DNA from: Cladocopium goreaui
Taxonomy: Eukaryota > Sar > Dinophyceae > Suessiales > Symbiodiniaceae
Assembly (NCBI GenBank): GCA_947184155.2
Contig: CAMXCT020001030.1
Coordinates: forward strand, 53,501 to 117,500
Length of the DNA stretch: 64,000 bases
Direction of reading: 5' to 3'
Shown piece after piece: positions 1 through 64,000 of the stretch (positions are counted from its first letter, which is position 1; every line of letters begins with the position of its first letter). The position numbers and the translations under genes are program-made. The notes under the pieces are model-generated. The model saw only the letters and a program-made list of their open reading frames with translations. It made no database searches and had not been told where the DNA came from.

Positions 1-821
1 TGTGTTCGCCGATGGCAGTAGGTGTCTCTTTGCATGTTCATATTCGCTGCAGCAGGTACTGGGTTTTCGCAGCCTATGAGTTGCCACTCTACTCTCACAG
101 AAGATCGGCCGCATGCCAGACACCTTCGCTTCCGTGATCTGACCACATGTGAGGACTCGCTGTCAGCAAACCAAAGTGAGATTGTAGCAGTAGCAGCGGG
201 GCTTATCGCAGGGTCTTTTGGATCCTTGACCCGGCCGTAGACGTTGGCAGTGTCAATAGCATCGTGTGGAGCATGTTCTTACCATGTGCGTTGAGTTGTG
301 TCTGCGTTTTTTTCTCCCATCAATGTTTCAAATCAAGCATGATGCATCAGGAGTGCCAGAATTCGAATATGCTCCGCGTTTAGCCAACGACAATGTTGCT
401 AGCGTCGAAACGACGTCGTTTATTTATGCACTAGTAACCAATCTTGGGTTCTAGAAGCTTGGATGCAGTGGATGCAGCCATCTACGCACCGAGCTGCATG
501 GCTTTAAAGTTGCTCGGGCGTGTTGGCTTGCGTTCTCTCTTGCTATTGGTCATTCAGTGGTCATGCAAATTACATGACCCTTTCAGTGCCAGAAAGGACA
601 CTTGGCTTTGTGCAGGCAACGCCTGCATTGTGCATTCAGCCAAGTGTCCTGGAAGACCTGGAAGTCTGTGAGTTGCCAACGGGTTGTTTACAAGAACCGG
701 TATACCCGGTATACGGTATGAGATGCTATGAGGCTGACCTATCGGACCTATCGGATCTTGGGCTTAAGTAGGTGACGCTGAGCGGCATTGACAACGAGAC
801 TCTGGGGACGGGAGCAGACAG
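1..821 (+). other. Left edge: coding-looking fragments, no assigned gene
   Basis: No domain is recognisable here. Two stretches look like exons by composition. Around 150-235, after a CCACATGTGAGG context, a frame contains CEDSLSANQSEIVAVAAGLI. Around 600-690, a frame following a TGCAG acceptor gives a reading with PALCIQPSVLEDLEVCELP. They may be upstream exons of the SGNH-like gene or belong to a gene that starts outside the window. The calls rest only on amino-acid texture and acceptor-like AG sites. Confidence 0.25.
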
Positions 822-956
822 GACAAGGCAATGCACAGTCCAGACAGTCAAGAACTACTTTATCAAAACGCCTTGGTTCAGAGCTTTGCCAATGCATGGC
901 CCGGAACAAGGGTCATTTTGACGAAAGCCTGGCAAAAAGAGGTTTCGGAAGTCCTG
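822..956 (+). CDS. Candidate exon, possibly 5' part of the SGNH-like gene
   Basis: After the acceptor-like CAG at 819-821, a frame runs about 45 codons to a stop near 973 and contains LLYQNALVQSFANAWPGTRV followed by ILTKAW. The pattern of a hydrophobic strand ending in a Thr-(Lys/Tyr)-x-Trp resembles the VVLYQTW strand of the exon at 2.68 kb, so it could come from a related or duplicated segment. It is equally possible that it belongs to another gene. There is no catalytic motif in it. The 3' boundary is unknown. Confidence 0.3.
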
Positions 957-1803
957 TCCAGCTCCGGGAACTGAAAGCCGGATGCTACTGTTCGAGCTTG
1001 AGACTGAAGCATCATTTTTCAAAGCTTGGACTGTCCAATAATAATGAGCCTGGCTGGAGTGATCTTCATCACGACAGCGAGGTGAGAAGTATCAACATGG
1101 AACATGGGATATCTTCTCGTTGAGCATTCCAAAACTAGATTAGAAAGTGCTGATTTGAACATGTTTTAACACCATTCTTTCAATTCAGACAGTGCTCCAA
1201 GACCTAAGACAAAATGTGCATGTCAAGCATGTGAAATATCACTACGATAGTATGGCATCCAAGCAGTTTTTTTCGTTTTTCTAATTGGTATCAATTCAGG
1301 CTGATGATGCTGACATTTCTCAAAGTCAAGTGGAACCACGCAACGTAGACATCCATAGATGAGCGAATTGAGAAGCAATGTGGTGCCTTCCAGTGCCAAA
1401 GCCTCACAGCCTCCCAGCTGCTCAACCGCATCCAGCTTGGCGTTTCATTAAACGAAACTTTAAACACTTTAAAAACCCCAGGCTAAGTATCGCTAAGTGA
1501 TCTCCATGATCTCCACAATGCTTCGGCCTTCAAAGTGGTTTCCGAGTCATCAATCCCTCAAAATCCCTCAAATGCATTGTAAGATTTGTAAGTAGTTCTT
1601 GCCATCCAGCCCGAATCCAGTCCGAATCAGCCCTTTCACTTTTATTTATGCAATTTATGCATGCAACCGCTTGAACGACTTGACCTTGACGCCCACTTGC
1701 CGGGTTGGCGCATTTGGCACTTTGCGAATCTTTGATCATGTCTGCATACTTCACATATATCTTCACATGGATGTTTCACGATGTTTCAATCTGAGACAAT
1801 GCT
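957..1803. other. Intron or spacer without recognised gene
   Basis: I see no convincing exon between the candidate exon at 0.82 kb and the GNSHTY exon at 1.8 kb. The stretch is AT-moderate, has scattered poly-T runs and short direct repeats such as two copies of AATCCCTCAA near 1551-1572. Several open frames exist on both strands but none has recognisable motifs. Confidence 0.3.
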
Positions 1804-3727
1804 GTGGCTCGTTTGGTGCATCACCTGGGAGGCTTCTTGTTTGTAGGGAACTCGCACACCTATCAGCCGAAAGAGCTGGGTGGAATCCCTGGTGCATTTG
1901 CCCGGCTAGCTGGAGCCTATGGGCAGGATGTGTCGCTTGCTGCAACTGATATAGGACCGGAACGACTCCGACATGAATCCGACATGAAATTGTCGAAGTT
2001 TCGTGCTTTTCAATTCTCATGCAGGCATCTGATGACACATATCAATACATATCAATACATATCATGCATATCACATGCATGTGTATATTCACATGGGGCG
2101 TAGTATATGCCCTTAAAAGCGCACATGTCTATATTTTCTATGGGCCTGACCAGATGTGGATTTGGCACATCGCATCACGCGGGTCCCAGGTCTACCTTCC
2201 AGGTGACACAGGGTGGTGCTGACCTGGCAGATCTCTGGGAAGAATTCGAACAGTTTATGCAGAGATCCAGTTGCCCGATCTGTGTCGATTAGATTCGCAG
2301 ATGCTGTGATTGATGCTGGTGACTGCTGGTGATATTTGCCGTTTCGTGCCAGAAACTCTTCTCAGGTAAGGATGGTGTTGTCTTCGGCACTGTGGTGCTG
2401 CAGGTAGGCAAGGGCTCAGGTGAGGGTCGCTTCGTCATGGCGGTTTCTTGTCCAACAGCTCGGGTTGAGCGTCGAGCATCCAGAATTGGTGAGTTTATGG
2501 GTGAGTCAGTAGGTGAACGATGGGGTGATACTATATTAATTTTAATATAGGTGAATGATTAGGTGCTATTGCAATACTTTGTTATGTAGTTATATATTGT
2601 ATATGTGACGTGAATGATCAGATATCTTATGATCATAGTCAACATGGAGTTAATGAATATGTGACGTGAGCAGATGGGTTGAGGGAGCGATGGGATCTCA
2701 GGAAGTCCTTCGACATCGCTATGCGCCTTTGCTTCTGGAGCAGCCATCCAAGCCACGGGTGGTGCTGTACCAAACCTGGTCACTTGGCGATGGCAGCCGT
2801 CCACTGCATTTCGCCATGTTCCACCACATTCTAACCCACTTAAACTTACATAAAGTATCATAAAGTCATTAAACAACTATCTACTGTATGTGTCTATCCA
2901 TCCATTTGCGTACACATTCGGATATTTACAGGTATCATCTAGCTATCCTGCTGTCAATCCATCTATCGTTCGTTTATGATGCGTTGAATGGAAACGGAGC
3001 CGTTCCTTTCGGAAGGTCTACACCTTGGCCACAGCCCTCTGAAGCAGATGAGCTGGATGCTAGCCTCCAGGCACATGTCACATCATTTCACTGTGTGTGG
3101 CCACCTTGGAATGGATCATGATCTGTCTTTGGCAAAGTGCCTGCTTGTATTCGCATTATCTAGCATTCCTGACATGATTTGGGCATCCACAATGACATGC
3201 CGACATGCCATGGCTCCATTTGAACAGAAATGCGGCGTGCACTGAGTGCATCTCCAATGTATTTGCATCGCGTGGCCACAGGAGTACCACTCAGTGCTGC
3301 TCTCTGCAGGCATCAAAGAAGCTGGGCAAACATCCGCCAACATGTTTTCTTTTTGAGATAGCGAGGATGTTTATCAAAGAGTTGACTTTTGGGGCATTCA
3401 ACATGGCTTTCATCCATCAAAGGAAGTGGTTCTTGCCAAAGCCGGCCATGCCTTTCTCCACGTCAAGCTCTCCGACAGCGTTCACGTCTATCCTGCCTTG
3501 TGGAAGGATGACATGGGCCACGGTTCTGCGTTGGCAGGCGCGGAATGCCAATAGATAGATATTTTATATTATTTTATGATATTTTTCAAGTCGCATCATC
3601 ATGGTATAACATGGCATAGACTTGGGGTGTTATCAACTCGTTGCTTTATATTTGTTGTTGTCGCAGACATGTGTCAGGCGTTTTGGTTGCTGCTGTGCTA
3701 GCTTTGGCCTTGAAGCTGACTGAAGGT
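1804..3727 (+). CDS. SGNH (GDSL-like) hydrolase-type protein, multi-exon
   Basis: Pieces of an SGNH-hydrolase fold appear in order on the + strand. Exon near 1804-1980 has the block-I-like GGFLFVGNSHTY, where the Ser of GNS would be the nucleophile, followed by GP-x-RLRHE. Exon near 2350-2392 ends in VFGTVVLQ, like the usual WDxVVLQ strand. Exon near 2685-2806 has KPRVVLYQTW. Exon near 3264-3330 has an LLSAGIKEAGQ helix. Exon near 3401-3537 has VYPALWKDDMGHGSALAG, matching the Asp-x-x-His block. The intron at 3538-3677 is GC-AG, phase 1, and joins to GVLVAAVLALALKLTE. The fold assignment follows from motif order; substrate is unknown. Bacterial relatives are small, so extra exons on either side (4141-4264 reads NDEPCLLELAVWKLLF then a stop) may be C-terminal. 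I cannot fix the start codon or all junctions. Confidence 0.6.
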
Positions 3728-4264
3728 GAGCGATTGGGAAGGCAGGGTGCATCCGGCAATTGTTTCCATGTGGAATTGTTTGCAGGTAGCATTGTTTTCA
3801 TGTGTTTTGTTGCTACAGCAGCCTGCCAGAGGATTCTGGAGGCTATGCTACCCAATGCTTGGCGGACAGCAAGTCCTGGGTTTGCAGGCTGTGGTGTGCG
3901 CACTAAGCTTTCCGAACAGAAAGATGGGAAAGAATTTTGAGGCACATCGTTGAGCATGGCATGAAAGCCCTGGTCAGGTGCCGCCGAATTTGGACAGAAA
4001 GCATGGCGGAACGAAGGTATCTGAGACAAGGGTGAAAGATGGTGAAAGCGTTTGAGATCATTTGAACATCTGAAAGATTCTGAAAGTATATCTTTGAGTT
4101 ATCTATATATACCGATTTGAAGCGATTTTGTTTACACATTGCTCCCAGGCAAGGCTGCGCCAGCTGCGGTGATGAATCTTGTCAACGACGAGCCTTGTTT
4201 ATTGGAACTGGCTGTTTGGAAATTGCTCTTCGTTTCCACATCCGTTGGCTTTTGGGTTTGTCAT
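3728..4264 (+). CDS. Possible 3' exons of the SGNH-like gene
   Basis: Two coding-looking stretches lie here. After the CAG at 3826-3828 a frame reads LPEDSGGYATQCLADSKSW. After the CCCAGG near 4147 a frame reads KAAPAAVMNLVNDEPCLLEL followed by a hydrophobic FVSTSVGFW and a stop around 4265. They would be natural C-terminal exons of the hydrolase-like gene, giving a membrane-proximal tail, but no homology supports it. Confidence 0.3.
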
Positions 4265-6060
4265 AGCTGAAACCGCCTTGGCTGAGCAACTCGCCCGCTG
4301 AGGAGGAAGATCTGCCTTTGAACAAATATCCACCAGGAATGCGCACTGAGCGAAGAGATTTACCCTTCCTTGGTGTCTCAGCGAAAGATGTCAAAGCATG
4401 CCAGAGCCTACGGTTGTCCAACTTGTTCCTTTTCTTCCCTTCCTTTTACATCCTTTTACCAATTTCTTCAATGGCAATGGGTGGCAATGGCATGCCTCCT
4501 GTTTCGCATCTGGGCTCTTGAGTCTAAGGTGACGTGGTGGCTGCAGCAGCGGTGGCAGTATTTGATAGGACCCTGTCAGTCAGAAGCCCAAGACAGAAAT
4601 GTGCCTTTCAGTGCCTGTGCCTTTGATCGAGTTTCGGGGCGTTGGAGTCTAGAGAAATAAAGGGAAAATATGGGAAAATAAAGGGAACATAATCGAACAC
4701 CTTGATGGTGCTGAAGGCAAAGCCCGATGCAGCAGATTCTGCCCCAACTTCATCGCAAGGAGGCCAACAGCAGCTGCTTTCATGGTGGATTTCCGGGGAA
4801 GCTAGGGTGTTTCGAATGGACATCAGGCTACCAAGCTGGGCCCAAAGAGTCAGGCTCCAAAGCGAGGAGGTGGCAAAAGAAGTGAAAAAAGATGCAGTGA
4901 ATGTGATGATCATCAGAATCTGTCAGCCTATGCGATCCAGAGTTTTGCTCACCTGTTTATGAACATGACCAAACCACACCAAGCCAATTGACGTCATTCG
5001 CTCTCTGCTCACCTCACCTGCATGGAACACGTATTTTTGCAAGTCCCATAGAGTCTTTTGAAGCAGCAATCGCCCACTGCTTTAATAATCTTCAATACTC
5101 TTTAATAGCTCCAATTGAAAAGCATGGCTTGTGACTGGACACTTTGCAAGGCCCATGGCCTTAGACAATTTCATCTTTGAATACAATGTGATGCATGCTG
5201 CGCACTCCTCACAACGCATGTGACGTATGTGTCCCTGTTTCCATGGCCATGGTCCAGAAGCTGCATGATGCACTGGCCATGTAGCTTGAAGGGCAAGATG
5301 CTGAGGTGATGTGGGCATGGCCTGTTCAGATTACCAAGAAAGCCAAACCGTTTCACATCATGCCTGAAGTTTGCTTGCATGCGTTTCATCACATTTTTGA
5401 ATGCTACTAATGCTTTCTTCCCTGGGAACATGATGCCTGTTTGCCACCTGAAGTAGCAACCAAGGCCATGGACCCTTGGCACTCAAAGGGGTTAGGCCTC
5501 TCACCTGACTATGGTGGTCCCAACCTGTGGCGAACGCATTTCAAAGATTTTTAAAGCCACAGAGTGCTCAGCCAATTGAGTATTCTGTGATCAGTGATAG
5601 ACGCAGTACCACCAATACCTAGGCTTCGCAGGTGCCGCGCACCAGGCCATGTGCGATGGAGTTGCTGTAGCTTAGCCAGCTTAAGCCGCTTAAGCCGCTT
5701 AAGCCTTGCATTTCGCGTGCTTGTTGTGGCCAGCTCTGTGCTGCCTCTGGCTGCAGGATCCACAGCTGTCCAGCTACGGAGGTTGCATGTCAGCATGTCG
5801 GCTCGTTCCGGGTTACTTCAACTTGACAACTTACCTGAAACATCAGAAACATCCAGAAACATCCTGCAGGCTTTTCCAGCTCCCCTCCCATCCAGAGCTT
5901 TGAGCGGCCCGGAACTCTTCGAGCACACCAGGAGGAACACGTGCATGCTGTATCTTAAATACTTCCAAGTCTGAGTGGGGACTTTCCTAAAAGCACGAAA
6001 GGACCTTTGAAGCATTGAAGATTTAGCATGGATGTTATGATCTTAGTCGTATCCATACTT
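4265..6060. other. Exon fragments and spacer, unassigned
   Basis: The stretch holds few strong signals. An exon-like piece after the CAG near 5755 reads DPQLSSYGGCMSACRLVPGY then FNLTTYLK, followed by the direct repeat AACATCAG/AACATCCAG. A further frame around 4702-4850 is open on the + strand but without motifs. The tandem string TTAAGCCGC at 5681-5703 is a short direct repeat in non-coding sequence. I do not recognise a gene. Confidence 0.25.
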
Positions 6061-6896
6061 GGGTGCAGGACTTTCAAAGATCCACAGGTGGCTATAAGTC
6101 TGGCAAGGGCAAGGGTGGCAAGGGCAGCAAAAGCCATGCTGGCAAAGATGGATGGAGCGGAAAGGCGCATCAATGTGGCTCAAGATGACTTGACTTTCCC
6201 TCTGAGATCCTTTGAACACTTGCACAATTACTGTATTATCATGTTGCTTTTGCTGGCGAGGCTGCCCCTGAGCCAGAGCGAAAGGTTGGAGGTTCGATTC
6301 CGAGCATGTGATGAAATCTTGCTATGTGAGGTACTGTGGCCGGGTCACGTTGAATCATTCCTGGTAGCCCCTTTGGAGTTTAAGGATGTGGTGGTGTGAT
6401 AGCCGAACTCACCAGCGACGGCCGCCTGGGAACTATGTCCAGGAATGACAGGACACAAAGTTTAGCCCTGAGCCCATGGACTCCCTTGGCGTGAATCTTT
6501 TGGCCCCTGACTCCCTTGAGTCAGCTACAGCAGCTACAGTCACATCTAAGGTGATTTTCGGCACTCCAGGCGTCCACAAACATCACAAGCTTTTGACAAA
6601 GATTACAGCCGCAGAGTTGACTACAAAGTTTCTGAGCCCGACGATGACTGGGCAAAGAATCCAGCGCCTTGGCCAAATGACAGGGCATGCTTTGCATATC
6701 TTCGCATTTTGCCAGAAAAGTTCAACGCATACTATCCGGCCAAAAGGGTGGGTGTCTGGCTTGGCCAGGATATCTTCAGCTCAGCCAACTATGACAACTA
6801 TGACAGTCACGTGTGGCTCCCAGTTGTGTCAGAACTTCGGAAATCGCTTTGCAGCCATTGGCGTTTATGTAAAGGGCAGACATTTGTGAGTGACTG
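6061..6896 (+). CDS. Unrecognised gene with Lys/Gly-rich exon and acidic-aromatic exon
   Basis: Three exon-like stretches follow each other. After the CAG at 6085-6087 a frame reads GGYKSGKGKGGKGSKSHAGK, a basic Gly/Lys-rich linker typical of nucleic-acid-binding proteins. Around 6404 a frame reads IAELTSDGRL. From about 6555 to the stop near 6897 a long open exon contains DKDYSRRVDYKVSEPDDDW, WPNDRACFAYLRI and AYYPAKRVGVWLGQDIF. I do not recognise the family. The AELTSDGRL string and the Lys/Gly linker recur at 8.44 and 9.06 kb, so part of the gene may be duplicated downstream. The last exon ends directly at a large microsatellite. Confidence 0.4.
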
Positions 6897-6911
6897 AGTG
6901 GGCGAGCGAGT

Positions 6912-7077
6912 GCACACACACACACATACACACACACACATGTATATATATATACACATATTATATATATATACACATATATATATATATTATATATACA
7001 AACATATAATATATATTATATATACACACATATATATATACATATATATATATACATATACATACACACACATATAT

Positions 7078-7150
<73 letters not shown>

Positions 7151-7305
7151 TACATATACATACACATACACATATACATACATACATACATACATACATA
7201 CATACATACATACATACATACATACATACATACATACATACATACATACATACATACATACACTTACACGCACATACGCACACACATATGTATATATATA
7301 TATAT
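6912..7305. repeat. Compound CA/TA/CATA microsatellite
   Basis: About 390 bp of alternating purine-pyrimidine repeats: (CA)n, then (TA)n, then about 25 uninterrupted CATA units around 7165-7260, ending in (TA)n. It gives meaningless open frames on both strands (Tyr/Ile/His and Met/Tyr/Val/Cys strings). Its type, Z-DNA- or cruciform-prone, is frequent elsewhere in the window. Confidence 0.97.
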
Positions 7306-8178
7306 GGTAATCTATCTAAAGGTCCTTGTAAGGAGTTTTAATTGCGAAAGCCGTGCGTGTTCTGTTGGAAAGCCTCGCGCGAAAGTTACTTTTCGAGTTC
7401 GCGCAAGTTTTTTTTATTCGCGAAACTTTTGCGAAAATTGGACATTATTATGAATCATTATCGTTGTGCGGATTACAGCTTGTTAAGGGCTACCAACTCC
7501 TGCCGCCCGGGCCGCCCGGGGGTCCGGCAAGAGAATGGTACCGCACATTTGCTTTTCCCTTCATAGGTAGCAACCAAGCTTCCGAGGGTGAGGCTTCGCC
7601 ACAGCCAAACAACATGGTCTTGAGGCAGATCCTTGCACCTGCCGCTGGTACTGATAACGTTGCTTTCTGAAGTCTCAAGAAACAAGTTCCAAATGCAGCA
7701 GCCAAGCTTCCAAAAGTGAGGCTCTGCGAGGGCCAAACACCAACGCCCCTGGTGTTTGCTTTTCCTCTGATGCGCCGCCTGCTGATGGCTGGGCCTGCGG
7801 GTAATGCAGTTTTCGTGAAAGTTCCCTGAAAGTTTTGCAGAGGAGTGGGCGGACGTCAAGGTGCATTTTGAAGGGGGTGGCCCAGTAAGCCTTGCCAAAA
7901 AAATTGCTTAATCAGCAGCAACCTGTCCTGAGAAGGGGAGGCCGTGATGCTAGCTGCATGTTTGCAAGGCTATGAAGAAGTTATCCGTGATAATTTGGTG
8001 TGATCTAGCAGATGATGAGTGAATCTCCATAAGAGGAGGTGTGCGCAACATGGGTTCCGCGAAATATAAGCATGGAGTTCGCGAAAGATTCCTGAAAACA
8101 AATTGTTCGCGAAGAATGGCCGTTCCCGGATGAATGAATTTTGATCAACCATCATATATATATACAAACATATATATA

Positions 8179-8212
<34 letters not shown>

Positions 8213-8430
8213 CCCCTCTCCCTCTGCCTTTCTAAATGTAAATATTAGAGGTGCAAACCTGCCAGTGTACATGAGTATGAATCATATTTTGCTGGTGTCG
8301 TTTCTTTTTTGGGTGTGTAAATTCTTCTTTTAATCCAAAAGCAACGTGTCACTGAGGCTTGGGACCAGCCACAAGCTCATGTGGTGCCTAGTTCTGGTGG
8401 AAGATGCGCTAGCCTAACTGCTAAAATGCC
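7306..8430. other. Spacer with clustered TTCGCGAA-like sites and (TC)n
   Basis: No gene is recognised. The left part (7360-7440) and right part (8056-8122) both contain several TTCGCGAA or close variants, a GC-rich palindrome that is otherwise rare in the window, so the ~800 bp between may be an old inserted element. A (TA)n run at 8152-8178 is followed by a (TC)n run at about 8187-8211. Open frames on both strands between 7480 and 7900 carry no motif. Confidence 0.35.
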
Positions 8431-9110
8431 ATACGCTGGCATCGCTGCTGAACTCACCAGTGATGGTCGATTGCGAGCAGATTGGCGGGCTTCGGAAGGT
8501 GCAGAATACAACTGCAGATACTGCAAAGATTAGGATTGCTTTGGGTTCCTTTGGGATCTCTTCAAGTGCCAATCGTTTGATTAGAGCTGCATTTGCCATA
8601 GTCCAACTGGGAAGGCCATGACTTCGAGGCTTCCAGGCAAGGGAAGGTGGGCAGAGAGCGAACTGTAAATGTTTGGACATGTTATGACACATGAAAACGC
8701 AGCCAACTCACAGTTTCCATTCATTTTCCAGGGCAATGACTCGTGGAGCAACGAGTGGAGAGGTAGCAAGCTGTGCCGAGCCGTTGGGCAGTGGTCAACT
8801 TTGGCGCTTTTGGAATCCACCTTGCGAAAATGTATGCCCAGAGATGCAGGAAGTGTCAGATCATTCGATGAAAACTATTGGTCTTCACCAGCCAGCAAAG
8901 GCCCAATACTGCACTTAAGCTTGGAATGCTTGGATTTTTTTTCGCACAGATCAACTGCAAGACTTGCACTTGAAAAAGCGTCGGGTGCTTTTCAGACTCA
9001 CATTTTCTCTAGGCTGCCTGCACACTGATGCACCTGGCGGTCTTGTTGTGTCAAAGCGCGAGGCAAAGGCAAGGGCAAAAGCAAGAAGGGAAAGGACAAG
9101 GCCAGGGCCA
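8431..9110 (+). CDS. Unrecognised exons, partial duplicate of the 6-kb gene
   Basis: A frame starting near 8437 reads IAAELTSDGRL then RADWRASEGAEYNCRYCKD and a stop; it shares AELTSDGRL with the exon at 6.40 kb. A frame around 8730-8850 reads GEVASCAEPLGSGQLWRFW then NPPCENVCPEMQ, with four Cys. Around 9053-9110 a frame reads KARGKGKGKSKKGKDKARA, again a basic Lys/Gly linker like that at 6.09 kb. No family is recognised and exon borders are not fixed. The shared pieces suggest two diverged copies of one gene. Confidence 0.35.
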
Positions 9111-9133
9111 TTAAACCAGAGAGGTGTTTGCTT

Positions 9134-9182
9134 CGTCCTTCTTCTTCAAGTCTTCTTCTTCTTCGTCTTCTTCTTCTTCTTC
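9134..9182. repeat. (TTC)n microsatellite
   Basis: An imperfect TTC array, encoding poly-Arg/Lys or poly-Phe/Leu strings depending on frame. It is probably non-coding. Confidence 0.9.
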
Positions 9183-9602
9183 CTGCTGCGTACCGGTCCA
9201 AACTTGAGCAGAACCTTTTGCAAAACTCTGTGGCCGTTGCCTGTGGCCACAGTGCTCAAATGTGCTCAATCGATTGACCCACAAGACGTGCCATAGCTCA
9301 TGGCTGTGACGAATTTGGATGAGGCCAGGATTCCAGGGAGTTCTCTTGTGATCCAGCTGGAAAATGTTGGAAATGTGGAACCGTCTGATTGAGCAATGAA
9401 AAGCAGGTCATGCGCCTCCTGGGTGAAAATGCCGAGGCTACCAGCCGCTTCCGGGGGATGACTTCACCAAGAAACCATGCACATATTGCACTATATATCA
9501 TGCACGCACATAATTGTGACATCAAATGATGACCGGACTATATAACTGGTTTCCGTGATTTGACACTGATTTCTATTTAAAAAACTTTTTGAGCCACGCC
9601 AG

Positions 9603-12600
9603 GTTAGCGTGGTGGGGCAGACAGCCTTCATGGTTGCTGCAGAGCGGGCCCTAGAAAGCGAACGCGAGGAGCTGAAGACGCCTTCAGAATCTTTAGAGTG
9701 AAAACACGGAAAGAGAAGTCAGAAAAACGGGGAAACATTCTAAAAAGATGTAGAAATAACAAGAAATAACAAGAGTCTTAATATTGGTAGATGGCAAGTG
9801 GCAGCAAAAAGTTTAACAAGTGAAGATGGCGATGCAAACATACAAATCAAGTGCTGGTAGAGCTGGTAGGGGCGTGAAACGGAGAATTCTTTTGCAATTT
9901 TTGCAGGATGCTTTGTTCGTTGATCCCTACGCCAAAGCTCTTTCTGGAGATGGGCTAGGAATGTCTGATCGCTTGGGAGAAGCTGGAAGCCAGTTTGGTT
10001 TCAAAAATTGGCCTGAGTTTCACAAGGTGCTCATCTCAGGTGGTTTGGCTGCCCGTTACAAGGCACATTGGCACACATATCAGATCATATCAGCAAGTAG
10101 GTCATATCAGAGTCATATCCGGTGTCCGTTGTTGGAGCCTTCAGAATTTCTAGATGTTCGCAAGTGCTTGCCATGTTTGGGCCACTTTGGACAACTTTGG
10201 ACAACTTTCACCTTGATCACTCAGGTGTGGACAGTGGTTCGCACCAAGTTCATCGATGATATCTTGAGCGAAGTTGCCGTGCCACAGATGGTGAATCTGG
10301 GCGCAGGAGTTGATACTCGGCCCTTTCGACTGACCGCCTACGAGCGCTTCAAGGCTTCCTATGAGGTGGACACTGCCGAAGTGTGTGCAGCTTAATTGCT
10401 CAACTGGCATACAACTAGCATATCTAGCTGGGGGCGGGAGTTGGGGCACTCTGTGTGTCAGCTCTCCATATGCATGTTACTGATTGTTACTGTACACAGT
10501 ACAGTTATACAGTATAATGATGTACAATATATTTAGAACTGTCTCATTGGAACTGGATGTCTTCCATTTCAGAACTGAATGTCTTCCAATCTTGTGTCAG
10601 TGAGTGGCATCTGATGATCTACTACCTATCACCGCTCATCTTCTATCACTCGCGTGGTGCAACCATATCACACAGCTCGGCTCTTTCATATTCAGTTTGT
10701 TCCTGGTGATTCACGTTGCTATCAATCTTTTCTTAGTTATCCAAGTTATGCATCATCAAGTCTGTTTGATATTGTTTGATTGTTCGCCAATTTCATTTGC
10801 AGTGCGAAAGTGACAGCTCAACTCGAGACAGGTTCCCCAAACCTCCGACGAAAGACTGCGCAAACTCGAGAGCTTACATGAGCCAAAAACCGAATAGCGG
10901 AGGAAGTCTTTGCAAAAGGGTATCGGTATAACGGCATAAACCAGAGGGGTGGGCCAAAGCCAAAGCAGACAGGAAGGTCAACAGGGTTTTGAAACGGCTC
11001 ATGTGACTTCTAGAATTTGAATGAATTTGACAGATTCCTGCCAATGTACCTGTACACCCGCACGTACATCTACCTATCCTACCGTTCACATATCCATCAT
11101 GTTTACCCATCGTACAGCACCGTTCTCAGCTGTGCCCAGCCAAATCATCGTACCCTGTACTGTGGAATCCAACGGATGGCCCTTGAAACCACCAGTTCCC
11201 TCGGCCATTTCCTCGACCTCTGCTCTGAGCATCGAGCTATTTCTTCGCGCTGCAATGAGTTCAGAAGCCTCCACTTGCTCTGCCAAATTGCAATTTGACA
11301 CCTCCAGTTGCATTCTCAGAGCACGAGGGTTGCACCAAATCGGGCAACTTTGCGAACCACAGTTCCACTGTGGACGTTTCCCTGCCATTCCGAGATCTTT
11401 CTTGCGAATCAAGCTCTTTCCACCGTGGTTGACACATTTTCTTGCAAAATGACGCTCTAGCTACAGTCTGGCGTGCTTTTCCCCGGCCCTGTTTTTCCAA
11501 AAGTGCTCTCGAATTGCGGCGACGGATGACCCTACACATCACGTAGACATATGGTCAAAATTACATCTGATCATACTTCAGAAGAACGTCTAATAATAAG
11601 ATTTCCTTTTGTAAAATATGTCGGACTTCAACTTCAACATGGAAAGGCTTCTTCTGATACTTCATGACTTTCATGGTTGCTGAGTGGCGCTGAGGAACGC
11701 AGTTAAAAGTGCGTTCTTTTCTCATAATGCAGCCACGCCACTATGTCCTGTTGTGAACGTGTCGGCAGATTTTTGCACAGCAGGCTGGGTGCCGCATTCA
11801 TTATGTTCAAAGTTCATGAATTTTCTTACAGATTCCCAATAGGCCTAACCGGATAATTACTCGCAATTTGTAATCTATAAAGCTCTCCACATCTTCCATG
11901 GTCCTTGCTGTGCAGGAATGCTTACCGAAAAACTCTCAGAAGCAGGCTTCGAAGTTCAGGACCGGACGCAGAATGAAACAGAGCTTGCTTGACAGATGTT
12001 AATAATAATACTGTAATAATAATAATAAACATGATAATAATAATAATAACAATGATAATAATAAGAATATCGCCTTGTATCGCGTTATGGATCATCGTAA
12101 TGCAATGACGCAGTGCGTTTTGAATCTGGGCCCTGTCAGCGAGGCCCCATCTGCTTTCCTCATTGAGGGCGTGTTGGACTTTTTGGAAGACTCAGCAGGG
12201 TCCTTTCTTCATGAGGCAGTTGCAGTTGTCGCATGTTGCCACCCTTTGCAGACCCATTCGAGTACCTTGAGTAATGTGTAGGTCTCGCAGTTGGCAGCGC
12301 CTGGCTCAATCGCCATCATAAACTATGCCATTGGGCCCCAGAGGCACGGCTTGGCAACTTGAGATTCCCTGGTATCCTTGAGCGGTTCGCTTCATTTGCG
12401 CATCTGAATCCAAAATGAACATTTGGCACATTGATACCGTTTCAGGCCTGGCACTTTCACTGCAGAAACTCTTCAAAAGCTTCTGGAGGGTTTTGGGTGG
12501 AAAGATTTTCAGATTGATGTACCATGGCCTTTTCGCAATGCCAAGAATCTCAATGTCCGGCGCATGAGTTTTTCGGTTTCACATCAAGACATGTGCTGCA

Positions 12601-12735
12601 GAATTGCAATCAAGTCATAGTGACAGAGAGTCCCAGGTATTTGGCGGGGAACGTCTCAATTATGGTCGCTACAAGGAAGGCCTTCCGCCGAGTGAAGATT
12701 GGGCCTTTGCGACTTGTGTCAAAGGGCAGGCTTAG
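9603..12735 (+). CDS. Leucine carboxyl methyltransferase (LCM) family SAM-dependent methyltransferase
   Basis: The order of motifs is that of the LCM/Ppm1 methyltransferase family. Exon 9603-9665 gives VSVVGQTAFMVAAERALESE. Exon 9907-10026 gives DALFVDPYAKALSGD and NWPEFHK. Exon 10225 to about 10372 gives VVRTKFIDD and the SAM-binding MVNLGAGVDTRPFRL, ending in YEVD. Exon 11916-11959 gives TEKLSEAGFEVQ, 12144-12212 APSAFLIEGVLDFLEDS, 12291-12334 LAAPGSIAIINYAIG, 12446-12503 PGTFTAETLQKLLEGFGW, and 12637-12735 LNYGRYKEGLPPSEDWAFAT ending ...VKGQA-stop. Introns are GA-AG (9666, 11960, 12213, 12504), GT-AG (10027) and GC-AG (12335). The segment between YEVD and TEKLSEAGF is missing; a candidate exon lies at about 10802-10890. 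The first exon is probably upstream of 9603. Members methylate carboxyl groups or other acceptors; the substrate here is unknown. Confidence 0.85.
10390..11915. other. Large intron region of the methyltransferase gene
   Basis: Between the YEVD exon and the TEKLSEAGF exon lies 1.5 kb. A + strand candidate exon after TTTGCAG at 10796-10802 reads AKVTAQLETGSPNLRRKTAQ, which fits the position of the family's post-EVD helix. On the minus strand, 11450-11086 contains a coiled-coil-like reading (LRMQLEVSNCNLAEQVEASE then LIAARRNSSML), so a fragment of another gene may sit in this intron in reverse. Neither is proven. Confidence 0.35.
12000..12068. repeat. (AAT)n microsatellite in a GA-AG intron
   Basis: Interrupted AAT repeats with TGATAATAATAA blocks, inside the methyltransferase intron 11960-12143. 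Confidence 0.9.
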
Positions 12736-13253
12736 CATGGCTAGGTGGATCCGTGAGAATCTTCCCGGCTTAGCGGAAGCCTGGGCGGCTCCATACACCT
12801 CTGTTTTTTTCGTAGAATGATGGCGGAAGGCAAATCTGCTAGCTGCCAACTATGCCTGTACAGAAATGAGAAAGGCAACTGTGTACAGTTTTGCGCTCAC
12901 AGCTTCGGAGCGTAAACATGCGTAAACACTTTTGCATGTTGGAATTGAAGCATCTTGCATATGCAGCTTGTGTGTGTTGAGTTGAGACCAGGCTGCATGG
13001 AACTCATTGGACCGATGGTATGGCTGGAGCAAGAATGAGCAGGTGCAGATGGTGCAGATGGTGCAGGGCTGGCAGGGCTGGAAACTGGAAGGGCAAACAG
13101 ATTCTGAGGACAACATTTGCAGCTCTTCATCCCATACGTCCCGACAGGTTGATGGCTGGGAAAAAGGGTCAGTAGTTCTGAGCTCAGGTACTCTTCCAAG
13201 AGAAGAAAAACTCAGAAAAATGTCCAACTCCTCTGTCCGTTCAACATGCACGT
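12736..13253. other. Spacer downstream of the methyltransferase gene
   Basis: No gene is recognised. The stretch includes a 9-bp direct repeat GGTGCAGAT/GGTGCAGAT near 13042-13060 followed by GGCAGGGCT twice. No AATAAA-type polyadenylation signal is evident, which is usual for dinoflagellates. Confidence 0.4.
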
Positions 13254-15035
13254 GGCTCACCGCAGTGCTGGCTCAGCAACGTCCCTGCTGCTCCCGTGGA
13301 GCAGCTCGTGTGGTCCGGAGCAGTGGCCTCATACCTTTGAACATTTTGACAACTAGAATCGGTTTTGAGGGATTGAAACTCCAAATGCAGGCAGCGTCAG
13401 GAATTTGTAAAGGCGAACATCACGATAGATTGACACAGATCGTATGAGCACAGCTTGAGTCAGTCTCAGAGCTTAGGCCATGGCTGAGGAGAGGCGTGAC
13501 TTCAGCTTCCAACAGATGCTGACAAGGCAGCCGCAGACCAAGTGACAAGTGAGACCATCATTGGGTCAAATCCTGGTAGTTTCAGCATGTTTCAGCCACT
13601 CGACAACGTCTTAAATGGCCAACACGGCGACCTAAGGTCACCTGGTGGATTGCTTGCAAACTTCCGGGCTCGCCGCATGGGTCTTCCGTGGCTTGGCAGC
13701 GGCATTGTTGGGAAGTCACCCGCAACATATGACAGAACGAATCAAGAGACAAATGTCGTACTATGTCGTACTACCCGGAGTCTTTCAGCACACTGTTGAC
13801 ATATGTTGACATCCTTTGACGCTGACGTGCCCAGGGTGCCTTTTGCGGCCCCATCGCCAGTTCGCGCTGATGTTGGCTCTTTGTCTGCAGATGGCCTGGT
13901 GCCAGATACGTATCAAATCAGAAAAGCTCTCCGCCTGAAAGCCGGCATCGGCTTGAATTCTAGGCTATCCTTGGAGGATGGATTGGGGTGGCCATAACCC
14001 TGCCACTCCAATTGCAGAGATGTGCCATGGCCTGTATAAACTGAATTCATTCAGATTCATTTTAGACTTAGATATCTTAGATTCATTCAGGTTTCTTTGT
14101 CTTTTTTCTTCAGAATTCCAGCTGCGGAGATTTCGATCTGGCTAGTGCCTGTGAGGAACATCAATTACCACAACACTGCCTGGGGCATTATGATTTTTGT
14201 TGCTTGACCTCAAGCAGTGGCTGAAGTCTTGCCAAGTGCGATTGAGTTTTGAAACATTTTGCCATATTCTGTGGTTTGATCGTGCGACATTTCTGGATTG
14301 TTTCTGGATTGTTTCAACCAGGTATGCACTTCGGTCTTCTACATGATGACCAAGCGTTGAGTGACAGAGTGTTCTCTTCCAAAGGGATGACCGACGATAG
14401 ATTCTGAATGATTCTGATAGATGAAAGCTGAGTCCGCGTGAACTGTGCTAGCAAGACTCACATCAAATGGTAGTTCTGGTAGTTAAGTTATTTCAAGTAC
14501 TTTACTTTCATGTACTTGGAAGTTGTGAAGTCTAGGATCTATGACACCAGCTCATAAAACGTGATTTCCTGAATGTACTCAGCAGAAGCGACACCAGCAA
14601 CACCAGCAGCATGAGGATAAATATCGACAAAGCGGTAAGACTGCTTGGAATGAATTTCGTTTGATGTCTTGGTTCTGCTTTTGATTCAGAGCAAAGCTTT
14701 CGCATGAGATCGTCGTAGCGACAGCGAGAAAGCAAAAAGAATGCAAGAGCCAGAGCACATCATGAGTATATTGAGTATATAAATTGTAATACATCATGCT
14801 AGACTGCAGGAGGGGACGGATGGGACCTATAGGAAGGAATGGGCAGATCTTGATTGACAAGCTGTAACGGAGATGGGTAAATTTGACTTTATGCCCGAGG
14901 ACAGAAGAGTTCCAGTGGTATCCTCAGCATTCTGCAGCCATGACTCTTCGCGAGCTGAGAGATGAACACCTGCTATAGCTACTACGCATTGCCATGTTGG
15001 ACTGTTTGACCTTGCACATCCGCTTCCAAATGCAT
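13254..15035 (+). repeat. 1.75-kb tandem repeat, copy A
   Basis: This is the first copy of a long direct repeat beginning GGCTCACCGCAGTGCTGG. The offset to copy B is 1,782 bp, and copies differ by scattered substitutions and small indels. Exon-like readings conserved in the copies include SNVPAAPVEQLVWSGAVASY, MAEERRDFSFQQMLTRQ, FRARRMGLPWLGSGIVGK, VPFAAPSPVRADVGSLSADG and NSSCGDFDLASACEEHQLPQ on the + strand. A minus-strand reading at 14735-14532 holds a hydrophobic SLTALSIFILMLLVLLVSLL segment. The unit may carry a gene fragment, but I recognise no domain. Confidence 0.9.
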
Positions 15036-16779
15036 GGCTCACCGCAGTGCTGGCTCAGCAACGTCCCTGCTGCTCCCGTGGAGCTGCTCGTGTGGTCCGG
15101 AGCAGTGGCCTCATACCTTTGAACATTTTGACAACTAGAATCGGTTTTGAGGGATTGAAACTCCAAATGCAGGCAGCGTCAGGAATTTGTAAAGGCGAAC
15201 ATCACGATAGATTGACACAGATCGTATGAGCACAGCTTGAGTCAGTCTCAGAGCTTAGGCCATGGCTGAGGAGAGGTGTGACTTCAGCTTCCAACAGATG
15301 CTGACAAGGCAGCCGCAGACCAAGTGACAAGTGAGACCGTCATTGGGTCAAATCCTGGTAGTTTCAGCCACTCGACAGCGTCTTAAATGGCCAACACGGC
15401 GACCTAAGGTCACCTGGTGGATTGCTTGCAAACTTCCGGGCTCGCCGCATGGGTCTTCCGTGGCTTGGCAGCGGCATTGTTGGGAAGTCACCCGCAACAT
15501 ATGACAGAAGAAATCAAGAGACAAATGTCGTACTATGTCGTACTACCAGGAGTCTTTCAGCACACTGTTGACATATGTTGTCATCCTTTGACGCTGACGT
15601 GCCCAGGGTGCCTTTTGCGGCCCCATCGCCAGTTCGCGCTGATGTTGGCTCTTTGTCTGCAGATGGCCTGGTGCCAGATACATATCAAAAAAAAAAGCTC
15701 TCCGCCGAGGCTATCCTTGGAGGATGGATTGGGGTGGCCATGACCCTGCCACTCCAATTGCAGAGATGTGCCATGGCCTGTATAAACTGAATTCATTCGG
15801 ATTCATTTTAGACTTAGATATCTTAGATTCATTCAGGTTTCTTTGTCTTTTTTCTTCAGAATTCCAGCTGCGGAGATTTCGATCTGGCTAGTGCCTGTGA
15901 GGAACATCAATTACCACAACACTGCCTGGGGCATTATGATTTTTGTTGCTTGACCTCAAGCAGTGGCTGAAGTCTTGCCAAGTGCGATTGAGTTTTGCAA
16001 CATTTTGCATATTCTGTGGTTTGATCGTGCGACATTTCTGGATTGTTTCTGGATTGTTTCAACCAGGTATGCACTTCGGTCTTCTACATGATGACCAAGC
16101 GTTGAGTGACAGAGTGTTCTCTTCCAAAGGGATGACGACGATAGATTCTGAATGATTCTGATAGATGAAAGCTGAGTCCGCGTGAACTGTGCTAGCAAGA
16201 CTCACATCAAATGGTAGTTCTGGTAGTTAAGTTATTTCAAGTACTTTACTTTCATGTACTTGGAAGTTGTGAAGTCTAGGATCTATGACACCAGCTCATA
16301 AAACGTGATTTCCTGAATGTACTCAGCAGAAGCGACACCAGCAACACCAGCAGCATGAGGAAAAATATCGACAAAGCGGTAAGACTGCTTGGAATGATTT
16401 TCGTTTGATGTCTTGGTTCTGCTTTTGATTCAGAGCAAAGCTTTCGCATGAGATCGTCGTAGCGACAGCGAGAAAGCAAAAAGAATGCAAGAGCCAGAGC
16501 ACATCATGAGTATATTGAGTATATAAATTGTAATGCATCATGCTAGACTGCAGGAGGGGACGGATGGGACCTATAGGAAGGAATGGGCAGATCTTGATTG
16601 ACAAGCTGTAACGGAGATGGGTAAATTTGACTTTATGCCCGAGGACAGAAGAGTTCCAGTGGTATCCTCAGCATTCTGCAGCCATGACTCTTCGCGAGCT
16701 GAGAGATGAACACCTGCTATAGCTACTACGCATTGCCATGTTGGACTGTTTGACCTTGCACATCCGCTTCCAAATGCAT
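15036..16779 (+). repeat. 1.75-kb tandem repeat, copy B
   Basis: Second, complete copy, 1,744 bp to the start of copy C. Compared with copies A and C it lacks a 10-bp stretch before GCCACTCGACA near 15369 (shared with C) and has a deletion around 15690-15706, where poly-A replaces AAAGCCGGCATCGGCTTG-type sequence. Otherwise nearly identical, so the duplication is recent or homogenised. Confidence 0.92.
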
Positions 16780-17877
16780 GGCTCACCGCAGTGCTGGCTC
16801 AGCAACGTCCCTGCTGCTCCCGTGGAGCAGCTCGTGTGGTCCGGAGCAGTGGCCTCATACCTTTGAACATTTTGACAACTAGAATCGGTTTTGAGGGATT
16901 GAAACTCCAAATGCAGGCAGCGTCAGGAATTTGTAAAGGCGAACATCACGATAGATTGACACAGATCGTATGAGCACAGCTTGAGTCAGTCTCAGAGCTT
17001 AGGCCATGGCTGAGGAGAGGTGTGACTTCAGCTTCCAACAGATGCTGACAAGGCAGCCGCAGACCAAGTGACAAGTGAGACCATCATTGGGTCAAATCCT
17101 GGTAGTTTCAGCCACTCGACAACGTCTTAAATGGCCAACACGGCGACCTAAGGTCACCTGGTGGATTGCTTGCAAACTTCCGGGCTCGCCGCATGGGTCT
17201 TCCGTGGCTTGGCAGCAGCATTGTTGGGAAGTCACCCGCAACATATGACAGAACGAATCAAGAGACAAATGTCGTACTATGTCGTACTACCCGGAGTCTT
17301 TCAGCACACTGTTGACATATGTTGACATCCTTTGACGCTGACGTGCCCAGGGTGCCTTTTGCGGCCCCATCGCCAGTTCGCGCTGATGTTGGCTCTTTGT
17401 CTGCAGATGGCCTGGTGCCAGATACGTATCAAATCAGAAAAGCTCTCCGCCTGAAAGCCGGCATCGGCTTGAATTCGAGGCTATCCTTGGAGGATGGATT
17501 GGGGTGGCCATGACCCTGCCACTCCAATTGCAGAGATGTGCCATGGCCTGTATAAACTGAATTCATTCAGATTCATTTTAGACTTAGATATCTTAGATTC
17601 ATTCAGGTTTCTTTGTCTTTTTTCTTCAGAATTCCAGCTGCTGAGATTTCGATCTGGCTAGTGCCTGTGAGGAACATCAATTACCACAACACTGCCTGGG
17701 GCATTATGATTTTTGTTGCTTGACCTCAAGCAGTGGCTGAAGTCTTGCCAAGTGCGATTGAGTTTTGCAACATTCTGCAATATTCTATGGTTTGATCGTG
17801 CGACATTTCTGGATTGTTTCTGGATTGTTTCAACCAGGTATGCACTTCGGTCTTCTACATGATGACCAAGCGTTGAG
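16780..17877 (+). repeat. 1.75-kb tandem repeat, copy C, truncated
   Basis: The third copy stops matching after CCAAGCGTTGAG at 17877, where unrelated sequence starts, giving about 1.1 kb. It keeps the AAAGCCGGCATCGGCTTG segment that copy B lost. The cut lies within the unit, so the array has 2.6 copies. Confidence 0.92.
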
Positions 17878-18494
17878 AGCTTCGACAGGGTGCTCATGTT
17901 GGAGTTGCCCCACACCGCAGATGTGACCTTTATGCCAGCAATTCAGGAGTTTCTGAGCTAATTGGCTAGGTCAGGGATGTATGTAGACAACAAACATCAA
18001 CAAAGCCAAGAGGATGCAGCCGGTGTGATGATTGTGATGTGATTTGATTGGAAAAAGTGCTTCGCAGCTGCGGGGATTACGGATGCGGAAGAGCTTGCAG
18101 CTGATTGTTTGTGCAGATTTCTTGCTCACCGGCCTCTCAAGCGGAGTCACTTTGAAACTTCAGGCCTTCAGTCCGGGAGCCGAACAACCTCAGGACAAAG
18201 CAGAGGCTGGCCTCCTGCCTTTGATTCGAGTGTCGCTTCCCCTGCAGGACATGGATGAACAGTATGGCCAGTATGGCCATTGGCATCCACAAGGCGCCTG
18301 TAGCGCCGCGTAGCGCCTGCAGTCTCAAAACTCATGGCATTTGATCATTTGGACCGCACGCGGCTAGGACAAGCTGGTGAACTAAGGGACCCCCAGGACG
18401 GACAGAAAGCTCTGCAAACAGTCTCAGCCTCTTCGGAGCTCTCGATGCTTTAGCTCCTAAACGTGGGTAGCCGGGCAGTGCCCGGGCAGGGTCA
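17878..18494 (+). other. Sequence downstream of the tandem array, one exon-like frame
   Basis: After the break of copy C, a frame at about 18053-18250 reads KCFAAAGITDAEELAADCLC then RFLAHRPLKRSHFETSGLQS, and another frame over the same bases is also open. Either could be a terminal exon. No domain is recognised. The segment ends at the target-site duplication of the inverted-repeat element. Confidence 0.35.
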
Positions 18495-18502
18495 ATTTGT
18501 AA
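18495..18502. repeat. 8-bp target-site duplication, left copy
   Basis: ATTTGTAA immediately precedes the GGGAGGGC element end and is repeated exactly at 20989-20996. Confidence 0.85.
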
Positions 18503-18544
18503 GGGAGGGCTAATTATTTTAGGTTTTTTTTTTTGATCAGGTTT

Positions 18545-18950
18545 AGGAATTATTTTTGGATTCCTGTTTCTCTGCTTTCTCTGCTTTTCCTGCTTCTCTG
18601 CTTTCCTGCTTTTCCTGCTTTTCCTGCTTTTCCTGCTTTTCCTGCTTTTCCTGCTTTTCCTGCTTCTCTGCTTTTCTGCTTTTCTGCTTCTCCTGCTTCT
18701 TTGCTTCTCTGCTTTTCTGCTTTTTTGCTTTTCTGCTTCTCCTGCTTCTCTGCTTCTCTGCTTTTCTGCTTTTTTGCTTTTCTGTTTTTCCTGTTTCTTT
18801 GCTTCTCTGCTTTTCCTGCTTTTCCTGCTTTTCTGCTTTTCCTGCTTCTTTGCCTTTCTGCTGTTTTGCTTTTGTGCGTTTCCTGTTTCTTTGCTTCTCT
18901 GCTTTTTTGCTTCTCTGCTTTTTTTTCTTTTGCTTTGCCTGCTTTAAATA
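18545..18950. repeat. Pyrimidine minisatellite (TTTTCCTGC-type)
   Basis: About 400 bp of degenerate 8-10-bp units of CTGCTTTT(C)C type near the left end of element 1. It is open in several frames on both strands (Phe/Cys/Ser/Leu or Lys/Gln/Glu strings), which I regard as by-products. A matching pyrimidine array stands at the same place in element 2. Confidence 0.95.
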
Positions 18951-19182
18951 CTTGATTTCCATGTAAGATGCATTTTGCACAGTATTTACATCCCTGAGTA
19001 TCACATGACCAACCTTCTCTTGAAAACTAGCAACGTAACATGTGAGAAGAGGTGCTTGCATTCTGCTTTGCTCCCCCCAATCCCCCCCTCCCGTTTTTTT
19101 TTTTATTTAATCTTAAACCCAAGTTACATTAGTTGGTTTTTGCGAACTAACCTTCTCTGGAAAGCTGACAGGATTACATGTA

Positions 19183-19213
<31 letters not shown>

Positions 19214-19639
19214 CTACCACTAGGCTTAAGTCGTATCAATCGACCTGAAGTCGTATCACACCTGCGTGCGCGCAGTGTTTTGTATAGATTTTGATAGTTC
19301 TTTATTTGATGGGTTATTGATTCGAACACTTTTTCATCGCTGTGCGCAATGTTTTGTTGACATGATTCTTTTTGACCCTACTAGCCCTAGCGTTAAGTCG
19401 TATCAGCTCGTAGAAGTTGTATCGGGAGGCCGTGCGCCTGGAAAAAGTTCAAGTTTGGCATCACCACAACTTTTAGTAATTGGACGATTTCATTGTTTTG
19501 GGGCCGTGCGCCTAGAAAAAGTTCAATTTTTGTATTGCGTTGATTTATAAAACTTATATTATATTTCATTATTCTTTCAACGGGGCAAACGCTGGTTGCT
19601 GCTTTCTGCTTGCTTTCTGCTTGCTTGCTGCTCCTTGCT

Positions 19640-19735
19640 GCTGCCTCCTGCTGCTGCTGCTTCCTCCTCCTGCTGCTGCTTCCTCCTCCTGCTGCTGCTT
19701 CCTCCTCCTCCTGCTGCTGCTGCCGCTGGTGCAAA
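19640..19735. repeat. Trinucleotide TGC/TCC array
   Basis: A mixed (TGC)n/(TCC)n array inside element 1. Confidence 0.9.
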
Positions 19736-20239
19736 CATTTTGCCGAAAAAGAAAATTACAGTCTCGGTCGCCTTGTTTGGCGCTGGCGGGAGATACGGGC
19801 GGGAGACGCCAGCAGAGAGAGGGAATGTTTACAGAAGGCAGAACTTATGAAACATTCAAGCGGAAGCGGATGTTGACAGCGGTGTGCCACTGGGTTTTCA
19901 GATTTTAACGTTGTTGATATGATGATGTTGCCCATAGCTGTTACATGGAAATCTATGTTTGTTAGGAAACAAAGTTAAAGATCTGGGAGGCCGTGTGCCA
20001 TGGTGATTCCTAAATATATCCTTTGAAAACATAGTTTAAACATATGTGAATACCTCAGTGTGCGCAATGTTTTCTTCATTTTTGGAGATATAACAACATT
20101 CCTTGAAAGCCGGTGTGCCATTGGGATTTTGATATTTTGATGTGACTTTTGCCCAGTTGATGTGACTTTCTTCCAACTCGCTGTTACATGGGGTTGATGT
20201 GACTTCTGCCCAACTGATGTGACTTAAACCCTTCGCTCG

Positions 20240-20240
<1 letters not shown>

Positions 20241-20292
<52 letters not shown>

Positions 20293-20670
20293 GGCTAGAT
20301 AGATAACTAGATAGATAGATAGCTAGCTAGCTAGATAAAGAGGTAGCTAAATAGAATAAGCTAGATAGATAGAAAGCTAGATAGCTAGATAGCTAGATAG
20401 ATAGTTAGCTAGATAGCTCGATAGCTAGATAGCTGGATAGACAGCTGGATGGCTAGATAGATAGATAGCTAGATAGATAGAAAGCTAGATAGGTAGATAG
20501 ATAGCTAGATAGATAGTTAGCTAGGTAGCTAGATAGGTAGATAGATAGCTAGCAAGATAGCTAGCTAGATAGGTAGATAGATAGCTAGATAGATAGATAG
20601 CTTGCTAGATAGATAGCTAGCTTGCTAGATAGATAGCTAGATAGCTAGCTAGCTGGATAGATAGCTAGCG
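20241..20670. repeat. GATA/GCTA tetranucleotide array
   Basis: Begins as pure GATA, then mixes GATA, GCTA and variants for about 430 bp within element 1. Confidence 0.95.
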
Positions 20671-20988
20671 CCCTCCCTCAATCCCCCCCACCCGCTTTTA
20701 TCTAATCCCAAGCTTCTGCATCTGTAAATATTTGGGTGAACATGCTCACATGTAGAACATCCCATGCAAAATGGAAGGTGAACATGCCAAAATGTGGCAA
20801 ATACCATACAAAATAAATCCCATGCAAAATGGAAGGTGAACATGCCCAAATGTGGCAAATACCATGCAAAATGACAAATTCAAGTTCCAAACCGTTGCAA
20901 ACACTAGGCAAATGGTACCAGCCAAGAAATCCAAAAAAAAATCCCAAACCTGCTCAAAAAAAAAAAATCCTAAAACTATTTCACACCC

Positions 20989-20996
20989 ATTTGTAA
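20989..20996. repeat. 8-bp target-site duplication, right copy
   Basis: ATTTGTAA, identical to 18495-18502, directly after the CACACCC end of element 1. Confidence 0.85.
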
Positions 20997-21715
20997 GCCA
21001 TTACTCTAGTTGTCAGACAGGCAGGCGCAGAAACAGCGAGAGGGAGAGGATAATCAGTGTTCGTGTTCGGGTTTTGTTGGAAGGAGATTGATCAAAAGAA
21101 GCAAAGGAGGCAAGAGGGTTTGGGCCTTTTTGGGCAAGACCGAATCTGAGGAGCAGTTTTTATCTCCTGGTTTCATGATATTTAGATGCATTCAGTTCGG
21201 CTTGGCAACTGTCAGAGGTGGAGAAAGAAAAAGAAGGCCGGGCAGCTAGGCCATGACGGCTACGAGGCTTGTTTCAACATGTTTTAACTGTCTTAGTTCC
21301 AAGCCTTTTTGATCTGGTCATATCCTCTCCAGGCAGCCTTTGAAAAAGCCAATGCCATGAGCATAGAAGAAAGGGAGGTTTTGGCACGGGCAAGTCAGAA
21401 GCCCAGGGATGTTCCGAGATGTGCCAAGATCATCCAAGATCCAGCCAGCCATGACCAGCTGTATTAAGGGTGTACTAGGTACCAGTGGTATTGGTTAATA
21501 ATGATGGTTACCCTCTGGTAAATTACCAGATACCACTTATTTTTACAACTCTTTATCTGCAGGCACTATCACAGTATTTCGATGGATTCGGGCCGCTGAG
21601 GACGAGAAGAGTTGTCCGCGGAGAAGGAGGCAGAGGTGCTGACGCATCTCCCCGGCACAGCATATTGATTTTGCATGACCGCCACAGATGGATATATGAT
21701 ATTTGATATGATATA

Positions 21716-21751
<36 letters not shown>

Positions 21752-22164
21752 TGTATGTATGTATGTATGTATGTATGTATGTATGTATGTATGTATGTAT
21801 GTATGTATGTATGTATGTATGTATGTATGTATGTATGTATGTATGTATGTATGTATGTAGTATGTATGTATGTATGTATGTATGTATGTATGTATGTATG
21901 TATGTATGTATGTATGTATGTATGTATGTATGTATGTATGTATGTATGTATGTATGTATGTATGTATATACGATATATGATATATGGCACATGATTTATC
22001 ATGTCCACATCTGTATATATCCATATATAATATACTATTATACAGCCTCGCAAGTCATACTCAGGAGGCAGTTTATCAGCTTATCAGTTGATCAGCAGCT
22101 GGTCTTCACCAACTGGTGGCTCAAATCAGCGTAGCCAGTATGATCTTTCAATTTTGATGCTGTG
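20997..22164. other. Upstream region of the HSP70 gene
   Basis: No gene is recognised apart from open frames without motifs (for example 21010-21249, Arg/Glu-rich). The region ends in the large GTAT microsatellite and a 130-bp spacer before the HSP70 start. No TATA box, CCAAT box or convincing heat-shock element (alternating nGAAn) is visible, in line with the lack of such promoters in dinoflagellates. Confidence 0.4.
21710..21967. repeat. (GTAT)n microsatellite upstream of HSP70
   Basis: About 60 tetranucleotide units, broken once by a TAG near 21859-21862, which shifts the phase. It is open in all three frames of each strand (Met-Tyr-Val-Cys and Thr-Tyr-Ile-His strings). It lies 200 bp upstream of the HSP70 ATG. 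Confidence 0.97.
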
Positions 22165-24900
22165 ATGTCCCCCAGCCCCGAGGAGAAGAGCTATGCTGTT
22201 GGAATAGACCTTGGAACTACCTACAGCTGCGTTGGAGTCTACAAAGATGGAGAAGTTCAAATTATCGCCAACGACCAAGGCAATCGAACAACCCTATCGT
22301 ATGTTGCTTGGACTGAGCAGGAGAGACTGCTCGGGGATGCAGCGAAAAATCAGGTAGCAAGCAATCCAACCAACACAGTCTTCGATGCTAAGAGGCTCAT
22401 AGGGCGACGCTTTGATGACCCCATCGTTCAGGCGGACTTGAAGCTCTGGCCGTTCAAGGTGGTTTCGGACGGCAGCAAAGATGATAAACCTCTCATTGAA
22501 GTCTTCTACCAGGGGGTGGAGAAACGGTTTCATCCAGAGGAGATCTCCTCTATGATCCTTACGAAAATGAAACAGACCGGTGAAGCTTATCTTGGCCATC
22601 GAGTGCGGGAAGCTGTGATCACGGTGCCCGCTTACTTCAACGATGCCCAGCGGCAAGCAACAAAAGATGCTGGAGAGATTGCCGGTCTTCGAGTTCTGCG
22701 GATTGTGAATGAACCAACTGCTGCAGCCATTGCTTATGGCCTTGACAAGTCTGACAAGTCAGGTGTTGCAGAGAAGGAGACACACATTTTGGTGTTTGAC
22801 ATGGGAGGTGGAACTTTTGATGTCTCGGTTCTGGCGATTCAAGATTCAGTCTTTGAGGTGAAAGCCACTGCAGGCGATCCGCACCTGGGAGGTGAAGATT
22901 TCGACAATCGGATCCTCAGCCATTGCATCGCGGACTTTCGCAGGAAGCACCAGTCAGACCCAACCCGGAACCAGCGGGCTTTGCGACGCTTGAGAACTCA
23001 GTGCGAACGAGCCAAGCGATTGCTATCGACACAAACTTCTGTTACCATTGAAGTGGATTCCTTACATGAAGGAAATGACTTCAGCATTCGTTTGTCAAGG
23101 GCCAAATTTGAAGAGCTTTGCATTGACTATTTCAAGAAAGCCATGGAACCAGTTGAGCAATGCCTGAAGGACAGCAATTTGCCGCAGAAGGCGATCACTG
23201 ACATTGTGATGGTAGGAGGTTCAACTCGAATTCCAAAGGTCCAAGAACTCATCAAAGCCTTCTTCAATGGAAAGGAGCTGTGCAAATCGATCAATCCAGA
23301 TGAAGCTGTAGCATATGGAGCAGCTGTGCAAGCGGCCATCGTTTCCGGCCAAGGAAGTGAGGATGTGCAGAACATGTTGCTGCTGGAGACTGGGCTCAAG
23401 CCTGGAAGACAAATCCTGGCATTCTTTTCCATTCTTATCCGTTCTTATCCATTCTTATCCATTCTTATCACCATATTTGATTCATTGAGCCCATGAAATC
23501 CCATGAAATCCCATGGTTCCCATTGCATGCAGGGAGAGTGAGTAGGTCCCAGGTTTCGGTCTGTCTTGTTCACTAGATGCTTGCACAGCCATTGATAGAA
23601 AGTGATGCAGCAAGCAACATGAGGTGATACGACGTGTTTTTTTTTTTTTAATGTCAACATTTGTTCGACTGGGCGTGGGATGCTGTGACTTGTTCTCACA
23701 TTTCCATACATTTCCATGGAATAAATAAGTTGATATAAGTTCGATACGAACGCAGGATGTTGCTCCATTGTCGCTTGGGATCGAGACAGCTGGTGGCATG
23801 ATGCAAGTCCTGATTGAGCGAAACTCCACAGTGCCGACCAGCAAGAGCCAAGATTTCACCACTTTTGAGGACTATCAGGATCATGTGGACATCTCAGTCT
23901 ATGAAGGCGAGCGTGCCATGGTCAAGGACAACAACTTCTTGGGCAAATTTACCTTGAAAGACATCCCCAAGTCCCTTCGAGGAGTCCCGAAAATTCAAGT
24001 CACCTTTACAATCGACACCAATGGCATTCTGCAAGTTCGAGCTGAAGACGCCAAATCTCAAAAGAGAAGTGAGATTCAGATTGCCAACGAGAAGGGCCGT
24101 TTGACTCAAAACGATATTCAGAAGATGCTGCAAGAAGCCGAGAAATACAAAGGCGAAGACGAAATCAGCAAAGGTGATATGCTCGCCAAAGAGGAGCTCA
24201 AGGTGTACATGCAAAGATTTGAGAAGGGCATCCAGGAACATCTCACACTGGTTTGATGGGAATAGTTGGCATAGTGCAAGGTTTGAGAGAATTAACCAGT
24301 CAATTTTGCAAAGATACTTGTAGCTTGAGACACCAGGATGGCGCGGGGCTTGTTCATTGTGTCGGTATTCCACAGTTTCATAAACATGCCGTAACATGAT
24401 CCCAATGATCCCAATATATCCCAATGATCCCAATGTTCATGGCGGTGAGGACTTGGATGACACGAAGCTGCAGAGAGAAGATCGTGAGCGGCTCGAAGGC
24501 AAGCTTGCAGATGCCTACAAGTGGCTGGAGAACGATGGCCTCAAGGCGAGGTAAGAGCCAGACAATGCCGGACAATGTTACTGTGTAAGTGTATTTCTGT
24601 GTTTTTCTTTGTCTCAAGTGACTCAAGGATACCCAGAGCTAACCTGGCTGGCCCTTGTGACTTCCAATACCTACGGCTCAGGCTGGAAAGCCCGAATTTG
24701 ACGGGAAGCAGAAAGAGCTCCAGGCAGTCATGAACACCGACCCTTGGGCGTTCCACATTTTGAGTTTCTATGAGTTTCTAACGATTGTGAATTCTGAGGC
24801 GTTCCTGTCGAGGGGATTCCTTTGCTACGAGATTTAGTTAATTTGAATTGATCAGGAGGCAGAAAAGAAGGCCGAAAATTCAGGTGATGCCATGATCTAG
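22165..24900 (+). CDS. HSP70: Heat shock protein 70, cytosolic type, five exons
   Basis: An ATP-dependent chaperone of the Hsp70 family. Exon 1 (22165-23385, 407 codons) carries the nucleotide-binding domain: [13 protein letters not shown] near residue 13, [11 protein letters not shown] near 211 and GGSTRIPK near 350. Exon 2 (23756-24235) starts [14 protein letters not shown], the classic linker, and holds the substrate-binding sheet ([16 protein letters not shown]). Exon 3 (24450-24545) and exon 4 (24682 to about 24738) hold the lid helices, with [11 protein letters not shown] last exon (24856-24900, [18 protein letters not shown]) is tentative. Introns: 23386-23755 GA-AG, 24236-24449 GA-AG, 24546-24681 GC-AG, and a fourth from 24739 (GA) or 24724 (GC) to 24855. 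Total about 632 residues, normal for the family, but the C-terminus lacks the EEVD found in most cytosolic members. An in-frame GTG precedes the ATG; I chose the ATG, which puts the conserved motif at the usual distance. Confidence 0.95.
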
Positions 24901-25712
24901 CAACGGAGGGTAGCTTGTTCGAATACATGGCATCAGTTTGACTTTGCAACGAGGTGATGTTGAAAATTAACCGTTCACAGACCGAATTCTGGGATCAGCA
25001 AGTCGTCCACCATGAAGGTGAGAAGACCATCGACAAGGGTGGCTTCATCCTGCACTGTGGAGTTGACATCCGTGATTTGATCGAAGATCCTCAGTGATTG
25101 GCACATTTTCTTTCCATCTCCGCTGGACCGTCTACCTGAGACCTGGACCGTATCCACCATTTTGAACAAGGACGACTCTTGATCATCTTGATCAATTCCT
25201 GTATTTGTCGGGCCGGGGCGCCCCACAGGATGAAGGTGGCCAACTCTGAGCGCACTCAGCATCGTCCAAAAAGAGCACAATTGCCCTTGAAGCATTTTCC
25301 GGCGGTTTGTTTGATAACGCCAAGGGCAGTCATGGAGATTATTGATGTTTTATATGTTTTGGATTGTTTTGGCATGTTTTGTCACTTTGTTTCTGATCAA
25401 CTCATGCTGTAAAGAGTTGCCGGGCGTTGCACCCTGCAGGCTAAAGGTATTCCGCGCTTGCTCAAGTCCACAGACTGGGAAGAGGCACAGGGTGAAACGG
25501 TGAAAATCTTTGAAACCGTGGCAGGCTGCCAATGGGCCAATCGGCCAATGGGCCAAGGTCAGGATAGGTCGGGGAGGCATAAGTATTGTGGCACCATGTG
25601 GCACCATTGCAAGGTTACGCAATTAGTCAAAATCTTGCCACGAAACAGTCTGCCAGACATGGGTGCATAGTTCTGTAAGTAATAAATAAACAAGTGAATA
25701 AATTTAAAAAAG

Positions 25713-25742
25713 TATATATATATATATAACTATATATATACA
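25713..25742. repeat. AT-rich simple repeat
   Basis: TATATATATATATAACTATATATATA block followed by TATTTATC. Confidence 0.8.
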
Positions 25743-27116
25743 TATTTATCTACACTGTTGATATCTATTGATACTACTGAGTGAGACAGAGCTGCAGACT
25801 GGTGCAGACATAGAATGGCCAATGAGGTATGCAGCTAAGCCAACTAAACTGAGATCCCTTGCAAGCCTGGCAGTACATAGCGTTCGCTATCCCTGGAGGT
25901 TGTGGCAGACGAGCATCTTTGCAGTTGGATGTCAATTCAAAGGCCAGTGCCATTTACATGGGCCGTCCAGCTTAGCAAAGCTGTGAACAGCTTTGAAGGT
26001 CCAATCCAGCTGTGTTGGCAGAGGACTTTCAGATTCTCATGGCATCTTGGCTGGTACTGGCAATCCAAGTGTTGCGATGCAGAATCATGTGTACATCTCG
26101 TTCGATGTCTAGAGTTTTGTTGTACATATTTGCCTTGGGGCTTTGCATCCTTGTTTACTCAAGCTCGTTGCCTCAGGATCGTGCACTGTGGAAGGACTGT
26201 GGCTGAAGTGTGCCAAAGCGCTTGACTTCCTTGTTGAAACCATAAGCCTTTAAAGTACAGGACATTGACGGAACTTGTGCAGAGGTGCCATCCATAGCAT
26301 TTTGAAATTCAATGAGTTCATGATAGTTCATGCAACGATGTGCAAACAAAGTCAAACAAAGTCAAACATACTGTACTCTGCGAAGCTATGGCTTTGCCGG
26401 TGTGCTATGGTGTGCTCAGGCCAGGGAGAAGGCTGCTTGGATGGTTGCAAGCGGATGTCAATGCGAAAGACTCAGACATACTCAGACCATCTCAGACCGC
26501 ATCCGGGTGTAATTTTTGTGGGGCCAACATGGCCAACTTGTGCAGGCGAACATCGCTACAATCATGGCATCCTGGAGCCTGTGGAGATTCCAGATTGGAT
26601 GCCATTCTGGCCCGTGTGACTGCTGTATGTACCTTTAGAATCCTTTAGAATCCTTTACACATCGTTACACAATTTGGTGTCAAAACTCAGTGCTACGTCG
26701 TATGTTGATGTGATATATTGTGACATTGGATGCTTTGCATCAAGTTATAATCTGCAGCATTTTTAGCCAAAAGGCTGCGCCCAACAGGCGCCAGGTAGAG
26801 CGATGGACCCACAGGTTATCCTCACAACGCTGAGTAACCTAGATGTTTCTTGGTGTATGTAGGCATGGCATCGCGTTTCTTCGGGAATCGATCAGCTTGT
26901 TTGTTGAAAGCTGGTTTCCATTGTATATTTGTCCTCTCTTTTTTTGATCCTTTAACATTTGTTCTGTGCTGCGAGTTTCCTTTGCTCTTACTGCTGTTAG
27001 ATTCGTGATTCCTGTGCGGTAGCTGCCTGCTACTTGCATTGGACTGATAGGTTTGGTATGAACTGACCTCAGGAGCACCCTGAAAAATGGATATATGATA
27101 TATGTACATACATATG

Positions 27117-27161
27117 ACACACACACACACATATATATATATATATGCGTGTGTGTGTGTT
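27117..27161. repeat. (AC)n(AT)n(GT)n self-complementary microsatellite
   Basis: An (AC)n run, an (AT)n run and a (GT)n run follow each other, so the whole 45-bp block is almost a perfect inverted repeat that could extrude as a hairpin. A related (AC)n block with TATATATACG follows at 27250-27305. Confidence 0.9.
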
Positions 27162-27704
27162 AATTTTGTGTATATGTGTTATTATAAAGCTATGCGGTAT
27201 GAGTTGTGTAATGGAAGAGATGGATGGATATGATATCACACATACAGAGACACACACACACACGTATTTATGTGTATATATACGTATAGATTCTTATACA
27301 CATACTGTACTCGCACGCATCCGCGAGCAAAAAGATGTTCCCTTAAACCTAGCAGCCTTGGCACTGTTTGGGAATTCTGCTGTCAAACCCGGCCTCGATT
27401 CTCGGCTGTGCCCAGGACACCATCCTGCAAAGTGTTCTCATACAACTGGTGCAAAGCAAGCCCACGCTGGCCCCAGGTCTGGTTAGCGACGCTTTGCCCA
27501 AGATTTGCAAGAAACGCCAACAAGGGATCACAAGGGGCTTGATTCGGCTAGATATGGCTAGATGAGGCTAGCTAGATGCATTTGGATATATCTAGATGCT
27601 AGATTTGCTCTGCAGCTGTTCACAACACCTATAATTATATATACAATCTTGTGCATAGGCCACTGAATTTGGGCCGAGATGCCTGAGGTTTGTGTTCCAG
27701 ACCT

Positions 27705-30700
27705 GACCTTCGCACCTAGCAAGAGCTTCACAGAGAAGCGCTGCATAGGAACAGTTAAGCTGAACCCTGTCAGCGGCTGAGTCAGCTGAATATGTCGCAA
27801 GTGTGCTGTGAAGAGCGGCTCTGACTTGAAGATAGGGGCTGTGAGTGTTGCGATGGTACGGCTCTGTCCTTGCCCTAGGTGCATATAGTGGCCTTAGTGT
27901 AGTCCTGTCATATTTCTATGACATTGTTGGATATAGTTGGTATTAGTTGGTGTATGTTGGTATATGTTACAATGTTGGTTTTTCATGTTGTCATGATATT
28001 TGCATGGCATGGCATTGTGATTCTTGAGTCCTCCAAGGCCATGGGGGTCAGTTTCATCAGCTGCCCTGATCTGAGCGCTGCAACTTGACTGTGATGCGCC
28101 GATGTCGCGGTTGAATGCGGTTGAGGGATGCCATAGTATTCATAGTATTGACAATTTGTATCAGTATCCAGATGTATCCAGTATGTAAGTATTGGATAGT
28201 ATTGGTTTATTAAATTTTATTAAGACATATTAAGACATATAAAGACTGGATTTGCACGTAGCGATGGAATGAAGTCAATGGAGCTTGGCAGTAGCACATC
28301 GCGACTTAATGCGACTCTGCAGTTTCACAAGCGCCTGGCCTCGGCAGCCCAGGTTTTTGACTGCGAGGTCCAGGTCAGGCCACAGCAAGTAGCTGGTTTT
28401 GTAGATGGCCTTGTGCTGAGTCTTTGATGCATTTTGATGCGCCTTAAATGATCACAGTATCACAGGTCTAGTCCGGTGCCTGCAGGAGGTAAACTTTTTG
28501 CTGACATTTCAACTCTTCGCCCAGGTCAGGAGGTAAACTTTGCTGTGACCTTGAACGAAGAGAACAAGCCACAGGCGTTCGACCTGATAGACAACAAAAC
28601 GGGCTTGAATGGCGTCGCAAGCATGGGAGGATGTGGGGGTGGTTGTGGCATGCCCAGCATGGGAGATCCCATGTCTTGTGGGATGGGAGGTTGTGGTATG
28701 GGCGGTTGTGGTTGTGGGTGTGGCTGTGGGTATGGAGGTGGGTGCGGGAGTGGCTGCGGCGGCTGCTGTGGCAGTTGTGGTGGATGTGGCTGCGGCTGCG
28801 GTGGCTGCGGTGGCTGCGGCGGCAATTGCAGCGGCTGCGGCGGCAATTGCAGCGGCTGCGGATGCAATTGCGCTGGCTGCGGCTGTGGCTGTGGCTGTGG
28901 AGGCTGCGGAGGCTGTGGAAGCTGTGGAGGCTGTGGAGGCTGTGGAGGCTGTGGAGGCTGTGGAGGCTGTGGAGGCTGTGGAGGCTGCGGTTGCGGATGT
29001 AGCGGCTGTGGCTGTGATGGCAATGTGGGAGGCCCTGACATGGGAATGAGCCGTGGCAGCAGCTGTTTACTCTTTGTCATTTGTCAGTCAGTCCAGTTTT
29101 CTGTTGTCCGTGATGCTGTGCAGTGCCTTTTCGTGGGATCCAAGGATGGGGCGACCCATGGGAATGATGCCAGGGCCAGGGCCGCCATCTGGACATGGCA
29201 TGAAGGGAGGTGGAAAACACAACGAAGAGAGTCTGGGAGAGTTCTTTGGCGTGGTCAAGAGCTACAACCCAGACAAAGGCTGGGTCAGACCTATCCCCAG
29301 AACCACTTTCCTTCAAGAGAAAAAACGCCAAAATGCAGTGCTGTCACTGCTGCATGTTTGCAGAGCCTTCTCACATGTGTGAAGTCTGTAAAGTCTATAG
29401 TGCCAGTTGTGCCATGTTGTCGCAGGCTTTGGCTTCATAGCCTGCGATGCGCTCAAAGGTCAGCATGGCGATGTCTACCTGAATAGCAGGCCAAGTGGTG
29501 CCAGATCTACGGGTTCAAAGGAGGTTACAGGTTTACAATGGTTTACAATGGTTTACATATGGGACGCCATGGGACGCCATATGTTTACATCGGCAAACGG
29601 ATTTCCTTCGCCAGGAACATTGGAGACTTCAAAGTTGGACAAGAGGTCAAGTTTCAGGCCTTCCTGCACAACGGCAGACTGCAAGGCACCGGACATGGAG
29701 CGGCACAGTATGGGCGCAATTGTGTGATCTTAATGCGTACTTTTATAGACCCTTACCTTGCCACATCTTCACCAAGTTGTTGCAAGGGCTGAAGCAAACT
29801 TATGCCTACATTGAGTGGTATTGAGTGGCTTTGAATGCTGAAACATGCCTGAATTCATCCTCAATTCATAGAACACCAAGTATCTCCTTCCCCCTTGGTA
29901 CCTGAGGCAGGGACCTCCGAGAAACTCGGCTTCGAAACTTCAACTCAGTGACAGGATGATGAACGCTCTCTCATGCCATGTCATTTTGAAATATGAGCCG
30001 GTTACAAACAGAGTTGAACTCGGGCTGCAGTTTGACAGCTAATAACCGCTAATAGCTGCCACAAAATCTAGCAGCCCTCGACATTCCTCGAACATCCTCG
30101 AACATATCCAGTGAGAGAATGTGAGAGAACATACACTGAGGATGCCACAGGCCAAGTGGGCCGGCAATCTGGCGCGGCTGGTGCCGAGGAGCAGGTGACC
30201 TTCAGCCGATGGCCTTGCCATGACATTTTCGGAAATCTTAGGCCACGTAGGCCACGTAGGCCACGTGTACATACGTTCACATTGTCTGCTTGCACCTGTT
30301 GGACAGGAACTTGGAGTCTTTGCCGGGAAGATCAAGAACTTTAACCAGGACACCAGCTTGAATTGAACGTGTTGCACGAATTCATCTTGTACTCATGCAT
30401 GACATTTGCTCAATTGGCTTTCTCGACTGAGCTTCACACGATTTCACGAGCAGCATGTGACGTCATGTGACCCCCGTAGCTGCTGTAGTTTGGAAGGAGA
30501 AAGGTTTTGGCTTTATCGTGTGCGATGCGCTCGCCACGCAGGGCTTCCAGGGTGATGCGCCTCAGCCGCCTTGGGAAGGTTTCCTGCAGTCATATGCAGT
30601 CATCCTTAGAACACATGTATAAAATTGTGGAAATAAAATACGTATAATTGCGTGTATATATATATGTGTGTGTGTGTGCGTGTGTGTAAATAAACATATT

Positions 30701-32330
30701 TGAGATCGAACCTGATAATGGTCACAGGGCCCGCGGGAAAATCTCGAATCTTGGAGCTCGAATCTCGAATTTCGGAGCTCCCATCTCGAATCTCGGATCG
30801 ATCTCGGATTTTGAATTTCGGGGACCATTCACGACACCTAGGGCATCCTAGGGCTATAACATTCATCGCTTTAGACAGATAGATAAATGACAAACAGATA
30901 AATAAATAGAATAATTATAAATAGATAAATAGATCGACAAGGAGATAGACAGATAGATAAACAGATGGATCTATAGACAGATAGATAGACATTTAGAGAG
31001 ATAGATAGATAGATAGATAGATCGATCGGATCTACAAGATCGAATGGAGAGAAAGTCCAGTCCGTCGGTCCGTAGGTCCAGCAGTTGTGCATCCAGTGAG
31101 CAATGCGCGCTCTCCAGCGGCCGGCACTCCAACCATCTGTCGCTCCGTCAACAGCTTGCTCTGCTGTCCGTGCGATTCAACAAACCAACTCTTCCTATAG
31201 GTTTCCTATCTTTGAAACTTCAACCACCACCTTGTGCGGTATTGTGCGGTACTAGTCAGTAAGTAGGATTGTATGACATGAAATGGAATGAGGTGACTGA
31301 ACTGTAGTGGACTGAACTGAAGTGATGGAAAAGAAGCGTGAAGTGGAAAGAAGAAGAGTTGAAACTAGTCGAATAAAACACAATGGAATAGACTAAAGCA
31401 GTGGGAACGCAGTGGAATGCAGTGGACTGGAAGTAGAAGAAGAATGAAGAAGAAGGAAATGGAATTGGAAAGGAAAAAGAATGTTGGGTGTGCACCTCCT
31501 TCCGGATATTCTTCAAGCAACACATACTAACTATCATGCTATATTTTCACATATTTTCACTATCCGCGGATCTCGGATACCGAATTTCGGATCACAGACC
31601 TCAAAACTCGAATCTCGAATGTCGGATTCCGAATCTCGAATATCCAATCGGACCTCGAATCTTGGACCTCGAATTTCGGATCACACATATTCACAAAATC
31701 ACACAGATCTCAAATCCGGAATGTCGGAATTCGAATCTTGGTTGTCGAAGCTCGGATCTCGAAGCTCGGATCTTGAATCTCGGGTCTCGAATCTGTCCGT
31801 TGTCAAGTGCAGTCTGATATATTTATGATTCCACACGTGTTTTCATACCCAGTTGATAAACAGACATATACAGACATTAAACAGACAAATATTACTATGT
31901 AGATGCGTAGGCTTCGTTTTGCCATCTTCGTTGCAGTTGTCGAAGAACACACACTTCGAGTCACGATGCGCTTGGCCAAGGTGTTCCTTCATCAGAAACA
32001 CAAAGGTGAGTTCAAAGAAGGTGATTATGTAGCTTTCATGGCCGTGCTGCGGAACGGGAAGTTGCAAGCAAAGGATCTTGAACCTGCTCCAGAGAATGAT
32101 GGTGCTGGCAGTGGGATGGGCATGGGCACAATGAGCATGGGGAGCCCAATTGGCGGACCCATGGGTGGCCCAATGAATGGAATGGGGGGCCAAATGGGTT
32201 CTATGGGTGGTCCCATGGGTGGCCCTATGGGCGGTCCAATGGGTGGTCCCATGGGCGATCCTGGCTGCATGGGCTGCGGCAAAGGTGGTTGCAAAGGCGG
32301 GACCAACAGAATGAACCCAATTGGAAGTGG
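27705..32330 (+). CDS. Multi-domain cold-shock-domain protein with Cys/Gly-rich insert
   Basis: Repeated halves of cold-shock domains (RNA/ssDNA-binding OB folds) are split by small introns. Module A: exon to 27768 (IGTVKLNP), 28038-28072 ([12 protein letters not shown]), from 28292 ([16 protein letters not shown]). Next: exon from about 28489 ([17 protein letters not shown]), continuing into a ~140-residue Gly/Cys-rich segment ending 29047. Module B: 29145-29278 ([12 protein letters not shown]), 29426-29489 ([20 protein letters not shown]), 29615-29685 ([20 protein letters not shown]). Module C: 30151-30194, 30307-30348 (AGKIKNFNQ), 30497-30556 ([12 protein letters not shown]), then from 31981 ([20 protein letters not shown]), followed by a Gly/Met/Pro-rich tail. 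Introns: GT-AG 27769 and 30195; GA-AG 28073, 29048, 30349; GC-AG 29279, 29490, 29686, 30557. All joins keep frame and domain order. True start and stop are unknown; probable nuclear or cytoplasmic RNA-binding role. Confidence 0.82.
28620..29040 (+). other. Cys/Gly-rich low-complexity coding segment
   Basis: Within the cold-shock gene about 140 codons are almost only Gly and Cys (CGGC, GCGCGCG, later GGCGGC), with a few Met, Asn, Ser and Tyr. The underlying DNA is an imperfect TGTGGAGGC/TGCGGC repeat, so it is open in other frames as well. The frame is fixed by the flanking cold-shock halves. Such density of Cys suggests metal or thiol chemistry or disulfide cross-linking (inference). Confidence 0.75.
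30655..30690. repeat. (TA)n(TG)n microsatellite
   Basis: Short dinucleotide array inside the 1.4-kb GC-AG intron 30557-31980. Confidence 0.85.
30735..31805. repeat. TCGAATCTCGGATC-type arrays flanking a GATA array
   Basis: Two degenerate minisatellites built from TCTCGAAT, TTTCGGAT and TCTTGGA modules stand at 30735-30832 and 31560-31800, same orientation, in the same intron. Between them is a GATA/GACA-type tetranucleotide array (30875-31030) and a purine-rich GGAATG-type stretch (31270-31480). The modules contain many CGAA/TCGGA steps unusual for the window. I see no coding signal. Confidence 0.8.
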
Positions 32331-33910
32331 CGATACCAACACATTTGCTAGAGCTGCTAGTCGCAGCCAGTCGCAACATGCCACAATCTGTGGCAATGCT
32401 ACAACCTCGGACAGGCCGACCTGGACCATACTGAGCAGCAATAGAGCTTCTGCTTTGACAAGCAGGCATCGGCTTTCCTGTGGGATAATTCTAGTGATTG
32501 GCGAGGTGGGCATGAACATTTGGGAATAGTGCCACAGTAATCACAGTACTCTTCCATACCACTGAAATTTGAGCATGTATTACTGTATTATTGTAAGTGT
32601 GCAATTGCCAGCTCCAACTGTTTTAGACAAGTACCGGCAAGAAGCGACACAATTGGAACAAGATGGAGACAGAGACAGAGGGAGAGAGATCTTGGTGCAA
32701 AGCATAAGATCAACACAACGCATATTATCATTCCAGCCACATCTCTTTCCATCATTTGTTCTGAACATGCACTGCCAACGAGGGTACTGACATGTGCTGG
32801 CAGAGTTCGATTTGTTTCCTGCTCTTTCATGCTTTTTAGCGTTGAGTCCGTGGGTGGAACTTGGCTCTTGGGTGCTCTTGGCAGGCGCCCATTGCCTCAA
32901 GCTGAGCCCGCTCATCGAGGAGGTACTCTTGCCGTTTCACACCAGTCATGCGAAAAAAATCCCCGTCCCAAATGGTCGCTGCGCCAAGCGGGTGCATTTA
33001 GACTGACCAAGTGGAAGCGGAAGGCGTGGCAGGCGTGAAGCCAACGACTTGCGCGAAAAGAGGAAACTGTGCTATTTCAGGGAGCTTTCTCCTCACATAC
33101 GCATCATAAGCATTTTCTGTGCAGGCTCTAAAATCTTGTACTAAGAAATTGAATTCATGCCAGGTCGGGCCTAATGGAGAGGCTGCGACTTTGAAGTGTA
33201 GACTTGCAAAAACAAATTGCGACCCTTGCCTTGGAGCGTCCCAGTGCTTTCAAATCAATGGTATAATGCTCTCTTGCAGGTGGCTCAGCATCCTCAGCTT
33301 GGAGCGTGACCAGCTTCCAAACAGTGTCGAAGTGAAGCTTGCCAGCATTGCCCCTCAAAAGTCAATTCCATCAGAAATTGGACGAAACATAGCCGAGTTT
33401 CAAACCTTTCAAGGACCAAACAGCCAAGGACCTGGTTTGATGATGCCCGTGATGCCAGCCATAGCCTCACAAAGTACCTCAGAAAGTCAAGTCTCATCAA
33501 GTCTCTGGTGCGGCAACGCACCAGTGCAGCGACCGCTCAGGATGGCTTTCTGATGATGAGTCACTGTTTAGAACTCCAACCCAGGACCTTCCTTGCATCC
33601 AATGTGAGAACGGCAGTGTATCCTGATTAGAACTCATGGTCAGGACATTCATGTCATTTGTGTTGCTTTGGGTGGGCCTAGACTCTTTCGAGTGCGGCCC
33701 CTAGGGATTCCGGGTGTCCAGTTCAAATTGCCGCCGACATCTGCCCACAGTGTTGCAGCGTCACATGATTTGTCTCAGGCAGGGCTGCGCTGTGGCACGC
33801 GATTTTCGACGCCAGTCCGAGGTCTCCATCCGCATAGTCGAAACATGTATATAATAATTGTATATAATTGTAATAACTGTAATACGATCAAATACGATCC
33901 ATATTGTTAC

Positions 33911-33990
33911 TATAGTGACTCTATGTGACTCTATGTGACTCTATGTGACTCTATGTGACTCTATGTGACTCTATGTGACTCTATGTGACT
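33911..33990. repeat. 10-bp minisatellite (CTATGTGACT) x 8
   Basis: Eight head-to-tail copies of a 10-mer; the first is slightly different (TATAGTGACT). It is the longest example of the 10-bp periodic duplications seen all over the window. Confidence 0.97.
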
Positions 33991-35280
33991 CTAGTGGCCC
34001 ATCCATGTGACAGTTTAATGATGTTTTATGGGCATGTGCGATACAGCGCAGGCACCGTCAGTGAAGTGACGCTCTCCCATGGGGATACTTGTGCTATCGA
34101 AGGTCCTGATCTCGGAACGTTGAATCCACGTTCGCGGCATCATTCAGTTTTTTTGTGCCTTTGTTCAGCAGAAAAGGCCGGTTTCAGAAACACTTCGTGC
34201 ACCAAAGCGTGGGGCGACAGGCGAGTGTGATGCAAGTGCGGCAAGGTTTGATTCTTGGAGCTGCTTTCTCTCCAACTGCAGCCAGGTTGAGAACGACGGC
34301 TCTTCAAGCAATGAAGGGTATCTTCATGTCACATTCAGGCGGACTTACTCGTGGGTCAGTCATTAGTCAGACCATGTCAGACTCATGTCAGACCTAATCA
34401 TCGTAAGCATCCCAATCTCTTAATCCTTCTTGAGTTGTCTTGTCATTGTGATTCCAGTCAGGTGGATTGTGAAGCATTCAAGGCCAAATCGGCTGTTCGA
34501 TGTTCAATCTCAACCTATCATATTCCATCATATTCCATCATATTCCTATCCTTGCACGATCTTGCACGTCCTTGCAATTCCTTGCCACTTTCTTGTCTTA
34601 AACTGGAGACTCTTCTTTTTTGTGTCTGCAATCATCATCAAACATCCGAAGAATGTTAGGAACTGCCCTCTGCACGAGCATGGAGCCAGCGAGGCGGGAG
34701 CGAGGACAACTTCACTGGAAGATCTGGAAGTGTAACCTCTTAAACCCTCGAGCCCCACGGCATCACACAGAAGAACACCGGCAGATCATAGCAGATCTCA
34801 GCAAGCATGACGAGATATTCCGAGCATATCCGTTATAAAGTTATAATCAATTTGTTATAATGATTATATTTTCAATATGTACCGTATATAGGTCCGAAAA
34901 AAACATGAATAAACATTAACAAAAAACACACAAAATACAATTGCAATTGATAAATAAATCCATCAAAGAGTAAATAGTGTAACATAGTGTGTATAGTATA
35001 TGTATATTAATATATACCTGGACATCCAAAAGCTGCATTTTTTTTGGTCTGGACTGAGTGAACGACCAAAAATCGAACAATTGCTGATTTGGCCCTCTGT
35101 CAATCACATTTGGAATGACCAAAAATATAACGCAAAATGACGCAGAAAAGACGCGAAAGACCAACTTTTCGACACCAAAACTGTGTCATTGAATCCATCT
35201 CTTTTATCACAAAAGTGATTTTTAGGCCCGCGCCCGAAAATCCACAAAGATCGGAAATTATGCATCTCAAGGACTGTCCA

Positions 35281-35378
35281 GATATGTATATGTATATGTA
35301 TATGTATATTAATATATATATAATATATATTAATATATTAATGTATATATATATTAATATATGTATATATATATATTG
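35281..35378. repeat. TATATG/ATTAATAT-rich array
   Basis: Begins with TATGTA hexamers and turns into TA-rich sequence with repeated ATTAATATAT. Confidence 0.88.
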
Positions 35379-36149
35379 CCCACCTAGAAAGGCAGGAGCA
35401 ACTTGACCGAACGGGCGGACGACAGCACCCAGGCCGAGGAGCCCAGTGAAGACGATGTCTCAAGCGCTTCAGCTGCGTCAGATGACGGTGCGGCAGCTCC
35501 ATGGACGGTCCGATGATGTCCGGTGGTCCATTGGAATTAAGTGCTACACAGAGGGGTTCCAAAGAAAAAGCTACACATAGTGTGTCACATAGTCACGTTT
35601 CCATGTCGTTTCACACTGTGTTAGCTTTTTCCATTGACGGGCTGTAGTCGTTTGGACAGGTGAGGTAGAGCCTGATGCTGAGTTGCTGCACAGACATCAG
35701 CTGTGCAACATGTACGAAGGTTTGGAATTCAGACGGCATTGTGCACGCCAAAGGTGACAAAATGCAGGAAAGTTCTAGCAGGCACTTTTCCTGACAGCAC
35801 ATTGGAGAAATTTGGAGAAATGGGAGATGCTGTTGGAGTGCAATCAAAGTGCAATCAGAATGCCTGGCTCCAACCCGCTTCTCCTTCTCCTATCATCACT
35901 ATCATCTGATTTCCAGCCAGGCAACTCCATCCAGATGAGACCGAAGAAGTGAGCTCGGAGTCGTTTCAAGACACGTGAGCTATGGGCACTATGGGGCCTA
36001 TGGGCACTATGGGGCCTATGGGGCCGGGGCTGCCTTCTGGCAAGTTCCACGGCAGGAACTCGCACTCAGAGAAGTCTCAGATCACTGTCAAATTTGTCAA
36101 GCCAGTGCTCCATTCTGAATCAGGTCTAGTAACTCAACTTGTGGAATTT

Positions 36150-36195
36150 GTTGAGATCTGTTGAGATCTGTTGAGATCTGTTGAGATCTGTTGAG
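36150..36195. repeat. 10-bp minisatellite (TTGAGATCTG) x 4.5
   Basis: Four perfect copies plus TTGAG. AGATCT inside each copy is palindromic. Confidence 0.95.
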
Positions 36196-36651
36196 TAGAC
36201 ATATTTGCGCTGGCTTGGACAAGCACGGCTGCTAAATGCTGGCCACAAAGATGGCGATTTGAACGTCAGCAGTGACAGCAGTGTGCATAGACAGACGCAC
36301 GCTTCGTCAAAACAGGTCAAATCTCAAGACACATGTCATTTTTTCCTCCTCATTTTTCTCCACACGGAATCCACCATTCTTGTAATATCTTGTAATCGGT
36401 TTAGACCGATTTATTGGTTGATATTGGTTGCCATCTGAAGCAAATCCAAGTTTCAGCGCTATGCAGTTGGTGAGTTCATTTGTTTCCAGGGCTTGTTTTC
36501 AAGTTGAACTGCTCAGGGCTTATCGTTTTTACCTTTTCATGTCTGCATTCAAAAGCCTGAAGGCTTTTCCACGGAAACCTGACCTGAGGACATTTGATTT
36601 ACCGGAGCCGATTACTCAGTTGACGCGCAGAAAGGGATCGGCTTAGGAAGG

Positions 36652-37812
36652 ATGCGAGCCTCCGCCATGAACGTCGTGTGGCTTGTGCTGGTGGTGGCGG
36701 TTGCTGATGCAAGCACTCGCTGGTGGCCCACCATTGAGACACATCCATACAGCTTCCGCGCAGGGCAGCTCATACTTACGGTGATTGCCACCGCACTCCT
36801 TGCTGCCCATGCAGGAGTTTGCTGGCAGTACTACCAAAGGCCTTTTGTAGTGAAATTTTATCGCAACTTTGTGAGTGAGTGTGGATCTTCCACTACGGAC
36901 TACTACACCATTGGTCCAGACAATGAGCTCATTGAGCACACATGGGAGTACATGGTAAACCGCCAGGCAGGAAAGTTGGGATGTGCGTTGGATCAACTCC
37001 TTCGAAAGCACTTGCCCTTTGTTCTTCATCTCTTCATGCCGTACCTCGCTCTTTTTGCTCTTCGTCACGACCATCATGTTTTCCTTGACTTGGTGTACTT
37101 GCGCCCTCGCAATCGGTCCTTGTACATGACCATCGCAGACAAGACAAAGCAGCAGCACTTCCTGGAAGAGAGGTGCAGGCAGCAGAACCAGTCCGTCACA
37201 TTCGTGAAGCGCATTGTGCCTTCAAGTCGTGACGAGAGGATGGTTTTTGTGAAGCCTCGACTTGCCGCCTTCGGTGAAGACTGTTGTGTCATGACCTCCA
37301 ACTCCGCTTCCAACTTGCCGCCAGCTCGTGCCCAGCACATGGTCTTTGAGGAGGTGTTGAAGAACCACCCTGTGGTGGAGAAGGTGGTTGGTGAGAGGGC
37401 TCCCCTCTGCACGCTTCGCGTGTGGACAGGGCGTTGGGTGATCAACAAGCCAACTACTCATGCAGCCTTCCTCGTGGCTCGCTCAGGCAGCATCAGCAAT
37501 TGCAAGAACAATGAGTGCTGGCGAGTGAACCTCGACAAGCATACGGCCACACTGCAGAGCAGTGGTACAACCATAGTGCTCCCCTGGGTAGCAGAGGCAA
37601 TCTTCACAGCCAACTGGGTTCACGACCAGTTTCCTCAAGTGCCCTTCCTTGGGACAGACATTGGGCTGACTCCGGATGGAGCTGTACTGTTGGAGACGAA
37701 CCTTCTTTGTAGCTACAGCATCTATTCCAAGAAAGTGGGCCTTGCATATGGCCTTGATGATGTTGACTCCTTCCTGGCGCGGCAGGCTGAGGAGAAGAGC
37801 GCAAATCTTTGA
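36652..37812 (+). CDS. Sugar-transfer-associated ATP-grasp-like protein, intronless
   Basis: A single open exon of 386 codons starts at an ATG, with a second ATG five codons later. Residues 6-22 are hydrophobic (VVWLVLVVAVADA), then a second hydrophobic stretch lies at about 38-54 (ILTVIATALLAAHAG), so the protein is probably secreted or membrane anchored. The C-terminal half has the signature of ATP-grasp proteins of the sugar-transfer-associated type: MVFVKPRLAAFGEDCC near 198, LRVWTGRWV near 258, and FLGTDIGLTPDGAVLLETNL near 332-351, whose final Glu and Asn would bind metal. The N-terminal half has no match known to me. Without introns among intron-dense neighbours, it may be retroposed. 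Substrate and reaction are unknown. Confidence 0.75.
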   Translation: MRASAMNVVWLVLVVAVADASTRWWPTIETHPYSFRAGQLILTVIATALLAAHAGVCWQYYQRPFVVKFYRNFVSECGSSTTDYYTIGPDNELIEHTWEYMVNRQAGKLGCALDQLLRKHLPFVLHLFMPYLALFALRHDHHVFLDLVYLRPRNRSLYMTIADKTKQQHFLEERCRQQNQSVTFVKRIVPSSRDERMVFVKPRLAAFGEDCCVMTSNSASNLPPARAQHMVFEEVLKNHPVVEKVVGERAPLCTLRVWTGRWVINKPTTHAAFLVARSGSISNCKNNECWRVNLDKHTATLQSSGTTIVLPWVAEAIFTANWVHDQFPQVPFLGTDIGLTPDGAVLLETNLLCSYSIYSKKVGLAYGLDDVDSFLARQAEEKSANL

Positions 37813-39036
37813 GGGGCGCCGTAGCCGGCATCAAGTGTGGCCTTTGCCAATCCTTTTGCTTCAAAGGCTCGCTGGTAGACTTTCTCATATCCGCCTTGCT
37901 TAGCAGGCTTTGCGATGTCAAAGCTTTCCTGCTGTGAAAGCAGAGGTTTTTGTACTGTGAAAATCCGCGCCCCAAACCGAGCAGAAACTGTGATATGACA
38001 TGATATAACGATAACGTAATATACACGTTAGCCTCGCATCTTTCACCTCAAACATATTCATCATGATTCATGGTGTTTGTTTGAATTCTCATGATATAAG
38101 CACCAAGGGCACAACGGAAGTCCGGAACGGTGGGTTCAGAACTGATCTTCCGGCACGTTTGCAGCCTATGGCTAATTAATGGCTTTGGGATTAAGTGGCC
38201 AGCTGCAGAATGGCCTAGAATGTGCGAACAGCATTCTAAAGGCCACAATATGAGTTCATCTGCACAAGCAATGGTGCTCGTGCACGTTTCACCTCTGTAG
38301 CTTGCAGGTGACTGCTGCTTGGCTTTGCGCTCATGTACTTTTTGCGACGGGAATCAAACAAGTTTTGACATATTTTGAGCGAATGAGTGGGTGAAGTCTT
38401 GGTGGCTGTGTCAACTGCAGGTGCTCTTCATTCAATACAGATAATTGAGAGAAGGTCTACTGTGCCTCACTTATTGAGTACTTTGCTGAGAATCTTCCTG
38501 CAGCATTAGCATGCTCAAGGACATCATGCTTCATGTGCAAAAACCGCTTCACCATGCGAACAAAACAAGTTAGTTTGATGCTTTTCTATTTTGTTTTCAA
38601 ATCCCCGGCTACTGTCTTGAAGGAAGTTATTGGATACATACACAGCTGTTCTGGGTGGCAACATGATTCGATGGACGCCGACCAGAAGCAATTCTGTCAC
38701 ATCTGAAATCATGTGACTGAACCGTTTAAAATCGTTTAAAGCTGTGTTCCCCGTCCAAGCTGCCCTGAAGTTCCTGCAATTGTCTTCGGTCTCCCTTTTT
38801 GCTCCCGCGATGGTGCGCACCACCGTGCTTCTTAGCAGCAAGAGTCTGCAGGCGGTGAATGCCATGGCCACCAAATGGACAAATCGATCCAAATTGAACC
38901 ACATATAGGTCATATAGGAATAAAATGGAATAACTATGATATGTTATATATATATAGTTATATATATATAGATATAGATAGATAGATATATATATAGATA
39001 TAGATATATATATATATAAATTCCATAAATATATTT
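37813..39036. other. Spacer between the ATP-grasp ORF and the paralogue cluster
   Basis: No gene is recognised. A minus-strand frame at 38913-38524 is open for about 129 codons but has no motif. The end of the stretch is a TA/GATA microsatellite at about 38938-39020, directly before the start of paralogue 1. Confidence 0.4.
38938..39020. repeat. (TA)n/GATA microsatellite
   Basis: ATATATATA blocks with interspersed GATA, 17 bp before the ATG of paralogue 1. Confidence 0.9.
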
Positions 39037-41847
39037 ATGCATATTTATGCAGCAGTTATTTTCCCACGCTTGCCTATCAGGCTTCCTTTATTGACCGCTA
39101 GCTTTGTCGCTTGTGCTGCGCAATCCAACTTTTCTGGTGTGTGGCATTTGGTGAACGTGCAGTCCGTGGTTTGTGCGAATGCTCCAGGCTGGATGACGTG
39201 CAGCTATTTGAATCCATGTGAGTCTGCTGCTCAAATACTTTCCTGTGGTGTCTCAGCCTGTGAGGATACGCCCTCATCAACATTTCCCAGCCAACCGATG
39301 CACTCAACCGTCCTCACATTTTCACCGTTTTCCGCACCAGCACAGCTCCAGTGACCCTGGATTTTAGTGCCACTGATTCGGCGGGCAAAGACGTGGCATC
39401 AGTAGCAGTGACTTTGCAACAAGCCCGGCGTCTGTCTGAGCTGGAGCTGGCGCTGCCTGTGTCGCCGCGACGGCTCAGTTCAAGACGACGTTTCAGCAGC
39501 GGTGGATCCAGCTATAGCTCCCCACGCCGCAGAACGCCGTCGCCGGCGCCCACCTCCTACTCGTCGCCGCGGCGACGCGCCCCCGGCGGAACAAGCCCAA
39601 GTCCACCAAGTGCAGTGGGCGCGGGCGGTTCGCGACGGAGAACCTTCGGGACAACTGGAAGCAATCCAGCGAATCCAACAGCTGGAAATTATGGCTACCA
39701 GAGTTCGACGGCAGCAGCATCCAATTTTGGGGGCAAGATACCGACTGGCACACCTTATGGCTACACCGGTGCGAATGCATATAGTGGGTCCAGTGGCAGT
39801 GGTGCAAAGATTGCAATGGCTGCTGGTGCAGGCCTTTTGGCGGGTTACGTGGGTTCTCAGTTGCTAAGTCCCAGCTGGACGGGCTACAGCCGTGAACAGA
39901 TGCTGAACTTCCAGTGTCGTGGACCTTCTTCGTGGACAGGTTTATGCAGCACATGCGTGACCGTCCATGGCGCGCAGAATTGCAACATCGAAATGTCACC
40001 CAGAATCGATGCAACTCGGGATGATCTGTTGAGCACCGGATTTATCCCCTCAAGCTTGACATGGCCAGTGATTGTGAACATCACCAAGATCTCGGGTGTG
40101 GACTTTGATCCCAGCAAGGTTTGCCCAAATGCGTCAGATCCAACCTGGAGCTCATCAGGGAAGCAGCTTTTCATTACGCTCACCACTCTCCAAGAGCTGG
40201 CCTCAGGATCACAGGCCGTCCTTTCATTCTTTTCATATCTTTCATATCCTTTCATACTTGAAGATCAACATGCTTGTAAACGTGGATGAAAATGGATGAA
40301 ACCCTGTATCATCCTGTATCCCATATCCCAATTTCATGAGCCAGAGTGATCAACAAGGTTAAAAGATGTTAAAAGCCCGGAGAGAAAGCCAAATAGTTTC
40401 GTAGCAGCCGTAGCATAAATATTTCGCTTTCTGCCATTTTGCCACCTTGAAAGGCGGCAAGTGCAAGCTCATCGATGTCTTGGTGGCCAATCTTGGGAGT
40501 TTCTCGGCTGAACTTGCTACAAGTTCCATGTTGCACGCCTGTGAATGTGGAAAGGTGTGTGCCATTGAAAGATTTGAAAGGGTTCAATACTGTTCAATTC
40601 GGATAATTCACATTATATAATTCACACTGTTTGGACCGCTGAGGCGATTTTGGTGATCGGCGGATGTTGCTGCTGTGGGCTTTTAGCCTTCCGCTTGTGC
40701 AAAGGAAGCCAAGGCGGCTATGGCGGCTACGGCTCTTCCTCTGAGTCAGACTGGTCAGAGGCTGATCATCATGGACCTCCGGGTTACGGAGGTTATCCTG
40801 GCGCAGGGCAGCAACCCTATGGCGCACAAATGCCACAGCAGGGCTACAATCCATATTGGCAAGGAGGACAAGGGACGACCGGGACGACAAATGGTGACAG
40901 GGTACCAAATGGGTCCTGGCTTTGACAGTCGTGTTGACGAATTTATCAGTCTTTCAAGCGACGGGATTTGTGGAAGAATTTGGCATATCAACAATGCATA
41001 TCACAGGTCGCATATCATGGGATGCCGCGCGAGTATACATGCATCATTTTTCATCTCTTTTCATCTCTTTCGATCTTTTTGTATCTGTTTGAGCATTGCT
41101 GAAAAACAGTGACATCGTTTGGCTGTCGTGGTGATGCGTGCCGCAAGGAGCACCTCAACCAATCCAAGGGGTCGTAGTGCAGGGAAGCCCGGTGCACCGA
41201 CCAGGTGCAGGGGCAGCAGCTGGCGCAGCAGTCGGCGCAGCCGTTGGCGCAGTCGGTGCTTCTGGTGGCTTCATGAACACTGCTGCGCCCACTGGTGTCA
41301 GCTGGGCAAACTTTTGCCAACAGCATGAGGTCGTGGTGGATCCGTCAACTGGGATGATTTCTGGGCCATGGGGAGAGTGTTTGGCCTGGGCCGTCGCCTA
41401 TGAGAAGCAAAACCCAGGATGGCATCAAGATCCAAGGCTCCATCAGCATCAGCAGATGTCCAAATCGTTGTTCCAAATGCATCCATATGTGCACTTTCCA
41501 TGCGGTCGCACACTGTACAACCACATACATCATTCATATAGTATATTATTCTTTTTGCATGCGCATATTATGCACATGTAATTTATATTAATTTATGTAT
41601 GTTTGTGCTGTGTGTGTGTCTATCTGAGTCTATCTGTCCAAATTTCTGTCTATGTCTATATACCACACACGTGCATCGGTGATCGGATTGATCATTTGGC
41701 AGGTTCCAGGTGGAAGGCCCAGCGGGTCAAGTCATTGGAGAGATCTCCGCAAAGGCCAATCCTGCAGCCCTGCCGCAAGTGGTGGAAGCTGCTGAGACTC
41801 TTGGAGCAGACCTGGACCTTACATTAGCCTTACATGAATCTACATGA
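39037..41847 (+). CDS. Tandem membrane-protein family, paralogue 1
   Basis: Exon 1 (39037-39187) starts MHIYAAVIFPRLPIRL, a signal-peptide-like start, then NFSGVWHLVNVQSVVCA. A 77-nt GC-AG intron leads to exon 2 (39265 to about 40215), which reads YALINISQPTDALNRPHIFT, an Arg/Ser/Pro-rich stretch with repeated PRRR, then TPYGYTGANAYSG, a Gly/Ala hydrophobic segment (KIAMAAGAGLLAGYVGSQLL) and a Cys-bearing domain with DATRDDLLSTGFIPSSLTWP. Exon 3 from 40644 is a transmembrane helix with CCCC (AILVIGGCCCCGLLAF) and a Gly/Tyr/Pro-rich tail with NPYWQ. Exon 4 from about 41148 ends with GFMNTAAPTG and GPWGECLAWAVAYEKQN. Exon 5 from about 41703 holds VEGPAGQVIGEISAKANPAA and a stop at 41845-41847. 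I do not recognise the family. It looks like a type I membrane protein with disordered parts on both sides. Confidence 0.72.
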
Positions 41848-43160
41848 ATCTACATGATACATGCACCATATGCACCATATGCACCAAAGCTTCTTAGATA
41901 ATTTAGATATATTTAGATACAGCTCTTACATGATATCACTAAGTGAGTAAGTGTGTTGCGATCTAGGACTTGATCACACGAACGGACTTTGCCGCTATGA
42001 CAACTCCACCCACCTCTTGAAAAGAGCTCGTGATTCGTCATTTTATCCCCCCGCTTTGCCACTTGTTGCTTTTGCTGCCGGCCAAGGAGGCTTGAGGAGG
42101 CTTGTCAACAGGCAATCCAACATGGACAGCCACTGCCACTGATCCACCGGAGGGTGTAGTCAGGCCTCATGCCTTACAGCGAACAGAAGGACATCAAGCA
42201 CCGTGCAGCATAATGCAGCACTGTGCCTTTTGATTGTACAGAGTGACGGCGGAGCATGGCTTTGTGCACAGCGCGGCTCCAGTTTTCCGTCAGAGCTTAG
42301 CTATCACCTTCTACTGTATCGTGAGTGTGCTACGGAAATTGCACCGCCCATAATATCTTTTGACCCTCCAGCCTGCATTTAACGAGAATGTGTGATTGCA
42401 TGGCAGTCCTTGGGGCCGTCCTCACACTTCCCAGGCATATCAACAATATACACTGTTTGACGTTTGATGCAAATGCTGAGCGCCACTTAGACTTCTCCCG
42501 ACCCATTCCAAGCGCAACACGGGTGGTGTTGGGATATGTTATGTATATATATATATATTTATGTTTACATATAATCATATATTATATTCTAGTTTATTTT
42601 TTCCAAAAATATATTTCTTCTTTCATCTTCTTTCCAAGAGCTCGGGAGTCTACTGTAAGTTAGACTGCGCTGGGGAGTCTAAGTCTAATAGAATGGGACA
42701 CTCTTGCTAGCTTGGATTGGTGAAAAATATAGTTGATTATATTTCATTATATTTCATTATATTTCATTACATTTCATTTGATATTATACACATACGTTAT
42801 TCAGTCTTGCGTGTTTGGGGCGGTTTCCAGTGATGGTGTGGCTCTTGCCGTGGCCAGCGGCTCAAGCCCGTTGTGAGCCAGGGGTCATGGCGATGCTGCG
42901 GTGGTTCCTTTTTCTGACAGGCCCGATGGAAGCGAGGCTGATTTCACTTTTGTAGACCCATCGTATTTATGATTATGTAATTTATGTAGCCTCTATAATT
43001 GTATACCTGTACATACCTCATGCCTATATCCTATAATAATACCTAAATATGCCTGTAATACTATAATCCTAGACCTAATCCAAAACCTGTACCTGTACCT
43101 GACATACATACAGGACAGGACATGCAGATATATCACTTTAATTCACTTTAGATCATCAGT
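41848..43160. other. Spacer between paralogue 1 and the satellite block
   Basis: No convincing gene. It contains a (TA)n run near 42543-42560, the 10-bp repeat ATTTCATTAT x 4 (42741-42780), ACCTGT repeats at 43086-43103, and open frames of 60-90 codons without motifs. Confidence 0.4.
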
Positions 43161-43958
43161 CACGAAAGCCAGCCGCTAGGCTAGGCGAAGTTCTTTTTGC
43201 GAACAAAGTGAGTTAAGGGGGTCTGGGGGCAGAGCGCCCCGAGATGGCCAAAAATCGGGAAATTAGGTGGTAAAAAAGGTGGCCACAGGTAAAGTTTTTT
43301 AGGGTTATGTACCAGGTGGCAATTGGGTGACGGTGGGGTATCGATTCCCCCCTGGTCCGCCCTCCGAGGTGGACTTGGGGAGATTGCAATGGAGGGGAAA
43401 ATGATGAGAAAAACAATGGAAAAAATGAGGGAATATGATATAAAACAATGGGAAAAAATGGGAAAGGAGGGGAAAATGATGGAAAATGATGAGAAAAACA
43501 ATGGAAAAATGAGGGAATATGACATAAAACAATGGGAAAAAAATGGGAAAGGAGGGGAAAATGATGAGAAAAACAATGGAAAAAATGAGAGACTATGATA
43601 TAAAACAATGGAAAAAATGGGAAAGCAATGGAAAATTTGAGTAGAACGCTTGGAAAATTGATTAAAACGCGAGGCGAAACGGTGGAAAGAATAGGGAGAG
43701 GGTAAAATGATGCCAAGTAAAATTGAGGGTGGGACCATTATCGCGTAAAGCACGCGTGAAACAATGGAAAAGCAATGGAAAAATTGCAGTTTCGATATGT
43801 GACCACTATGGAGTAGAAGCACAGAAAAAAAAACATGGAAGAAACAAGCAAAACGGTTTATACGGTGCAACTGTAGGGATTGTGGAAGGTGCATTTGGGT
43901 AAGCGTTAGACACACTGGAGAAATCGAGTAACACCATGGCAAAACACTCTGAAAGTAC
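43161..43958. repeat. Long direct repeat R1, GGAAAAATGG-rich, copy 1
   Basis: Begins CACGAAAGCCAGCCGCTAGG, followed by a GC-rich part with GGGGGTCTGGGGGCAGAGCG and then about 400 bp of degenerate ACAATGGAAAAAATGAGGGA units. The same 800 bp recur at 44955. The minus strand is open (Phe/Ser/His/Pro strings) as a by-product of the repeat. No protein domain is recognised. Confidence 0.92.
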
Positions 43959-44460
43959 CATGATGGTACTTTTTAGCAAGATGGACAGCATACCTTATTC
44001 GCTCAAGATTTAGTGCATTCTTATGGTCCTCGTCGATTGACCTAACTTCAAATACTGATAAATAATATTTTTGACCATCTATTTTAAATTTTTCAAACCC
44101 TTGGTCCTCGTCGATTGACCTAACTTCAAATACTGATAAATAATATTTTTGACCATCTATTTTAAATTTTTCAAACCCTTGTTTTCTTATATTATTTCAT
44201 TCTTCTAGTTTGTTGTGGTATCCAAGAGGAGATGACACACATGTGATGTGCAGAAGTTCCATGATGGACAGCATACCTTATTCGCTGAAGATTTAGTGCA
44301 TTCTTATGGTCCTTTGCTGCCTCGCCGATTGACCTAACTTCAAATACTGAGAAATCATATTTTTGACCATCTGTTATAAATCTCATTCTGCTAGTTTGTT
44401 GTGGTATCCAAGAGGAGATGACACACATGTGATGTGCAGAAGTTGAGTTTTTGCCAAAAA
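43959..44460. repeat. Nested direct repeats with ACCATCTATTTTAAATTTTT
   Basis: A 78-bp unit starting GGTCCTCGTCGATTGACC is duplicated head to tail (44025, 44103), and a ~283-bp segment starting GATGGACAGCATACCTTATT is repeated (43980 and 44263). CTAGTTTGTTGTGGTATCCA occurs at 44205 and 44390. The minus strand 44572-44192 is open for 126 codons with the string SAHHMCVISSWIPQQT twice, so the block may contain a decayed gene fragment. Confidence 0.85.
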
Positions 44461-44516
44461 AAATGTAAGCAATGCAATCTTCATGCCATATGTCTGAAAT
44501 TTGGGATAAACAATGA

Positions 44517-44940
44517 ACAAATGAGGGAATATGACGTAAAACAATGGGAAAAGAATGGGAAAGCAATGGCAAATTTGAGTAGAACGCTTGGAAAATTGCT
44601 TACAACGGTGGAAACAATGAGGAGAGGGTAAAATGATGCCAAGTCACGTAAAGCACGCGTGAAACATTGGAAAAGCAATGGAAAAATGGCCGTTTTGATG
44701 TGTGACCACTATGGAGTAGACGCACGGAAAGAAAACCATGGACGAAACGAGCAAAACCGTTTATGCGGTGCAACTGTAGGGATTGTGGAAGGTGCATTTG
44801 GGTGAGCGTTAGACGCACTGGGGTAACATAAGGGTATGATGGAGAAATCGAGTAACACCATGGCAAAACACTAAAAAAATTGATGAAATGGAGAAATCGA
44901 GCAACACTGTGGCAAAACACTGGAAACATCGCTGAAATGG
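44517..44940. repeat. R1 partial copy
   Basis: Matches the distal half of R1 (GAGGGAATATGACGTAAAAC onward, through AAAGCACGCGTGAAAC and CGGTGCAACTGTAGGGATTG) without the GC-rich start. Confidence 0.88.
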
Positions 44941-44954
44941 AAGGAGAAATTGAT

Positions 44955-45775
44955 CACGAAAGCCAGCCGCTAGGCTAGGCGAAGTTATTCTTGCGAACAA
45001 AGTGAGTTAAGGGGGTCTGGGGGCAGAGCGCCCCGAGAGGGACAAAAATGAGGAAATTAGGTGGTAAAAAAGGTGGCCACAGGTAAACTTTTTTAGGGTT
45101 ATGTGCCAGGTGGCAATTGGGTGACGTTGGGGTATCGATTCCCCCCTGGTCCGCCCTCCGAGGTGGATCTGGGCAGATTGCAATGGAGGGGAAAATGATG
45201 AGAAAAACAATAGAAAAAATGAGGGAATATGATATAAAACAATGGGGAAAAAATGGGAAAGGAGGGGAAAATGATGGAAAATGATGAGAAAAAACAATGG
45301 AAAAATGAGGGAATATGACATAAAACAATGGGAAAAAAATGGGAAAGGAGGGGAAAATGATGAGAAAAACAATGGAAAAAATGAGAGACTATGATATAAA
45401 ACAATGGAAAAAATGGGAAAGCAATGGAAAATTTGAGTAGAACGCTTGGAAAATTGATTAAAACGCGAGGCGAAACGGTGGAAAGAATAGGGAGAGGGTA
45501 AAATGATGCCAAGTAAAATTGAGGCTCCGATGTGGGACCATTATCGCGTAAAGCACGCGTGAAACAATGGAAAAGCAATGGAAAAATTGCAGTTTCGATG
45601 TGTGACCACTATGGAGTAGAAGCACAGAAAAAAAACCATGGAAGAAACGAGTAAAACCGTTTATACGGTGCAACTGTAGGGATTGTGAAAGGTGCATTTG
45701 GGTAAGCGTTAGACACACTGAGATAATAGAAGGGTAATGATGGAGAAATCGAGCAACACCATGGCAAAACACTGG
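44955..45775. repeat. Long direct repeat R1, copy 2
   Basis: Matches 43161-43958 at an offset of about 1,794 bp, including CACGAAAGCCAGCCGCTAGG and the GC-rich GGGGGTCTGGGGGCAGAGCG. Continues at the right into GATGGAAAAGC-type degenerate units up to about 46140. Confidence 0.92.
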
Positions 45776-46150
45776 AAAAATTGATGAAATGGAAGGATAA
45801 ATTGATAGCGTAAAATATGGGACGGTTGAGTAAAACTGGAGGAAAAACTGTGAAAAAAACACTGGGGAGACTGGAATGGAGGGGAAAATGATGTCGAGTA
45901 AAACTATGGAAAAGCAATGGAAAAAATGAAAAAAATGTGGCTTCGATGTGAGACCATTAGCGATGGAAAAGCAATGGAAAAATTGAGGGACTATGATGAA
46001 GAAGTGGAGAAAAACAATGGAAAAAACATTGGAAAAATTGCGGCTCTGATGTGGGACCAAAATGATGCCAAGTAAAATAAGAGTAAAATGACGGAAATTG
46101 ATGGGATGGAAACACAATGGAAAAATTGAGGCTCCGATGTGGGACCACTA
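45776..46150. repeat. Degenerate GGAAAAACAATGG repeats
   Basis: A decayed extension of the R1 tail, ending in TTGAGGCTCCGATGTGGGAC, a tag that recurs inside the neighbouring minisatellite at 47486 and in R1 copy 2 at 45519. Confidence 0.85.
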
Positions 46151-49100
46151 TATGTGCAAGAAGAGTTTCTGGGTGAAGAGTCTCTAGGTGCAAAGTATAT
46201 GGGTGAAAAGTTTGTGCAAGAAGAGTTTCTGGGTGAAGAGTCTCTGGGTGAAAAGTCTGTGCAAGAAGAGTTTCTGGGTGAAGAGTCTCTGGGTGAAAAG
46301 ATGTGAAAAGTATATTGGTGAAAAGTATGTGCAAGAAGAGTTTCTGGGTGAAGAGTCTCTGGGTGAAAAGTATATGGGTGAAACGTAGGTGCAAGAAGAG
46401 TATCTGGGTGAAAGTATATGGTGAAAAATATGTGCGAGAAAAGTTTCTAGGTGAAGAGTCTCTGGGTGAAAAGTATATGGGTGAAAAGTATGTGCAAGAA
46501 GAGTTTCTGGGTGAAGAGTCTCTGGGTGAAAAGTATATGGGTGAAAAGTATGTGCAAGAAGAGTTTCTTGGTGAAGAGTCTATGGGTGAAAATATGTGGG
46601 TGAAAAGTATTTGTAAGAAGAGTTTCTGGGTGAAGAGTCTCTGGGTGAAAAGTATATGGGTGAAAAGTATGTGCAAGAAGAGTTTCTGGGTGAAAAGTAT
46701 ATGGGTGAAAAGTATGTGCAAGAAGAGTTTCTGGGTGCAGAGTCTCTGGGTGAAAAGTATATGGGCGAAAAGTATGTGCAAGAAGAGTCTCTGGGTGAAA
46801 AGTCTGTGCAAGGAGATTTCTGGGTGAAGAATCTCTGGTTGAAAAGTGTATGGGCGAACTGATGTGCAAGAAGAGTTTCTGGGTGAAGAGTCTCTGGGTG
46901 AAAAGTATATGGGTGAAAAGTATGTGCAAGAAGGGTTTCTGGGTGCAGAGTCTCTGGGTGAAAAGTATATGGGTGAAAAGTATGTGCAAGAAGAGTTTCT
47001 AGGTGAAGAGTCTCTGGGTGAAAAGTATTCTCTGGGTAAAAAGTATATGGGTGAAAAGTATGTGCAAGAAGAGTTTCTGGGTGAAGAGTCTCTGGGTGAA
47101 AAGTTTATGGGTGAAAAGTATGTGCAAGAAGAGTTTCTGGTTGAAGAGTCTCTGGGTGAAAAGTATATGGGTGAAAAGTATGTGCAAGAAGAGTTTCTGG
47201 GTGAAGAGTCTCTGGGTGAAAAGTATATGGGCGAAAAGTATTTGCAAGAAGAGTTTCTGGGTGAAGAGTCTCTGGGTGAAAAGTATGTGGGTGAAAAGTA
47301 TGTGCAAGAAGAGTTTCTGGGTGAAGAGTCTCTGGGTGAAAAGTATATGGGTGAAAAGTATGTGCGAGAAGAGTTTCTGGGTGAAGAGTCTCTGGGTGAA
47401 AAGTATATGGGTGAAAAGTATGTGCAAGAAGAGTCTCTGGGTGAAAAGTCTCTGGGTAAAAAGTATATATGGGTGAAAAGTAAAATTGAGGCTCCGATGT
47501 GGCACCATTATATGTGCAAGAAGAGTTTCTGGGTGAAGAGTCTCTGGGTGAAAAGATGTGAAAAGTATATGGGTGAAATGTATGTGCAAGAGTTTCTGGG
47601 TGAAGAGTCTCTGGGTGAAAAGTATATGGGTGAAAAGTCGGTGCAAGAAGAGTCTTTGGGTGAAAGTATATGGGTGAAAAATATGTGCAAGAAAAGTTTC
47701 TAGAAGAAGAGTCTCTGGGTGAAAAGTATATTGGTGAAAAGTATGTGCAAGAAGAGTTTCTGGGTGAAGAGTCTCTGGGTGAAAAGTATATGGGTGAAAC
47801 GTATGTGCAAGAAGAGTCTCTGGGTGAAAAGTATATGGGTGAAAAGTATGTGCAAGAAGAGTTTCTGGGTGAAGAGTCCCTGGGTGAAAAGTATATGGGT
47901 GAAAAGTATGTGCAAGAAGAGTTTCTGGGTGAAGAGTCTCTGGGTGAAAAGTATATGGGTGAAAAGTATGTGCAAGAAGAGTTTCTGGGTGAAGAGTTCT
48001 GGGTAAAAAGTATATGGGCGAAAAGTATGTGCAAGAAGGGTCTCTTTGTGAAAAGTCTGTGCAAGGAGAGTTTCTGGGTGAAGAATCTCTGGGTGAAAAG
48101 TATATGGGTGAAAAGTATGTTCAAGAAGAGTTTCTGGGTGAAGAGTTCTGGGTAAAAAGTATATGGGCGAAAAGTATGTGCAAGAAGAGTTTCTGGGTGA
48201 AGAGTCTCTGGGTGAAAAGTATATGGGTGAAAAGTATGTGCAAGAAGAGTTTCTAGGTGAAGAGTCTCTGGGTGAAAAGTATATTGGTGAAAAGTATGTG
48301 CAAGAAGAGTTTCTGGGTGAAGAGTCTCTGGGTGAAAAGTATATGGGTGAAAAGTCTGTGCAAGAAGAGTTTCTGGGTGAAGAGTCTCTGGGTGAAAAGA
48401 ATATGGGTGAAAAGTATGTGCAAGAAGAGTTTCTGGGTGACGAGTCTCTGGGTGAAAAGTATATTGGTGAAAAGTATGTGCAAGAAGAGTTTCTGGGTGA
48501 AGAGTCTCTGGGTGAAAAGTATATGGGTGAAAAGTATGTGCAAGAAGAGTTTCTGGGTGAAGAGTCTCTGGGTGAAAAATCTGTGCAAGAAGAGTTTCTG
48601 GGTGAAGAGTCTCTGGGTGAAAAGTATATGGGTGAAATGTATGTGCAAGAAGAGTTTCTGGGTGAAGAGTCTCTGGGTGAAAAGTATATGGGTGAAAAGT
48701 ATGTGCAAGAAAAGTTTCTGGGTGAAAGTATATGGGTGAAAAATATGTGCAAGAAAAGGTTCTAGGTGAAGAGTCTCTGGGTGAAAAGTATATTGGTGAA
48801 AAGTATGTGCAAGAAGAGTTTCTGGGTGAAGAGTCTCTGGGTGAAAAGTATATGGGTGAAAAGTAGGTGCAAGAAGAGTCTCTGGGTGAAAAGTATATGG
48901 GTGAAAAGTATGTGCAAGAAGAGTTTCTAGGTGAAGAGTCTCTGGGTGAAAAGTATATGGGTAAAAAGTATATGGGTGAAAAGTATGTGCACGAAGAGTT
49001 TCTGGTTGAAGAGTCTCTGGGTGAAAAGTCTGTGCAAGAAGAGTTTCTGGGTGAAGAATCTCTGGGTGAAAAGTATATGGGCGAAAAGTATGTGCAAGAA

Positions 49101-49530
49101 AAAAAATTGGGTGAAGAGTCTCTTTGTGAAAAGTATATGGGTGAAAAGTATGTGCAAGAAGAGTTTCTGGGTGAAGAGTCTCTGGGTGAAAAGTATCTGG
49201 GTGAAAAGTATGTGCAAGAAGAGTTTCTGGGTGAAGTCTCTGGGTAAAAAGTATATATGGGTGAAAAGTATGTGCAAGAAGAGTTTCTGGGTGAAGAGTC
49301 TCTGGGTGAAAAGTCTGTGCAAGAAGAGTTTCTGGGTGAAGAATCTCTGGGTGAAAAGTATATGGGCGAAAAGTATGTGCAAGAAAAAAATTGGGTGAAG
49401 AGTCTCTTTGTGAAAAGTATATGGGTGAAAAGTCTGTGCAAGAAGAGTTTCTGGGTGAAAAATCTCTGGGTGAAAAGTATATGGGTGAAATGTATTGAAG
49501 AGTCTCTGGGTGAAAAGTATGGTGGAAAAT
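46151..49530. repeat. 60-bp minisatellite made of four 15-bp modules
   Basis: About 3.4 kb of tandem repeats. The dominant 60-bp unit is four 15-mers in order: GAGTTTCTGGGTGAA, GAGTCTCTGGGTGAA, AAGTATATGGGTGAA, AAGTATGTGCAAGAA. From 47041 to 47400 six units are in perfect register; elsewhere modules are deleted or duplicated. Since 15 and 60 are multiples of three and the unit lacks stops in most frames, both strands carry very long open frames: + frames read EEFLGEESLGEKYMGEKYVQ, and minus frames reach 778 codons (49441-47105). I see no start context, introns or domain, so I list it as a repeat. The AGGCTCCGATGTGG tag interrupts it at 47486. Confidence 0.95.
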
Positions 49531-49660
49531 AGGGGTAGATGGGATGCTGGCTTTCGTTGCCCCCTTCTCAGGTTTCATTATTTGTATATGACGTATATGA
49601 CTCTTTGAAATACTCAAGGTTCTCCTGATTCACAGTTGATCAGGGCACTGCTTCCCTGGT

Positions 49661-51890
49661 GTGTTGCAAGGCACCTGGGCACAGCAGAGCTTCTCTGGTG
49701 TATGGCACTTGATCGATGTGCCCTCAGTGGTTTGTCCAGGCCGTCAAGGCAGGCGGTCACCGTGACCAGACCCAGACCAAGCAAGGCAACATGAACAGGT
49801 TTAAGCATGGCATGATTGTTGGACATCAGGTGTCGTTTAAATACCGTTTAAACCTGTTTAATTTCTGTGAGATCACGAACAGGCTATGCCACAATCACCA
49901 TTGCAAAGCCGACGACTGCTGAGTATGAGCCACATATTTTGACGGTCTTCCGTACTGCAAAGAATCCGGTCGAACTGAGCTTCCTGGCCAAAGACAGCAA
50001 TGACATCGTGGCGGATCAAAGGACGCCAGTGACATTGCAAGGACATGCACGGAGGCTTCAGATAAACCAGACAAGCCAGCTCCAGCTGGCGCCGGGAAAT
50101 GGTACCCAAAAGGCCCCAGCTAATGCTGCTAATGGCACGTTTTGGAGCCACTGTACTGGCAAAGACTGTCCGGAAGGAAGACTCAGAAGACTCTATTCAA
50201 TGCGACGGCGCATGTCCAGTTCCATCAGGAGGCGAAACGGTGGTATCAAACCGATCAACATCAATCCGATGTCCTGGTTCTCCCCTCGAAGAAGGCGAGC
50301 TCTTCCCGGTGCTGCCGGTGGTGCGGCTGTGGCCACAGGTGCTGGTCTGGTCGGTGCCCGACGAAGAGGGACAGCACCAGTTGCGCCAGCACCTGGCACA
50401 GTGATGCCTGCGAATCCCTATGATACAACTGGCACAGGAGCTTCTTATTCCTCGGTGCGCAGGAGGATAAGCACTATGGGGACAACCAAAAGCTTTCACC
50501 GGAGGCGCTCATATCAAGGAGGATATGGAGGTTCCTACTCAAATCCCTATAGCTCATACAGTGCTCCATACGGCTATCCCAGCTCTAATTGGGCATATCA
50601 GAGTTTTGGAGGCCATATGCCCACGGCGACACCCTATGGATACACCGGAGCCAATGCATATTCAAGCAGCAGCGGCCTGCCCATTGCATTGGCAGCTGGT
50701 GCTGGGTTGCTGGTCGGTTCTGCCATGGGACACCACTCCGGACACTATGGACACTATTGGCATGGTTACAGCCAGGATGACATGTACAAGATGCAATGCG
50801 CATCTGGACCTGTGATGTCTAAATTGAATAATATTTCTACATGTTTCCATCCTTTTTAGCTTGCTGATTCTCTTGCACTTAATTTTTTTATATTACTACC
50901 AATGAAAACTTTCACGTGGCTGGGGCTAAGCATGTCGAAGCATCAACGACAAAACTGCGTTCAGGAGGTTGGACTGGAGGATGCCAATCTTGTGTTTCGA
51001 GTTACGGAGCTTCGTCTTGCAATGTCCTGTTGTCCCCACAGCTCGACGCAGCGCGCGACGATTTGATGTCAACGGGCTTCATTCCTTCGCAAATTTCATG
51101 GCCATTGGTGGTGAATGTGACTCATGTGGCAGGTGATGATTTTAGACCGTCAGCCATTTGCCCACCTCAAGACCCAGATGCGAAAAGCGCGCCTCGACTG
51201 AATAGCCCTCCAACCGCCTAAAACATCGGAGATGTTCCAAACATTATGAAATTTATGGAACATTGTCATATCAAATTGTCATCATTTTGAAACTTGTTCG
51301 GCCCCCGGGTGTCGTTTCACAGGCGTGGACGCCGCCTCCGATGAAGGAACTCTTCATTTCGCTCTCTGCCCTGCCAAGCCCCCCGCAGCCTGGAATGCTG
51401 GGCAGCGGTCCCGGCTACGGTTATGGGAACGGCATGACCAACCAGGGAGGATCACCTGCCACTTGGATCCACTTCAATCCACTTGGACCATTGGACACCG
51501 CCTGGATACCATGCCGTTCTTGTTATTTCTTGTTGTCACGGTATGTCATATGTCATATGTATTTTTTTGTTTGTTTTTGATTTTGTTTTCCTTGTTGATA
51601 ATACGTTTCTTCGCGATGATGTTGTTTTTGATAATGATGAGGATGGGGATGAGGGATGAGGGATGAGAAGCCGTGACGTCCTTGCTAAATCATTCGCACG
51701 CAGGAGATGAACAGTATTGAACGATGAAATCCAAATTTGAAGATGCATAGTTGATGTGTGTGAGCCTAGCGGCCTAACGGCCTAACGGTTCTTTGAGAGG
51801 TGATCTCCAACTTGGTACTGCTTTGTTCCTGCCTTGGTTGCTGCTATCTTGTGGAACGCTGCCGGAAGATGTTCGACGGCCCCTCTTCAG
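49661..51890 (+). CDS. Tandem membrane-protein family, paralogue 2
   Basis: Exon 1 ends at 49739 and reads AQQSFSGVWHLIDVPSVVCP; its start is not fixed. Intron 49740-49882 is GC-AG. Exon 2 (49883-50806) reads YATITIAKPTTAEYEPHILT, then an Arg/Ser-rich stretch (RRRMSSSIRRRNGG), HMPTATPYGYTGANAYSSSS and a Gly/Ala hydrophobic segment ALAAGAGLLVGSAMG. Intron 50807-50964 is GA-AG. Exon 3 (50965-51170) holds GWTGGCQSCVSSYGASSCN and DAARDDLMSTGFIPSQISWP. Intron 51171-51322 is GA-AG. Exon 4 from 51323 reads AWTPPPMKELFISLSAL with a Gly/Tyr-rich end. A transmembrane exon from 51800 reads VISNLVLLCSCLGCCYLVER, aligned with the poly-Cys helix of the others. The remaining 3' exons are uncertain (candidates near 52021-52180 and 54329-54430), because element 2 sits there. 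Confidence 0.7.
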
Positions 51891-52172
51891 GGCACCTGTA
51901 TGTCCCAAAGCTGCAATTTACTTGCAGATGGTGCAATAGGTTGCAGAATGTTGCAGATGTAGAATGATGTTGATGATGTTGACATGCACCAAAAAATGGG
52001 ATTCCAATCTCTTCCAGGTTCCGGCAGTCCCGCAGTGTCCCGCAGTGTCCCACAGTCCAATTTTCGTGGCTAAGACTGGCGTCCTACCTCCACAGGGCTT
52101 CTCCGGCCATCCAGGCCATGCGCCGGGCCAACATTTCCACCAGGCCATGGCCGACTGTTTCACTGCCATGAA
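51891..52172 (+). other. Possible 3' exon of paralogue 2 before element 2
   Basis: After TTCCAG near 52018 a frame reads VPAVPQCPAVSHSPIFVAKT then GFSGHPGHAPGQHFHQAMAD. It contains the 10-bp repeat CGCAGTGTCC (52031-52050). It has the Gly/Pro texture of the tail exon of the family but lacks the GPWGECLAWAV motif. It abuts the inverted-repeat element. Confidence 0.35.
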
Positions 52173-52180
52173 TTTGAAAA
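52173..52180. repeat. 8-bp target-site duplication, left copy of element 2
   Basis: TTTGAAAA before GGGAGGGCC; repeated exactly at 53998-54005. Confidence 0.85.
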
Positions 52181-52259
52181 GGGAGGGCCATTTATTTAGT
52201 TTTTTTTTTTTTTAGTTTAGGGATTTTTTTTTGGATTTCTTCCTGCTTACTCTATTGCC

Positions 52260-52590
52260 TCCTGCAGTGCTTCTCTGCTTCTTTGCTTCTATTCCTTTTT
52301 TTGTTTTTCTTGCTTTTCTTTGCTTTTTTGCTTTTTTGCTTCCCTTGCTTTTCTTTGCTTTTCTTTGCTTTTTTGCTTTTTTGCTTTTCTCGCTTTTCTG
52401 CTTTTCTTTGCTTTTTTGCTTTTCTTGCTTTTCTTGCTTTTCTTTGCTTTTTTGCTTTTTTGCTTTCCTTGCTTTTCTTTGCTTTTTTGCTTTTGTCGCT
52501 TTTCTGCTTTTCTTTGCTTTTTTGCTTCTCTTGCTTTTCTTTGCTTTTTTGCTTTTTTGCTTGTCTTTGCTTTTTTGCTTTTCCATGAGG
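52260..52590. repeat. Pyrimidine minisatellite (TTTGCTTTTT-type)
   Basis: Degenerate 8-12-bp units near the left end of element 2, corresponding in position and composition to 18545-18950. Confidence 0.95.
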
Positions 52591-52599
52591 TGTGGAGCA

Positions 52600-53657
<1,058 letters not shown>

Positions 53658-53997
53658 AACAAACAACTGTTGGAATGTCAGCCTTCAGCTCCAAAATCCT
53701 GCAAGTACTGTGAGGAATGTAGCTGTAAAGTGTTGCACATACGGTGGAAATGCAGATTCCAGCTCAAAAATGCTGCAAAGAGCATGGAAAATGGACAGAA
53801 CATGCTGCAAACTGTTGCAAATACCGTGGAAAATACAATGGAAAATGAGAGGTTCGAACTCAAAACCGTTGCACATACCGTGGAAATGGCAGTTTCCAGC
53901 TCCAAAATGCTGCAAATAGCATGGAAAATGGTGAGAACCGGAAATCCAAAAAAAATCCCCAAACTAAAAAAAAAAATCCACAAACAATTTCCTACCC

Positions 53998-54005
53998 TTT
54001 GAAAA
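53998..54005. repeat. 8-bp target-site duplication, right copy of element 2
   Basis: TTTGAAAA, identical to 52173-52180, directly after CCTACCC. Confidence 0.85.
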
Positions 54006-55150
54006 GTGGTGTTTAGATGATTTATATTTATGTATATTATGTATATTTCACATTTTTTGAATAGATGTTATGACATATATATATAATATTATGAATTTAC
54101 ATGTCAATGTGTTGTTTAATATTCTTGGATGATGCTGTGGTTCATTCTTCGATGCGATTTGGTCAGCTTTGGTCTTTGGGACAAACAGAGTGGCTTGTGA
54201 AGATTGTGCAGTATGTTCTCTGGGCATGTGTATTTTGAAGAAATTATATGAAATTATATATATGATTTTACATTTACATTATCCTTTCAGCATGGTTTCT
54301 TTGCATTTCTTTGTTCCATGGCAGCAGGATGCTGCATCGGGCCAGATCGTGCAGGGGCAGGCAGGGGCTATACCGAACTTTGAAGTATTGACAAAAGAGT
54401 TGTGTGACTGCGAACTGCTCAGAACAAACCTGTGCCTGAAGAGTAAATAGTGATGAATAGTGGGAATGGTGCGAACTTACATGCACAAAGAATTGCAAGA
54501 ACTGTGCAGGTGGTGAACGATGGTTCCAATCCTTATTGGTGACTGAGATCGAGCTTGCCTCGGAGCTTGATGAAGCCTCCATTAAATGGCAAACTGCTGG
54601 ATTCCCCAGTAAAACTGGGAAAAGGAGCTCAGGTGTGTCAAAAGTATACACCTGGGAGAGCTTTCCTTTTGGAAAGCTCAGTGTCAAAGTTACCAGCTAC
54701 AAGAATGACAAAGCAAGAGTGTTTGACGACTGGAAAGCTTCCAACTGCTGGAGCCAAGTGCATAGCCTGGTCTTCTTCAAGTCCTTCTGACGATATCAGG
54801 CCCAAGCCTTGAGCCCCGCATGGCTTATCCAACAGGGGTGATATGGAGTGAATGGAACACAACTTTCAGGAAAATGATGGCAAACAGATGGCATCGCATC
54901 CCGCATCCCCCTGTATCCCCAGAGTTGCAGATCTTGTGCATGCAGACATGTGCAGACCATGAATTTGCACACCTGTGGCCTGCAGCCTGCCTATCGGATC
55001 TGCCATGGCCTTGCTTTTGCTTGTTGCGGCTTGCATCTCAACTGAATTTGGTTAGACAAACTTTCATCAGTCCTTTTTTATCGGTGGTTTGCATGCCTTT
55101 TCCAGGCTCGGCTCATGACCACGACAAAGTTGAGGTGTATTTCCAGTTTG
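54006..55150 (+). other. Between element 2 and paralogue 3: candidate exons
   Basis: After GCAGCAG at about 54328 a frame reads DAASGQIVQGQAGAIPNFEV then LTKELCDCELL, which could be the last exon of paralogue 2, since the others end in a GxVI-helix exon. Around 54536-54780 another frame reads VTEIELASELDEASIKWQTA and ends near 54790. No domain is recognised. Confidence 0.35.
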
Positions 55151-58100
55151 CTTGTCGCAAACTGGCCTGGCTGGCCCTGGCTTCTCTGGAGTGTGGCACT
55201 ACGTTAACGTGCCAGCAATTCTTTGCCAGGGTGGGGCTGGACACTTGGATCATCGGACATCAAACATCATCGCACATATATGATATATCGAGCTAGGAAC
55301 ATCGCAACCTTTTCGGCCAGTGTAGAAAGGTGAGGCAGGTGAATCTGTTTGGCAAACTCCCCTTTTGCAATCCTCGGTTTTGACCTGTTATTGACTTATG
55401 ATATACTTATGATATACAATATATATATATATACATATATCTGGATTTCAGCGAGACTGTTTGCCACTCAGGATTTGCTGACATAGCTATTCAAAAGCCT
55501 CCCAGTGGAGACTATGAGCCACACGTTTTTACAGTCTTTTGCACCAGCAACGGTGCAATGACGCTCAGTTTCGTTGCTCGCGATGCTTCAGGGAGGACTA
55601 TTACGGACCAGTCATCTGGCCTCAATTTGCGACCTGTCACCCCAGGTACGAATTACGGGAGGCGTTTGGAAAACAACAGCCTGCCACTCGCTGAACAGTT
55701 TGAAAAGCCTGCAGAGCCTGGAAGCAGATTTTTATCGTCAGTCTCAGCCTCAGATCCAAGACGGCTCTCAAGCCGCAGGCGCTCGTTCTCATCATCGTCG
55801 CGCAGACGAACATACACAGACTCACGGCGCCGCACTATGTCTTCGCCTCGACGTCGTGTTTTGACATCTCCACGTCGGCGCACCGTGCTGGACACGAGAA
55901 GGCGCACCTCAATCGATGATTCACGAAGGAGAGCTGCCGTTCTTCCCTCCCCACGAAGAAGAACATATAGCAGCGATGGCCGTCGCAGAAGTTTCAGTAG
56001 CTATAGTAATCCGTCCCGGCCCAACATGGGACAATACGGTTATGCAAATCAACACTATGCATATCAAAACTATGGTGGGCAGATGCCCATGACCACGCCG
56101 TATGGATATTCAGGTGCCAACGCTTATCAGGGAAGCAGTGGCAACGGAATGAAGATTGCCATTGCTGGTGGAGCTGGTTTGCTGGCAGGCATTGCTGCAA
56201 ACAAACTGATGCATCATTGGGGCGGTTACAGCCAAGAGCAGCTGATGAATGCACCCTGCTCTAGAGGCTGCATGCTGGGGCATGAGCACTGATATGGCTA
56301 CGACTTGCACCTCTCCCCCACTCTCATCCTCTTCTTGGGGCAGTCATGGATTGAATTGCTCCAAGATTGCCTTTGTACGTCTCAATTCATAGTCATAATT
56401 CATAATTTAAACAATTTAAACATTAATATTTGAATGTCATTATTTGCTCAGTTCTAAAGCGTATACAGTACACCCTGGGTGTTGCTTCACCAATTGCGTT
56501 TTTGCGTTCTATGACCCATTCAAGGATTTAGGAGGACTGCACAGGATACAGTACATTTGCATTATCACACATATGCCCACGTATCAGCACGTGCCTTATC
56601 TATCCTTATCTTCAGTTTGATCCTAGTGGATCAGCGGATCAATGTTGTGGCATCTTGTGGCAGGCAGCTGGCAGGGCACTTGCGGCACCTGTATGAATCA
56701 GTACGGCGCGAACAATTGCAACGCGATGCTGGCTCCAAAATTTAATGCAGCCCGTGACGACCTCATGAGCACGGGATTCACCCCGGCCCAAGTCCAATGG
56801 CCACTGCAGGTACGTGTAACTCATGTGGCAGGCCCTGAGTTCAATCCGATGCTGATTTGCACCCCACCTGCTCCAGGTATGGCACCTAGGCTGGTGATGA
56901 GTTCTGTAGATCTCTGTGTATTTTGAATTTTCTTCACTGTGTAGGTTGATACATGTTGTTGATACTCCATTTTTTTCCGTTAAATCATGTTACTTTATCT
57001 AAATGGCTGGTTGAATTATTTGTTTGAAGGGTGCCGGGGCTTGGTGACATTTTCTGGCCAACTGCTTTGAGGCACACCCTCCAGTGCCACAAGTCTTTCT
57101 CACTTTGACTGCGCTGCAGTCATATTCAAATTCTGGAGGCAGTCCATATGGTGGCTACTCTCAATATGGCGGCTACAGCCCTGGATACGAGCAACAAACT
57201 TCCCGAGGAGGCATAATCGTGGCTCAGCATTCCCCTAGTCAGCAAATCCATTGATGTTCCATTGCATTCCATTTCTAATTCTCCCGTTCCTTCGCTATCT
57301 TCGCTTCATTGGATTTTGTGGCATTCTATGGCATTCTGATGTATTGATATGTACTGCACAACTGAGGCGAGTGTGGCCTCGAGCCTTCTTTGTTGCTGCT
57401 GTTGCTGCGGTCTTGTGGCTTTCTTCTGCGTGCGCAAAGGGAAGTCCAGCGTTGGTGATTCATCTTCTGAACCTTTTCCAAGATATTTTTAATAGTTTTA
57501 GTGGACCTTGGTCAAATACCCAGAGGCTGTGTGGGGATCTTGTTACTGAAAACCGAACACATTTTTTATATTTCAATATATTTCAATATACCCAATGCAT
57601 TCAATTCAGCACAGAGCACCTGCGGCGTCCCGGCACAAGTTGAAGCCTGAGGATGATGAAGGGACAGAGCTGTCGCACCATGCGCATCATGCGCACAACC
57701 CATACTGGGACACTGTCCCTCGTCATGATTCTAGTCATTCTAGTCTTGTTCTTGGCTTCACATTCTTGGCTTCTTCCGGTTGAGTAGCCTCATGTCACAA
57801 ATGTCATGACCATGTCATAGGTCCATCGAGACTGGGCACTGGTGGTGTCCATGTCACCAAGGCGCCTCATGCGCCTCCTGGGCCCTATGGCTCTGCGCCC
57901 GGCTTTATGGGGACTGCCGCGCCGAATGGCCAGTATTGGTCGCAGTACTGCCATGGCGAGCCAGAAATCAGCTCCGGAAATTTCATCGTGGGCCCATGGG
58001 GCGAGTGCTTAGCCTGGGCAGTGGTGTACGAGCACCAGAACCAGTGGGAAAATGATCCTGACTACAGGCACCTGGGCAATCCGGAGACACCCTGTTCATC

Positions 58101-58359
58101 CCTGTTCTCTTTTTTTGCGTTGTTTCAGTAGCCATCCGTTCACGCTGCCTTGGGCGAAAGACGGCAAACGCAAAAAGACTGCAAATGTCACCCTGAGCTG
58201 AGGGAACTTGGGCCCGTTGGAGGCGTGATTCGGGCCATGATGGAGCGAGCGGCTGATGACCAGGCTCAGGCGGTGCAGTCTGCAGCCGAAGAGTTGGAGG
58301 TGTATTGTGACTCGGCGGGTCCATGCGGGTCCATGCGGGTCCAATGGGTGAGCACATGA
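55151..58359 (+). CDS. Tandem membrane-protein family, paralogue 3
   Basis: Exon 1 ends at 55230 with AGPGFSGVWHYVNVPAILCQ. Intron to 55471 is GT-AG. Exon 2 (55472-56266): FADIAIQKPPSGDYEPHVFT, then many SRRR/SPRRR units, MPMTTPYGYSGANAYQGSSG and IAIAGGAGLLAGIAANKLM. Intron to 56663 is GC-AG. Exon 3 (56664-56869): SWQGTCGTCMNQYGANNCN and NAARDDLMSTGFTPAQVQWP. Intron to 57071 is GC-AG. Exon 4 (57072 to about 57220): PPVPQVFLTLTALQ with a Gly/Tyr-rich end. Exon 5 (57367-57468) is the transmembrane helix with six Cys, LLCCCCCCGLVAFFCVRKGK. Intron 57469-57651 is GA-AG. Exon 6 (57652-57721): DDEGTELSHHAHHAHNPYWD. Intron 57722-57820 is GT-AG. Exon 7 from 57821: GFMGTAAPNGQYW and IVGPWGECLAWAVVYEHQN. 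A last exon, from about 58150, holds GPVGGVIRAMMERAADDQAQ and a stop at 58357-58359. Family unknown; start codon not fixed. Confidence 0.75.
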
Positions 58360-58866
58360 GGAACTGCGGCAATCTTAGACCATCTTAGACCATCTTAGAC
58401 CCTTGGAAACCGAGATATATGTGATGGATAAATTATAACGACCGCACTCCGCCAGCACTGTCAATGATGCTTAGTGTAGGAACCATCCCAGAATCATCAC
58501 TTTTTTCTTTTCATCTGAACTTGTTGACACATTATTATTTATCCAGATCTATGTGAAACACGGATGCCCCAAAAGCTTAAAGAACCGGAAGAACTAGCCG
58601 AGCCAATTTCCCGACCTACCAGCTGGGATGAGCTTAGCGCATCACTCTCGTATTCTGCTTGAACCACATCGGCATTCGGATGTAGATGGATTTAGGGTTG
58701 CTGCACATTGTTGGAGCTTAGACTGGAGTCAACAGTAAGAACAGTAGAAACTCCATCAACTCACCTTTTTGACCTTATCATTCCCAGGCAAGGAGGCGAT
58801 CAGGCAAGACAAACCTCTTCCGGTGATCAATGAAAGGGCATGATGCACCAAAAGCTGCGCAGCCGC

Positions 58867-58895
58867 GAGAAAAGAGAGAGAGAGAGAGAGAGCGC

Positions 58896-58941
<46 letters not shown>

Positions 58942-59010
58942 CGCGAGAGAGAGAGAGAGAGAGCGCGCGAGAGAGAGAGAGAGAGAGAAAGAGGAGAGAG
59001 AGAGAGAGGA
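58867..59010. repeat. (GA)n microsatellite
   Basis: About 140 bp of GA repeats with interspersed GCGC and GG interruptions. Confidence 0.97.
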
Positions 59011-59102
59011 AAACCTATCCCAGTAAGCGCATTAAGCTTGCGGATATATTGATTGAAAATGATTTAAAATGATTGAAAATGATTGAACATGATTGACTTG
59101 TG

Positions 59103-59110
59103 AAGATGAA

Positions 59111-59150
<40 letters not shown>

Positions 59151-59222
59151 GCCATGATCATGATCATGATGAAGAAAACGAAGAAGAAGAAGAAGAAGAA
59201 GAAAAAGAAGAAGAAGAAGAAT
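59103..59222. repeat. (GAT)n then (GAA)n microsatellite
   Basis: About 15 GAT units, a CATGATCATGATCATGAT palindromic spacer, then about 15 GAA units. In one frame it encodes poly-Asp then poly-Glu, but no surrounding coding context is seen. Confidence 0.95.
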
Positions 59223-60984
59223 ATGATGATGATTTTGTGGAAGTCTCTATGTATCGCATGTGCGTTGCCCAGTGACATGGTGAAGAGCTCATGGCGACAT
59301 TGTTGGGATGCTGTGGTGATACTAAATATGGATTTATTGTAAAGCGGTGTGCCACACTTCTCCGAATCCAATGACACAACCGTGCATTTTCACCCATACA
59401 CGCAATCGCAACAAGTACTTTGGCTCCTTTCGGCTCCTTTCGGCTCACAGTTCCAGAATACAACACTGCATGGCTACACGGACTGCACACTTGCGAATGG
59501 AACCTGACATAATCTGACTGCAACGCATGTGTTGGGAATAGGGCGCAATAGGGCACATGCAAGGCCTTCGAAACTGGAGGAAACCATCGCAAGAAAGTTG
59601 TGCAATGTCGGGCATGCGGTCAGACGGCCGCAGACGGCTAAGTGCAGATAAGTGCAGTAACGCCTAGTGTGTTCAGCCAGGAGGTGCCCAGAACCCAAAA
59701 GTGAAACGTAGTGAAACTATATGACCCAAGAATATCCAAGAATAATGATGGTAATATAAATAATATAAGACGCCAAGAGAAAGAGAGAGAGAGAGAGAAA
59801 GAGTTCAGGACTCTTGTTCCAGGATTTCCATCGAGTCAGCACTTCTCACAACATCACACAACCACAGCATTAAAACATCATAGAACAATAACAACAGGCC
59901 CACCAGAAGCTGACAGCTCTCATGCTCCTCGATCCGTGTCAAGCTCCCAATGCCACAGGCGCAGCAGGCAACCCTGTCATCATGTTAGCAATCGGGAAAG
60001 CCAAACGGGATGCACAAGCAGGGGAGTCGTTGCAACATCATGAGTGATAAAGGTTGGCGTTGCAAATTGCAGCTTTCCAGGATCACATGTTTGAGTCTGC
60101 TTGATACTTCAGACGTCTATTGAATTACATACCTTTGATTAAGTTTTAGACTTATTCTTTGCACACGAATCAGCCAACAAGACTGACTTGACAATAGCTC
60201 AGCAGTATGCAACCATCCAAATCAGCACTGCCTCACAAAACCAGCACAGAGTAGAGTTTCCAGCATGAGCTCTGCACACAGCAAATGAGCACAGTGAACC
60301 CATGCAAACCCATATTTTCAAGCCGCAGCAACCCAAGCAGTTCCTACGGTCCTACTGTGCAGTCGATGGTTGGGATATGACGCGATAGCAGAGCTGATGT
60401 AACCGGTGCAGCCTGAGCAATGGGAACATGCGACGGAGCCGCTGGAGGACGTGCTTGGGTTGTCGTGACGCTGCTGTGGATGTGCCTCGACTTTGCTTTA
60501 CCTGACGTATCCTGACGTTGATGGATTAATTATGATTAATTTGGCATGATTTGGCATGATTTGGCTAGATTTGGCATGACATGGCATGACACTGTGCGAG
60601 CAGTATCGTGATATTCTTGTTTTCTTAGGCTGCAGTCCACAGCAGCAGGTTCGTTGGACAAACGTTCGAATGCTCGAATGCAAAGCTGCTTTGCTGCTGG
60701 GAAGCTCTTGGACCTAACGTTGCTTTGCCCTATCAGTTGGGATTGGTTGCGACTTGTGACAGGATGGCAGTTGAAGCGTGCAAACACAGGGCAAAGGTCT
60801 TGTGGTGATGGATGACCACATAGTTCTTAGCAAACCTGTACTGCTTCTGGACATGATCGCTTAGATCGTGGACATATATAGATGGGCATCTCCACCCTCT
60901 CGCGTCAAAATGAACAAGCACAAGCAGCACAAGCTTTTAAAACGGGCTGCCAGCCCTGAATAACTTGACTAAGGGTACTAAGGA

Positions 60985-63430
60985 ATGGAAGCGTTGGCCT
61001 GCCAAACTGTGTCGAGCGCTGTGTCCCGCCAGCGGAGAGGAGCGTACAGGCAATGCGGCATTGGTTTCAAACATGTCAAACATCTGCCAGTGGTGTGGGG
61101 AGAATGGAGGAGAATGGAGGAGACAGGTTCCATGTTGAAAATGTTGAAATACAGGTCACGTCGGCCTGAGATTCTGGATTCATGCTTAGGCTGAGGCCTG
61201 ACGGTCTCTTTCAGACGGGCTTGCAGTTTGTATCAACGCAGTCCTTCGTTGTGAGGCTGAAGGTCTTGGCTTTTGCATGCTGCCTGTTGTGCGCACAGTG
61301 GCTCGGCGATTCTTTCAGTGTTGCAAAGCAAAGACAAGTAGATACCTGTTTGATCATCAGATCTATGCACATTCTTCTCTGTGCCAAGTTGCCCAGGAAG
61401 CCTTTGATGTTTCCTTCACCCTCGAGCTACGCAACGTGAGCCTCAAACATCTTCCGTCCCCTGTGCCTAGGCTGAACAATTGCCAGAATATATAAATGTA
61501 ACACGTTGTGTACAATGTGTGATCATGCGTGCATACATTAACGTCGTGGAACGGCTTAACGGCTTGGCACAGTCAGCCAAACATATTTGAACATGCACCG
61601 TACAGATCTGTACAGATCTGTACAACATTGTACAACCATCATATCCATCATCAACTGTCGTCAGCAGGAGCAGCTGCGATTGCAAGTCCCGGTTGCCTTG
61701 GGCCAAGCTTTGCAGGTGCCTCCAGCCGATGTGCTGGGAGAGGTGCTCCTTGGCTGCCATGATGGCCATGTCAGTTGATGCACCAATGATATCTGCTGAT
61801 CACATCTGATCCCAATATACAAGTTCAATAATGTTCAATATGTACTGTATATATATATATATGAATTATATATATAAATATGCATCTGTGATGTATTGTG
61901 ATATATGATTATATGATGCAAAGGAGGCCCATGTTTGGTGACATATTTCAAAGAAACAACTGAACTTGTTGAGCTGGTGATATAAGAGGGAAATAATAAA
62001 CTACATAATATATATATATATATACATAGCTATAGCATGCAGGAGACTGTAACTCAAGCTGGTTCAGTGCATGCTGCGAGGATGGTGAGAGATTCCAGCT
62101 CGCATCCCGGCTTCTTTCAGAGAGAGATTTCCGCTGGTGGTACGAGGTGGTATGGTCTGAGGCTGTGAGGCGCACAGAATCTCAGAACACAGGACGCTGA
62201 ACGCAGTGTGACGCTGTGACGCCAAGGTATGACAGCCACACTCTTCACTCCTTCAAGCTGCGGCGCCGCGATGAAACGGACGAGCCAGGCAAGGCGTGGC
62301 AAGGCAAACAGCAGAGCATGCAGAGCGAGGCAGAGCCAGATGTCAGCGTAGGTGACGAGCCAACTGAGATCCCGCCAAAGGCGATGCTGAGAGACGGGGA
62401 GAGATCTTTACAGTTCTTTACAGTCCCATGCCTTGCCATGCCTTGCCATGCCTTGCCATGTGCCATCTGGTCCTCAGCCTCGGGGGTTCCTGGATAAAGG
62501 GTCGGTGACTGTGGTGTGTGCCTGCAGGTCTCCAAAAATTTGGGCATTTCAAGCATGTCAGGCAGGAACCAGTCAGAAAAGACTGGCTCAGGTGGGGCCC
62601 TGGTTGTTTAATCAACGGGGCTGAACTGTGTATGGTGTATTGATTGCGTTTTGTTTTGACCTCGATGCGTTCTGTCTCCAGGCGGTGGCAAAGAGAAAGA
62701 CAGTCTGGACGGGCTTCCAAAAGACTGCATAGAACGGAATGGAGTTGAGCTACTGATGGAGTTTTTGAGTATGTATTTGTTTCACAATGCTGGGTGTCAC
62801 GGTGTCACCTGATGCATCTTAGGTTGGTGTCCGCGGCAAGCCAAAGCATCCAGGCCCTGCGTTCAGCCCGTGCAGGAGAGGGAATGCTCGAATAGATTTG
62901 GTCGTCAATTCCATAAACAAACAAACTGCTGTTTGCAAGCCAATCCAAAAATACAAACAACAGCGAGAACTAGCGAGAGCAGACATGTCCCGCTTTTCCG
63001 TGCTTTCTCACATTTGGTAGAGGAGTGGCTTTTGCAACATGTATCTCACAATGCGATGTGAAGTCTGGCGGATTGCCAGCGCACCTGGCGTGGAGCTGCC
63101 AGAGCCTCCGCACATGGAAATTGTTGGAATATGCTTAAAATGTATAGAAATGTTAGAATTGAAATTATTGCGGAAATTCTGTGTTTTTGCATTTTGGCAA
63201 AGGATGGCACAGGTGTTAGCCAAATTTGGTATCGAAAGAGATGTGGACATTGTAGACATTGCTGCAAACTTCAGTGCGCTATTGTTGGTGTCTTGTTGGT
63301 CTTGCTTCAGTTTTTTGTCGCTCCTGAGCAAGGACAGCTCTTTGATGACCGCTTTGCAGCAACGATCCTCAGAGGATGTGATCGAGAAGCTCGGGTGCCT
63401 CGGTGAGGTGAAGTCATGTTGCCGTTTAGG
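60985..63430 (+). CDS. Unrecognised multi-exon gene
   Basis: A series of exon-like frames in one direction, separated by intron-like stretches with short tandem repeats: about 61000-61110 (KLCRALCPASGEERTGNAAL, then SNICQWCGENG); 61215-61440 (GFCMLPVVRTVARRFFQCCK, later QVAQEAFDVSFTLELRNVSL); 61664-61770 (EQLRLQVPVALGQALQVPPA); 62044-62200 (DGERFQLASRLLSERDFRWW); 62245-62400 (RRRDETDEPGKAWQGKQQSM, acidic afterwards); 62682-62770 (SLDGLPKDCIERNGVELLME); 63060-63120; and 63330-63405 (SSLMTALQQRSSEDVIEKLG). I recognise no domain. Boundaries, start and end are not fixed, and the pieces may belong to more than one gene. Confidence 0.4.
61846..61880. repeat. (TA)n microsatellite
   Basis: GTATATATATATATAT-type run inside a likely intron of the last gene; a similar one stands at about 62008-62025. 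Confidence 0.85.
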
Positions 63431-64000
63431 GTCTGTTTGATAAGTTGTTGATGCTGTTTGGTCAAGGTTGAGTGGAAACTGGAGCGTCCTGCAGCTCAAC
63501 ACTGCAACACGGTGCCTCTGAGCGCTGCCAAGTATTCAGCCATCGTTGGCCATGCATCCACATGCACGGACACACAATTACATCATACTACGCATGCGTG
63601 TAGGCGATGGAGAGAGAGGACACGCATGTGTCGCATACTCTACGGCTTCCTAAAGGAGACACAGAAAAAGGGTCATGATTGAAAGAGCGAAGAAACATAA
63701 TGAACTATGATGAAACGACAGTTCGATGACTGGTGGTTACTATTGTTCCTTAGTTGTTTAACTTTTTCCAAACGCATTCCTGGATGCCGCTGTCAACTCT
63801 TGGGGAGTGATCTTTTGCTGAAGGCCGAAAGGCTCGACACCGTTGGAGGTGGTACGAGCCACTTGGTCCGGTGTGACATGTGTATGGGGCAGTGAACAGT
63901 GGCATTTACCGTATGCAGCAGTATGATGCAGTATGCGGGTATGCATTTCATATCATTTCATATTTGGGAACAAACACGTGAGGCCGATCCGGTGTTCCGT
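63431..64000. other. Right edge, no assigned gene
   Basis: Frames of about 60 codons are open on both strands between 63707 and 63946. The minus one reads DQVARTTSNGVEPFGLQQKI and ITPQELTAASRNAF and looks somewhat more protein-like, but without support. Nothing else is seen. Confidence 0.25.

Follow-up and report, generated by a model that had tools for sequence, protein, structure and literature searches.

Eight-base duplications spaced by a constant AT in noncoding DNA of Cladocopium goreaui, the probable footprints of departed DNA transposons

Noncoding DNA of Cladocopium goreaui carries a recurrent scar, N8-AT-N8, in which an arbitrary 8-mer occurs twice with a constant AT dinucleotide between the copies. 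In the window, a stretch of 64,000 nucleotides from contig CAMXCT020001030.1 (positions 53,501 to 117,500), we counted 84 exact loci (84 or 90, depending on the merging rule), and none in any of 20 shuffles. Each scar is probably the footprint of a departed cut-and-paste DNA transposon with an 8-bp target-site duplication.

Exact tandem duplications exceeded the mean of 20 dinucleotide shuffles at period 7 (17 vs 3.35), 8 (26 vs 0.75), 9 (42 vs 0.15), 10 (54 vs 0.1), 11 (7 vs 0.05), 12 (2 vs 0) and 18 (8 vs 0). A preliminary description had given the period as 10–11 bp. The shuffle-controlled peak is real, but it spans periods 8–10 with the top at 10, and only 7 duplications fell at period 11. 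Periods 15, 30, 45 and 60 were also prominent at a 9-bp match threshold (75, 22, 81 and 84), a signal ascribed to a simple-repeat tract near 46–49.6 kb as its putative source. Low-complexity units were filtered from all counts. The period histogram and the run-length counts of the window were made without simple-repeat masking, while most of the later window counts excluded simple-repeat tracts (~12 of 64 kb) by masking, exceptions including the IMG/VR comparison, the 160-event motif set and the array tally.

Among period-10 repeats, runs matching over exactly 8 bases stood out most from the shuffles (56 vs 0.5), with a smaller excess at 5–7 and 9–13 bp. Runs of 9, 10, 11, 12 and 13 bp numbered 26, 8, 10, 3 and 3, and 20 runs, multi-copy arrays counted, were at least 14 bp long. 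The spacer was AT in 44 of the 56 exact-8 repeats (P=1e-39 against an AT frequency of 7.2%). The unit combines an 8-mer with a constant AT and is no free 10-mer, which speaks against the helical turn earlier proposed for the period. The AT-spacer excess was kept at one, two and three mismatches (80 vs 35.8, 114 vs 68.0 and 197 vs 155.4) and was gone at four (359 vs 362.3); the scars are therefore of several ages.

All ten places named in the preliminary description hold short tandem duplications. Taken as 11 sites (29531–29580 being two), eight have the exact N8-AT-N8 form and one (9753) has a single mismatch, while two do not conform: 30242 (GCCACGTAGG) has period 9, and 10191 is without the AT. 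The main loci in the window are:

13579..13596, no strand: GTTTCAGC-AT-GTTTCAGC scar in the first of three tandem copies; the second and third have the 8-mer once and a 10-bp gap
22743..22760, forward strand: in-frame 9-bp duplication in an Hsp70 exon, a frame-neutral gain within coding DNA that may be linked to the scars
23421..23470, no strand: (TCTTATCC AT)n array with variants in an Hsp70 intron (23386–23755, GA...AG, borders set by eye)
24408..24425, no strand: ATCCCAAT-AT-ATCCCAAT within a compound 9/10-bp array
24762..24779, no strand: GAGTTTCT-AT-GAGTTTCT
26470..26498, no strand: overlapping scar pair in registers 1 bp apart, ACTCAGAC-AT-ACTCAGAC then CTCAGACC-AT-CTCAGACC
28107..28246, no strand: cluster of several scars, two of which abut directly, AGTATTGG-AT-AGTATTGG and TTTATTAA-AT-TTTATTAA
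29530..29578, no strand: (GGTTTACA AT)3 adjoining GGGACGCC-AT-GGGACGCC
30086..30103, no strand: CCTCGAAC-AT-CCTCGAAC
33915..33992, no strand: (GTGACTCT AT)8 array
36148..36195, no strand: (CTGTTGAG AT)n array, one mismatch in the first copy
57320..57337, no strand: GGCATTCT-AT-GGCATTCT
57568..57589, no strand: ATATTTCAAT duplication that can be read with an AT spacer in at least two frames
60501..60590, no strand: nested scar run with common sequence, AT-spaced CCTGACGT, GATTAATT and GATTTGGC units

A 28-base form of the array at 36148 was found at three further places, and the flanks shown there look unrelated. Near 13579, one of three tandem copies is scarred and two have the 8-mer once, the alignment gap being 10 bp; this single case provides an unscarred site in a close paralogue, with the direction of change unrooted. 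A second contig across window positions 57552–64000 (allelic or redundant; 6 SNPs) had no scar difference.

The scars are not particular to the window. Elsewhere in the 1.17-Gb assembly, 17 arbitrarily taken stretches of 10 kb held 43 exact-8 repeats, 35 of them with AT as the spacer, and exact scars numbered 68 in 164.5 kb, about 0.4 per kb. Extrapolated from this 0.014% of the assembly, the total would be roughly half a million. With three more stretches that had been picked because of a hit (20 in all), AT was the spacer in 59 of 72. Footprints longer than the usual one were scarce in these 20, a point against an excision origin: spacers of 3–7 bp accounted for 5, 8, 7, 14 and 12 exact-8 repeats, against 72 for a 2-bp spacer. 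Period-10 repeats in 80 IMG/VR contigs (1.1 Mb), an imperfect control of compact viral-type sequence, reached 1.45 per 100 kb against 192 in the window, with AT spacers in 0 of 13. We found no report of such scars in dinoflagellates in the open-licence literature, as judged from titles and abstract openings.

Target sites rebuilt from 160 events showed a weak base preference that is palindromic about the centre of the 8-mer, a trait shared with transposase and integrase targets. The set comprised events with a single possible AT frame and a run of at most 13 bp, with one row per repeated flank. At the centre of N8 the palindromic correlation was 0.80, a value reached in 0 of 10,000 permutations (null 0.18 ± 0.17); the second-best of 13 offsets gave 0.50 at +6. 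The signal was present in the window and the sample separately (P=0.008 and 0.009; motif-set P values are uncorrected for 128 tests). Linheiro and Bergman (2012; PMC3276498) describe the target motifs of both TIR and LTR families as palindromes that reach past the duplication. Direct repeats of one fixed length, peaking at 8 bp, together with a palindromic target centred on the duplication, agree with transposon footprints. The symmetry of the base preference suggests that a symmetric protein complex, for instance a transposase or an integrase, was at work, rather than the structured template proposed before; the broader suggestion of one mechanism for unrelated sequences, involving DNA cutting and repair, is supported.

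None of 108 period-10 loci lay inside inferred coding sequence, where 12 were expected. The coding set was 5,743 bp in 11 pieces, four with Pfam matches (Hsp70 twice, LCM, and ATPgrasp_ST below the curated cut-off) and seven being inferred frames, six of these without a Pfam match. Duplications of 9 bp were not depleted there (4 of 46 vs 5.1 expected), and the lack of scars in inferred exons is therefore, on small numbers, in keeping with selection against frameshifts of 10 bp. A codon-usage gene finder called 4.8 kb coding. The spliced-leader pattern had no match, and the spliced-leader core had one (0.92 expected).

The scars had been described as intronic, with a possible role in intron definition. 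Period-10 loci occurred at 1.0–4.5 per kb in all fifteen 4-kb window bins having unmasked sequence, also outside recognised genes, and scars in the arbitrary stretches were commoner where long frames were scarce. This widespread noncoding distribution shows that the scars are not confined to introns and, with exon absence fitting frameshift selection, does not support the proposed role.

From the form of the scars we infer a transposon with AT ends, cohesive-end joining and the following order of events. A transposase complex would insert the element at 8-bp staggered cuts, with a weak preference for a palindrome near ANATRGTTWWAACYATNT, and gap repair would duplicate the 8-mer. Excision would then keep two element-end bases at each flank. 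If the element ended in 5'-AT...AT-3', both flanks would end in one identical, self-complementary overhang of 2 nt and could be rejoined directly, which would explain the uniform single AT residue. Unequal exchange between the 8-bp copies, or repeated use of one site, might produce arrays of the (N8AT)n type.

No intact source element was found, nor a clear candidate excess up to 2.5 kb in ~241 kb. In the same ~241 kb, 8-bp-flanked A...T inserts showed no excess at spacers of 10–2559 bp. AT...AT inserts were slightly above expectation at 20–159 bp (15 in all vs 9.2), and numbered 19 vs 8.9 at 320–639 bp; the scan covered inserts of up to 2559 bp and 8-mers outside periodic DNA that occurred at most six times per stretch. 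Scans for TIRs with 8-bp repeats covered 264 kb and gave 46 matches, against 4 in 154 kb of shuffled sequence; many of the 46 fell in repeats, and visual inspection found no convincing one. No resident element whose ends account for the AT residue was seen in up to 264 kb. Among 145 window frames (of 298 with at least 70 aa) compared with Pfam, none matched a transposase at E 0.001. A window-specific protein had no relative among viral contigs.

Of the other candidate sources, MULE, IS1595 and a high-copy MITE were rejected. MULE transposase had no match in the genome in a six-frame, exon-by-exon search that was positive in 3 control genomes, and IS1595 had one match. For P-type transposase there was no match in the genome and none in any control. 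KDZ copies are disfavoured as the source: two copies of 16 matches had a 2-kb segment in common, with no inverted ends visible. The MITE, at window ~35016–35284 (TACCTGGACA...TGTCCAGGTA), had TA-type sites and, by eye, no common 8-bp duplication in 9 aligned copies.

An element-free origin would explain at once why no element is seen, why AT is constant and why the target is symmetric. A transposase- or integrase-like nuclease would make an 8-nt staggered break, followed by fill-in, addition of one untemplated A per 3' end and joining to N8-A-T-N8; we regard this as possible but unlikely. Such repair predicts frequent single A or T spacers. Exact-8 spacers at period 9 were A7 C6 T4 G1 in the window and C16 T7 G5 A4 in the other stretches, the latter without A/T bias, and we know of no enzyme combining an 8-nt break, fill-in and A-addition. 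A domesticated enzyme of this kind, recurrently making 8-nt staggered cuts at weakly palindromic sites while repair inserts AT, so that 10 bp are gained each time with no passenger element, is a similarly tentative proposition.

The resident hAT transposons (CAGGG...CTCTG), three 4.3-kb copies of which are 97.6–99.6% identical and have 8-bp duplications, are rather improbable as the source of the scars. Left-end sites of these elements had a mean scar-motif score of 0.43, vs -0.83 genomic (P=3e-5) and -0.26 for shifted flanks (P=0.007), with 22 of 33 ends used, a set that includes two pairs of duplicates and two ends whose start was misplaced. In addition, GTTTAAAC-AT-GTTTAAAC repeats inside the hAT element match the consensus scar target. 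However, the hAT site motif is somewhat different (T at n2 in 77% of 22), and the hAT termini are C...G, so AT is no leftover of their ends. Footprints of hAT elements are of the hairpin type and would depend on the duplicated bases, in disagreement with a constant AT next to varying n1 and n8. Hairpin P nucleotides were rejected as the AT source likewise, the spacer being constant although n1 and n8 vary. Over 2.5 kb compared, the three hAT copies had four gaps (1, 7, 1 and 1 bp) and no scar.

That the scars arose from ordinary short duplications through replication slippage or minisatellite growth is very improbable. Multi-copy arrays do exist: among 204 AT arrays in the window and 19 stretches, 180 had two copies, 19 three, one four and four seven or eight. 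Neither the fixed length of 8 bp nor the constant AT nor the palindromic target is expected from slippage, and the free unit length and sequence of minisatellites were not seen. Some overlapping events in the window sit in shifted registers, which argues against slippage alone. Slippage is thus disfavoured as the primary cause, and may have enlarged arrays. An intron-specific feature, either intron definition or introner insertion, is hardly credible: scars do sit in introns, as in Hsp70, but also in every unmasked window bin and in arbitrary stretches elsewhere, and introners make introns, whereas scars are 10-bp gains.

Uniform and easy to recognise, each scar would log one past DNA-cutting event by an agent not visible in the genome. 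Taken together, the scars let past transposition in noncoding DNA be counted, supply a target motif for an enzyme hunt and, with 0–3 mismatches, provide a rough clock. If they are excision products, footprints far exceed intact elements in the sampled DNA. If they are not, an unknown duplication enzyme is active, and element-free writing would amount to a genome-wide activity expanding noncoding DNA.

No second nucleus is known in the source organism. Ciliate IES excision removes transposon-derived DNA genome-wide (PMC9942856); the scars differ in being of mixed age. Introners are transposon-derived insertions with dinoflagellates among their hosts (PMC9860276; Roy et al. 2023 via PMC11453091), with 8-bp duplications in an Aureococcus family and 4-bp duplications in a Symbiodinium example (PMC9860276). 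They stay as introns delimited by a repeated element, whereas the scars are short duplications without any element, found also outside recognised genes. Excision of Tc1/mariner and piggyBac elements leaves a short uniform residue or none, through complementary or near-complementary overhangs. For piggyBac, excision is described as footprint-free (PMC7351741). These elements target TA or TTAA, in contrast to the 8 bp of nearly free sequence at the scars. Footprints of classical transposons with 8-bp target-site duplications are variable. The scars differ from excision footprints of the hAT and P superfamilies in their constant 2-bp AT, their great density and the lack of a matching resident element in the DNA searched, and resemble them in the arbitrary 8-mer present twice and in a palindromic target reaching past the duplication, as in the motifs given for hobo (GTNCGNAC) and the P-element (GTCCGGAC) (PMC3276498).

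Exact tandem duplications in the window peaked at periods 8–10, with 26, 42 and 54 at periods 8, 9 and 10, against 0.75, 0.15 and 0.1 in the control, dinucleotide shuffles of the window. At a 9-bp match threshold periods 15, 30, 45 and 60 were likewise prominent, and are ascribed to a simple-repeat tract near 46–49.6 kb. Sorted by match length, the period-10 duplications exceeded the shuffles most where the match was exactly 8 bp long (56 vs 0.5), and less at 5, 6 and 7 bp (74 vs 36.8, 36 vs 10.7 and 32 vs 2.7). Runs of 9–13 bp numbered 26, 8, 10, 3 and 3, the fall-off of 56:26:8 being about that expected from chance extension of an 8-bp repeat. The spacer between the 8-mer copies was AT in 44 of 56, with every other dinucleotide at three or fewer. 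Together with the excess at exactly 8 bp, this defines the unit as N8-AT-N8 (a “scar”), in which N8 is nearly free. Exact loci of this form numbered 84 in the window and 0 in each of 20 shuffles.

The preliminary description had reported 10-bp duplications in most introns, with a period of one helical turn. Duplications were present at all ten places it named. From its 11 sites, eight are exact N8-AT-N8 and one more has a single mismatch; the rest do not parse. The helical period misdescribes the unit, and so does the intronic character. The duplication signal is real and strong, occurring both in the window and in the majority of the arbitrary stretches sampled. The Hsp70 intron borders, placed by eye, were GA...AG, a type named for dinoflagellates in PMC11453091. 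One gene finder put 7/8 coding segments on one strand, and the full spliced-leader pattern had no match. The intron borders, this strand bias and the genome size make a dinoflagellate source probable. Two long tracts of degenerate repeats, both strongly strand-skewed, lie at 43160–50000 and 52200–53900, and a GA-rich low-complexity tract at 58873–59009 gave many dispersed, often tandem matches.

The window (C1030:53501–117500) belongs to an assembly of 1,165,616,438 bases. In 20 further 10-kb stretches the spacer was AT in 59 of 72 exact-8 period-10 repeats, and in 35 of 43 once three stretches picked for carrying an array were removed. The 17 arbitrary stretches held 68 AT scars per 164.5 kb (0 to 18 per stretch), their number falling as long-ORF coverage rose (Spearman −0.69, P = 0.002). 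IMG/VR contigs (1.1 Mb), an imperfect outside control because they are compact viral-type sequences, had 1.45 period-10 repeats per 100 kb vs 192 in the window, with AT spacers in 0 of 13. The 28-base form of (CTGTTGAGAT)n occurred at three further genomic places with apparently unrelated flanks; given how many arrays there are, a rough extrapolation predicts a few coincidences of this kind for each 8-mer. L083 (C1:20001–30000), from a 7.4-Mb contig, is ORF-rich (81%), with a GC of 53% and no AT scars. Judged by eye, it has frames similar to a DNA polymerase of phage type and to a DNA ligase; the contig could be contamination or an insertion of viral DNA.

The scars are most likely footprints of DNA transposition with an 8-bp target-site duplication and a uniform AT residue. 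An element-free reading, in which a nuclease would cut with an 8-nt stagger and repair would write N8-AT-N8, is less likely. No convincing candidate emerged, on inspection by eye, from TIR scans that required 8-bp repeats. In ~241 kb, searched up to an insert size of 2.5 kb, 8-bp-flanked inserts with A...T ends showed no excess; AT...AT inserts numbered 19 vs 8.9 expected at 320–639 bp, and slightly exceeded expectation at 20–159 bp. Transposase searches of the genome gave 0 matches for MULE, one for IS1595, 16 for KDZ, 11 for hAT domains and 0 for P, the last though with no working control. A KDZ-domain frame of 299 aa lay at nine places with near-identical score; the two copies fetched (L150, L151) share a 2-kb segment (99.5%) starting in an AT microsatellite, and no inverted ends were seen in them. 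The elements recognized were:

Contig C3846 (stretches L110/L114): hAT copy, 4.3 kb
Contig C402 (L112/L115): hAT copy, 4.3 kb
Contig C1645 (L113/L116): hAT copy, 4.3 kb
Window 35016–35284: member of a MITE-like family (TACCTGGACATCC...GGACTGTCCAGGTA), ~265 bp, in TA-rich sites

The three hAT copies are 97.6–99.6% identical and carry target duplications (ATTTTTAG, ATGCTTAT and GTTTCAGA), which shows that a known superfamily is represented here by recent transposons that duplicate 8 bp. As the source of the AT this element was rejected, its ends (CAGGG...CTCTG) not supplying it. Each copy has 32 GTTTAAAC motifs (0.07 expected), many in pairs spaced 10 and 13 bp, internally and near the ends. GTTTAAAC-AT-GTTTAAAC occurs several times per copy, matching the form and the consensus of the scar target. 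The match may be coincidental, or may reflect either a DNA-binding preference common to both or scars inside the element. The MITE-like family is high-copy (4,013 first-look candidates in the search that revealed it, 39 scored).

Scars were clustered, with 22 gaps <60 bp vs 6.4 at random, and 24/204 arrays had at least three copies. Arrays can grow by slippage or by unequal exchange between their 8-bp copies, but neither process makes overlaps in shifted register. Among the scars that overlap or abut are:

Window 26470–26498: overlapping scars, shifted register
Window 28188–28223: abutting scars

Inferred coding sequence (5,743 bp) contained 0 of 108 period-10 loci (12 expected, P = 8e-6) and 4 of 46 period-9 loci (5.1 expected; Fisher P = 0.007 between periods). 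Gaining 10 bp disrupts the reading frame and gaining 9 bp keeps it, thus the absence of scars from inferred exons fits selection. Duplications of 9 bp lie within reading frames at 22743–22760, 6786–6805, 50177–50193 and 50740–50757. An AT excess was still seen where the two 8-mers differed at 1, 2 or 3 bases, but not at 4, so the scars are of several ages. One scar could be compared among repeat copies:

Window 13236–17877: three tandem repeat copies, ~1.1–1.8 kb each, 96–98% identical

It is present in one copy, the other two having a single 8-mer at that place; the difference may be a gain of the scar or its loss. The copies differ by 15–23 substitutions per 1.1 kb, and were the only ones among the matches listed in an assembly search. 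The final 6.4 kb of the window is also covered by a second contig, allelic or redundant; 6 SNPs and a single AT-microsatellite step separate the two, and no scar differs between them.

The unscarred target site, rebuilt from 160 events, was enriched in A −5, A −3, T −2, G n1, T n3, A n6, C n8, A +2 and T +3, where n1–n8 are positions within the 8-mer (uncorrected P values 2e-8 to 3e-3). Centred on the 8-mer, the profile correlated at 0.80 with its own reverse complement, compared with 0.18 ± 0.17 for permuted columns (0/10,000 reaching 0.80) and at most 0.50 at 12 other offsets. The correlation was 0.57 in the window (P = 0.008) and 0.52 in the sample (P = 0.009) taken separately, and the window profile, set against the reverse-complemented sample profile, gave a correlation of 0.75. 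This palindromic preference is the main reason for calling the event transposase-like, since the TIR and LTR family motifs reported in PMC3276498 are likewise palindromes reaching past the duplication.
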